The notes under the pieces are model-generated. The model was not told where the DNA came from. It saw nothing but the letters and a program-made list of their open reading frames with translations, and made no database searches. From contig NC_045143.1 in NCBI RefSeq assembly GCF_008831285.2, positions 7,449,503 to 7,513,502 of the forward strand: DNA of 64,000 bases. Direction: 5' to 3'. Of the stretch, positions 1 to 64,000 are shown piece after piece. The number at the start of each line of letters is the position of its first letter. Within the stretch, counting starts at the first letter, position 1. Made by a program: the position numbers and the translations under genes. This stretch comes from Nymphaea colorata (Eukaryota; Streptophyta; Magnoliopsida; Nymphaeales; Nymphaeaceae).

Positions 1-809
1 CACAGTTCACATCTTGAGCCAATTTATGAGTCAACCACAAGTGCTGCATAGAGAAACTATACCGTTTATTTAAATATATGAAGAGAACCGCTGGATATGT
101 TGTTATGCTATCATCAAGGGGGACGATTCACTTCAAAGAATATTGTGATTCAGATTGGGCCTCATGTCCAATGGTACGAACATCCACAAACAGGTACTGC
201 ACCGTGATTGGGAATAGTCCCATCACTTAGAAAACCAAGAAGCAAACAACAGTCTTTAGATCATCTGCAGAGGCTGCTGAGCACATGTCCATGGCTCTCG
301 CCACATGTAAGCTTTTTTGGCTGAAGGCATTAGTCAAGATCTCGGGATTATCCACAAAGAGCACATTACGTTATTATGTGACAACCAAGCTGCAATGCAT
401 ATTTTAGCCGATTCAGTGTTCAATGAGAGGGCAAAACACATCGAGCTTGATTGCCATGTGGTTGGAGATGAGATTCAAAATGGAAGCATCCAAACTCAAT
501 TCGTTCCCACAACCAAGCAAGTTGCGGACATGTTCACCAAGCCCTTAGGACGAGAAGCATTCCACAATTTAAGAAACAAGTTGGCACTTTGCAATCCAGG
601 AGCATCAACTTGAAGGGGAGCGTTGGAATGTCGTTACATTGTCTTATCAAAATAAGGCAAATCAATCTTCTTGTTAAGGAATCTTATCCAAGATTAGCTG
701 TTCCTTGATCTTAGGCAAGTTTGTAGGTTTAAATTGTATATGCTGAAGACAAAGAGATTATATGTATCATGGATTGACAATCAAAAAAACATATCATCTC
801 TCTTTTCTT

Positions 810-851
<42 letters not shown>

Positions 852-875
852 TATTCTTCCACAAAATTTAACAGT
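1..875 (+). mobile_element. Ty1/Copia retroelement, 3' end (RNase H region and 3' LTR)
   Basis: This fossil Copia element continues past the left edge of the window. The RNase H segment is recognisable at about 317-613 by the motifs LLCDNQAA, RAKHIELDCH and VADMFTKPLGR, which are typical of plant Copia polyproteins. A purine-rich tract follows at about 612-622. An LTR-like stretch runs from about 623 to about 875 and ends in a CT microsatellite and a TTTAACA-like end. The element is broken, with several breaks in the visible part. With only one LTR in view its age cannot be estimated. Confidence 0.85.
814..846. repeat. (CT)n microsatellite
   Basis: This is an uninterrupted CT dinucleotide run inside the presumed 3' LTR of the left-edge Copia element. 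Confidence 0.9.
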
Positions 876-2954
876 TGTGCATCACAATGTCCCGCTCCAT
901 ATGTAAATGACTATAAACTGGACTATTAAACGATGGTCATTCACTTTCTCGCTATCTATCACTAGACAAGAGGATTTGGGGCATCTATGTATAGCTGAAA
1001 CTAGATGTTTGCAGCTTAGATGGACACTCTTTTGATGCTGGATATGTGTTCAATGCACAACTCTAGCAGGGATACTATTAGTATCCATTCGTTTTGGGTG
1101 CCACTTACGCTTTCAGTTCTATATAATAAGAAAGTGACGACTCTTAGACCTTTATTTTGGTTGGTCTCGTTGATATTTTTGTCTAATGCATGCGCTTGAA
1201 AGAATAAATGTTTCCATTTGTAGTGAGAATAGTATCGTTGATTGAGAATGGACATTAATTATTGAAATTGGTATTGGGGGGTCAGATTTGGAAGTCCATA
1301 TTGCTTGAGCGTGTTTCCCTCTATGTCACCTGTTTGTCCCTGTTTTATATTGTGATTTGTAAAGTGATGGAGAAGAAAGCTCTTTGTGAGACCTCGATCT
1401 GTAACAAACAAATCATTTTATTGAAGTCTGTAAATATATTCTTCAGGTGTGATTAATGAAATCGCGAGGGAATTGCCTTCACTTGCCACTTTGTTTCTCT
1501 GTCTTCCCATTTCTGCTTGGCTGCTCTGTTTTCTTTCATTGATAAGTGGATCTACTCTGAGTTGCATGAGGTGAGAACTTTTCACATGTTTTCCTTCATT
1601 TTCTCAATAGCATCAAAGGAAAAACTTTGGCCTTGAACCCTATGATTGCAACTGTAAAACTGGTTCATTCGATACATGATCACTGTCTAAAACTTGGACA
1701 AGTTATTACGTGCATCGCTTCATTTTTTGATCTCCTGTCTGATGGTGAACAAATTGGACTTTTCTCTCATGGTAATCGTGTTACAATATATGTTGTAATG
1801 AGTTCAGTATTTTATGAATGCGAAAGTCATGTCCAAATACCTTGTCATTACGTTAGGGACAAGGTGCTAGGGGGGAAAAAGATATTGACCCCATTCGTCC
1901 TGTTCAAACTAGTAAGCTGCTGTTGTACGAAGGTTGTGTTCTCAAAAAACTGGGATTTCATGATGTGTGAGTCCCACGTGAGGGAGAAGTGATAAAATTG
2001 ATATCGACCGTTACTATTCTTCGAGCCAGGTTACAGAGACCCTCATGACTCAGTTTCTTTTCTCTTTGATCTCTTGCTGTATACAAAGACAACAATTATA
2101 TCGCCGCATGTTTTTACGAGTCTCGTAAAGTTTTTTCCTTTGTTTTTCTTTTTTTTGTTGCTTGTGGATGTAGGCAACTTCCAGGCAAGTACCACACAAA
2201 TTTCTTGCTTTCATTTTTTATTCTTTTTTGTCTTGGTTTTTTTTCTCGACAAGAAGCTAAGGCCTTATTGTCATCTGTACCTTAAATCAGACACTGCAGT
2301 ATGTAATATTGATCATCAAAACATGAGGTTCTTAAATCTGTTCAAAGTTAAACTTGTAAATATTCCTTTTGACAGGTGTGTGGCGCCTCCGGCATGAGAT
2401 CCTTGGATTTAATCAAAAACTCTCCATTGAATCCAGTTCACTATATTTATATCCAAAGGGGCTTTCAACTTGCATATTTGTCGTCCTTTACAGCACATAA
2501 AGTTGACTTATGGGAAGCTCAAACCAGATTGAATTATGTGCGCAGCGGTTTGCATGGAACAAATATGCACCAAAGGGAAGTAAGGGCATTTAAAAAAAAA
2601 TATGAACATATTAGACCTTTTTATTTTTTAACAATCTTTTTTTATCCTTTTCAAAAGTTTCTTTTTATTATTTTAATAAAGATAATTTTATCATTGTTTC
2701 TTTACCTGTGCACCAATTTTTGCTTCGGCTCGAAAGCTCATCCATTTTATCATTTACCTCAGGAAAACTAAAGCCTATAGTGGTTGTGGTGAAAACAGGC
2801 GCCGTCATCCATGTCCGCAAATATAAATATTATTGATCAGATCCAGTCTAAATGCAAGTACAACCAAACAACTCATTTATTACATTAAGGGTCAACTCTC
2901 TCATTACCTTTTCCTTCTTCACCTAGCTCAAGCTGGCTCCAAACAGTTTGGATC
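876..2954. other. Spacer with no recognised gene
   Basis: This is AT-rich sequence between the left-edge Copia element and the 3' end of GDSL-1. Open frames of 60-130 codons exist on the plus strand at 1627-1992, 2074-2397 and 2376-2771. They are rich in Phe and Leu from T-runs and carry no motif I recognise. The last ~130 bases probably include the 3' UTR of GDSL-1. Nothing else could be supported. Confidence 0.5.
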
Positions 2955-4678
2955 TCAAGTCAGTCCAGCAAGGTGTGCAACATTGAAAGGATATACTTCC
3001 GTCGGCAGCGTCGAGTTGTACGCCTTCTTCACTAAAAGCTTGTATAGAGCCTCTGTGAAGTGCGCCCCATCGTAATACATGTATGTCTTCCTATCCATGC
3101 AAGGCGTGCTGTATTGTTCGCATGCTCCACCTCGCATTCCAGGGGACATGGTGCAACAACTCTGGTTCACCACCTTGAATCCTGATACATTATCACCCAG
3201 TAGAACCAACATTTCAGTACCCACATGCCAGTGTCAAATATTTCATTAACGATGGGAACCCAGAAATTTCATATTGATCAATAACACAGTAGGGTAAAAG
3301 TTTTCTGATCGTCAATGGGTTTTATCAAGAATCGATGTCCTGCTTCCCTGTGATTTTAATAAATCTAGCATAGCAAAGTAAAGATTCATCATCTCCTTCG
3401 GAAAACTTGGTGAATTTCCATCAAGATCGTAACTTTCATTTAACTTAAATATGAAAGTAATAATGATTCCTACTGTTGAATGGGGACCCTCACATCCATG
3501 GTGACAGCACCACTCACCTCACTAGTGACTAGCACAAAATCGACCAACAAGCCCAGCACCCGCACCAAGTGGATCTTTTGCTAATTAACGTTTCTAGACA
3601 GATCTACCGGCTTTTTCTGTGGAAATCTGGCAAGTGACAATCAGAATCACCAACAGTTTTCTAAAGCACAAATATCCCCTGACCCACATGATTTCTTCCT
3701 TAGCGTGTCAATTGTCAATGCATTTGACACATGGTGCTAGTGGTGGAGATGACGATGATGATAATGATGAAATTCACAGTAAAATGTGCCATACCATAAG
3801 ATTGTGGATTGTCAAATACGTTTCTCACAATTCCATAGGTATTGACGAAGACGAAATTGGAACCAGGTAGACTTTTATTCATCTTGTCTATGGAAGATCT
3901 CAGGAGAGAGTTAAACGTTTTTGAAGCGTTGTTTATATCCTCCTTGCATTTTTCTGTGGGCTGTAACGTCGCCTTATGTTGAGGGTTGCAACCATTTGCT
4001 TGAACTCCGAAAAGTACGAACTTTCGAGCTCCCAAATTGTACACGATCTGCAAAAACATGCGGAATTATACACCAGACTAAGAAACTTAAAGCACCGGCG
4101 TTCCAGAAAAGTTGGCGTCGGCAATTTCCTGAAAAATTGGGATCGTTACTGCTGTCTAGAGATCAGAAAAAGAGAGTGAAAGTTGTGAACCTTGAGTTGG
4201 TGAGTGAAATTCGCCAAGAGACTCTCAAGGAATTCGTCGGAAGCGCACTTTTCCTTTGGAGCAGGTCCGCTACACTCTTGTTCGATGTCGTTGCCTCCAG
4301 AGTTGAAGACGAATATGCTTTTTGCCAGATAGATAGAGAGCTTCTGTGTGTTGTTAAACTGAGTCCTCAACGCACAGATCGTTTTATTTTGGAAGTACTT
4401 GATTTGCTGGTTCAGTGAGATAAACAAGGACTGCAACAAGTTTGCACATCAACAAAAAGTTAGTACTTTAGATATCCGATTGCTTTGACTTTCGATTATC
4501 TCCACCTTAATCGACAACAAAGCAAAATGTGATCAAGCAATTCAACGCCAGCATGGTTTACTCTGCACTAGAAAAATTTTGCAATCTAAGAAACTGATTG
4601 TGAATATGGAAAACGGAAGTTAGAAGGCCGTGTTCTTCAAAATTCATCTTGTTAGCCAACAATAACTCACGTGCAAGG

Positions 4679-4726
4679 AGTTGACACTTGATTGGGAGTC
4701 TACCCAGTTGAAAATCGTCGACAGTT
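4679..4726. repeat. 48-bp direct repeat, left copy
   Basis: This segment is identical base for base to 6739-6786. The two copies bracket the Copia fragment in intron 1 of GDSL-1, and neither copy matches beyond these limits. See the finding on its possible origin. Confidence 0.95.
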
Positions 4727-6738
4727 CACCGCCTAAGGAAAACGAGTGAACTTAGCTTTAAGACTATGTGTGTTCCAATGTGATGGTTACAAGTTCACTG
4801 CTTAAGGAGTCTACTTCAACTAAGCAATCCTCAGGTACATGTTATCTCATTCACAATTATCTGCCTATTCACAAATTCTCTAAATCTCATTATGCCTTTT
4901 TAACCTCCATCATGAGTGATGTTGAACCTAGCTCGTATACGGACGCCGTTAAGTAATTGGCGAAGTGCTATGGCTGATGAGATTCAGACTCTTGAACAAA
5001 ACAGTACATAGTCTATTACTAATTTGCCTCCAAACAAACGTTCAATTGGATGTCGTTGGGTCTATAAGATAAAACAACGGTCAGATGGAAGCATTGAACG
5101 CTACAAAGCCAGACTTGTCGCCAAAGGGTACACTCAACTAAAAGGACTTGATTACCATGAGACATTTGCTCCAGTTGCAAAATTAACAACCATGCGCATG
5201 TTCATTGCTCTTGTCTCTATTTAAGGATGGTATATATATCAAATGGATGTGAGTAATGCATTTATACATGGAGAATTACATGAGGAAATATACATGACCA
5301 TTCCCCCAACCCAATTGCATGAGGGGGAGTATACTAGTAATAAAGTGTGTCGCCTTCATAAGTCTTTGTATGAACTCAAGCAAGCGCCACGTACCTGGTT
5401 TCACAAGCTGTTATCAGCACTCAAAGGCGTTGGTTTCATTCAATCATCAACTGACAACACTCTCTTTACTCGGAAACATGAAAAACAATTTATTTTTATT
5501 CTTGTCTATGTTGATGATTTTATTATCGCAGGAAATGATAAACCAGGAATTGCTTTAGTTAAGCAATATTTACATTCAAAATTTCTTATTAAGGACTTGG
5601 GAAAACTTAAGTATTTTCTTGGGATAAAAGTTTCAAGAGCACCATCGAAAATTTTTCTAAGTCAAAGAAACTATATTGTAGATATTTTGAATGATGCAGG
5701 TTTGATGGGAGCCAAGCCTATAGACTTTCCAATGGAGCAAAAATTGCGATTAACTCCCAATGACGGTATTCCATTGAAAGATCCAGCTAAATACATGAGG
5801 TTAGTTGGACGTTTGATCTATTTAACTATTACTCGTCCAGACATAATGTATTCAGTCCAAGTTCTCAGTCAGTTCATGCAATCGCCAAGAACTACACACT
5901 ATAAAGCGGCACTTAGAGTTTTAAAGTATTTGAAGGCTTCACAGCAAAAGGAATACTTTTATCCTCATCAAGTGCAAAACAAGTGAAGACCTATTGTGAC
6001 TCAGATTAGGCTAGCTGTCCTACCACTCATAAATCAGTTAGTGGATATATTGTGTTCTTGGGGAATAGTCATATCTCTTGGAAATCAAAGAAACAGTCTA
6101 CTATTGCCAGATCGTCTGCTGAAGCCGAATACCGGGCAATGGCTTTGACAACTTGTAAAGTTGTTTGATTAAAAGCTTTATTGAATGACTTGGGATGGAG
6201 TCATGATAAACCAGTCAATTTACATTGCGACAATCAAGTTGCTCTGCATATTTCAGCAAATCCAGTTTTTCATGAAAGAACAAAACACGTAAAGCTAGAT
6301 TGTCACTTTGTAAGAGAAAAAATTCAGCAAGGAATAATTCAGACTCACCATGTATCATCATGTTTGCAACTAGCGGATATTTTCACCAAACCATTAGGGA
6401 GAGATAGTTTTCAAACTTTAAGAATCAAGTTGGGTGTTTCAGATTTGCACACACCAACTTGAGGGGGAGTATTGGAGAGGAAAATCAATTTGCTGATTTT
6501 CAGGAATCAAGAAAAATCTTTCCTATACGTCAAAGAGGAAAATCAGAAAGTAAAATTTCAGGAAAGAAATTACAATCTTTCCTTCTATCACAAGATTGTG
6601 ACCATTCAATCCCAAAATTTGTGGCATTTGTATATACTTGTAAAGTTGTATGAATACCTCATATATATATGAAATGAATTATCTCGGTTGGCTCACTCAT
6701 CTTCTTCTTTTCTCTCGTTTCATCACGTTCTTCTTCAC
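4727..6738 (+). mobile_element. Ty1/Copia fragment (RT, RNase H, 3' LTR) in intron 1 of GDSL-1
   Basis: This fossil Copia fragment lies opposite to its host gene. Reverse transcriptase is recognisable around 5024-5986 by [27 protein letters not shown] and the catalytic-type VYVDDFII. RNase H lies around 6000-6460 with HCDNQVALHI and LADIFTKPLGRDSF. A purine tract at about 6460-6472 is followed by an LTR-like stretch of about 265 bases ending near 6738. Gag, protease and integrase are not seen. The element is broken, with several breaks. It is bracketed by two identical 48-bp direct repeats, far longer than the 5-bp duplication of normal Copia integration. Confidence 0.85.
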
Positions 6739-6786
6739 AGTTGACACTTGATTGGGAGTCTACCCAGTTGAAAATCGTCGACAGTT
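6739..6786. repeat. 48-bp direct repeat, right copy
   Basis: This is the right-hand partner of 4679-4726, directly after the 3' end of the Copia fragment. No mismatch is visible over the 48 bases, which suggests the duplication is young. Confidence 0.95.
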
Positions 6787-8617
6787 TCCACATAAAAAGT
6801 CGGCCTCCATTGGCATGCATGGTAAAAAGGGAAGAAGAAGAAAATGTAATGCCACTTAACCAAGTAACCGTGCCTTTACCAAAGCCTGAAATATCGGTAT
6901 GAATTTTTATCCTGAGGCCGATTCCGCAATTCTTTTATTTGGTGATAAAATAATTAGTTTTTCACGTTGTAAATTAAAAAACGTACATATCAGAAAATTA
7001 ATCAGACAAGCCCGATTACAAATGCTCTTTTTTTGTAAAAAAACCTAGTGATGCCATCATATGTAGAAAATAACTTCCCAAATTCCAGTGAAGATAAAAA
7101 GAAAAAGGGAAAAAGAAGTGGCATGTGGGAGTCTCATCGACGATTGAACTGTGCCATGATTTATGGTGACCACAACGAAGTCAGTTGATCAGTGAAATCA
7201 GAAACAGCTTAAAGAGAGAACGGGACAACCCCTGCTCGAAAAGGTTTACTTACACCTTGATAATCAAGAATGCCTGAGCCACCGGAAGCGTAGTTAACTC
7301 CAAAGAGTATCATCCCGCCTGTGGTCTTGGGGTCCTTGAAAGCAGGAAGGAAACGAGGAAACCTCAAGTGCTGGCTCGGGGTTCCTCCCGTTGGTGAACC
7401 TTCCGGTAGGACCAGTGGGGAAGTCATATCCATACGGCAGGGTATCGGTGGTGCAGTTGGGATCCACAAAGACGTTGTTTCCACCGTCAACAATGGAGTC
7501 TCCAAACACAAACATGGCCGGCACGTTCCGCTTTTCTAGGGTAACAGCTCCAGAGTACGAAGGATGGAGGAGGGCAACGAGGCAGAGGAAGAAGAAGAAG
7601 AAGGAGAGGATTGTTCTCGCCATCTCCGCTGACAAGAAGCCTCTGTTTCCACGAAGCGAATATGATGTGCATGTGGGTGGAGGAAGGCCACTTACCTTTC
7701 TACAGAAATGAGAGACTGTACGATCTCCTCACTGCAGCAGGTACCTCTTTGGTGAAGGAAAAGATCCATCCAGTAAATCTCCCTTTACTGTGAGGAACTC
7801 AATGTTGCGAGCCAAGTGTCTTACCAAGTCCGGCGATTCCTCGCTGTTGGCATCTCGAAAATTTTCCTACCACGTTAGTGTGGACATGAGGTCTTTCTAC
7901 TTGACGGGCTTCGAGTCAGATCTACTGGTCGATTAGGTGGGCTAGCCAAGGCTACTTTGCTTCTACTTATTCCCTCATTTGTATTTCAGTGACGAGCATA
8001 TGATCATAATACGAGTTAAGGACAGAACAAAGCGATGTCATGATGCCGCTAAATGTATTATATATTAATGAAACAACACCAAACCGATACTTTTATAATA
8101 TATATATAAACGCTTTTAACAATTTAGGATAGAACCTTAGTAATTCTGATTTGATTGAACTTTTCGTTCGATAAACTAAGTCAAATATCCTTTATGTCAC
8201 ATCAATTCTATGAATTAGCTCTATGACCCCCCAAGATCTTTCTTCTCCACCAAATATTTTCACATCTGCAACAGGCGGAAATAGCTGCGCCTGGTACTGG
8301 AGAAGGGTCGGTGGTCTTTCAAAATTTCAAATATATATTATTTTTTATTTTTAAAAAAAATTGTACAATTACATAGCACAAGATTCATCCCCCTAGAGAG
8401 GACGACGATACTCAAAAGGTATGTACACAGTTCACGTCGTTATTGTCTGTCACCGTACCAAAAATCGAATGCGTAGTCGGCTAGACCTCAAATTTTATAT
8501 TTTATTGAGTCGTCCACGTCTTGCCAAGGTTGCGTTGGACGGATGCAAAGGTTTTACCTTTTCCTCTTTTACCTATCTTTGGCTGTATCGGGTTCGATTT
8601 CTACCTCTTTGAATCCT

Positions 8618-8648
8618 CCCCCCACCCCCCCCCCCCCCCCCCCCCCCC
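8618..8648. repeat. Poly-C tract
   Basis: This is a nearly pure run of about 30 C residues broken by a single A. Its exact length may be unreliable in the assembly. Confidence 0.9.
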
Positions 8649-8662
8649 TCTGCTAGATTATT

Positions 8663-9628
8663 AGCTCAAATAAAAAATCCGGCCAAGCCCAAATGGTTGT
8701 TTACTTCTTTAGTAAAAATTCATATGTTTTGATATTTTTATGGCCCATTCGAACATTGGTATTGTTTTGTGAATCAGCTTAAAAAAATTGAGGTAAATCT
8801 ATAAAATATTTTTTAAGGTATTTTATAAACTTAGCTTAATCTTTGAATCATATTTATGGAATAGTTATATACTTTTTTGTTTGTCAAACGGTAATACCTT
8901 CTTAAAAATGAGGCAAACACATGAAACACTATTTCATGAATCTGTTTTTTTTAAACTATAACAATGTATTATTGTTGTTGTCAAACGGATTTTAAAGGTC
9001 CTTTTAACAATCGTAGCAGGCTGATATTGTTCCATTATCTACCTCAATGAAGTGGTAAATTCATGAAACAATAATATCCTGATACAATTGTTAAAATACA
9101 ATTGTTAAACACTCCTTTGTATAATAAAACAAATTGTGTGGCTGTCGCTATTCAATAGAATCTTTGAGTTTGAAACATAATATCTTTGTGGTCATTTCGT
9201 TTTCTGGTTAGACGATGACGAGGAGCTTTGGAACACCGGATCCAGAACCACGAATTTTGTGTGTATTGTCACATTAATGTGAAGAAAGATACATAATTGT
9301 TTTTACTTGAACAAAGGAACATGGGAGAGGGGACCCTTGTAGGTGCTGTAATTCTCTGCATTAAAAAAAAAAATCATTTTCTTTCATATATAAATTTTGG
9401 AAAATGATATTAGATTCATGTTAAAATTTTGAAACAATAATTTAACCTCATCATAAAAATTCCCAACTCGGCCTATGCCAACATTTTGTTCCACTGAAGT
9501 ATGAAGTTTTTACTGTGGTTGCTGAAGTACCAAGTTTTTTTTTTTTGTGGTCCGTGTGAGCAATTGCCCACACATGGCCTACACCCACCTCTACGCTTGG
9601 TGTAAAGAGTCGACTACCTCTTGACTGT
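8663..9628. repeat. ~0.9-kb direct repeat, copy 1
   Basis: This is collinear with 10143-11051, with scattered substitutions and small indels. Shared landmarks in order are AAATAAAAAATCC, GCCAAGCCCAAAT, TTTACTTCTTTAGTAAA, GAGGCAAACACATG, TGACGAGGAGCTTTGGAACA and GTGAGCAATTGCCCACAC. No coding potential is seen. Confidence 0.8.
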
Positions 9629-10142
9629 AGAGCCCTATAGATGAGACTCAGCCTAGCGACTCAATGCTACCATTGTAATGTAGCTTATAAAGACAAACTA
9701 CATATGCTTTTTCGGGTATCAGGTATTGGGCTCGGGCCGAGCCTAGACTCGGTATTGGGTATCAGCCCCAACACCGGGCTCGGGTTTCGGACATCGGGTC
9801 GACCCAAACCCAACTCTTATAGGGCCGGGTTGGGCGGGGCCGATGCCTAGGTCTAGCTGGTGCTAGGGCAGACTTAAAAATTAATTGGTATTAGTAATAA
9901 ATCTTACCTTTTAAAAAGAACACCCGCATGTAAACGAGAAAAATTACCTTAACATCTACCTAGGTTTATGTGAAATTGTGGAGACAGCTAAAGTTTGAAA
10001 GTGGAATTCAAATTCAATGTGCTCATCGCCTATGGTGTAATAGACTGGAAGCTATGTTAGAGGTCTGAAATCTGTTGGATTTCCTCCTAGCCAGATCTGG
10101 CAGGACAATATTTTTTTATTTCAGTTGGTAGGCTAATAATTA

Positions 10143-11051
10143 AGTTGAAATAAAAAATCCAGCCAAGCCCAAATATTTGTTTACTTCTTTAGTAAACACT
10201 TGATATGTTTTCGCATGCATTGTTTTATGAATCAGCTCCAAAAAAAATTGATTAGATCTATAAAATATCTTTTAAGGTATTTTGTAAACCTAGATTAATC
10301 TTTGGATCATTTTTGTGGAATAGTTATATACTATTTCGTTTGCCAAACCGTAATATTTCATGAACCTACCCTAAAAATGAGGCAAACACATGGAACACTA
10401 TTTCACGAATCTGTTTTGTTTTCTTGGGGTCAAATTGATAAGACAGTAACAATGTATTATTGTTGTCAAACGGCTCTTAGAGATCCTTTAACAATCGTAG
10501 CATGTTGATATTGTTTCATAATCTACCTCACCTCAATGTAGTGGTAAATTCATGAAACAATAACAACATGATACAATTGTTAAACACTCCTTTGTATACT
10601 ATTCAATGGAATCTTCGAGTTTGAAACAGAATAACTTTGTGGTCATTTCATTTTCTGGTTGGACGATGACGAGGAGCTTTGGAACACGCAGATCCAGCAG
10701 CATGAATTTTTTGTGTATGCAGCATGAATTTTTTGTGTATTTAATGTGAAGAAAGATACATAATTGTTTTTACTTGAACAAAGGAACATGGAAGAGGGTA
10801 CCCATGTACGTGCTGTAATTCCCTACAATCAAAAGAAAAAAAAAAGTCATTCTTTTTATATAAAAATTTGAACAATGAAAAATTTTGAAATTATAATTTA
10901 ACCCCATCATAAAAAATTCCTTATTTTGCATATGCTTACATTTTGTTCTGCTGAAGTATATAGTTTTTTTTTGTGGTCCGTGTGAGCAATTGCCCACACG
11001 GCCTACACCCGCATCTACTTTTGGTGTAAAAAGCCGATTACCTCTTACTGA
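10143..11051. repeat. ~0.9-kb direct repeat, copy 2
   Basis: This is the partner of 8663-9628, in the same orientation, separated by about 510 bp of other sequence. The ends do not show a clear TG..CA, so I do not call the pair LTRs. An old segmental duplication, or two copies of one element, are both possible. Confidence 0.8.
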
Positions 11052-13016
11052 AAAATGCCAGGTTCGTGATGTTTGAGCCTTTAAGGTTGGAAATGCGTCG
11101 GTTGCAACCGTGGGATTCGATATAGGGACGCTCTTAAAGGCCTATCACATCCCAATTATTACAAGCACGTGATATGTCTACCAATGGCTAAACGCAAAAG
11201 AGGCGAGCCAGGGAAGAGGATTCGAGAAAAGAGTAAGTGAGGGCGCAGGGTAAGTGGACAAAGAAACATCAAGAAAAGGAAACGGGAACAATAAGAAGAG
11301 CACTTGACCCGGAGCTCGGCCCCATGTCAAACCCCATATTCCCTTACACAAAAAGGAGAAAAGTATAATAAAATATTAAAAACCAGAAAGCATTAAAGAG
11401 GAACCCACGTTGTACTCGTGCTTTCTTCCTTTGGCGGACCACTTTGAAGTCAGCAAAGTTGGCATTTCTTTACATGATTCGTTGTAAGGAAGCTCAAACA
11501 ATAAAGTAACAAAAAAAGGACTTAATTATTCTGGGTCTTCAACTTAGCCATCTTTATATTTTGGGTGTTCACCTGACATCAATGTTGTCAAAATAGCTTT
11601 TGCCTGCAAGAAAGTACTAGCGGCTGATTTGAACGAAAGTTGAAATTGTTTGCGATTTCAATAACTAAACATTATGATGTTTCTATCACAAGCCGAATTA
11701 CTGGGAATATACAGACAATAAAAAAATGATGTCTCCTAAACTTTGTAGAGATAAATTGATGGCTACCTTTTTGAACTAACATAAACATCATATGGTTCAC
11801 TTCGTTCCACAGTTCCAATAATGGCACTAGTTTTGGTGACGTTCGCCATTTAAACCGTACAATTTTTTAAAATATTACTTGTGCGTAATTATGGAATGAC
11901 AACTGGCTAACAAAAACTTTGGTAGTCATCTCGAGCATAACTAGTATCATGATACCGATGCATTGCAGGTTACCAAAGCCTCAATTAGGCTTAGGTATCG
12001 GGCTGGCCTAACCTGGCCTGATAAAAGTCGGGCCCGGGCCGGCATAACACTCGAAAATAGAGTTCCCTGATACCCTCAGGCCCAACACGACCCGATTAAA
12101 ATAAAAAAAATAAATATAACAAATATTTTTAATAATAAAATATATATCATTATTAAATAAAAAAATATAAAAAATAAATCGAGCTGACTCAAACCGGCCC
12201 AATACCATATAGAAAAGGCCCGAACTGATTTTTTTGGGCCTGGCCCAAGATAGGCAGAGTACTAGAGAAGGCTTAGGCTTTAGATCCTAGAGGGAGGGTA
12301 GATGCTCAGGAAAGGGGCCCTGATTGATCTCTAACAATGATGAGATGAGTTCAGACCTTAAAATTGATCTCTAATAATCTCGAGATGAGTTCAGACCTTA
12401 AAATTATCCAAGTTGACCAAAACATACTTGGGTCGGTTCAGCACGTGTTGCCCCTAATTCAATTTGTTGTTTCTACATCAACCTTTTATTATGGCTCATC
12501 CTCAATGTAGTTTTGTTAGTGGAAGTTTGGATCCACTGGTTGGATAATCAACTGAATTTAAATTGGATGAAAAGCATGAAACCAAAATTGGATGTGAAAA
12601 GATGCAGACCAACACAGATTGTTTCAAGATCTAATAGCTAGATCAATCTTTGTCCTACAATCTTGAAATAGGAAAGCAGCCGATAGTTGACATGACCCAT
12701 ATATTAGTAATCAAAAAATTAATGTAGGAGCACAAACAGGGATGGATTTGCAGCAAATGATTCATTGGGTCTACCATAAGTGGGCATGAGAGTTTTCCGA
12801 GAGGGTCCTTTTCATCATTAGCACAATGCAAAATTCTGGCGAAGCATATTCAAGAGAAGATAAAAAGCGCTACTTCTTCCATTATCAGGCATATTACTAA
12901 GAAGATACAAAAGGAGATGCAGTTAAAGGCACAGCAGTACATAAGAAGCCCACAAATATACCAGTCTTATTATATAAACTAGAAGGACCGCGAAAAACAC
13001 TGAAGCTCGTCTGGTA

Positions 13017-15883
13017 TTAAGACCACGAAGCCTTCAAAATAGCTGGGCCTGGACCAAGCCCAGCAAGATGTGCAACATTGAAAGGATATACTTCCTCTGG
13101 GAGCTCTGACAGATATACTTTCCTCGCCAAATGCTTGTACAGAGCTTCGGTAAAGTGTGCTCCATCAAAATACATGTACTCGTTCCTATTCTTGCATGGT
13201 GAGCTTCCCCTCAAGCAACCGAACCCCGAGGTGATGCAGCAAGTCCTGTTCACTTCTTTGAATCCTGAGTACACAACACCCGTTATCAAGATTTAAGTTC
13301 AGTAGCTTCTTACGAAGTTGATCTCGGAAGCTACAACAATGGAATTATGGACCCAAAATCATGGATGGCTCTAATTAGTTTGCAGTCCCTGCAAAATCTT
13401 GGTCCCAAGTGCAGATTAGAATTGGATCTGCCAACAGTCAGAGAACCATAAATGGCCTGACAAGTTCAATATTTAAATTGTGTAAATGTGTTGGCAGATA
13501 TGTTCCGACAACACATACCAATGCATATTATAAATGAAAGGTGATCATCGGGGACTTAGTGGCGAGCCCGTTAAGTGGTCTAGTTTTTGCAGTGTTCCTC
13601 ACCATCAAGCATTGGCGAGTATGGACGACATTGGATGAATCGACTCGACTGCCTGCACAACTTAACAGTTCCTAGTTTTCTAGCTATGAGCCGCCATAAC
13701 CATCCGGTTTATGGCAGCAGCCTACGTCAATTATGGTGGCGACTGCACAGAAGATAGTAACTGTGGTAATGTTAATGCAGATTCTTTATGGAAATTGGTA
13801 GCTGAAAAAAATCTTCTGCATGCGAAAGAGGGCAAATGGCAAACTGTGAATTTGGTTTATGCAATGCCACCTCTAGAAGCTGGTATTAGCTACCAAATAT
13901 TTCCTTCCTTCCTAAATGCATAGACTTTATCCCTGCTACAAGTTTTCAGATCGCCACCAACAAGAACAGTTTAACCACAACTTACAAACTGCATAGGCCC
14001 ACATTATGCCTACCAATTTCCAAAAAGAAGATAAAACATACCGTTTGATGCTGGATTATCAAAGACATCTCTGATGATTCTGTAGGTGTCGATATACACA
14101 AAATTCGATCCCGGCATGTCGTGCTTCAGCTTGTCTATGGAAGATCTCAATCGGGAGTTATATGCCACAGCAACCCTGTTCATATCCTCTCTGCATCTTC
14201 CTGTAGCTTGTCGAGATAAAGGGTTGCACCCAATTGCTTGGACACCAAACAAGACAAACTTTCGACCTCCCAAATCATATACTTTCTGCAAAAGCATCGA
14301 AAACACCAATATGAGAACTTGCTGCACATTAATCTGCTTCGCTGGTAAAAGACTTGCAGTTTAACAGTATGTTCAGAGAACATGGTTCCCCCAAATATTG
14401 AAGGTAAGGTACAGTATGCAAAAATTTTTCCAAATGTCGTGCATAGATAAGATGATGGTGGTGAAAGATAAAGCAATTTATGATTTATGAACCTTGACTT
14501 GAAGAGTAAAATTTGCCAAAAGAGAATCCAGGAATTCGTCTGGAGCGCATTGTTTCTGTTTCTGGCCAATGGTTTGTCGACACATGAATCCACAGTCGTT
14601 GCCTCCAGCATGCATCACAAATAAGCTCTTTGACAGATAAAAAGATAATTGGTCTCTCTTGCTAAGTTGTGTCCTCAGATCTGGCAGCGTTATAGTTTCA
14701 AAATGCTTGAATTGCTGGTTCATTGGTATGCATTTTGCCTGAAAAGAAGTTTGATGTGAGCCCAAAATAAATATACCAGATGCGTAATTCCCTTGACTGT
14801 ATGCGTTACACTAAATCAAAATCTTTGCCTTACATAATGTAACTATGCTTGCTGATTTCATGAGACTCACTTTTATGACAAAACTAGACCTAAGGCCATG
14901 AGTGTTTCCGATTAGATCTCATCTGGACATTCCAGAATCTGACGTTCAAATGAGTTGAAATTTGAAAACTAATATCACGTGGGTCCCTTGAAATTTTCTT
15001 TACAAAAACCAGCTTGGCGAACTCATTTTGAGCTTTAAAGCAGTCAAAAACTTGATTTGGTATCTAGTACAGAGTCTCTGCCGAATTCCAGGAATTGGCA
15101 TCCAAAGAGAGCCTTCAATATGAACGGCTACCCCTTTTTTAGGAGCCACATTCCAAATGACCAAATGTTTCAGCAAATTATAGAGCATCCAGCTTTCCTT
15201 CGCTTCCTTCCCCCAGGCAATTCCAGACAGAATCCAAAAAGGAAATCGTTCTAATGAGTTGGGAGAAACGGTAACAGAAATTTATTAAACACACAGGAAA
15301 GCAAAGGACTCGGTCACTTCTTTTCAGTAAAAACGTCATCATTTTAGAAGAAATAAGATAGAATCGGTATATCAGAAAACAAAAACTAGTTTGTGCATTT
15401 TTACTCTAAATAGTTGAAATCGTTGAAGAAAAAGAAATAATGGACTGCAGTAAAGCAACTACTCACAGACTTTCCGCCGGTGGAATCAAGAACCCCGGAA
15501 CCACCGGAGGCATAGTTAACCCCATAGAGAATCCTCTTCCCTTTGGCCTTGGGATCCTTTGCAGCAGGAAGGAAACGAGGGAGTCCCAGAAGTTGGCCCA
15601 AGATATCGGTGGGGTTTCTTCCATTGGTGAACCTTCCAGTAGGACCAGTGGGGAAGTCTACTCCATACGGCAGATAAATGGTGGTTATGTTGGGATCTAC
15701 GTAGACGTTGTTCCCGTTGTCAACAATGGAGTCCCCAAATACAAACATGGCCGGGACTCGCTGCTTCCTTCGGAATGCTGCCGAGTCAGAGGAAGTGCAG
15801 AGGGAGAGAAAGCAGAAAAGGAAGAACAAGGAGAGGCAGGGACTCGTCCTCGCCATCACTTCAGCGAAGGGAAGACTCTCCAC
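13017..15883 (-). CDS. GDSL-2: GDSL-type esterase/lipase, intact, 384 aa
   Basis: This gene encodes a secreted SGNH-family hydrolase of 384 residues, normal for plant GDSL lipases. The exons are 15883-15467 (139 codons; donor GTGAGT), 14738-14493 (82), 14285-14042 (244 nt) and 13264-13017 (248 nt). The lengths fit phases 0, 0 and a split Gly. A hydrophobic N terminus covers about residues 11-33. Block I is [14 protein letters not shown] with Ser52. Block II is GVNYASGGSGVLD at about 121-133. Block III is AGGND with Asn186. Block V is FDGAHFTE with Asp336 and His339. All SGNH residues are therefore present. The first ATG was taken; a second, at 15856, matches the MART start of GDSL-1 and could be the real one. 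It carries the canonical block III in a cluster where the copies to its right do not. The substrate cannot be told. Confidence 0.93.
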
Positions 15884-16322
15884 GAATCGCCAGCGGAAGT
15901 GGAAGAAACCACTACCGTGTTTCAGGCCTTCGTTTGTTTATTAATGGTATGGCTCAAGGAGCTCCGGCCATCGACCTTTTCTTAAAGTCGGTGTGTCGTT
16001 CTGAATCATCTAAGCAGATGAACGGTGATCCAGCCATGGTGGATTTGCCAGAACCGCATCATCCGCGGAGCCCAGGTTCGTCCTTCCCCGAGGTCATTGC
16101 TCCAGAACAATCAGGACAAGCAAAAATCTTTCAAATCTCTGGCTTCATAATGGCGGGCTCCACTACGCAGCAGCAATAAATCTTAAAGCATCTGGCATGA
16201 CGAAGGTCGGCGCCACAACGAAAATAATTGAAAGCATCCGATAGACGCGCATTCGTTTACTTCACTTCGCTATTCGTTTACTTCACTTCGCTTTTCCTTT
16301 CACTAGTGGAGGCGGAGAATAA

Positions 16323-16350
16323 GTTGCGTGCGCCGCACGGTGCACGCAAC
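16323..16350. other. Perfect inverted repeat (hairpin)
   Basis: The arms GTTGCGTGC and GCACGCAAC pair over 9 bp around a 10-base loop that itself contains most of a smaller GTGCG/GCAC palindrome. It lies about 440 bp upstream of the GDSL-2 start. It could be a relic of a transposon end, or simply chance. Confidence 0.7.
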
Positions 16351-18017
16351 ACATACGTAAAAAAAAAAGAAAAAGTTGAGATGTTTTTGAAAACAGCAGA
16401 TTGTTTTGTTTAGTCTTTTACCATTTTTTTTTTTATATTTGTTGGTTCTTACAATTTTATTTTTAAATTAATAGTACGACGTATGTAGCTTACAACCCAA
16501 AAGGAGCCAACTTTATGTTGGACTTGGACTTGGACTTGAATTTGAGCTTAAAAAAACAAAACCCCTTCGATTCGTTATTGGGCTACCTCGGATAAGCTCG
16601 ACAAGCTAGAATCGAGCTTATAATGATTTTTTAATTTTTTTATTAATTTATATATATTTATAATATTTTATTATAATTAATTATTTTATATTAAAAATAT
16701 TTTTTTAATGTAATCGGGATAAGCCCGGCTCGGGTTTGAGTTTGAGTTTTACGAATGGGGCCCGAATGCCCAGGCTTAAAAACAAGGGTAGCGTCGTGTA
16801 TGTGTGATTCTTTGTTAATAATGATATGTACTATGTTACAGGCTATTCTGGCTAGAAATTGTCCAGTTTTCAACCATTTTGAGTAGCAAAGGTGTGGTGA
16901 TCACTTATGTAGCTCCATCTTGTTAGTTTTTCAATTAATTGATGTACAATAATTCATGGCAATAAAGGGACGAGGAAGGGCTTCTCCTTGTCAACAATAA
17001 TTGAATGAATTTGCCACTCTATTATTCATTGCACTCATCTATTCATTTTTAGTGGAAAACTTTTCGAATTTTTATTAGAGACATACTCTAGATTCAATTT
17101 CAAATATGAGCTTCATCCATAATAACTATTTTATTAAATTCTTTAATAATGAAGAATATATAATCTTACTAAAATCTTTTTTGGAGATCACTTTTTCAAA
17201 TTTGTTTCTCATGTTTCTGGGCTAGGTTTTACTGATAATTCACAGATAAGGACCAACAATTACCATTGCCTTCTAATCTTAGTTAAAGTTTTAGTTAGGA
17301 TGAAAAAAGTGATAATAATGTCCTTTTTTATGATAAACATTCTTTTCAAACTAAGTGTAACGGTAGAAAGTAAAAGCTTTTGTGTGCTCTAACATGACGT
17401 TATTCAATTAGTAGTTTTTCCTGTGCATGCACACTCATGTATAATGATTAAAATACTTTCCATAAAGTAAAAAAGAAGATTTTCAGAACGACAAAAAGGA
17501 TATTATGGAAATGTTAAAAATCTAAAATGCACACACCTTTATAAAAAAATTCTAAACTACCTCAACAGCCTTTTTTTTTTTTTTTCCTCTGTGCATATTT
17601 GTTGTGACAAATACGTTAAAGTGTTCATCTTGGGATCCTATGAAGCTTGGATAGAAAGGATAAGTCTGCATCACCACTGTTTCACATGCGAAGGTTATTA
17701 ACAGAAGGCAGTAGATAGGATGATACTTTGTCCCATTGTTTTCATAATTGTGGTCGAGATGCTGTTAAGATGAATTGAATGGGAACTGCAAGCTAAGAAG
17801 TTTAATGTGACGAAGTTCAAAGGAAACTGAACTCGTTATTAGCTAGGCTAATCTTTGCAAATAATTTGATGATACTTTATGAAACTGAGAAGAGGTGTCT
17901 AGCATGTATTAAATATGTGCGACATGATTTAATAGAAGGAAAAAATGTAGTTTAACAATCAGAAATATGTTATTATTCCACTTCATGTGGAAAATGAAGT
18001 GAAGGCGTATATTAGTT

Positions 18018-18418
18018 CACTGCCCCAAAAAAAATGGGTTTTTACTGACGCGTGGAAAACCACATTGCTAAATATGGCTTGACGTCTGGCTTGACATGTT
18101 AGTGGAGGTCGGTAGAAGGCACTTTTACTAAATGCGGGTATACGTCACACGTTAACTGATGTGACTTATGCGTCAGTAGAAGGCACTTTTAGTGATTGGA
18201 GATTCTGCACAACAAAATTCTACTGACGTGAAACCCGCATCGATAAAAAAAGCTTCGGTTTCAGTGATGTTCTCTCCATTCCCGTCAGTAAAAATCGTTT
18301 TTTTTTTTTTTTCCAACCTTCTCTTTTCGACAGTGGAAGCTTTGGTGATATCTACTTTACTGATGTGTCAATAAAGTGTCAGTAAAGGTTGTACTGATGT
18401 TTTTTCACATTTTTAGTG
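18018..18418. mobile_element. CACTA-like non-autonomous DNA transposon remnant
   Basis: The segment begins CACTGCCCC followed by TTTTTACTGACG, and ends TTTTTAGTG, the form expected of CACTA (En/Spm) ends. Short subterminal motifs of the ACTGACG and GTCAGTA type recur on both strands inside it, and AGTAGAAGGCACTTTTA appears twice with minor changes. No coding sequence is present. The 3-bp flanks (GTT and ACA) do not match, so the ends or the assignment may be wrong. Confidence 0.4.
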
Positions 18419-19500
18419 ACACTTTTGGTGAGTCAATAATGACCTGTCAAAATATTGCTATTTTACCATCTATAGGTTTGTTCCTCCCTTTTGAAAGTTG
18501 CATCCAGAGATATGTCATTGTCGACGAAATTAAAATAAGAGCTGGCTTGTTAGAAGACTTATTTATATAGTACTATGCAGGGAAGTGCTTGATCCATCAT
18601 GTCACTAACCAGGTTTACGGGTTAGAATGGTATAAACGTCGTGATTGGCTGGAGTGGCCTTTGTGAGAAGGGAAGAGTAGGTCTAAAGGATATGTTTGTG
18701 TATAACTGAAGACAAACGACCTTCTTGCTGTGTAAGGCCCATTTGCCAAATTCTTTATGGGCATTGTTGATACAGGGGAAGGAAGTCTATTGATATGTAA
18801 GCCAAATGTGAAGTAAGGTTCTGTTTAATTATCTTGTAGATTTCAAAAGAAATTCGCAACCGGTTTACCTCGGGAACTAGACCAGATCCGAGGCCTTCAT
18901 TTGAGAATGCTGTTTATGTGGTGCAATAGGCAAATTGAGTTTGTAATGCTGCGGAGAAATTGGTAGTGATCATGAAAGAGTAGAATCAGAATGTCGTTTA
19001 CAATGGGATCAGACAGAGTGATAAACGGGATCTTCTCAATTTTGAGAATCTTCTTCCTATATATATTCAGCAGACCCATGCTGGTGGGAAGCCCATAAAG
19101 GTGGAGGATTGTCTGAGAAGGGCACTGTAATTAAGCAAAGTGAAGCTATTGGATTATTTCCACATTACATCCATAGCGATAGCTGTAGATTTTCTTTGAT
19201 GTATTACAATGTAGCTGTGGAGACAATTGGTCTTCTGTCATGCAGAGTCCTGTAAATTCTGCGTCTAGATGAGACAATCTTCCTGCTCATTGCCACAGGT
19301 TGTCCTAGTAGATGCGTTTATTTGACCTTGTTTTTGGTTTGATTCCCTGGATTTTCTTCCCTTCTCTGAATTTCTACAACGTAGGCTTCTGGTATTAAGC
19401 TACTAGTAACTGAAGAAATCAAATTTGTCTGGGCGCGCTTTAAAAAGGATTCAATACCTTTTCAACATTTCATATAGTTGGCAGCGTCCAAAGAACACTT

Positions 19501-21655
19501 CTAAGCATCATTTGCCCATGGCTTTGAAGACAAGGAGAGGGAAGTACTAAAGTACTCTGAACGAAGGCTCGCTATATGCTTCACATTGAACGGGTAGACA
19601 TCAGAGATGAGCTGAGAAGCGTAGGCCCTTTCACATATCTGTCTGTAGACCGTCTCCGTAGGGTGTGTAGCGTCGTAGTAAGCATAGCTTCTCCTGTCTG
19701 CGCATGGCTCAACTCCTTCCTCACATTTGGGGTTTCCTAACTGTTTCACCTTAACACAACATGACTCGTTGATGACCTTCAATCCTAGCAAATTCCAGAA
19801 AATGATTTAGACAGCATGCTACCACAAACTTAATAAACAGAGAACAGATCGCACGTAATTTATCAAAAATTCGCTACTGTTATCTAGAGACAACCAAATT
19901 TAAGTTTCTTTTCACTATTCTACTTGAACAGGCATGCTTTTGTACCCCATTGTTGTCAGTTGGACAAGCTCAAGTAAGATTTTTATACATTTGATGAGAA
20001 AAATTCGATCATAGAATATTTTTTTACATTTCATATGTTATCAAACATTGGTGTACATGTCAAAAATGGTCTGAACTCAGAGTGGAATTATAGGTTTCTA
20101 CTGTGAAGCTTAAATCCGTCGGACTGAAAAAAACTGAAAAAGGTGTAATTGAACAAGGATCCTCTTTGAACTCGTTGTGTATGGATGGTTCACATTTATT
20201 GGCACCTTGAAAAAGAGCCCAAAGTTAGTCGTGTGCATCTTTCATCATAAAGCAGAAGCAATGGAGATCAAGTCTCTTATGATGGGGCAAAAGAAGATGA
20301 TGTAAAGGGTTTAACATCAGGGAACATCTAGGGTGCATCAGACTTGGCAGTTAAGTCTCACAACACGTATATAAAAAAATTGTTACTTTTCTAAAGGAAA
20401 GACTTGAAGATGCACAGAGAAGGGTAAGTTTCTAACAACTTGCCGTAAGTTTTTTGGGTAAGTTTCCAATAACATACCGTAAGTTGCAGGATCATCGATC
20501 ATGCTACTGACAATTCCAAACATGTCAACGTAGGAAAACATAAAGCCCGGCACCTCTTCACTTAGTTCATCCAGAGCAACCCGCAGCACATTGTTGAACA
20601 CAATTGATGCATCATTGTAGGCCTTTACGCATGACCCATTGTTCAGCTGTCTAGCAGAAGGCCTACAACCGATTGGCTGGGTATTAAGCACCACAAATTT
20701 TCTTGCTCCAGATTCATAAAGCCTCTGAACATCATGCGCAACATTGTGTATAAACGATCGAGGTGAAATACCACGTGCATATCAGTCCAATGTGGTTGGA
20801 GATAGAGAGCATGCATCATATCCAAAGTTCAACAAAACCAAGGAGATATTCAAAATAGCAAGCACATGAGATATTCTGAAGAAAACTGGATACTATTTAC
20901 TGTCCTTGAGGGGCCCAAATAATTGCTATGGTCCTAGGTGGGAAAGTATCATGAACTAAGGAGTTAAGTGGAAAACAATTTTAACTTGATATAATTATTT
21001 TCATCTGCAGTTATTCTTTGCTGTAAACATTTACCAATATCTACAATTAACTTGCATCTAAACCAGTTCAAATCTCAAGTACAGTCAATTGCGATAAGAA
21101 TTTTAGTCAGATTCGAGTTTGTTTTGGATCTATAATCTTATTAAATGGAGAACTTGTGAACAGATTCATGTATACATTCATAACCAAATTTCATAATGGA
21201 CTAATATTTGTTCTGATATCCAACTTAATTGATATGGTCCTCATGAGATAAGCATTTCTTTCACAGGGGACCGTTTGACAGGAATGACTGATCATGGGGA
21301 TGTCAGATCAATTTTAGTCCTGCTGGAGATTTGGTTGATTAATAAAATATTAGTTCTCAAAAATTAAATGGTTTTACTCTTGCATATCAAGGAAGTTTTC
21401 CAAAGCAAAAGCTGCCGGAAGTTCAGGCGTGTCACACTATAGAAATAATTCTTTATACCAATGGGCCCATCTGCAAATCTAGATGAAGACTCGAAAGATG
21501 AGCAACGGGAAACATAGTATGTCAACCAACCTCAAATTTCAAAGACCATAGCATGGATTCACCATACTATCAGACATCCCAAGCTAGGGTTTGAACATAA
21601 TAAGCGTCCCACCCCCATGGATAATTAGGACTGACACTTTTCTCACACACACATA

Positions 21656-21686
<31 letters not shown>

Positions 21687-23173
21687 GGAGAGGGAGAGAG
21701 AGAGAGAGAGGGAGAGAGAACCTTGAGTTGTTCAGTGAAATTTCCTACTAGCAACTCTGTAAATTCCTCCAAATTACAGTTAATCTGGCCTGATTCAAAG
21801 CAGTCGGACAAGTAATCTACTGCTCCAGAGCTAACCAAAAATATGCTCTGCGACAAGTAGGAAGAGAGTTCAGAACTGCCGTTAAGCTGAGACCTCAAAT
21901 CCGACAGGGTTGCCTTCTGAAAGTTGGTGATTTGATGGCTCAAAGGTACGATATCTTCCTGCACATGACAAATTAATTTTCCAATGGTACATCAGTTGCT
22001 TTGAATTACAAGTGTGTATTAGTTTTAGGCAATATCAAGTTTAGTAAATGTGAGCAACAGAATTATGTAATCCTCCCGTTAGGATTCCAAACCAGTACTT
22101 CCTGACTCCCTACCTCTGATGTATTCATGGGGAGCTGCTTAGTTTTAGAAAAATTACAAATAATTGCTTGAATTTATAAAATAATTCACAACACCAAGAT
22201 ATTGAAAAACACAACTTTGCTGATCTTAACAATAAATTTATAATAGAGAGTTTTTTCTTCTAATCCACAATTTTCTTTTCTCATTTTCATTGGGGCTCGA
22301 CCTCGGTGTTATGGGGAAGACATGAAAGTACATCCTCTCCTATGAACACGCAATCCTTTCATAAACCTTGGAGTGCTGATACACACAAAACATAGGACAG
22401 AGGTAAAATCAGTTAAAGGAGCCCTTTCATTTTCAGGAATTACAATTATGTGGGTTTTATTTTAGTTTGTTTACCAAATTTCTTTTTGAGAAGAAATCCT
22501 TATATATACATATATTGAAAACAGCCGGCTACCTTTATGACCGTATAATTTTTTTTTTATTCTGTATCGTAAAAAACCGTTCAAAATGTGCATTCAATTG
22601 TTGAAAACTATGGCCAAGCAAATGTTGCAGCGAATGCATTTTTCTTAATGGTTTTTAGTAACACAAACTAGAAAAAAAGACCACTATATATATATAACCA
22701 CTTACAGCTATGGGGAAAAAGCTAAAACTAAAAGAGATAGCGCACTTTCCTCGAATTGCCTACAAAATCATTGAAGGATTCCGACTAGAAGGTTGCCTTA
22801 CATCTTGGTTGGTCGAATCAAGGACGCCGGAACCGACGGATGCGTAATTGACTCCAGCAAGAACTGAGCTCCCTTTAGTTAAAGGATCATAAAAAACCGG
22901 AAGGAATGGAGGTAAGCCCAACAGTTCCCCCAGTATGTCGGCCGGATTTCTTGCATTAGTGGCTCTCCCTGTTGGACCGAACGGAAAATCAATTCCATAC
23001 GGGTAGTATTTCATCTTGAGATTGGTATCCAGAAAGTCATTGTTGCCGGTGTCGACGATCGAGTCGCCGAAAATAAACATGGCCCTGACATCGCTTCCTG
23101 CAACAAGCATCGTCAAGTGTTCGGCGAAGAAAATGAAGATCAGAAAAAGAACGGAGAAAAATCTCAGCTGCAT
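19501..23173 (-). CDS. GDSL-3: GDSL-type esterase/lipase, intact frame, block III Asn replaced by Val, 379 aa
   Basis: The exons are 23173-22802 (124 codons), 21958-21722 (79), 20724-20478 (247 nt) and 19784-19501 (284 nt), all with GT..AG junctions. The protein has 379 residues. A signal peptide covers about residues 1-26, followed by AMFIFGDSIVDTGNND with Ser38. Block II is GVNYASVGSGVLD. Block III reads SSGAVDYL, with Val171 where the family has Asn. Exon 4 holds CEEGVEPC and YYDATHPTE (Asp323, His326). It is closest to GDSL-4 (shared DVRAMF.FGDS, DSTNQD, EEFTELLVGN). Because the oxyanion-hole Asn is missing while Ser, Asp and His remain, activity may be reduced or altered; this is inference. 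A good TATA box lies 73 bp upstream of the ATG. Confidence 0.92.
21648..21718. repeat. (CA)n-(GA)n compound microsatellite
   Basis: A run of CA repeats passes into GA repeats in intron 2 of GDSL-3, directly beside the exon 2 donor. On the coding strand this places a TC-rich then TG-rich tract just inside the intron. Confidence 0.9.
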
Positions 23174-23245
23174 CTTAAAGAAACTATAGGTATGTTATCA
23201 GATGTTTTCCACAATTAGGTGAAGGCGCGAGTCTCGTGGTAGCGT

Positions 23246-23255
23246 TATATTTATA
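23246..23255 (-). promoter_or_regulatory. TATA box of GDSL-3
   Basis: The minus strand reads TATAAATATA here, 73 bp upstream of the GDSL-3 ATG. That leaves room for a start site about 30 bp downstream and a 5' UTR of about 40 bases. Confidence 0.6.
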
Positions 23256-25435
23256 TGCTCATTTCGACCAAATTGTTAGTTGAGTGCATCACTTACATGG
23301 ACTGTGGGTTGGCACAGTTGGCAGACCCACGCATCATGCTAATAAGAGTCAAATTAGCAAGATCTGATGGACAAAACACGTTACGTACACTCCTGGGTAT
23401 AAGATGGGTACGTAATGACCAAGATACGTTTAAAGAAGTGAAAAAAAAAAGATTTTTAGGACGGCAAAGAAGAACCAAGTAAAAAGTTAAAAGTGTAATA
23501 TATGTATATTTTACAAAAAAAATTCTAACATAACCCAACCTCTTTCATTGGTGTATATTTGTTGTGAGCACACCCTTGGCCACACAAGTCGATCTTATTT
23601 GATGAATCTAAACTTGAATAGGTTTTGCTAATGGGCCAAATAACCGAGATACTTCCATCTAAAAGTCCATGTTGAAATAATTTCGAAACAGTCCCCATGT
23701 TGACTGAAATGTTTTTTCTTTTGAGTAATGTCAGGGTAACAAGTTGTTTCTTGCCATTTTGAAGGAGGAATTGAAGGCTGTTAACAGGCAGGTAATGGTA
23801 TTAGAGTTGATTTGACATTTGAACCTAGGGTCCTACATATATTGATGTGGGTGCATTAAGATGGGTAGATTTTAATACTCTAAAAATTTAGTCTCATATT
23901 TAATATTGTTATAAAGCTTGTGAGTTTTACAATAGGTGAAGTTTTGGTGAACCTTTTGTTTTCCATCACAGGTGCCTTTGGTCATCTATAGTATACAAGG
24001 GACAGAAATGACTCGATCGACCGAAAAGAGTTTTTTAGTTGTAAGGCAAAATAATAACCTTGCTAAGGCAAACCGGTTTCAAACAGTATTCTTGGTCGAG
24101 TAGAGCTGGATTAACGATTGCTTCCTTCTTTGTATAAATACGGAGTGCGAGCACACCAAACTGAAAGTTAGAAACTTTACAGGTATGGCCTGTCACACAC
24201 CGAATGTCCTTTTAGAAATATTGATTCGTGGTAGGTTGATAAATTTATTTGATTGTCAGTTTCTAATGCAAGCACAGTGAAGGCGCATGTGATCAACATA
24301 ACTTTTACAGGGCTATACGTATTTTCTGTACGTACAAAAGGCTGACAGAAACAAGTGAAATTATTTCGAATAACATTACGTGCGGTACTATCTTTTTTAA
24401 AGAGCTTTATGCTTATATTTTTACATTGAAGTCGGAGGGGATTTTGTAGGCAATTTTTCTTTTTTCCCAAAATCCAGTTTTACGTTTTCATCCAAATAAC
24501 AGCACCTTATAAGAGAGAAAAATTTCTCTACGGGCGCCAACCCCGCGATCAGGTCAAGCAAAGAACTAGCCAGAAACTTGCTCCACATATATTCCTAAAA
24601 ATTCTTGCAAAAGTTTCCCCCATTTCTATTGGAAAAAAAAATAAAAAAGAGAAAGGCTTTTGTCTTAATATACACTTCGGCTTGGGTAGCTACGCTGATG
24701 AACTTGTATTGTCCAGATTTGTTTGGGACTTGCAGAGTAATTTTTTCTTCATATTTGTTCAGAGAATTCAGCCAGCATCTTCCAGATATTTTGGTTATGT
24801 CGGAGACCCTTTTTCATTGTTTTGCCTATTTCAACAATATGTCGTTGCTTTGACCTCTTGAGACAATCTTCCCCACCAATATACTCAATAGACCTTCATC
24901 TCACTTTATTTTTGTCATTGTCTCTTCTTCAGTAGTCTTTGTAAGTTTGTATCAAGTTGATGTAGTTAAGAACAGGAGAACAAATTAAAAATTTCAAGCA
25001 CATAACACGAAGCTTCTATAAACAAATCAATCATTTACTTACCAGCCCTCCCTCGCAGGGTTGTTGCGGCAATCATTTAGCTACCACCATGCTCTGCCCA
25101 TGACCTTTTTTCTTTAAGCCCAATCGACATAATAAGGGGCTTCTAGATATTGGATAGCAATCTAAACTCCATGTTCCGTCGAAGTTAGAAATTAGAATAG
25201 TACAGGGTTGCTTCTGCTATACAGTTTCCAGTATTCGTTGAAAACATGGTGCATACACGAGCTATTTTTGCTATGGTAGTATGGTAGATCCACATGTTTC
25301 ACCTTATCCTTCAGGTTGGAACAAAGGTTGTTGATTTGCATTGTTTGATAAAACCAAGTTCGACAAACGAAGAACATTTTTTAACTCGTCATCAGTCTCA
25401 GATGACCCAACTTCCTGCTTAGCCCTGAAGAACTT

Positions 25436-25485
25436 CGTAGTGTAACTGGTCGGACTAGTATTCGTAGTGTAACTGGTCGGACTAG
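25436..25485. repeat. Tandem duplication, unit ~25-27 bp, two copies
   Basis: The phrase TCGTAGTGTAACTGGTCGG occurs twice in immediate succession, each followed by ACTAGTA. The two copies appear identical. Confidence 0.85.
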
Positions 25486-25610
25486 TAGAGAATTGAAGGG
25501 TCAGATGGCAGTTTGATTCTCGTGGGTACTACTGCCTTGAACTGCACACGGCAAGTACGTTGTGCTTAGTTAATGACACTTAATTGATGAGTGTTTTTCT
25601 CCCCACTTAG

Positions 25611-25876
25611 GTTCCAAAACAGACCTAAATCTCGTGAGTAAGAGTAAAGAGAGGGGGGCTTTAGCTTCAGTTTTGTTTACTAAAAACTCAGACCTAATTA
25701 TACGTGCCACCCAACCCCAATACACAATTTTTCGTGGGCTGAGGTTCTAAAGCAGACCTAAATCTCGTGAGTAAGAGTAAAGAGAGGGGGCTTTAGCTTC
25801 AGTTTTCTTTACTAAAAACTCAAACCTAATTATATGTGCCACCCAACCCCAATACACAATTTTTCGTGGGCTGAGG
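25611..25876. repeat. 133-bp tandem duplication
   Basis: Two adjacent copies (25611-25743 and 25744-25876) share AGACCTAAATCTCGTGAGTA, GGGGGCTTTAGCTTCAGTTT and CCACCCAACCCCAATACAC with only a few differences. No coding potential is seen. Confidence 0.88.
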
Positions 25877-26038
25877 TTCACACCTCAGCTTATAAAAAAG
25901 AAAACCTCCCTATACAGGGACAAAAGGTGGAAACTGGAAAAAATGGTACTCCCAAAATGTCCATTTTTTTTAAGATGTCTAAAATGCCGAGGAGTAATGT
26001 CCATGCACAGCCTTTTAGGGCATGCATTACACCCCTGG

Positions 26039-26155
26039 CCTACTTGTATTGGGTTTTTGCCTGATTTGATACCCCTGTCCTACTTGTATTGGGTTTTTGA
26101 CTGATTTGATACTCCTGTCCTACTTGTATTGGGTTTCTGACGGATTTTTATGAGT
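26039..26155. repeat. 40-bp tandem repeat, three copies
   Basis: Each unit starts CCTACTTGTATTGGGTTT and is followed by TGATTTGATAC or a close variant. Unit starts are at 26039, 26079 and 26119, an exact 40-bp period. It lies about 400 bp downstream of the GDSL-4 stop codon. Confidence 0.88.
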
Positions 26156-26550
26156 ACTTAGCATGCATAGGAACCTGTATACATAATGCAAATGTACAAT
26201 TTTTCCTTTTGGTGCATATTGCACACGACCCGAACCAATCATTGGTGCATAAAGAGCAGGTGGATCACTTTAGTTTATTTTATTTTGCTTGTAGTTTTCC
26301 GTTCACCAGCATTTGAGAACTCACTTTGTAAATGGGTGAAACATGGTTAGCGCGCAAGTATCTAGATAAACATTTATATATGGGATTCCTGGGATAGGAG
26401 ATGGGAGGATCCTCTCCCTGTAAAGAAGAATAAGAACAGGAAGAAAAAGAAGGGAGACCATAATAATCTAGTTTTGATTTAGAATGATGGCCCGTGCTTT
26501 TTCACTTCTCAACATGCTCTACAGATGACAGCACCCAACAAAGACTTCTT

Positions 26551-28517
26551 CTAAGCAACATCCCATGGCGCCCTTGAAGACAAGGACGGGGAAATACTGA
26601 TGTCCGATGAGAGGCTTGCTAGACGCTTCACATTGAATGGGTACACGTCCGTGGTGAGCTGAGAAGAATAAGCCCTTTCACAAATCTGCTTGTACGTCGT
26701 CTCTGTAGGGTGCATGGCATCGTAGTAAGCAAATCTACTCCTGTCTAAACATGGTTCAACTCCTTCCTCACAGGCAGCCGTTCCAATCAGCGTTGATATA
26801 GCACAACACGATTCGTTGATGATCTTCAGTCCTAGAAAATTCTCCAAAAACAAATTAGCTTGGAAACTTCTTTGCATGACCATTTGCTCTACAAGTTGGT
26901 AAACTTAAAAGAACAAATCCTTTAAATTTGCATGTAATTTAACAAAGGCTTTGTATTTTTTGGTGAGTGAGGGAGACCCACTATCTAGCAGAGAACCCAA
27001 GTTCCTACCTACTCTTTTATCCTTTCAGCGTAAAGGGCATGATTCGGTGCATCGAGGTGTTGTTCCTATTATGGTTTAACTTGCATCAGTAACACATCTT
27101 TCGCAGTACAGGAGGTTGATGCACTTACCACTAGAAATAAAAATTGGCCACCTACAAGACTCATCCCAAGCTGTTGTGCCAACCCCTCGGGCAGAAAGGG
27201 TCTGCATTTAATACGATACTTTAGGAAACAAAATTTGCAAGTTTCTTGTTAACATTCTGCTTGAATAAATTTGATTTTCATGCCCAGCTTTTCCAATCGA
27301 AAATAGGATATGAATTTGACGCATTAAAAAGTGAAATTCTCATTCATTGAATTTGTGATGGATGATGCTAATTATTGATCGCACCACTAGACTTCAAAGC
27401 TATTGGTGTGTATTTTGTTTGCGATAAGGACGTAGCAATTAGTGGAGACACTAGCTAAAAGCGGCCTTCAGTGCACTATAAAAAAGGTGCAATCTGGATG
27501 TGTAGTCAGCTTTGGCTTGCAATACCTAAAAAGGCCCGTCCAACCAAGACTACTACTGTTAGGACATCAAAGTTTGTTATGCTATCGACTAAGTCACATG
27601 GGTGCAAGTACAGGTTTGGGTAAGGATTAGGCGAAGTTGGTACAGATACAGTAGTTTTTTAATTTTGAAAAAATTAGATACGGAGGTATGACAGTGTATA
27701 TACATAAATATGTACATTAATAGTCCACAAGAATTCTCAAAATTAAAGAAAAATAAGAGGAAAATATAGAATCTTGGTGGAAGGATAAAGAAAAATTTGG
27801 TTTCACAACAAAAAATGCCGGAGACCAAAATAAGTGGTGGCATGCAGGGCACCGAAGTCATATATACTTACTTTCATTTTAGGGAACAGCTAGAATAAGT
27901 CATGTTACACATAACTTCCTAAAAGCACAGATAAAAGGATTATGCTAGAAATCAATGCTTGTATCTGGAGTGAGGATTAATTGGGCGGTTGCATGTTTCA
28001 TCTTATAACTTAAGTCATGATCCAACGAGCAAAGTTTCTACTCATTGTCAATGAACTCTGGTCAGTATATGTACCAGGCATGTGGTTCATGTTATTGGGC
28101 AACACAAATAGGTGATAATATGCATGTGATAATTAATTTAATTGAGATATGAGAAAGACATACCATAAGCTGCGGGATCATCGATCATGCTACTAATTAT
28201 TCCAAACATGTTGATGTAGGAAAATGTGAAGCCCGGCATCTCTTGGCTTAGTTCTTCCAGCGCAATCCGTAGCACGTTGTTGAACAAAATTGATGCGTCG
28301 TTATAGTCCTTTATGCATGACCCGTTGTTCAGCATTCTGGCAGAAGGCTGACAACCGCTTGGTTGGGTATTCAACACTGCAAATTTTCTTGCTCCAGATT
28401 CATACAGCCTCTACAAAAGCAACGTACGCATATTTACAAATATTGATGTAAGAATCTTTAGGGCTGGAATCGGAAACTTCGATCTGAATTTCCAACAAAG
28501 CGATGGCAGTCAATATT

Positions 28518-28574
<57 letters not shown>

Positions 28575-30917
28575 AAAACCAGACATTCTTTATATATGCC
28601 ATTTTGAAGGCACCAATATTTCAGTTAATGACCAATTATGATGATCTAAAAGAAAATATAATTTCAGCTATATATTTAATGAAACAGAAGGGACGTCTAA
28701 GTTCAGAGTATTTCTTTGTGCACAGTGATGTTTTCTGCTTTAAAAATCATCAATATTGAATCCCAATTTCTGCAAATTAATAAGAAAAGATAAAAATGAG
28801 TTCCAGTATGCATCAAACAATCAAATGCTATATCTACTCAGTACTGGTAGCTGTTAGATGGGCAATTGTGGATTGAACTGGACATCAATGGACAAGATCT
28901 TACAACCGATCCTCTCAAGCACCCAAGTTTGGTTTACTTTTGTAATTAAATCAATGAAAAGCTCCTAACTGTCCCCAAAGGGCATAGCTCAAAAGGTCGG
29001 GCTGGGGGCGTCATAGAGATCTCATCGCCTACCACTGACAGACCTCTGTACTCGGCAAGGGGAAGGGGAAGGAAGGGAGCTTGGGGCTCTTTCGCAGACA
29101 CTGGGATTAATCATCCTACTAACCCAAAAAGCTCCAGAGTTAAAGAGTCAAAATATGATGGGAAAGTATCTTACTCAAAGTTTATCCTTCAAGCAAAACA
29201 AGTGACCGGACCAAATGTTAGGAACAACACAATGTTTCTCACGCACTCTCAAGAGGGGGTTAAAAAGGAAGAAAACAAAAATTTACATAGTTCGGTACAA
29301 TAACCTCCTACGTCCACTGTCGCATAGATCTTTACTATTCACTCTCAGATGAACACAGATGCTCTCAGAGAGAAGATAGGAAAACTGCGGCCCTTCTCTC
29401 AACATAAGGATTAGGGCGAAACCCGCATTTGTACAAAATAACATAAATGCCCTTACATAAGAGTGCGTTGATCAAGTTCCATACACCAACACCAGACATT
29501 AGTATATATTAATTTTAAAAAACTAAATATAAAACAGATTGAAACATCAATAATGGTTCACCGTCTATTTGAATGACTTTTCAATTCCACTTGAAACTCA
29601 ATGCAGTATCGCATGCACGAACATCTGATTGGCAAGGATTCACCAAACGTTCAAACATACCCAAGTTAATTTTCAACTGCGAGTCCATGAGCAAAGAGTA
29701 CTAGAACCTTAGGTAGGCCGACTTTTGGGGGGGGGGGGGGGGGGAGAGAGTGAGTACCTTGAGTTCTTGACTGTAATTTCCTACTAGCAACTCCGTGAAT
29801 TCCTCCAACTGACATTCAATCCTACCCGACTGTAAGCAATTTGACAAGTAGTCGACGCCTCCAGAGCTAACCAAAAATATGCTTTGCGCTAAGTAGGCGG
29901 AGAGTTCCGAACTGCTGTTAAGTTGAGACTTCAGATCCGGTAAGGTTGCATTTTGAAAATTGGTGATTTGATGGCTTAAAGATACCACATTTGCCTGCAA
30001 AATAAATTCATTTTTCCCATGATATAGGGCTCCAAAATATATGTTGTAAGTAAACGTAAGAATTATAAGCAACAAAGCTAAATGGTTGATCTTCAACTTC
30101 ATCAGATGATGGGGAAGTAAAAAATCGCTAAGTTTGAGGATTCAATGAAAGAGAAATATGAGGAAAGAGTGTGACGGCTGTTGATTGTATTAAGATTATA
30201 CTCGTCAGGATGTAATATTTTTTTTTCTTTTTTGCTGTGGATAGTTACCTTTCATAAAAATCACTTATAGATTATTATAATAAAGACGTGTTCATGGGTT
30301 AAAAATATCTTAATTTCTTCTAACCAATTCTCTGGGGTAAGTCTCGAATGTTATTGCTGTCTTTTACTAGTTTGGGACGTGGGATCTATGCAAACAAATT
30401 TAAAAAAAAAAGGTGAATAATGTTAAATAATATAAGATCTCAACAGTTATTGCAACATGCAGACTAGTAGCAAGCCCTGGAATAATAAACAAAAATAATG
30501 GAAACGACGAACTAAGTTTAGCTACATGGATGTATTTCCACTTACATCTTGGTTAGTCGAATCAAGGATGCCGGAGCCGATCGATGCGTAATTGACTCCG
30601 GCGAGAATTGAGCTCCCTTTAGTTAGAGGATCATAAAAGACAGGAAGGAATGGTGGTAGCCCCAACAGTTGCCCCAGTATGTCTGCCGGATTTCTTGCAT
30701 TGCTGGTCCTCCCGGTAGGACCAACTGGGAAATCAATACCGTATGGAAAGTATTTAGCACTGAGGGTTGTATTCACAAAGTCATTGTTGCCGCTGTCCAG
30801 AATGGAGTCGCCGAAAACAAACATGGCCCTGACATCGCCCTCGCCCACGAGAAGTGTGAAGTGTTTGATGAAGAATATTAAGCAGGTCAGGGAAGCAATG
30901 GAAGCAGGTCTCAGCAT
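26551..30917 (-). CDS. GDSL-4: GDSL-type esterase/lipase, intact frame, block III Asn replaced by Val, 378 aa
   Basis: The exons are 30917-30546 (124 codons), 29994-29758 (79), 28410-28164 (247 nt) and 26831-26551 (281 nt), all with GT..AG splice sites. The protein has 378 residues. A signal peptide covers about residues 1-26, followed by AMFVFGDSILDSGNND with Ser38. Block II is GVNYASIGSGILD. Block III is SSGGVDYL with Val171 in place of Asn. Exon 4 holds CEEGVEPC and YYDAMHPTE (Asp323, His326). It pairs with GDSL-3 in exon lengths and motifs. Intron 2 carries a probable solo LTR and a TA microsatellite. I see no clear TATA box upstream of the ATG. The frame is open throughout, so it is probably expressed, but catalytic strength is uncertain. 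Confidence 0.92.
28521..28572. repeat. (TA)n microsatellite
   Basis: This is an uninterrupted TA run of about 26 units in intron 2 of GDSL-4. It is likely polymorphic and its length may be unreliable. Confidence 0.95.
29216..29491 (-). mobile_element. Probable solo LTR in intron 2 of GDSL-4
   Basis: Read on the minus strand, the segment begins TGTTGGTGTATGG and ends TTGTTCCTAACA. That gives TG..CA ends with a short TGTTRG/CTAACA inverted repeat, the form of a Copia-type LTR. Close to its end it contains a TTATTGTACCGAACTATGTA-like stretch often seen in plant Copia LTRs. The flanking 5 bases are CCAAA on the left and CCAGA on the right, a target-site duplication with one change. No internal retroelement sequence is present. 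The LTR is oriented as the gene is. Confidence 0.65.
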
Positions 30918-32973
30918 CTCGTGGAACTGTATGCTACGTGAGTTCTCACAGATTCCCTAGAATTAATCAGGTGAAGAAGGTAAGGAGTTGACACATCCAG
31001 TAAGCCTCATGTACAGTTGAACAAGAATGTTAGTTGAGTGATCTGATCATAAGGTAGACCATAGTCCAACTCAAGTTTGGCAGGTAGGTCAAATCCAAAG
31101 AAAAAGTATTGCACATATTCTGCATCAAAGCCAACCGGTTTAATGTAGTTGACGAACCAGCTTCTGTGACTCCGGAACCAGTTTGATGTAGTTGAGCCAG
31201 CTAAGTTTAAACGAGTCGAATTCTTACAACTCAAACTTGCCTCATTTAACATTTTGAGCATAAATTTAAACCTGAAACGAGTCAAGATCGAGTTGAGTGT
31301 TTACAAACGAGTTCAAGTCATGCTGAAGTTGGCACAGCTTATTGTGCACACCTACCCAAAAGGCTAAGAGATCACAGGCACAACTAGTTTGGATATATTA
31401 GTTACCATGTTTCGACTAGTTAATTAGATATTACTTTATCACATACACATCCAAATGGGTTGGCAGAAAGCACAAATAAAACTGTAGATCACATTTTAGA
31501 TAAAATATTTGGAGCCAGATGTTCCATAGAATGCGTATCTTTTGGATTTGCTAAGAAAGACGTATGAAATTCAAAATTAATTATCAATTGTATACTTAAT
31601 TTTTTCTTAGTGACAGACCAATTACAGGATTCACGTTCGTAAAAGCATTTATCTCGTTTCTCCTGGACGGTTGGCCTCTTACTTTTGTTAAAAAGAATGA
31701 GAAAGGATCTTTTTGCAACTGTGACGGAAATTTTCTGCTACGGCTGTTCCCCGGAAATTTAATCAATGAACAAAAGTTAAGGCGTGCCAAAGGATTGTCA
31801 TGGGCAACTTTAAAACAGTTTAGATCCCCATATTCTGACACATCCAGAAAACATCATGTCTTAACTTAATCCACACACATACGCGTCTATTATTGCTTGC
31901 TTCCCCCAACTCAATTTTTTTCTTTAAATGTACAAGTAAATTTTAAAAAATTTCACGTAGCTTATATAAAAATTTTCAATAATGATATTTCGGCCTCTCT
32001 CAAAATTTTGAAACCATAATTCAGCCTTCCTCAAGAAAAAAAATCCAGGCTCTATCCCTACCTAGAGTGTTCAAGCTGTCGAACAACTCCTTAGGTAGTT
32101 TAATTGGATTCTTAGGTGGGCAGAAAGAATACTTCTTCGCACCACTTAGACGAGCGCCGAAGCTCCCACCCAATCCCATGCAACTATTCCAATGAAAATT
32201 GTAACAAACCTCATAATGGATGAGTGAGCCTCTTGTCCATTATTGATAGACGTTCTCAAGTTTAACATAATATTTATCAAATTTATATAATATTATAATA
32301 AAATGTTGAAGTAAGTAAAAGCTTCTGCAAAAACACATAAAGTGCGTCAATCTGTTTGAGATGCAAACATATTAGGAAACACAAACTATCTAGCTGATCA
32401 ACTATCTACAAGTGGAGCTTATAGAAAAATACTGATATGCAGGGGGTGAACATGCGTGCCAAATTTTAGGGCTGTTCATGAGCAAGTTCGAGCCAAGTTG
32501 AACCAACTTGAACTCAACTTGAGTGTCTTGAAAGAAATTCGAACTCAGCTTGAGCTCAAGTCGATTTCGATTTCATTAGCTTGAGCTTGACTCCGTTCGA
32601 GCTCTTAAAACTCAAACTCGGCTCGAGCCCAGCCATGCATTTTATTAAAAAGGTTATTTTTAAAGAGAGAGGTGACCTATAGTTTTGAACATAGAACTTC
32701 TCCATACCAAACACATGCATACCCATTTAAGCAATCTACTTTTTGGAATAACTTTATAAGACATATTTTATGTATATATTTTTTTCTAGCTTACTCATTG
32801 AACAGCCCTAGTCTCAGTTGTTTGTTTATCTTACAAACTTTGTAGTCATGTGACCTTATCCTATAAACTAATTATACATGTATACAGGCTAACCATACTG
32901 TGTTTTATTTGAGTTTAATCAGTACATCCTCTCAAGAGCCATGATATCTTCGCTTCATTGAACGATATACAGA
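30918..32973. other. Spacer between GDSL-4 and GDSL-5
   Basis: No gene is recognised. The region 31010-31340 has GAGTTGA/CAACTC-rich sequence related to the TIR element at 32467-32810. The region 31920-32050 resembles the AT-rich core of the hAT-like MITEs found at 59245 and 62411. The part 32810-32973 is nearly identical to the 3' flank of GDSL-7. Confidence 0.5.
32467..32810. mobile_element. TIR element (hAT-like MITE)
   Basis: The element starts TAGGGCTGTTCATGAGCAAG and ends with its inverted match, CTTACTCATTGAACAGCCCTA, over about 18 positions with small changes. The interior is rich in GAGCTTGA/TCGAACTC motifs around an AT-rich core and has no coding capacity. The flanking 8-mers do not match. 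A copy truncated on its left side lies at about 46025-46412 in the same position relative to GDSL-7, so the insertion predates the GDSL-5/GDSL-7 duplication. Confidence 0.65.
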
Positions 32974-35148
32974 TTAAGCATCACTCCATGGTTGAACATT
33001 CGAAGAAGCCCCAACATCCAGAGTGAGGTTTGCTAGAACATTGACATTGAATGGGTAGACCTCAGTGTCGAGCTTAGAGAAGAAGGCCTTCGTCGACAAT
33101 TGCACGTAGACACTCTCAGTCTGGTGCACCGCGTCATAGAAGAGGTAAATGCTCCTATCCGAGCACGGTGCGACTCCTTCAGCACATGCCATATCGCCAC
33201 TACTAGCGGACAGGGTACAACAAGTTTCATTGGTTACCTTCAATCCTGGAAACCAACCAATCCAATGTATAGCTGTTTAGAACCAATATATTTTAGTAAA
33301 GCTAGGCGTGGACACAGTGTGCAATGACTTAAATACTTCTATTTAAAGTCAAAAAATAAAAAATAAAAGAGCAAAAAGATATTATGAGAAAGTTAAAATG
33401 TCTAAAATGAACACTTGTTTATAAAAAATTTCAAAAAAACTCTAACCCCCATTCTTTTTTTCTTTGGTGTACACTTATGCATGCACACCCTAATGCATGC
33501 AACTCGATATAATATGTGTGAAAAAAGAGGGCTACTCAAGTTGCTTACCGTAAGCAGTTGGGTCGTCGAGCATGCTCATAACCATGTGGAAGATATTGAC
33601 GTAGACGAAGCTGAAGCCAGGCTTGTCTCGGCTCATACCATCCAGAGCATACTTCAGCTGGTGATTTAGATACGAGTCTGCCTCGTTCAGAAAGTCCTCG
33701 TCGGAACCATTATTTTTGGTTCTAGAAAAGATGTTGGACCCAGCTGGCATGAGATTAAACACCACGAACTTCCGTTCCCCAAAATTATATAACCTCTAAC
33801 GCAGGTAAAAGAGGGAAAAAAAACATAAAAGACGTGTAAGAAATGAAAATATAATGATTTGCCATGTCACCCATAAATTAATTTTCCAATTTGATAGAAT
33901 GTCATAACTTCACCTAAGTCACATTGATTATGCATCCAGACTTGTTTTTCTTCTTTTGGGTTTAATATGGACTTAGGAGAAACCGCCTTCCATATAAAAC
34001 CCAATGTCATACTGATCTTACACTTCCAACTTCCAAGATTATGGCTTGCTTTGGAGTCTAATTAAACCTCCAGTACATTCTTTATCTCGAATGTTTTGTA
34101 CTATTATGGAGGACAAACTCTCTAGTGAGTATCAAAACTTAACATTTTGTTCTTCATGGTAAGCAACAACTTATATTTAAAGGGGTATAGATTTCATAAG
34201 AAAGAAACTATGCATGTTCTTGCAACAACAGCTTAAGAACACAAAGTTCTTATTCTAAAAACTATATATAACAACATTATATCTACTACCTTTTAATTGT
34301 TAAATCTAGAAACAGCATCCCAAATCATACTATGTTACATGTTAATAGTAAAATTTTGTACAAGGTGTCGTTTTGTTCACCACTTTGTGGAAAATTGTTA
34401 GCTTGAAAATGTCAGATACATGTAACTGGATGGGTTGATGAAATAGTATCCATCTTTTAAAAAAAAAGAACATGTTTATTTTACAAATATATATTATGTT
34501 GCCAATGAACGAGATATGGAGGAATCATCCACATGTAAGGAGGCATCATCGTAATATCATAATTAGCATTATGGGTCTTTTCTGCTTGAAAAGAGAATCT
34601 TTTGTTAAAATAGACGTAGAAGTGATGTGGATTATTCAAGAATCATGTATTTGAAAGGGACACATGGCCGGTCTCTTGTAAAGCTTCAGAGTTAGTGAAG
34701 ACAAGGAGCAGATGGAAATCTGCAAAGGGCCTAAACAAGAGAGAGAGAGAGAGAGATGGAAATATGCAAAGTAGGAATAGTCTTTGGCTTACTGTTTGGC
34801 TAGTGGAAACGAGTATGCCCGAACCACCTGTGGCGTAACTGACTCCGGAAAGAATGGCACTTCCCTTGGTTTGAGGATCATAGAAGACCGGAAGGATGTG
34901 GGGGAGACCCAGCAGCTGCGCCAGTATGTCCGCCGGGTTTCTTCCGTTAGTGAACCTGCCAGTGGCACCCCCTGGAAAATCCACTCCGTAAGGATAAAAG
35001 TTGGCCTTGGAAGTCGTGTCCAAGAAATCATTGTTCCCACTGTCGACGATCGAATCCGGAAGACGAACATGGCTTTGGCGTTGCTCTCTGCCACTGCTAC
35101 TAAGAAGTGGGAGAAATGAACGAAAAGCAGGAAGACAAGGAGCAGCAT
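32974..35148 (-). pseudogene. GDSL-5: GDSL esterase/lipase lacking exon 2, frameshift at the GDS motif
   Basis: Exon 1 (35148-34793), exon 3 (33795-33549) and exon 4 (33245-32974) are recognisable. Exon 1 starts MLLLVFLLFVHFSHFLVAVAES and is 356 nt, one less than the 357 of GDSL-7. The lost base falls in the catalytic block, so the expected [10 protein letters not shown] is read as MFVFRIRSST. Exon 2 is absent. Sequence matching the GDSL-7 intron 2 at about 48770-48800 joins near 34690 directly to sequence matching the end of GDSL-7 intron 1 at about 50740, so one deletion removed exon 2 and most of intron 1. Exons 3 and 4 are open and close to those of GDSL-7 (YDAVHQTESV). A TATA-like GATATATATG remains at about 35188-35200. 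It cannot make a normal lipase. Confidence 0.9.
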
Positions 35149-36783
35149 GTTGGGTGGAAGGAACTAACAAAGTTGCCGAGCTTTGTTAATCATATATATC
35201 ATATGTGTTAGGTGCAATAGTCATAGTGGCACGAATTGCTACTCATATAATTAAAGAACGGCATGGATTGTCGGTCGGTTAGTACTCAATTTTTTTGTTT
35301 TTTATATTGGAGGACAAGACATCTCCTGCTACTTTCCATGTTTGTCGTTAACATGAAACATGTTCTCACCTTTAACCACAGGGGGGCTTTTTTTTCATAC
35401 TTTTATAAGGCAAATTTTTTTTAAGCTTCAGTTTTACCTTTACAAGTGAAGAGTCATATATTTAATGAACATAAACATTTTGGTTATTGTAAATTCATGA
35501 CACTTTAAAAGTTTAGTTTTATATTGAAAATTGGGCCGTGGGATTAGCCTTCTGCTCACCCAAAAAGCTAGTTGTAACTGGCTCTTTGAACCTATCTGGC
35601 TGGATTGGTCTGAAATCTCTAACTTGAATTCAAAATCCTATGTTAAAGCAAGCATTTAATCATTGGCATCAGTAAATTTGATTTAAATTGGATATCAAAG
35701 TGAACTGCTTGAAAAAAATTGGATACAGAAAAAAAAATTAACATCTGATTAAAAAAAAATATGAATCAGATTAGGATCTGATAAATGACAGTTGTTCTGG
35801 TTCGGATTTAATGAAAATGCAATCGGATTGGTTTCTTAGTTTTAACTAAATATCCTATATCTGATACCATATAATTTCAAAGACAGGTTCTTAAATCTTA
35901 ATGTATCGCAATGTGAACTGCATTTAGTTTAAAAGTTTGATACATATTCAGTTGTGAATTTGAAAATCAGATTTGGATACAATTTGAATTACGAATTTAT
36001 ATTTAGATTTGGCTATAGTATAAATTTCTTCATTTGTATTTGGATTATCCAAATTTGAATACAAGTATACGAACATCCAATGAAGCAGATATGGCAGTAT
36101 ATTCATGCTGAACCAAGGACATAAAAGATGTGCATCGACAGGGGCAGGGGCAGGGGGGGTTGGCAGGGCTATGGCCCCTCTCATATTTTTAAATATGCAA
36201 ATGTTTACTATAAATTTTACAAATTTTAGTTTAACCCATATAAAAATTTTAAAAAAATATGTTTTGGGTCCCTATCAGCCTGATGTCAGAAACCCGAGCC
36301 CGACCATAAAAATAACTACATAAAATGATAGAAACAATGTCTTAGTAGTGATAGAAATGAATCATTTAACTTGAGCTTTAAACTGTAAAGTTTAAATAAT
36401 GCAAAACAGTGAAAAAAAACGCAAAAATTTTGTTGAGTTTTTTTCAAAGAAACGCTAAAAATGCATTTTTCATGGTTTTTAATTGTGTAAAAATAAAAAA
36501 ACTAATAGAATAATTGGCAGTAGAGTACTCCACGTGACCTCAGGCCACTTACCGGTGGTGGGTACCAATGGCTACCTACCACCGCCACCACTTTGCCAGG
36601 GGCAGAGCCAGGACTTTTTTTAGGAGTGAACTAAACAGTCTGACAAACTTATTCGGTAGAGCTAAACTAAACTCGAATATAAAAAATATATCAAGTAACT
36701 AATTATACATGTATACAGGCTAACCATATCAATACATTCTCTCAAGAGCCATGATATATTTACTTCATTCAACGATATACAGA
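35149..36783. other. 5' flank of GDSL-5, duplicated with the GDSL-7 flank
   Basis: The part 35200-36300 is collinear with 51230-52290 upstream of GDSL-7. It contains an AT-rich element (about 35655-36110) related to the insertion in GDSL-9, and a GC-rich GGCAGGGCTATGGCCCC patch (about 36130-36280) related to the hAT-like MITEs. The part 36310-36590 matches 57315-57580 upstream of GDSL-8. A fragment starting CAGGGGCAGAGCCAGGA at about 36597 is another MITE end. No gene is seen. Confidence 0.6.
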
Positions 36784-39236
36784 TCAAGCATCACTCCATG
36801 GTTGAACATTCGAAGAAGCCCCAACATCCAGGGTGAGGTTTGCTAGAACATTGACATTGAACGGGTAGAATTCAGTGTCGAGCTTAGAGAAGAAGGCCTT
36901 CGTTGACAATTGCACGTAGACACTCTCAGTCGGGTGCACCGCATCATAGAAGAGGTAAATGCTCCGATCCGAGCACGGTGCGACTCCTTCAGCACATGCC
37001 ATATCGCCACTACTAGCGGACAGGGTACAACAAATTTCATTGGTTACCTTCAATCCTGGAAACCAACCAATCCAATGAATAGCTGCTTAGAAACCGGTTA
37101 TGTACACAACCTTGTGCAGGAAAAATTGTGAACACAAGTGTGCAATGACTAAACTACTTCTCTTTAAAGTTTTAAAAAAATTTAAAACAACAAAAAGGAT
37201 GTCATGAGAAAGTTAAAAAGTCTAAAATGAACACTATAAAAAAATTGTGCACACAAGTATGCACACTCCTATGCATGCAACTCGATATAAGTGTGAAAAA
37301 AAGAGGGCTACTCAAGTTGCTTACCGTGAGCAGTTGGGTCATCGACCATGCTCATAACCATGTGGAAGATATTGACGTAGACGAAGCTGAGGCCAGGCTT
37401 GTCTCGGCTCATACCATCCAGAGCATATTTCAGCAGGCGGTTTAGATACGAGTCTGCCTCGTTCAGAATGTCCTCTTCTGAACCATTATTTTTGGTTCTA
37501 CAGTAGATGGCGGACCCAGCAGGCATGAGATCAAACACCACGAACTTCCATGCCCCAAAATACTATAACCTCTAAAACAGGTAAAAAGGAAAAAAAAAAA
37601 AGCTTAAAAGACGTGTAAGAAATGAAAATAAAATGATTTTCCATGTCACCTATAAATTAATTTTCCAATTTGATAGAATGACATAACTTCATCCAACTCA
37701 CATTAGGAGAAACCGCCTTCTGTATAAAACCCAAGGTCATACTGATCTTACACATCCAACTTCCAAGGTTATGACTTGCTTTTGAGTCTGGATAAACCTC
37801 CAATACACTCTTTAACTCGAATGTTTTGTACTATTAGGGAGGACGTACTCTCTAGTGAGTATCAATACTTAAAATTTTGTTCTTCATGGTAAGCAACAGC
37901 TTATATTTAAAGGGGTATAGATTTCATAAGAAAGAAACTGTGCATGTTGTTGCAAAAATAGCTTAAGAACACAAAGTTCTTATTCTAATAACTATATATA
38001 ACATCATTATATCTACCCTTTAATTGTTAAATCTAGAAACAGCATCCCTAATCAAAAAATGTTACATGTTTGAAAGACGAAACTGGTGATTTTAGACAAT
38101 GTGTTTTAGGAACATGTGTTTTCTTTTTTTAGAAGCAACTATGCTGGGAGTGGGCTCCTTTTATTTTGTTGAGAACACTAACAAATCCAGTTCCAACAGC
38201 TCTAGTCGCGGGTTATGCACCATTAATGTACTAACAAACATGACGATCATTCTTGGAGTGCAGAGACAGATCCCTTCCCTGGCTGGCTCCATGTATCTTC
38301 ATGAAAAATTTAGTGGAAGGAGTGTTCTAGTAAAATTTTGTACAAGTTGTAGCTTTTGTCACCACTTTGTGGAAAATTGTTAGCTTGAATATGTCAGATA
38401 CATGTAACTGGATGGGTTGATGAAATAGTATCCATATTTAAAAAAAGGAACGTGTTTCTTTTACAAATATATATTATGTTGCGGATGGAATCATCCACAT
38501 GTAACGAGGCATCATTCACTTGTAAGGAGAATCTTTTGTTGAAATAGGGGTAGAAGTGATGTGGATTATTGAAGAATCATGTATTTATGGCCGGTCTCTT
38601 GTAAAGCTTCAGAGTTACTGAAAAAAGCTCCGGTGCAGCTGTAAGTGGCTCTAAGCCTCCCTTTCTTATCTGGCTCTCATTTTTTTTCCATTACAAGAAG
38701 TTTCAATTGATCAAGGCAGAACAACTAACAAGTTGTGAGAGAAGAGACTACTAGTTCTGTGCACTTTAAAAGAAAAATGTCCTAAGACTCTCTTTGCCAA
38801 CTCTTAGATTTTCTGGCACCGGCCTTACACTCCAAATCCTTCAACTCAAAATGATCGATTTTCAGTAAGGTTGGGGACAACCCTCGCCGGAGTTTTCCAG
38901 AAATCCTTCAGCTCAAAATGCCCACTTAAATTCTTAACGGGGTTGATGGATTGGTAGCGAGTTTTTAATACACAATTTGAGAAAATGAAGTTGGAAAGTT
39001 TGCACCTCAAGCTGTTGGGTGAAATTTCCTTGCAATGTATCTGCCAGGCTGACGCATTCGGCAAAGGTAGAAACCGAGCAGTCTTGAGAGATATCGTCTC
39101 CACCGGAGTTGATAAGAAATATGCTCTGTGATAGATAGGATGCGAGCTCGCCACTCCCGTTGAGTTGAGACGCCAATTCCTGTAGCGTATAACTAATGAA
39201 GTTGGTCACTTGCTCCCCCAATGATGTGACGTTTGT
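36784..39236 (-). pseudogene. GDSL-6: GDSL esterase/lipase, exon 1 missing and stop in exon 3
   Basis: Exon 2 (39236-39006, 77 codons), exon 3 (37571-37325) and exon 4 (37055-36784) align with GDSL-7 and keep their splice sites. Block III reads INSGGDDIS, with Asp in place of Asn. Exon 4 holds YDAVHPTESV and ends NVQPWSDA. The third codon of exon 3 is TAG where GDSL-7 has TAC (RLY). No exon 1 is found. Homology to GDSL-7 intron 1 runs up to 40100, where retroelement sequence begins, and the sequence beyond the retroelement (from 44347) matches DNA that lies upstream of GDSL-8. The promoter and exon 1 are therefore gone, and the gene is dead. Confidence 0.9.
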
Positions 39237-40100
39237 CTGCAAAAAAATAATAAAATGCATATTATTGACTCAATTAGGCTGTAAAAGTGGGATTAGGATT
39301 GAATCTACATTTGTGGAATCAAATTTTAGATCTGAATTCGAGTATGACTTTTTTAGTTCTCACTTGAATGTGACTACTCATTTGAATCCGACTATGTGAA
39401 TATTCAATAAAACAAAATATAATTAAGAATATATCTAATTCAATTCAAATCTGATATGTTAGGGGACCCCATACCCTTGCAGAATCGTATAACGAAAAGT
39501 CTAATTATAATAAAGAGAGCTCATATTTTTTCAATGGGTATATAAGAGATGACGTGAAACTTAAAATTAACAGCCTACAACTTTTAGCACATAAAAACGA
39601 TTCTTTTATATCATTAGCCTACATCTTTTAGCACATGAAAAAAAAAATCTTTTATAGCATTTTCTAAGAAACTGGGTATGAAGATCACATTTAATTATCA
39701 CATCATTTTCTTTGGAAATTGCTTGTAAATCTGGAAAAAAAAATATTGTCTATGTATTAGAGAATTAGAATAGTATACTTGAAAAGTAAAGAAGCCCATT
39801 TCCGCTCACTAACTGCCAGCTCAAACTTTAGTTTCCAAAAGCGAATAGGTTCAAGGTATAACATGAATATCTTTAACTATATTTCACAAAAAAAAGAAAT
39901 TGAAATTAGAAAGCTCAAAACGATTATGAGGTCTTCAGAAAATAGCTAATAAGATGAGCATTATTATGAAAAAACTTTTCAAAAACTTTGGGTGAGCATT
40001 AAACTCACTACCCAAAAAGAAAAAACTCTAAAAGCTCTTCCCATTTCTCCTGCTTTTTAGGTTTTTGGGCTGTTTTAAGGACATGAATAAGGTATGGTAC

Positions 40101-41160
40101 TGATACGAGCCCACTTAGGACCCGCACTAGGACTAAGCAGGGGTTAGGCGAGACTAGTGAGGTTAGGACGGAACCCTTAGAAATTCTTGGGTCCAACGTC
40201 CCAACAAATGAGAACATAGGAAATTCAGAACCTAGAGCGTTAGCAGTGGGAGGTGAGGGTGGAATAGCAACGGCTCTAGGATAGGTTTTCGAGCAAGGAA
40301 GGCCGGTACATGGAGAAACCAGGGGCTAGGAAACCAAATTCCTAGGATTTGGTCCAGTATAGGCTTAAGTTTAGTTCTTGAGTCGAGTCCAAAACCCAAG
40401 TCCTTAGAGTCGGGTTTGCGCGAGTCTAGGGAGGTCATCTAGTCGAGTTGAGCCCAGCTTGAGGAGGCTAGATGGGTGTGCTAAGCAAGTGGTTTCCATC
40501 TTGAGCTCACATGGCTCGAGAGGAGTTTTTATTCAGGAGTTACACTTAGTGTTTGGTTTTCTCTATTCGATTTGATTACATATTCATTCATTCACATAAT
40601 TCCATTCATAAGTCGGGTTGTGACTTGGGATGATATCGCTTTTATTATGTTTATGCATTTCATTTTGAGTTTTGGGGTTGGATTCATGTTTGGAATCCAG
40701 ATTTGAATACACTGGTATAAATTGAATTGGATCAAGGGACCGAGTATGCAATTTTGAGAATTTGAGATCATTTGATTTTTGCCTCTCTCTCTCCTCACGT
40801 TTCTCCTCTCTTCACGTCAATCCCTCTCTCCCTTGTCTCTCTTCTCTCCTCAACTCTCCTAAGACCAGCGTGCTGGCCTCTCTCCCCCTTCTTGTCTCCC
40901 TCTCCTCTCTTCTTCTTCCATCATCTCTCTCGTCATCCCCTCCTAGTCACATTTATCTCCAACGTTGAAGAAGAAGGAGCGGTGATTCCTCTCGGTGAGC
41001 CACGGCTCTAGGGGGATTTTCAACACTTCGACTTCACCTCGGATCTGCACGCCTTGGGTGCAATTCCTCTGCCATATCAGAGGAGTTAGAGGCTCTAGAC
41101 GCGCAAAGGAGGTTGCGGTTTCATCCCTTGTAGCACAGCAACCCATCGATGGGAGATAGT
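40101..41160 (+). mobile_element. LTR-like or leader segment of a retroelement
   Basis: This ~1.06-kb block starts TGATACGAGCCCACTTAGG exactly where homology to the GDSL-7 intron stops, and runs to the gag-like frame. It is GC-richer than its surroundings and has a CT-rich stretch at about 40780-40950. It does not resemble the 3' LTR at 43812-44346, so it is either an LTR of a different element or an untranslated leader. Confidence 0.4.
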
Positions 41161-44100
41161 ATTGGGATCAGACACAAATATTTCTGTCGATGATGAAGCT
41201 AAAAAGAAATGGATGATTAAAGGAGGAAAAACTCTATTTGCAATTAAGGTATCAATTGAAAAGGATTTATTAGAGCATATACGTGATGCTAAGACTTCTA
41301 AGAAGCATCGAACGCTTTTGCAACGCTATTTTATCGAGCTAATGATGGCCGCCTATAATTGTTAGAAAATAAATTAGCTACATTAACTCAGGGAAACATG
41401 TCGATAGCAGAGTATTTTATGAAGGTTAAAAATATTTGTAGGGAGCTATCTCAAATTGACCTTGAGTTTAAGATTAGTGAGGCCCGTATGCGGAGAATCC
41501 TTGTTCGTGGACTTCGTCCAGAATTTGGCAGTTTCATAATTGGTGTTCAAGGCTGGCCAGTTCAACCAACTTTGTTGGAGTTAGAGAATCTCTTGATCAA
41601 TCAAGAAACATTAGCGAAGCAAATGCCTGAGATTTCTCTCAAAGTAAATAATGAGGAAGCGTTGTTTAGTAAAGGTCAGAAATCACGTTGGCCAGCTAAA
41701 CCAGTCATTAGGTCTCCAAGTATGAATATTGACGAAAAGAAAGAGAAAAATATAGAAAATAAAACAAGAGAAACTACACAACAGTGGAAACCAAAGAAGA
41801 AATGTTTTAGATGTGAAAAATTGGATCATATTGCTCGTGACTACAGAGTCAGAATGAAGGAAATATAGTCATGACAAGTAAGCAACATGGGGGAGATAAT
41901 GAGACTCTACAGAAAAGTTCGTTTCTGTACTCAATGGAGGTTAAAGAGGATATTATACAAGAAAGATGTAATTCCACTCATACAAAACCAGTAAAAGAAA
42001 AAGAAGAGAAGATCAATTATCAAACTGATTGGATAATTGATTATGAATGTTCAAACCATATGACTAGTGATGAGAACAAGTTCTTAAGTATGAAAGAATA
42101 TGATGAAAATCGAGTTGTTATTACTGCTAACAACACAAAGCTTTCAGTGGCACATATTGGAGAAGCAGAGGTTGTAACCAACTTCGGTAAATACCAGATT
42201 TTAGAGAATGTTTATCATGTTTAAGGAATGACAAAGAACTTGTAGTCTGTGCCACAACTTATAGCTTTAGGGCACTATGTTTTGTTCGGCTCAAATGATG
42301 TGAAAGTTTATCGAGATGTTCAAGGAGCGCTCATATTTGAAGGAAGAAAAGTTGAGTCAATATATGTCTTGTCAGCAGAAACAACATATATTGACAAAAC
42401 GAAGAAGCATGACACTACAGACATCTGGCATGAGAGGCTCGCTCATGTTGGATATAACAAACTCCAGGAGATGTCTAATAAGGGGCAGTTGATTGGCCTG
42501 CCAAAGCTTGAAGTACAAACAAACAAAGTATGCCCTGGATGTCAATATGGAAAGGCACACAGGAGGTCAGTCAAAAATCCAAGTACCGAGCTAAAGCACC
42601 ATTCGATTCAGATGTATTCGAAAAAGTACCATACCCATCAGTTAGAGGTAAGTGGTATTTTATCACATTTATTGATGATTTTTCAAGATATACTTGGGTT
42701 TATTTTATGAAAGAAAAGTCTGAGCACTTGACAAGTTTAAGGAGTTTAATTAGATGGTGCAAAAAGAACTTGGGTATAAAATTTAGTGTCTACGCACCGA
42801 TAATGGTGGCGAATATACATCTGACATGTTTATGACATACATGAGGCAACATAGTATTCAAAGACAATTTACATGTGCATATACGCCACAACAAAATGGA
42901 GTGGCAGACCGAAAAAATCGCCACATAGTAGAAATATGTCGAAGCATGATGCATGCAAAGAACATGCCACCAAGATTTTGGACCGAGTGTGTCAGCACCT
43001 TTGTACACATCATTAATCGACTACCGTTGCTAAGATTTAGTTTTAAGTCTCTATATGAAATGCTTCATAAAAGGAAGTCATCTGTGAGTTATTTCAAAGT
43101 ATTTGGTTGTGTATGTTATGTCTTTATATCTGAGCAACACATGACTAAGTTCGACAAAAAGGCACAGAGGTATGTTTTTCTTGGATATGATCCATATCGG
43201 AAAGGATGGAGATGTGCTAATCCTAGCACAAGACAAGTTCACGTTTCTCGTGATGTTATCTTCGATGAAGCATCATCGTGGTGGTCAGAAGAGAAGAAGA
43301 CGCTTCCAGACTCTCTAGTTTTTGAGAAAGATGTTCGAAACAAAATACAATTTGAGATTAATCAAGACGAACCTGAGCCGGAAGACATAGAAGCAAGACG
43401 ATTAGATAAACAAGTTCAAGCACCTGAACCTAGCCCAAGACGAGAAGAACGTACAGATCCATGGAGAACATGAGTCAGTCCAGTTCAACAAAGAAGTGCA
43501 GAAGAAGAAAGACCATCACAATTGGAAGAGCCAGAAGAAGCACCCATAATATTAAGAAGATCAACGAGAATACAAAAACCAAATCCCAAATATGCAGATG
43601 CAGATTGCGCCATCATAGAGGAGATCGAACCAGCTTCTTTTGAAGAAGCAAAAGATATTGAAAAACGGCAAGCAGCAATGAAAGATGAAATGAAGGCATT
43701 AGAGCATAACGAGACCTGAGAACTCGTACCAAAGGCTTGCCAGTGCAAACATATACCAAGTTCGAAGAATGTTAGGAATCCTGAGCAAAGAGTCGGTAAT
43801 GAGGGGGAGATTGTAAAGAGTCATCACCGACTCTCTTGGAAGAGTCGAGTTGACTCAAGAGGCAACAAGCCTCTTTCTTTTGTAAGGCGGTGCTTATGTA
43901 ATGATTGAAGGAAAACAAAAAATAATTAAAAAACAAAATGTGGAAATCGGTGGAAGCATCCACCACCGACTTTTCATCCCTATAAATAGGGATGATGGGC
44001 ATGTGAGTTAAGTGTGAAAAAAAGAAATGAGTTGAGTGTGCTCAATTTGTGAGCTGGAGGGTAAGTGTTAGCTCGTGTGTTCACTTCGTGAACTCGAGTG

Positions 44101-44346
44101 TCGAAGTTTCAAGTGTGTGCTGCAAGGGCGTTGGGTGTTTTAGCTCACTACGTGAGCGGAAGTGAGTTTTCTTGAGTCCTCTTTCTAATATCCAGTTTGA
44201 TGAATAAATAGTTTACATTTTAAAGTATACTTTGCCAAAGTTATTATTGAGAATTATTTTGGACATCGAGACTCTGCTGAATTTTCTCTACATAAATTCG
44301 AGTTTGTATCTAAGTTATATCTAGGGCCCGCATTCGTTTTTCCAAC
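41161..44346 (+). mobile_element. Ty1/Copia element (gag, protease, integrase, 3' LTR)
   Basis: This is a fossil Copia element. A gag region (about 41162-41868) is recognised by LFAIKVSIEKDLLEHIRDAK, MRRILVRGLRPEF and a zinc-knuckle-like CFRCEKLDHIARD. A protease-type segment (about 41871-42224) has WIIDYECSNHMT. An integrase region (about 42249-43473) has HERLAHVGYNKL, CPGCQYGKAHR, TPQQNGVADRKNRH and FLGYDPYRKGW. Reverse transcriptase and RNase H are not seen. A purine tract precedes an LTR of about 535 bp at 43812-44346 with TG..CA ends. It is broken, with several breaks. There is no matching second LTR to date it. Confidence 0.85.
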
Positions 44347-46574
44347 AAAACTCATAATTTACATGGATGGGATTGACCGGTGAACGGCACTCGATTGATT
44401 GGAGGTTGGCACAGAGAGCTGGCGAATGAATAGCTCCACCTGTACTACCTGCCCCACTCCCCTCGTTGTTTAGGGGGGGGACATTTTCATCTTTTTAAAA
44501 AGACTAATCTTTAAACCTCCCTATGTTTTTGGGAGTCATATTTTTTGTTGCCTTCATCTGGCGCCCACACATTGAGTTCAATGCTCGGCACCCGACCATT
44601 AAATTCAATTATCAGATGTCAAAATTATCTAAATATCTATGCCTCTACAAGATATGGAATGATAAAAATATACCTGTTCTTCCATTATATTTCAGCATAT
44701 ATTATCTAGTCAAGTCGAGTTGAGTTCTTACAACTTCAACTTGACTCTGTTAATACTGAAGCTTACAAACTCGAGCTCAACTTGTCTATACATGAGTAGA
44801 CGTTCGATTCATTGTGTAACCCTATTTCCACTGTTGTATTTTCTGAATCGAGTATCTTGATAATACATTTGAAAACTCTACTCAGGTCAAACAAACGCTC
44901 CTATAGTTACCTCACTAGTTGCGTCATCGCCCCTAGGAAAAAGTTAAGTTGAAGGAACATGTCTCTCATAGTCATGACATAAAATGGTAGCTAGGGCTTG
45001 GCATTTTCTGATTTTTCTAAATGTTGCATTTATAGCTGGCATTTTTTCGTCTTGTCCTGAGGCCTTTTCATAGTCGCATAGATATTGGCACAAATACCGG
45101 TATGGGCGCACAAAGTCATTTTGGAAAACATGGGTGCAAAGACACAACAATATGTAGATATAATATATACAAAAATTTAGTCTTTTTGTTAAAAAAGAAA
45201 AAAGATTTAGTGCACTTTGAATAAATTTTAATATCTATGGGAAAAATCTTTAAAAATATATATATGCATTTATTTAAAAAGAAGAAAGATCTAATGCATT
45301 TTGGATGGGGTCTGACCCAAAGCTAAAGCAAAATATTGTCCAGATGTATGTGACTCAGTATCCCAGTGTCGACATGCAAATTTGTTGTGTTCTCTTATTT
45401 TTGCATATTTTTTTGTTATCTGTGTGGCCATCAAAACCCAGCGATAAATGACATGTTAGTCATAAATATTGGTTAAAAAGAAAAAAAAATGAAAAAAGGA
45501 CATTTATTCTCCCTTTTTCTTAGTCTTCTACCTTCCAAAAAATTTTCCCTTCTTTATTTTTTGTTTATCAAGCATACCTTATACTTGAAAAAAGTGAAAT
45601 TTTCTTTCCATCAACCTATATCAAGGAAACATCTTTATGTGTGCCATCAAGAGTAAGTATGTAAATGAACTGCCACCAAAGTAGGAGGTGCAATAAAATG
45701 AGGCCACAGCTGCACCATAACCATTTTTTTGAGGCAGATGCATAGAACGGTAACACAAATGACATTTTCATGTTCCACAAAAAAAATGGATTTCTAACAA
45801 CTGTGTTTTTAACCCAATGGGCAGAGTTACCGATCCCATGAGTCGATCATTTCACCCCCTTAACTGAATTGATTGTGAGTGAGGCCAAAATTTTTTAAAA
45901 ATTATATTTTAAAAAAAAGTAAAATAAAAGTTTGTGTAGAGAAAAATAAATAAAAGTAGTTAAATTATTTGTAAAAAAGAAATTTAAAGATTCGTGGAAC
46001 GTGGCACTATATTTTAATTTAAGTTTGATTTCATTAGCTCAAGCTCGACTCGGCTCGAACCCTTAAGTCTCGAACTTGGCTCGAGCCGAGCCAAACATTT
46101 CATTAAAAAATTAGTTTTTTAAATAAAAAGGTGGCATGTAGACTTGAACATAGAATCTCCCCCACACCAAACACATGCATACCCATTTAAGCAATTTAAT
46201 TTTTTGAATAACTTCATTAGACGTGTTTTATATATTTTCTTCTTCGAGCTTAACCAGGTTTAACCGAGCTGAGCCTATTTAACTCGAGATCGACTCGTTT
46301 AGGTTGTCGAGTTCATTTCTTAACTCGAACTCGACTCATTTAATAAATGAGTCGAGTTCGAGTTGAGTTTATCGAGCGAGTTCAAGTAGCTCGACTCGTT
46401 GAACAGCCCTAGTGTCAGTTGTCGGTTTATCTTACAAACCTTTTAGTTATGTGACCTTATCCTATAAACTAATTATACATGTATACAGGCTAACCATACT
46501 GTGTTTTATTTGAGTTTTATCAATACATCCCCTCAAGAGCCATGATATTTTCGCTTCATTGAAGGATATACAGA
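44347..46574. other. Segmental copy of the GDSL-8 upstream region plus 3' flank of GDSL-7
   Basis: The part 44347-46020 is collinear with 55334-57060 (shared ATTTACATGGATGGGATTGA, CCATCAAAACCCAGCGATAA and AGGCAGATGCATAGAA). It is probably the original upstream flank of GDSL-6, left beyond the retroelement block. The part 46025-46412 is a truncated copy of the TIR element at 32467-32810. The part 46412-46574 is nearly identical to the 3' flank of GDSL-5. No gene is seen. Confidence 0.6.
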
Positions 46575-49500
46575 TTAAGCATCACTCCATGGTTGAACAT
46601 TCGAAGAAGCCCCAACATCCAGGGTGAGGTTTGCTAGAACATTGACATTGAACGGGTAGACCTCAGTGTCGAGCTTAGAGAAGAAGGCCTTCGTTGACAA
46701 TTGCACGTAGACACTCTCAGTCGGGTGCACCGCATCATAGAAGAGGTAAGTGCTCCTATCCGAGCACGGTGCGACTCCTTCAGCACATTCCATATCGCCA
46801 CTACTAGCGGACACGGTACAACAAGTTTCATTGGTTACCTTCAATCCTGGAAACCAACCAATCCAATGTATAGCTGTTTAGAATCAATATATTTTAGTAA
46901 AGCTAGGCGTGGACACAGTGTGCAATGACTAAAATACTTCTATTTAAAGTCAAAAAATAAAAAATAAAAGAGCAAAAAGATATTATGAGAAAGTTAAAAA
47001 GTCTAAAATGAACACTTGTTTATAAAAAATTTCAAAAAAACTCTAACCTCCATTCTTTTTTTCTTTGGTGTACACTTATGCATGCACACCCTAATGCATG
47101 CAACTCGATATAACATGTGTGAGAAAAGAGGGCTACTCAAGTTGCTTACCGTAAGCAGTTGGGTCGTCGAGCATGCTCATAACCATGTGGAAGATATTGA
47201 CGTAGACGAAGCAGAAGCCAGGCTTGTCTCGGCTCATACCATCCAGAGCATACTTCAGCTGGTGATTTAGATACGAGTCTGCCTCGTTCAGAAAATCCTC
47301 GTCAGAACCATTATTTTTGGTTCTACAGAAGATGTTGGACCCGGCAGGCATGAGATTAAACACCACGAACTTCCGTGCCCCAAGATTGTATAACCTCTAA
47401 AGCGGGTAAAAGGGGGAAAAAACATAAAAGACGTGTAAGAAATGAAAATATAATGATTTGCCATGTCACCCATAAATTAATTTTCCAATTTGATAGAATG
47501 TCATAACTTCACCTAAGTCACATTGATTATGCATCCAGACTTGTTTTTCTTCTTTTGGGTTTAATATGGACTTAAGGAGAAACCGCCTTCCATATAAAAC
47601 GCAAGGTCATACTGATCTTACACTTCCCACTTTCAAGGTTCTGACTTGCTTGAGTGTGGATGGACCTCCAGTACAATCTTTAACTAGGATATTTTATACT
47701 ATTGTGGAGGACGTACACTCTAGTGAGTATCAAAACTTAAATTGTTTTTCCTTTTGGTAAGCAACAGCTTATATTTAAAGGGGTATAGATTTCATAAGAA
47801 AGAAACTGTGCATGTTCTTGCAAAAACAGCTTAAGAACACAAAGTTCTTATTCTAATAGCTATATATAGCATCATTGTATCTACCTTTTTATTGTTAAAT
47901 CTAGAAACAGCATCCCTAATCATACTATGTGACATGTTTGGAAGATGAAACTGGTGATTTTAGACAATGTGTTTCAGGAACATGTGTTGTCTTTTTCTTT
48001 TTTTTTTTCTTTTTTTTTGTGAAGAAACTCTGCTGGGAGGGGGCTCCTTTTTTGTTGAGATTTAGCAAACAAGTACAAATCCAGTTCAACAAAAAAACAA
48101 ACAGCTCTAGGAGACTGGGAGCATGTGTTCTAAATACAAAATATCCTTCCCAACGAACATCCTCAACAAGTCACGGGATATGAATCATTAATGTACTAAC
48201 AAACATGACAAGCATTGTTGGAGGAGTGTAGAGAGATCCCTTCCCTGGCTGGCCCCGGGTATCTTCATGAAAAAATTAAAGGAAGGATGCTTTAGTAAAA
48301 TTTTGTACAAGTTGTAGGTTTTGTCGCCACTTTGTGGAGCATTGTTAGCATGAATTTGTAGATACATGTAACTGGATGGGTATCCATCCTTGAAAAAAAA
48401 ACATGTTTCTTTTACAAATATATGTTACCTTGCGGATGAACGAGATATTGAGGAATCATCCACATGTAAGGAGGCATCATCCACTTGTAATATTACCACG
48501 TGCCTTTTTCTATAAAGACCCAACCCACTTTTGCGATTGAACCCTTTGTTTGGCGGATCTTAACCTCCTGTCCTCTAACAATTTCGGTTTCAACTTCAAA
48601 AAAGACTAGAAACCAGAACAACTATCTAGTCAATAATCTCATGTATAAGCCCTTAAAAGATTCTTCACAATTTTCAATACATGATTAAATTTCTGTGGTG
48701 TTACAACAATCTATTGTTAAAAATAGAAGTGATGTGGATTATTCAAGAATCATGTATTTGAAAGGGACAGAGCCCGGTCTCTTGTCAATCTTCAGAGTTA
48801 GTGAAAAAAGACTACAGTGCAGCTGTAAGTGTAGCTCTAAATCACGGAAGTACGTGTTCTTTGAACGTATATCTTTAGAAGATTGTTGGATTGCCTCTTG
48901 TCTTCGCATGGATCATTAGGAAAAAGTTATTATTGTATGTTGTGATTTGTTTGCCTTAAACTCTGGTGAACCGAATGTTAGAAGACCTTTTGTCTTTCGA
49001 GCCACATAAATCTTCGTATGATTATGCCGTTATTTCTTTGTCTTTCTATTTTCTTTGACATCTAAAGCACCACAGCCTCTCCTTTTTCTTATCTGGCTCT
49101 CATTTTTTTTTTCCCATTAGAAGAAGTTTCAATTGATCAAGGCTGGACGTCTAACAAGTGTGAGAGAAGAGAATACCAGTTCTTCTGAAAAAAATTGTCC
49201 TAAAACTCTCTTTGGCACCTCTTAGATTTTCTGGCTCAGGCCTTACACTCCCAATCCTTCAACTCAACGTGATCCATTTTTAATAAGGTTGGGGAGAACC
49301 CCTCGCCGGAGTTTTCCTGAAATCCTTCAGCTCAAAATTCCCACTTAAGTTCTTAACTGGGTTGATGGATTGGTACTCGTGGTAGCCAGTTTTTAGTACA
49401 CAATTTGAGAAAATGAAGTTGGAAAGTTTGTACCTCAAGCTGTTGGGTGAAATTTCCTTGCAATGTATCTGCTACGCTGATGCATTCGGCAAAGCTAGAA

Positions 49501-50630
49501 TCCAGGCAGTAGTCGAAGAGATCGACTCCACCAGAGTTGATAAGAAATATGCTCTGTGATAGATACGATGCGAGCTCACCACTCCCGTTGAGTTGAGAGG
49601 CCAATTCCGGTAGCGTATAATGAATGAAGTTGCTCACTTGCTCCCCCAATGATGTGACGTTGTTCTGCAAAAAATTAATAAAATGCATATTTTTTACTCA
49701 ATCAGGCTGTAAAAGTGGGATTAGGATTGAATCTACAATTGTGGAATCAAATTTCAGATCTGAATTAGAGTATGACTTTTTTAGTTCTCATTTGAATCTG
49801 ACTATGTGAATATGCAATAAAACAAAATATAATTAACAATATATCCAATCCAATTCAAATCTGATATGTTAGGAGACCCCATAGCCCTGCAGAATCGTAC
49901 AACGAAAAATTTAATTATAATAAAGAGAGCTCATATTTTTTCAACGCGTATATAAGAGATGACGTGAAGCTTAAAATTAATAGCCTACAACTTTTACCAC
50001 ATAAAAACGATTCTTTTATATCATTAGCCTACATCTTTTAGCACAGAGAAAAAAAAATCTTTTATATCGTTTTCTAAGTTTCTGGGTATGAAGATCATAT
50101 TTAATTATTACATCATTTTCTTTCGAAATTGCTTGCAAATCTGGAAAAAAAATATTGTCTATGTATTACAAAATTAGAATAGTATACTTTAAAAGTAAAG
50201 AAGCCCATTTCCGCTCACTAACTGCGAGCTCAAACTTTAGGTTCCAAAAGCGAATAGATTCAAGGTATAACATGAGTATCTATAACTATATTTCAAAAAA
50301 AAAAGAAATTGAAATTAGAAAGCTCAAAACGATTATGAGGTCTTCAGAAAATAGCTAATAAGATGAGCATTTTTATGAAAAAACTTTTCAAAAAACTTTG
50401 GGTGAGCATTAAACTCACAACCCAAAAAGAAAAAACTCTAAAAGCTCGTTTCATTTCTCCTGCTTTTTTGTGTTTTTGGGCTCTTTTAAGGACATGAATA
50501 AGGTATGGTACACCTTTTAAAGAGTATTGAGATCCCACCATTTGTACTACAAGTGAGTAGCACTTATGGGAATGGAAGCCACTATGCACTACACTGTCTA
50601 CGTTGCTTGTTTATCTCTTGGAACAAAAAG

Positions 50631-50665
<35 letters not shown>

Positions 50666-51167
50666 AATCATGTTTGATGTGCTTAAACCAGAGTGGAGAT
50701 TGAGGCTAAAAAATTTTCCAAAACTAAATCATGTACAGAGGGCCTAAACCAGGGAGAGGGAGAGAGAGAGAGAGAGAAATATGCAAAGCAGGAATAGTCT
50801 TTGGCTTTACTCTTTCGCTAGTGGAAACGAGTATGCCGGAACCAGCTGTGGCGTAATTGATTCCAGAAAGAATGGCGTTTCCCTTGGTCCGAGGATCATA
50901 GAAGACAGGAAGGAAGTGGGGGAGACCCAGCAGTTGCGCCAGTATGTCCGCCGGGTTTCTTCCATTAGTGAACCTGCCTGTGGCACCCCCCGGAAAATCC
51001 ACTCCGTAAGGATAAAAGTTGGCCTTGGAAGTCGTGTCCAAGAAATCATTGTTCCCGCTGTCGACGATCGAATCGCCGAAGACGAACATGGCTTTGGCGT
51101 TGCCCTCCGCCATTGCTACTGACAAGTGGGAGAAAGGAATGAACAGCAAGAAGAGAAGGTGCAGCAT
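46575..51167 (-). CDS. GDSL-7: GDSL-type esterase/lipase, intact frame, block III Asn replaced by Val, 368 aa
   Basis: The exons are 51167-50811 (119 codons), 49664-49434 (77), 47396-47150 (247 nt) and 46846-46575 (272 nt), with GT..AG junctions. The protein has 368 residues. The signal peptide is MLHLLFLLFIPFSHLSVAMA, followed by [16 protein letters not shown] with Ser33. Block II is GINYATAGSGILV. Block III is INSGGVDLF with Val166 in place of Asn. Exon 4 holds CAEGVAPC and YDAVHPTESV (Asp316, His319). A TATA-like GATATAAGA sits about 46 bp upstream of the ATG. Exons 3-4 and their flanks are nearly identical to GDSL-5, so the two units split recently or have exchanged sequence. Intron 2 is long (about 2 kb) and contains a copy of the ~200-bp dispersed repeat found in its relatives only in the adjacent intron 3. 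Confidence 0.92.
50629..50661. repeat. Poly-A tract
   Basis: This is a run of about 30 A residues in intron 1 of GDSL-7, just inside the intron from exon 1. It could be the tail of a degraded retroposon, but no body is recognised. Confidence 0.85.
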
Positions 51168-52787
51168 GTTGGGTGGAAGGAACTACCAAAGTTGCCGAGG
51201 AGCTTTTGTTAATCTTATATCATATGGTTAGGTGTGCTTGTCATAGTGGCACGAGATTGCTACTCATCTAACTGAAGAGCACAATGGATTGTCGGTTAGG
51301 TGTACATGTGGAGTGGCGCGAGATTGCTACTCATATGATTGAAGAAACGTAATGGATTGTCGGTATTGGATATGCCATTCTTTGACATGTTTGTCGTTAA
51401 CATGAAGGAACATGTTCTCACCTTTAACCACAGGCGGCCTTTTCAAACATTCATAAGGCAAAATTTTTTTAAGCTTCAGTTTTACCCTTATAAGGGAAGA
51501 GTCTTATATTTAATGAACATGAACATTTTGGTTATTATAAACTCATGACACTTCAAAAGTTTAGAGTAGCCTTAAAACCTAGTTGTAAGCGGCAATTCAA
51601 CTTATGTGGCTGGATTGGTCTGAAATCTCCAACTTGAATTCAAAATCCCATGTCCAAGCAAGCCATTAACCATTGGCATGTCAGTAAATCTGATTCAAAT
51701 TGGATATCGAAGTGAACTGCCTGAAAAAAGTTGGATAAAAAATTACATCTGATTAAAAAAATGAATCAGATTGGGATCTAAGAAATGACATCTGTTCTGG
51801 TTTGTATTTTATGAAAAATGCAATCGGATTGGTTTCTGATTGTTCGGTTTAACTAAATATCCTATATCTGATATCCATATATACTTTCAAAGACGGTTCT
51901 TAAATCTTAATGTATCGTAATGTGATTTGCATTTAGTTTAAAAGTTTGATACATGTTCGGTTGTGAATTTGAAAATCAGATTTGGATACAATTTGAATTG
52001 TGAATTTATATTTAGATTTGGATATAGTATAGATTTTTCTTCATTTGTATTTGAATGATCCAAATTTGATTACAGGTACATGAACATCTAACAAAGCAGA
52101 CATGGCCTTGAAAATTCAAGCCACTGGACCAAAAACATAAATGATGAGCCTCGACAGGGGGGGGGTTGGCAGGGCCATGGCCCTTCTCATATTTTTAGAT
52201 ATGCAAATTTTTACTATAAATTTTACAAATTTTAGTTTAACCCATGTAAAAATATAAAAAAAATATGTTTCAAACTATAGTTTGGTCCCTGTGACAAAAA
52301 AAATTTCTAACTCCACGCCGTGGAATCGTGCTATGATCAGAAGCAGAAAAAAGGAAGAGTGTTTTCTTGTCATCACAAGGTGAAAAGGTAAAAAGAAAGC
52401 ATAAATTTAGGGTGCAATCAATCATTAGAAGCGATCTATTTTAACTGACAGGGTGCTGAATGATTCAAGAACAGAGAAAGTTAGCTGGGTGTGGGCAGCC
52501 TTATGTTCCTAAGCAATGAAGAATACAAATACGAGAATCGTTGTAGTTGTAGGTAGGGGTGAAAGGCCAAGAAGATCATACATGGCTGATTCCCGAAAAC
52601 CAATTTCAGCTAATTTAGCATCAAGGCAGGTAATTGCTCACATATATAAAAAGATGTAAACACAATCTTTTTCATTTAAAGATCTCATACGGTAAGAAGC
52701 AAAGACAGTCTTTTCCACTTAAAATCTCATCCGGATATATTCTCAACCAGTAATGTTATCCTAAATAACTGCATGACTCTACTGCAA
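51168..52787. other. 5' flank of GDSL-7 and 3' flank of GDSL-8
   Basis: The part 51230-52290 is collinear with the GDSL-5 upstream flank (35200-36300). It includes an AT-rich element at about 51668-52110 and a GC-rich MITE-like patch at about 52150-52290. The part 52320-52787 is unassigned and should contain the 3' UTR of GDSL-8. No gene is seen. Confidence 0.55.
51213..51221 (-). promoter_or_regulatory. TATA-like box of GDSL-7
   Basis: The minus strand reads GATATAAGA, 46-54 bp upstream of the GDSL-7 ATG. A closely related AT-rich element is kept upstream of GDSL-5. Confidence 0.45.
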
Positions 52788-54603
52788 CTAAGCGTCACCC
52801 CATGGTTGAGCCAGCGAAGAAGTTACAGCAAGGCCTGCTAGGACTTTAACATTGAAGGGGTAGACCTCCGTGTCAAGCTCGGAGGAGTAGGCCTTCGTCG
52901 ACAGCTGCACGTACACATGCTCCGTTGGATGCACAGTGTCGAAGTAGAGGTAGCTGCTCCGATCTGAGCAGGGCGCAACTCCTTCCGAACAGAGAAACCC
53001 GGCACCGTCGCTGGGCACCGTGCAACATGATTCATTGGTTACTGCTACCCCTGATAAGATGAAGCCAATGAAATAAACTCTGATATTAGTTAAATTGTTT
53101 AGGAACATACTTCGTCCACTAGTTTGGTTACTCTATCATGTCTTCTTCGAAATCGAGTTGCGTGCAGAGGTAACAGATATATACTCATCAACAAGAAAGA
53201 ATGGGGTTGGAGTATTTTATGAATTTTTTTATAAAAAATATACATCTTAAAGTGTTAAAATTTTCATAATCTCATTCATTTTAAAGGGTTCATGATCTGA
53301 TTACTAACATTTGAATGGATGAGATTTCATACCGTATGCTGCTGGGTCGTCGAAAATGGCATTAACCATGTGGGTGATGTTGACATAGACGAAGGCCATC
53401 CCCACCTTCTCTTTGCTCACACCATCCAAAGCAGCCTTCAGCTTGTGGTTGAAATACAAGTCAGCCTCGTTCAAGTACTCCGCGCAAGTCCCGTTGTTTA
53501 TGCTTTTAGCGTAGACGTCGCAACCGCTCGGCATGAGATTGAACACCACAAATTTCCGCGCCCCATAATCATACAACCTCTGTCGTTCAAAAGCGAGAAA
53601 AGTATGAACTATGAATTTATATTTCGTGATTAATTTCACCGCCCCACGAACAAGGAGCAATTTCATGTAATTTTGCAATACAATCCAGACCCAGCAAGAG
53701 CATAAAAAGATTACGTGTGATAAACATATGAATTCCAATTGAATCTTGGATTGAAATTCAGATTCAATCATTTGAAGATTTAGTAACCTAAATCATAAAG
53801 TAAAATAAGGAGATTTTTAATTTAAAAATTTTAAAAAAATGTTAAAAATCTAAAATATGCATGCTTCTATACAAAATTTTTAAGTAAAAAACGATGTGTA
53901 GTACCTCGAGCTGCTGGGTGAAATTCCCCACCAGCTCCTCTGCAAGGGTGAAGCACTCCGCCAGGGCGGACGCCGAGCACTGCACCGAGAGGTCGTCTCC
54001 GCCGGAGTTGAAAAGGAAGATGCTTTGTGATAGGTAGGATGAGAGCCCCGCGCTCCCCTTCAGTTGAGACTCCAAATCCGGCAGCGTCGAATTGATGAAG
54101 TTGGTAACCTGCTGCCCCAGTGACGTGACGTTCGCCTGTGTGCAGAAAAATTTAGCGTCGACCTATCAGACAAAGGGAAAGTCGGAAAATTTCGACGGAA
54201 GGGTTTCGCTTACAGTTACGCTAGTGGAAACGAGTATGCCCGAACCGCCAGTTGCGTAATTGACGCCGGAAAGAATGGCGCTCCCCTTGGTCAGAGGATC
54301 GTTGAAGACGGGAAGCAAGCGGGGGAGGCCCAGCAACTGTGCCAGTATGTCCGCGGGGTTCCTTCCGTTTGTGAACCTGCCGGTGGCACCCGCCGGGAAA
54401 TCTACTCCGTATGGATAGTAGTTGCCCTTGGAAGTGGTGTCCAAGAAGTCATTGTTCCCGCTGTCGACGATCGAATCGCCAAAGACGAACATAGCTGTGA
54501 CGTTGCTCTCCGCCATTGCTACTAACAAGTGGGAGAAAGGAAAGAAGACCAGGAATAGAATGTGCAGCATGTTCGCTGGAAGTGGTTGGCCTGGCCGCTG
54601 CAT
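52788..54603 (-). CDS. GDSL-8: GDSL-type esterase/lipase, intact frame, block III Asn replaced by Asp, 365 or 376 aa
   Basis: This is the most compact copy, with short introns. The exons are 54603-54214, 54135-53905 (77 codons), 53579-53333 (247 nt) and 53050-52788 (263 nt). Two in-frame ATGs are possible. The one at 54570 aligns with the start of GDSL-7 and gives 365 residues with signal peptide MLHILFLVFFPFSHLLVAMA; the one at 54603 adds 11 residues. Counting from 54570: block I is [15 protein letters not shown] with Ser33, block II GVNYATGGSGILV, block III FNSGGDDLS with Asp166 in place of Asn, and block V YFDTVHPTE with Asp316 and His319. A TATA-like TATTTAAG lies 58 bp upstream of the first ATG. 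The exons are GC-richer than those of the neighbours. It is likely a working gene, though block III is non-canonical. Confidence 0.93.
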
Positions 54604-54660
54604 GAAGCGTCGTCTTGCTCAACTGTATGTTGCTGTCCAAGTGATTCACCATCGTTGCTT

Positions 54661-54668
54661 CTTAAATA
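54661..54668 (-). promoter_or_regulatory. TATA-like box of GDSL-8
   Basis: The minus strand reads TATTTAAG, 58 bp before the ATG at 54603 and 91 bp before the ATG at 54570. Either start would be reachable from a transcript beginning about 30 bp downstream of the box. Confidence 0.5.
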
Positions 54669-57600
54669 GTTGCTGCAATTAATTTTGTTATTCTTTTTTT
54701 CCATTGCTTCTTTTTCCAATAAGATGCTTGGGAAAATAAAAGGAAAACTTCACTTTCAGGTTTACCTCTCGCCCCGCGATTCATTTTTCTCACTTTTAAG
54801 CCTTTTGTAGTGGTCACCCTTATCAGATAAAGGTTATGCTTAATTTTATTAATTTAGTTTTTCCTTTTTTTTTAGCTCACTAGAGGTGAGCTTCAGTCCC
54901 TTATCAGTAGTCTCTATCTTCTTTTAAAATGTGTGGTGCTTATCAAGAAAATTGCGAAAGCTAATTTATTCAATTAAAAGAGAAGTTAATGAAGCACAAT
55001 GAAATAAGGCCTTGCTTGATTACCGCCGAACGAGGCCCAAGGTCAGTGGACTGATGTCGAATCCGGAGTCCATTGATCGGATCTAACTCCACACAGATCC
55101 AGCAGGTTCTCTTAGCCACAGACTGAGGCCCAGAGAGATGTTTGGTTCGATCTAAAATTTAGTCAACCCTATAAACAAAGTTCCTTATGTGCTGGTATAT
55201 CGTTGGGATTGAGACAGAAACTGGGTCTAGTCCGGCTCTGAAACTAGAACTGGTGTCCACACTAGACTCGGGTCAATGACTTTATTACATGCCCGTTGGT
55301 TGGAAGGGTTCAAGATTCAAACGTACCCATGTAGAACTCCTAATTTACATGGATGGGATTGACCGGTGAACGGCACGTTACACTCGCCCCTCCATTGACT
55401 GGGGGTTGGCACCGAGAGGGCTGGCGAATGAATATCTCCACCACCAGCCCCACTCCCTTCGTTGCTTAGGGGGGAGGGGGTCATTTTCGTCTTTTTAGAA
55501 AGACTAATCTTTTAACCCCCCGTACGTTTTTGGAAGTCAGATTTTTTGTTGCCTCCATCTGGGGACCCAGCATTAAATCTGCTATCAAATCCGACGCCTT
55601 TGCACTTCATGGGGGCGAAGCCGATTTAATGCACTCCGTTAAATTCAATTATCCGATGTTAACATGATAAATATATCGGTGCCTCTACAAGATATGGAAT
55701 GATAAAAATATAACTGTTCTTTCATTATATTTCAGCGTTCATTATATAGTCATGGCAAGTCTAGTTGAGTTCTTACAACTTCAACTTTACTCGGTTAATA
55801 CTTCAAGCATACATTTGAACTCGAGCTCAACTTGTTTATATAGGAGTTCAGTTCGAATCGAGTTTTGACACACGTGTTTGAGTCGACGTTTGCTGCATTG
55901 TATTGTGTAACCTTATTTCCTGCTGTTGTATTTTGTGAATCGAGTATCTTCATGATACGTTTGAGTCAGGCCAAACAAATGCCTTCTATAGTTACCTCAC
56001 TAGTTGCGTCACTGCCCCTAGGAAAAAGATAAGTTCCAAGGAATGTGTCTCTCATGACATAAAATGGTAGCTTGGGCTTTCCATTTTATGATTTTTCTAA
56101 ATGTTGCTTTTATAGCTCCGATTTCTTTGTCTTGTCTTGAGGCCTTTTCATAACTTCTTTCTAAGTCACATAGATATTGGTACAAATACAGGTATGTAAG
56201 ACACGACAATATGTAAATGTAATATCTACAAAAATTTGTTCATTTTGTTAAAAAAGAAAAAAGAATTAGTGCACTTTGAATAAATTCTAATGTATATTAT
56301 CTATCTGCAATTTTTTTTTTTAAATATGCATTTATTTAAAAATAAGAAGGATCTAATGCATTTTGGATGGGGTCTGACACAAAGCAATGCAAACGTGTCC
56401 AGATGTATCTGACTCAGTATTGCGGTGTCGACATGCAAATTTGTTGTGCTCTCTTATTTTTGCGTATTTTTTTGTTATCTGGGCGACCATCAAAACCCAG
56501 CGATAAATGACATCTTAGTCACAAATATTTGTTAAAAAGAAAAAAAATGAAAAAAGGACATTTATTCTCCCTTTTTCTTACTCTTCTACCATCCAAAAAA
56601 TTTTCCCTTCTGTTTTTTTTTATTTATCAAGCATGCCTTATACTTGAAAAAAGTGAAAATTTCTTTCTACCAACCTCTATCAAGGGAATATCTTTATCTG
56701 TGCCATCAAGAGTAAGCACATAAATGAACTGCCACCAAAGTAGGAGGTGCAATAAAATGAGGCCACAGCTGCACCATAACCATTTTCTTGAGGCAGATGC
56801 ATAGAAGGGTAACACAGAATGGCATTTTCATGTTCCACAAAAAAATTGGATTTCTAACAACTGTGGTTTTAACCCAATCGGCAGAGTTGCCGATCCCGTG
56901 AGTCGATCATTTCTTAAAATTTTCTAAAAATTAAATTTAAGAAAAGTAAAATAAAATAAAAGTTTGTGTAGAGAAAAATAAATAAAAGTGGCTAAATTAT
57001 TTTAAAAAAACCACTTTAAAGATTCGTGGCAATTGGCACTGTATTTTAATTTGAATCAGTATTTTAATTTGAATGATTCAAATTTCAAGCGCATTTAGGC
57101 CCATCTTAAATTCTAATTACTAAGTCTAAATCATGGCCGCATCCTCCAGCCCACACCCAAGGAAGGACCAGAAGTTGATCCGTGTTTGCCTAGGGTCAGC
57201 CGGCCTGCTACAACGCGTTTCAAAGAATGTCGTTTTTGCCTGATATCTTTTGGTAAGGCTGACAAATTTTGTAAGAAAATAATTCATTTTTAAAAGCACT
57301 ATCCTAAAAATTAGAAAATAACTAAATAAAACGATGAAAACAATGTTTTAGCAGTGATAGAAATGAAAATAAATCATTTAACTTGGGTTTTAAACTGTAA
57401 AGTTTAAATAACGCAAAAAAACAAAAGAAGCGCAAAAAAATTCATTGACCTTTTTTCAAAGAAACGCTACAAAATGCATTTTTTTCATGTTTTTTAATCG
57501 TATGAAAAGCTAAAAACTAGTTGGATAGTTGGCAGTAGAGTACTCCACGTGACCCGAGGCCACTTACCGGCGGTTGGTACCAATGCCTACCACCTTGCCT

Positions 57601-58427
57601 TGCAAAACGGCTGGGAGGCGGTGGGTGAGACACAACAAGACGTAAGGGCAACCACCGGACCATGTGTCCCAACTCCTTTTTGACTTCTGAACCAAAAATT
57701 TTATAAAGGAGCATTGATTTAAAGGTTTTCATAACTGAAAGGACACTTACATATATCACAATAGGCAACTGTCTACACCAACCAGCCTATATGTGTCTCT
57801 GTCACTGCTCTCAACCATTTACAAGTTTGAACTAAATCAGGTCCAGACCTAGTTTCATTTTGGGTCGGGCCAAAGGTAAACTCGTAACACTAAGGACCTT
57901 TCATCGAGTAAGTCAAGGAAGATCTAGATATGTGTAGTGGGATTCAAGTCCACCAAGTAATCTGCATTTTTTTTTTTTTATTTAAAATGTTCTGGGGCTA
58001 TATGTAAGAAGTTTTTAAATGTTGACTTGAAATATTTATGTAGCTGCTTCCCGCCTTTTTTTCTCTTAGTACTACCTAACTACGAGGCTCTTACTCACTA
58101 TCAGTGTTATTTTTATCGCACGATACGGCCCATATCATAGAGATTTGAAAAACCTATATGATACACCTACGGTATACGATATGCTTATGTAACGTAAGCA
58201 TAGTGTCTGTACTATACGATACAGCCTTATTGATTGAACAGATAGCTTGCCAATCCAAATCAAGCAGCTTCTCTACATTATATTCTTGTGATAACAAAAT
58301 GGACTGCTTCATGGGACATAGCTCAAACTGGCAGACTTGAAGTGTGTTAGAGGCACGTCCTCAGTTCAAATTTGTGGAGGGCAATACTCCAATAATGCAA
58401 AGGGACGTGGTCCATAATTCAAGTTGA

Positions 58428-58546
58428 AGAGATCCTGCCACTTGATACATACGTAGTTTACAGCTGGAGAGATCCTGCCACTTGATATGTACGTAATTAC
58501 AGCTGGAGAGATCCTTCCACTTGATGCATATGTAGTTTACAACTGG
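58428..58546. repeat. ~40-bp tandem repeat, three copies
   Basis: Each unit begins AGAGATCC and contains CCACTTGAT, then ends ACAGCTGG or ACAACTGG. The units are 40, 39 and 40 bases, with a few substitutions between them. Confidence 0.88.
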
Positions 58547-59244
58547 GATAAGTTTCAAACTGCCAACTTTTTTTCCGGTATAATGTGGTGGGTTTTAAAA
58601 ATATTAGAAAAAATGGTTTTTTTTAAACATTAAAAAACAAAAAATAAAAAAAATTAAGTAAGAAAATGATAACACAAATTTGTAATAAATAAAAAATAAA
58701 AAATAAAAAAATTTGTTTGACGTTAAAAAATGAAAAAAAAAAAAGTAAAAAGAACACGAAGAAACTAGTTTTTTCATTTTTCACATTTTTTTCGAAAAGA
58801 GTTTTTTTAAATTTTACACCGCATTTCATTTTGTCATGTTTTTTTAGAATTTTTTTTCAAAAATAACGTGTTTTTTGTGACTATACAGTACTGCATCAAT
58901 TTTCTTTTCTTCTTCCCTGCTCCCTCCTTCTCGGTTTCTTTGCTGTAGTCTCTGCTGCCTTCGGAGCTTATATGCCATTTGTGCCCTCATGCTGGAGACT
59001 CCGGTGGCATGCTTGTTGAGGGACAAAGAGGATCGCAAGGGACTTCCGCTGCTACAAGTCCATCACGAAGCACCCTGATTAATGGAAAAAGGAAACTTTT
59101 TATAAGGATAAAAAAAAAACCAAAAAAACCTAAGAGACTAAAAATGATGTTTCTTTTTAAATGATTTCCAGAATACCCCAGTTCCTACCTTGTTTATTTT
59201 TGGTGTATATATCCTGAGTGCACCGAGTGGCGGCCGCAACTCCC

Positions 59245-59449
59245 TAGGGGCGGAGGGAGAGGGGGGCCCGCATAGGCCATGGCTCCACCCCAACCAAATA
59301 AAAAAAAAATACAATGTAAAAATTGAAATTTTTTTTTGCTTCCATGTATTTTTTGAATTGTAGTTCAGTTTGGCCATACCCAAATCCAATCCACAAAATG
59401 CAGCCTCCATTTGGCTCGCCCCCTGAAAAAAATCATGGCTTCACCCCTG
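59245..59449. mobile_element. hAT-like MITE (205 bp) with 8-bp target duplication
   Basis: The element starts TAGGGGCGGAGGG and ends GGCTTCACCCCTG, imperfect terminal inverted repeats of the CAGGGGCGGAGC type seen in plant hAT-like MITEs. It is flanked by CAACTCCC at 59237-59244 and again at 59450-59457, a perfect 8-bp target-site duplication as expected for hAT. The interior is a GC-rich end patch (GGCCATGGC) followed by an AT-rich core, with no coding capacity. It lies just past the last GDSL-9 fragment. Confidence 0.85.
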
Positions 59450-59944
59450 CAACTCCCTCTTGCTTCGTCCTTTTGAGGCATGTTTCTTCTCGTTGATGAC
59501 ATGTTCATACCTCTTCCACTTGAATTGGACGTCGCTAGGCAACAGACTCATCGATCACCTTCAATCCTAACAGAAGCCAGAATAATTAATTTGCATTTCC
59601 AGGTTGATGAGTTTCTAGGAAGTCTCTAATTTATCTGCCATCAACACTCCTTAGTTTGTCTCCCATCAACCAGAAAAAATGACTTAAGATCCCGCACCAT
59701 TTCATCTTGGAAGTTCGTAATTTGATTGCTTAAATATGTCACATGATTCTGCAAGACTCCCACATATGTGTCGTTTCAAGAGGTTTAGACCTTCACCAGT
59801 AACTACTATCTTTCTTTGGTTTTCCTGGTTGTTCTCTTAGGTTGTACACGGACACAGGCTTACCATTTTACACATGAAAATTGAGTCTATGAGCGTAGTT
59901 TTACCATTCTCTGGAGGTGTGGGCAGGGACGCGTTATGCGGCAG

Positions 59945-60170
59945 GTCTCCAGTTCAACCTAAAGTGACTACGGTCCTGTATCGTAAAAGGGAGTGAGTCC
60001 TACATGCAACTTGAAGCATTGTGAAGATTTTATAGCATGGTGCCGATGTATACTGGGATGTGTCATGCAGCGTGTTCAGTTTGATCCGCAAGTGGCTATG
60101 TTCTTATCCCACAAAAGGAGTAGGTCATACGTGCAAGTTAAAGCTCGTAAAAATCTTGCAGCCTAGTGCC
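59945..60170. repeat. Diverged ~110-bp tandem duplication
   Basis: The segments 59945-60052 and 60060-60170 share an order of motifs: ATGCGGCAG/ATGCAGC, CAGTTCAACC/CAGTTTGATCC, GTGACTACGGTCCT/GTGGCTATGTTCTT, then AAAAGG.AGT. The copies are clearly diverged. They lie inside the GDSL-9 remnant, and no function is suggested. Confidence 0.6.
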
Positions 60171-60979
60171 CATGCAACTCTAAACTTTGAAGGTAAAAAA
60201 GGCTTTAGCTCTTACTGGGACAGTGGGGTCAATCATCCTAATGATCACCGGAGCATAGTTGTACACAGTGGTGTTAAATTAAGACTCTTCTTTGCTTGTG
60301 GGCATTGGATCACTTGTGCCACACAAGATATAAAAGAGCGGATTCAAAAACAATGTAGTGAGAGAGGTACTCAACAAAAGTACTTCCAAATATACTCTTC
60401 CCCTATAAAAACACAACATTTGGGCAGATCTTAGGACACCTAGTGAGCTTGTCATTACACCTAAACCAGCTTCACATGAAATGATAACTCAACACACGTA
60501 CCTTTCTAGAAAAAAGGGTCAGCCACTACCTGATATTTAAACAGGATTAATTTGTATTCCCTTTACTGTAGAAAAAGGGGAAAAAAAAAGTGTTTTCATT
60601 GGAATAGTAGATCTGATGAAGTAGCAAAATTCGTGGATCATTCACAAGCAACGTTCCTAATATATTGGCAGTTGAAGGTGTCGATAAATTATAGTCCCAA
60701 AGATGACACATGCGCTGGTGCATGGGCGTGTTTAGTAGCATGAACTTCCATCTTAGGTGGAGGAAGGACAAGAGGGGATGAAACTTGACCATAAACCAGA
60801 TATGTTTACAGATTGACTAGTATAATCCAGGATCCCTGCAACAGAGGCATAACTTGACTCCAGAAAGAATGGAACTCCCTTTGGTTTTTGGCTAGAAGAT
60901 CATAGAAAGCCGGGAGGAAATGACAAGTCCAAGGAGCAGTCCTAGCACATCAACTAGGGTTCTTTCATTGGTGAACTTT

Positions 60980-61219
60980 GGTAGGGACGTCAATATATCT
61001 GATTTGAATTGGATATCCGATCAGATTGATATGAAAATATCATATATGAATGAAACTTCGGTAGGAACATCAATATATCTGATTTGAATTGGGTATCCGA
61101 TCAAATTGATCCAAAAATGTCATATATGAATGAAACTTCGGTAGGAACGTCAACATATCTGATTTGAATTGGATACCCGATCAAATTGATTCAAAAATAT
61201 GAAATATGAAAAAGAATAA
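60980..61219. repeat. 80-bp tandem repeat, three copies
   Basis: Units start at 60980, 61060 and 61140, an exact 80-bp period. Each begins GGTAGG.AC.TCAA.ATATC and contains GATTTGAATTGG; the first two end CATATATGAATGAAACTTC. The repeat lies at the left end of the element inserted in GDSL-9. Confidence 0.9.
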
Positions 61220-61554
61220 TGTCTGATTAAAAAATCAGAGCAGATTCGGATTTAAGAAATGGCATTTGATCATATTTGGATTTGATATACATAAATATCT
61301 CATTGGATTCAGATACAGACTCAGATTGGATTTATTTTTAGACAAATATTAGATATATAATTCTCCTACATTTTGAAAGTTGACAAAATTTAGTTCAAAA
61401 TTCGGATTTGGATCAGATTCTGATTGTAAAATCAGATTTTGGTTTCTGATATGACTTTTCTTTTTATTCGTATTCAAATCTGACTTTGAATACGAACATT
61501 TGAATATCCGAAAAGGTGAATATGGTTAAAGGTATATCCGATCCATGACATCCC
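60984..61554. mobile_element. TIR element inserted in GDSL-9 exon 1
   Basis: This ~571-bp AT-rich segment interrupts GDSL-9 exon 1. It starts GGGACGTCA and ends TGACATCCC, a 9-bp terminal inverted repeat with one mismatch. No target duplication is evident. Related sequence (ATCTGATT.AAATTGGATATC) occurs at about 35655-36110 and 51668-52110. A shorter, inverted version lies in the first introns of GDSL-6 (about 39260-39467) and GDSL-7 (about 49690-49877). There is no coding capacity; the TIR superfamily is uncertain. Confidence 0.6.
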
Positions 61555-61703
61555 AACATCCGGGCGTAGTCCATTGGAAAATCCACTCCAAATGGAAAAT
61601 AGTTGGCTCTAGCACTCGTGTTTAGAAAATTGTTGTTCCCACTGTCAACTATGGAGTCTCCAAACACAAACACGGCTTTCAAGTTCTCTCTTGCAAATCT
61701 CAT

Positions 61704-62410
61704 CGACAGAGCAACATCTCGTGAAAACAGTAAGCGGAGAGAGTTCTAGCTGTCACAATAGGACCAAAGCTGGTTATATGCACCGCTCGGCGCACAACGA
61801 TGTAATGACTACAATGCTCTTCTCAATAAAAAGAGAAGCTCTTATAATTAATGATAAAAAAAATGGTAATGAAAAAGTTAAAAAGCCCAAAAGAAACTTT
61901 TTTTTTTTTGAAAAATCCTTAAAATACATCAGCTCCACTTTTCCATTTTCTGGTCTGGTGCAAATGTGTTGCATGCAGTCTCCAAAAATAAGGAAAAAAA
62001 ATGTCATTTCATGGTTAGGTCCTATAATAGGTGCGATGGAGGACTACAAACTACACTACAAAGCACTTACAATGAAAAGCTTGCTGAATTCTATATCAAC
62101 AGCTGTAAAGTCGTTGTCATATAAGATAGATACTTGAACTGCAATTAGTTTTAGTAGCAAAAACTTGCAGCACGCTTTGGCATTACTTTAAAAGAACAAA
62201 TTACTTCAAAATTCAAACCATGAATTAGTATAATTTATAATCGGCACCAGGGTCTAAATTTAATTTCAGAAAAATAAAATCAATTTGTGCATTGTTGTTA
62301 ATTAACTTCTTATTGGCAAGCACACAGACTTTTTCTACCTATATGCATGCAAATATGTACGTCACCTTTTCCCCAATTTAAACATATATCAAAGAAAAGT
62401 ATGTCACCTT
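61704..62410. other. Spacer right of GDSL-9
   Basis: No gene is recognised. About 61780-61975 is another copy of the dispersed ~200-bp element (TGACTAC.ATGCTCTTCTC, GAAAAAGTTAAAAAG.CCAAAA and a closing TGTGTTGCATGC). Confidence 0.5.
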
Positions 62411-62618
62411 AAGGGGCGGAGCCAGGGGGCGGCAGGGGCCTGCCCCCTACCACCCCCTTCCCCACACAAAAGAAAAAAAAAAAAAAAACTTACATGTAAA
62501 GTTTTTCAAATTTTATTTATCCTCTATAAAAATTTTGAAAAATTATATTTCCACTCTTGTTAAAATTTTAAAACTATAATTCAACCTTCTCATGAAAACT
62601 TTCTGGTTCAGCCGCCTG
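62411..62618. mobile_element. hAT-like MITE (208 bp) with 8-bp target duplication
   Basis: The element starts AAGGGGCGGAGCCAGG and ends CTGGTTCAGCCGCCTG, imperfect inverted repeats of the same type as the MITE at 59245-59449. It is flanked by GTCACCTT at 62403-62410 and at 62619-62626, a perfect 8-bp duplication. The interior is GC-rich near the left end and AT-rich in the core. It has no coding capacity. Confidence 0.85.
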
Positions 62619-62626
62619 GTCACCTT

Positions 62627-64000
62627 GATGCTTATATCTGAGTTTTTCTAAAAATGTTCATTGGGTTGGTAAAGTAGGCAGGTGGGTAAAGGCTAGATTG
62701 CCAAATCCAACCAATGTTCGGAAATTAATTGGTAAGGTTCAAAGGGTAAAAGAAATGTCAATTTTTAGAAGATTTTGCTTTCACAACAACTTTATAGACA
62801 TTTTTCGGTTGGAAATTTAGACCTCTTTTAGCGATAAGTTGGTAAGTATGTGGATATATCACTAACATTTTGCCCGGCCTCACCGTTTCTAGTGTCAGAA
62901 ACTCCAACCTAATCTCCCGAGCAAACCATCAATAAAAGTATTGCAAAACAAGGAAGTAAAAATTGGAAGGCATGAAACAAAAGGCTAACAAGCAACACTT
63001 ATGTAGCTATCTTCATCATATGCCTAATTTCAAGAGTAAAGAAGGCGCAAGGTTTTACTATAGAGACAATATAGATCCTCGCTTAAGTCAAGACCTAAGA
63101 GAATAAGCACAAATATGGCAGCAAGAGTAACATACGTTACTGCATAGATTTAAGATGACAAGAAAAGATGAACTGATGATCAGACCAAGAACCCTTCACG
63201 TGCTTTGGTAGTAAAAACTAGATTCCTGATATGCTTTATGTAATTTTCTCAAATCACCATAGGAAGGGGGTTTCTTTGAATATATAATGTTTGAATATAT
63301 AATGTTGATTTACAAACAGCTCTCAACTTTGCAATTACTGTGACACTCCAAAAGTTTAGTTATGTATCTAAAATTGTGAAGAATTTTGAAGGACTGAAAA
63401 AGGAGATCCGTAAATGACTGCAAGTTCTTATGGTTCTTAGCTGAGCTAGGTGTGTGGGAGTGGGTAGAGTCATTACTGCTATTACTGTTATATCATAAGA
63501 AGACAACATTGAGGAAATGAATCTTTCTTTTTTGATTGGGTTCTCCATCAGGCTATATCTGATCTGCATCTTGAATAGAATATCGCCCGCTCCTTATATC
63601 CTGACGTCCCAGCCCTTACGATCTTGATCTTTCAAGAAATTGCCTTCATTCAGTCTTTTTCATGACGTGCAATATTGTTTACCAGAAACAAGGGTCGTAA
63701 TATGATTACCATTATATACGTCGACGATCAACTCACCATAGAAGGAACCAACGAACAAGGTATCACTTGTTAATAATTATTGTATACTCCCTTCTCAGCT
63801 CTCAATCAAAGATCTGCATTGATGCCACGTGAATGTGCGGGAGCAGTACTGAAAAAGTAGAATTGTATCCCACAATATCTTTTGTTTTATAAGCCTCTTC
63901 CTTATACACAACAATCATGTGTGATAACTTTTCCAATTCACAAAATATTTCACACGATCCTTCCCCATCAATTTTTTAATATCAAACAGGAAATATCGAC
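62627..64000. other. Right-hand flank with no recognised gene
   Basis: This is AT-rich sequence to the window edge. No GDSL exon, retroelement motif or clear repeat is recognised. An open frame of 69 codons at 63360-63569 on the minus strand has no familiar motif. Confidence 0.5.

Follow-up and report, generated by a model that had tools for sequence, protein, structure and literature searches.

Variation at the block III asparagine in a clade of GDSL proteins under purifying selection in Nymphaea colorata

SGNH hydrolases take their name from four residues, among them the Asn of block III, whose side chain donates a hydrogen bond to the oxyanion hole. The window analysed here, a 64-kb stretch of DNA from Nymphaea colorata, contains the GDSL copies GDSL-1 to GDSL-9, all on the - strand, and some of them present Asp or Val at this position. 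Has the Asn truly been lost and, if so, for what role are such proteins retained? We confirmed that the loss is real in part of the array and found that the altered copies belong to a clade under purifying selection. The reading that we favor, with a probability of about 0.48, is that the clade consists of GDSL proteins that are secreted and folded and are under selection for a role that would not need efficient ester hydrolysis.

The codons at block III bear out the Asp and Val replacements that a first-pass annotation had listed for individual copies (Table 1). Its proposed codon series AAC, GAC, and GTC holds for the other copies that could be read but not for GDSL-3, whose Val codon is GTA. 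The three Val frames and one Asp frame that it described as open correspond to complete four-exon models (GDSL-3, -4, -7, and -8); like GDSL-2, these models present GT/AG splice sites and no internal stop. We searched for exon 2 of GDSL-5 and detected none, so that its block III residue is not readable. Likewise, no exon 1 was detected for GDSL-6 when looked for, and block III was not found in the pieces of GDSL-9. The spliced protein of GDSL-4, the sole spliced protein scanned against the Pfam profile Lipase_GDSL (PF00657), scored 92 bits (cut-off 23.6). The N-terminus of the clade proteins is hydrophobic, and for this reason we infer that they are secreted.

Table 1. GDSL copies of the array (window coordinates; all features and codons on the - strand)
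Copy	Position	Strand	State	Exons	Block III (codon, position)	Other motifs
GDSL-1 (homologous core)	2961..7527	-	Asn-type comparison copy; frame change in exon 1		GGND (AAC, 4292..4290)	
GDSL-2	13017..15856	-	Asn-type comparison copy, complete		GGND (AAC, 14600..14598)	
GDSL-3	19501..23173	-	complete	23173..22802, 21958..21722, 20724..20478, 19784..19501	GAVD (GTA, 21820..21818)	FGDS, DATH retained
GDSL-4	26551..30917	-	complete	30917..30546, 29994..29758, 28410..28164, 26831..26551	GGVD (GTC, 29856..29854)	FGDS, DAMH retained
GDSL-5	33025..35170	-	broken	exon 1 (garbled start, LPDS), exons 3 and 4		
GDSL-6	36835..39236	-	pseudogene	exon 2, exon 3 with TAG, exon 4	GGDD (GAC, 39098..39096)	
GDSL-7	46575..51167	-	complete	51167..50811, 49664..49434, 47396..47150, 46846..46575	GGVD (GTC, 49526..49524)	FGDS, DAVH retained
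GDSL-8	52788..54603	-	complete	54603..54220, 54135..53905, 53579..53333, 53050..52788	GGDD (GAC, 53997..53995)	FGDS, DTVH retained
GDSL-9	59680..61706	-	fragment	exon 1 piece (45 residues), exon 2 piece (22 residues)		

The exon 2 alignment runs through the block III motif without gaps, and in a profile alignment Gly-Gly-Val-Asp lies opposite Gly-Ala-Asn-Asn in 8a24, a lysophospholipase A. With phmmer, a weaker alignment of a single sequence to 9l34 opens a one-residue gap at the motif and sets the Asn of the enzyme over the Asp of the clade; we take this gap as an alignment error because the G-x-x-D spacing is equal in both proteins. In the altered copies, the only Asn near the block III position is that of GDSL-6, -7, and -8, located three residues upstream; the GGND copies have it as well. 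The gap-free alignment and the profile alignment to 8a24 rule out that a shifted or neighboring Asn is the block III Asn.

Genome-wide, 39 block III exons were readable, of which 25 presented the Asn and 14 did not. Twelve of the latter belong to one clade on contig C6. The altered copies had been proposed to form one subclade, and this grouping was recovered with high support (aLRT 97.4, bootstrap 97) in a tree of 30 of the 35 aligned copies (C6_7457, C6_7390, C6_7345, C1_28067, and C1_28076 were dropped). Short fragments were left out of the alignment, as were C6_7158 and C6_7167, which present 2 and 0 differences, respectively, from C6_7197 over 990 bases. The altered block III described for the window stands, but the pattern is wider: outside the window, the clade presents GGGD in four distinct copies, GGVD in one, and GGND in one, thereby adding a Gly state and an Asn-bearing member. 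A GGVD match in C1_2514 was a wrong match upstream of its true block III (GSND). Complete gene models were obtained for 10 distinct clade members, nine of them without the block III Asn (four with Val, four with Gly, and one with Asp). The tenth, C6_7522, carries Asn and presents 63 differences over 987 aligned bases from C6_7515, which carries Val. At positions 116-154 of the exon 2 alignment, the block III codon is the sole difference between the two, and C6_7522 still groups with C6_7515 (95) when exon 2 is used alone. We set aside gene conversion as the source of this Asn: the donor tract would need to be shorter than 40 bases, although very short tracts are possible. Among the matches listed in a literature search that covered less than all print, we found no GDSL motif paired with GGVD, GGDD, GAVD, or GGGD, and a broader search yielded no description of the clade among the matches listed.

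How unusual is the variation at this site? Fifty columns are invariant in 16 Asn-type copies (out of 22 non-clade rows, those omitted being partial or broken), and the 10 complete members of the clade retain 41 of these 50 without change. The block III column presents four residues (N, D, V, and G) across these members. Four residues at one site were obtained in 0.325 of 3,000 simulations (Asp root, clade-average omega), which is not unusual by itself. The block III variation is not chance; it stands out because the site is invariant elsewhere. Tyr242 (core numbering), also among the 50 invariant columns, is replaced by S, T, or F in all 10 members. Of the eight cysteines common to Asn-type copies, six are kept in every member and two in nine. 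Ancestral reconstruction suggests that the clade ancestor probably had Asp, with a posterior of 0.90 at the root under the average codon model and of 0.48 when neutrality of the site is assumed. The suggested order of Asn to Asp to Val is thus the better reconstruction.

The block I Ser and the block V Asp-x-x-His are present in all 10 complete members, in line with what had been noted for the open copies. Each of the three triad sites is under purifying selection: in simulations at omega 1, Ser, Asp, and His remained unchanged with frequencies of only 0.0024, 0.0000, and 0.0003, respectively. Block II presents Gly in eight members and Ala in C6_7223 and C6_7066, and the backbone amide is present either way. 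The first-pass annotation had also considered that another residue might fill the oxyanion hole, but we found no support for this at the residue following the Ser, at block II, or at Asn187 (core numbering). The Gln found beside the catalytic Ser in the SASA/CE6 type is absent, the next residue being I, L, or V in the 12 clade rows with exon 1, and the Arg of the PatB1 type is absent at the block II position of all 10 members. Asn187, which is presumably located at the end of strand 4 of the fold, is fixed in all 10. It is a poor candidate for a compensating donor, however, since it co-occurs with a normal block III Asn in C1_28112 and C1_28126, two Asn-type copies grouping with the clade, and is also present in the 8a24 and 9l34 sequences aligned here, from two GDSL enzymes of solved structure.

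The main rival to our reading is that the clade is still an active enzyme group, its oxyanion hole being formed by two backbone amides, one from the Ser and one from block II, with water perhaps occupying the space vacated by the Asn, and that selection favors a slower or different reaction, e.g., acyl transfer. We consider this possible but less probable. Besides the unchanged triad, each site of which is under purifying selection, it can draw on SGNH precedents whose oxyanion hole needs no side chain from a block III Asn (SASA with Gln and PatB1 with Arg; PMC9487903) and on PSA_Lip, a GDS(L) hydrolase of Basidiomycota that is reported to be active (PMC11372007). The absence of both the Gln and the Arg counts against it, as does Ala at block II in two of the 10 members, although the change from Gly to Ala costs little in the lipase of Streptomyces rimosus (PMC10779480). 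Moreover, Asn to Ala abolishes hydrolysis by this lipase (PMC10779480) and the activity of SaOatA (PMC9487903), and the reconstructed ancestral Asp would be expected to repel the oxyanion unless protonated. The retention of the triad speaks only weakly for or against activity, given that 41 of the 50 conserved columns are unchanged. A more specific version, in which the Ser-His-Asp triad works, the oxyanion hole is independent of the block III Asn, and Val was acquired repeatedly, is possible but rather unlikely.

We then consider whether the copies are simply on their way to becoming pseudogenes, the block III change being drift. Branch tests were conducted on the 10 clade members (14 tests, p values uncorrected), and 10 Asn-type copies were added for the comparison between the two groups, with omega estimated by a script written for the analysis (clade 0.300 versus 0.279 by IQ-TREE, MG+F3X4). 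Omega was 0.293 in the clade interior versus 0.306 on Asn-type branches, and a three-ratio model did not improve on one ratio (p = 0.54). We reject clade-wide relaxed selection, as omega did not differ between the clade and Asn-type branches. Omega was below 1 on the branches leading to GDSL-3 (0.31, p = 0.004), GDSL-4 (0.16, p = 4e-8), GDSL-7 (0.29, p = 5e-5), and GDSL-8 (0.21, p = 7e-7), which agrees with the earlier proposal that selection maintains these copies. Purifying selection acts on the clade. Some observations do point toward decay: the clade and the array contain many broken copies (GDSL-5, GDSL-6, GDSL-9, and C6_7531, in which no match to exon 2 was found), the block III Asn site evolves with omega near 1 within the clade, and the third donor of C6_7515 (GTTCGC) looks weak. 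Omega in the Gly group is 0.53 (<1, p = 1e-4), with three of its four single tips not rejecting 1, and that of the Asn-bearing tip C6_7522 is 0.80, with no difference from 1. Nevertheless, the rejection of omega = 1 on each of the four window branches, a constraint equal to that of Asn-type copies, and intact models in ten distinct members make decay through drift quite improbable.

Finally, active favoring of Val as a recurrent change, as opposed to a site that is simply free, is very improbable: Val does occur in three separate lineages (simulated from a GAC root, 0.0003 at omega 1 and 0.0002 at omega 0.3 for Val in all three; 0.0016 and 0.0019, respectively, for any one shared new residue), and ten tips all within N, D, V, and G have a chance of 0.012 at omega 1, but this chance is 0.23, and not unusual, at omega 0.3, the argument is post hoc, concerns a single site, and depends on the root (a Val root gives fewer origins), the site omega is near 1 and not higher, and short conversion tracts are possible.

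Our preferred reading, a selected role without efficient hydrolysis, is favored by the intact models, the low omega, the Asp root, the Asn to Ala results, the replacement of Tyr242, and the precedent of ERMO3. Against it we count the unchanged Ser, Asp, and His in all 10 members, as in an active enzyme, the active PSA_Lip, and the lower posterior of the Asp root if the site is neutral. According to the reconstruction, Asn would have changed to Asp ahead of the radiation of the clade, after which Val and Gly would have arisen in separate changes and Asn may have been regained. Because efficient hydrolysis would already have been badly impaired in the Asp-bearing ancestor, the role kept by selection since then may be one that does not need rapid turnover. 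Candidate roles are the binding of a ligand (ester or acyl) at the former active site, its retention as a slow acyl-enzyme, or partnership with another protein. In that case, the retained triad might position the ligand or support very slow acylation instead of driving complete catalytic cycles.

At one catalytic position, the related, selected proteins of one tandem array naturally carry Asn, Asp, Val, or Gly. Together with the close pair C6_7515/C6_7522, this series is well suited to asking what the Asn does and whether the triad works without it. If the clade were active without the Asn, it would offer natural N, D, V, and G variants of a single catalytic residue in plant proteins that are otherwise alike. 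The array also raises the question of whether further non-hydrolytic members hide in plant GDSL families. In PMC4757993, the criteria for annotating GELP proteins are the presence of the blocks and a residue check that names Ser and His only; motif-based annotation of this kind could count the clade as ordinary enzymes.

The clade resembles the plant GELP family (PF00657) in its Pfam score (for GDSL-4), shared cysteines, and hydrophobic N-terminus, but departs from it in that nine of 10 distinct complete members lack the block III Asn. SASA/CE6 enzymes and PatB1 possess a Gln next to the Ser or a block II Arg, whereas the plant clade has neither. PSA_Lip was modelled with Gly at the block III Asn position, and PSA_Lip-like relatives are described as predominantly Gly there (PMC11372007), the same residue as in four distinct clade members; the PSA_Lip group also lacks the block V Asp and His, both of which the plant clade has. 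A further likeness is with ERMO3/MVP1/GOLD36 (At1g54030), a plant GDSL protein short of one residue of the catalytic set, which has Gly in place of the catalytic Ser and is reported to be able to work without catalysis (PMC3498303 and PMC4757993). There, a function is retained after loss of the nucleophile, whereas the present clade keeps the Ser in all 10 complete members, has lost the Asn, and is arranged in tandem.

GDSL lipase-like genes form a large array on contig C6 of Nymphaea colorata, from ~7.06 to 7.53 Mb in a genome of 407.8 Mb, and a second group is found around 28.03-28.13 Mb of C1. The window covers C6:7449503-7513502. Querying the genome with the GDSL-4 exon returned at least 39 places, and a separate pass over the retrieved loci produced 40 rows, including one fragment without block III, which left 39 readable exons. 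The block III Asn was present in at least 25 of these exons and replaced in at least 14; these counts are lower bounds because the genome search scores best candidates only. With the same limit on the counts, 12 of the 14 non-Asn exons belong to one clade on C6. The other two are a GGDD copy on C1 that carries a stop codon and an internally deleted exon 2 on C4, another large contig, which reads GTVD and uses the codon GTA as in GDSL-3. The block III codons given by the first-pass annotation stand throughout the window except in GDSL-3, where GTA is found rather than GTC. The Asn-type copy L031 reads FGSS in block I, where FGDS is usual.

Complete genes comprise four exons, with blocks I and II in exon 1, block III in exon 2 and block V in exon 4. 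GDSL-2, -3, -4, -7 and -8 yielded complete models with GT/AG sites and without internal stops. In contrast, three copies are broken: GDSL-6 has a TAG within exon 3 and its exon 1 was not found, exon 2 of GDSL-5 was not found, and GDSL-9 consists of fragments. GDSL-1 shows a frame change within exon 1. A reverse transcriptase stretch (RVT_2) lies within intron 1 of GDSL-1, antisense to the gene. Copia-like retroelement pieces lie upstream of GDSL-6 exon 2, with Pol_BBD, GAG-pre-integrase and SH3-like domains and a gag scoring below its cut-off. These pieces occupy the expected place of the missing exon 1; a retroelement insertion may have caused its loss.

Positions of the GDSL copies and neighboring features
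Feature	Reference	Position	Remark
GDSL-3 stop codon	window	ends 19501	matches first-pass limit
GDSL-8 start codon	window	begins 54603	matches first-pass limit
GDSL-7 exon 3	window	47396..47150	Cys 193 and 205 lost
RVT_2 stretch	window	5225-5986 (+)
Copia-like pieces	window	41359-43473 (+)
Gly copies, near-identical trio	C6	7158253, 7166448, 7196279	at least six Gly copies in clade
Val copies of clade	C6	7471224, 7479260, 7498936, 7514640
Asp copies of clade	C6	7488508, 7503407
Asn-bearing clade member (C6_7522)	C6	7521730	one only
L031 exon 1	C6	7269554 (+)
GTVD exon	C4	7385533-7385700

A protein tree of 30 taxa joined C6_7522 and the altered copies into one clade (aLRT 97.4, bootstrap 97), itself grouped with C1_28099, C1_28112 and C1_28126 against the rest (92.6 and 82); this tree did not include the C4 exon or two of the near-identical Gly copies. 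Each exon singly recovered the clade (86, 50, 98 and 51 for exons 1-4), weakly for exons 2 and 4. Over 990 coding bases, the Gly trio is identical in exons 1, 2 and 4 and has at most two differences in exon 3, reflecting either recent duplication or assembly duplication.

Asn-type branches had an omega of 0.306, compared with 0.293 for branches within the clade and 0.166 for the stem leading to it, and three ratios fitted no better than one (p = 0.54). When branches of the clade were tested singly, GDSL-3 (0.31), GDSL-4 (0.16), GDSL-7 (0.29), GDSL-8 (0.21) and C6_7515 (0.38) each had an omega less than 1, with p values between 4e-8 and 0.024. The Gly group (0.53) was below 1 (p = 1e-4) yet above the rest (p = 1e-4). 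Omega 1 was not rejected on three of the four single tips in this group, nor on C6_7522 (0.80).

At single positions, 50 of the 314 columns considered are invariant in 16 Asn-type copies; 41 of them are unchanged across the ten complete distinct clade members and seven are altered in just one or two. The block III Asn column holds four residues, with Asn in one member of ten, and Tyr242 (core numbering, exon 3) is replaced throughout the ten by S, T or F, while all 16 Asn-type copies have Tyr here. The triad Ser, Asp and His and the Asp following the Asn position are unchanged in each of the ten. Likelihood at the Asn site peaks near omega 1, while the triad sites fit best at the lowest value tried; the chance of remaining unchanged in all ten tips at omega 1 was 0.0024 for Ser, 0.0000 for Asp and 0.0003 for His (20,000 simulations). 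In exon 1, the block II Gly is Ala in C6_7223 and C6_7066, and the preceding residue is very variable within the clade (G, V, A, I, D; best site omega ~2 among values tried). Core Cys 193 and 205, invariant in Asn-type copies, are both lost in exon 3 of GDSL-5, -6 and -7, as if this subgroup had dropped one disulfide.

The clade ancestor is reconstructed as Asp (0.90 under the average codon model; 0.48 with the site neutral), and the average model gives Val (0.98) for the GDSL-3/-4 ancestor and Gly (1.00) for that of the Gly group. An Asp root implies three origins of Val and a return to Asn in C6_7522. Simulations from this root placed Val in all three lineages at a frequency of 0.0002 to 0.0003; for any new residue shared by the three, the frequency was 0.0012 to 0.0019. 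All tips stayed within N, D, V and G at 0.012 to 0.013 under omega 1 and ~0.23 under omega 0.3. Post hoc, and depending on the root, this hints that Val is preferred.

Replacing the Asn by Ala is reported to destroy activity in the S. rimosus lipase (PMC10779480) and SaOatA (PMC9487903). Asp at this site would be predicted to suit an oxyanion worse. Given Asn loss, radiation and constraint, the simplest account of these sequences is a candidate role that would not need fast turnover, such as binding a ligand, forming a slow acyl-enzyme or partnering another protein. That the clade is instead catalytically active without the Asn is the leading alternative, at a somewhat lower probability. The kept triad counts in favor of activity and against a role without fast turnover, but it is not decisive, since the clade also keeps 41 of the 50 conserved columns. 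SASA enzymes are described as using a Gln next to Ser for the oxyanion hole, and PatB1 as using a block II Arg (PMC9487903); neither substitute was present in the clade sequences examined. Asn187 was considered as a substitute and dropped after sequence comparison. Among known systems, activity finds a parallel in PSA_Lip-like fungal proteins, which are reported to carry mostly Gly at the block III Asn and to include an active enzyme (PMC11372007). For a role without fast turnover, a known plant precedent is ERMO3/MVP1/GOLD36, a GDSL protein reported to function without the full catalytic set, there with the nucleophile absent (PMC3498303).
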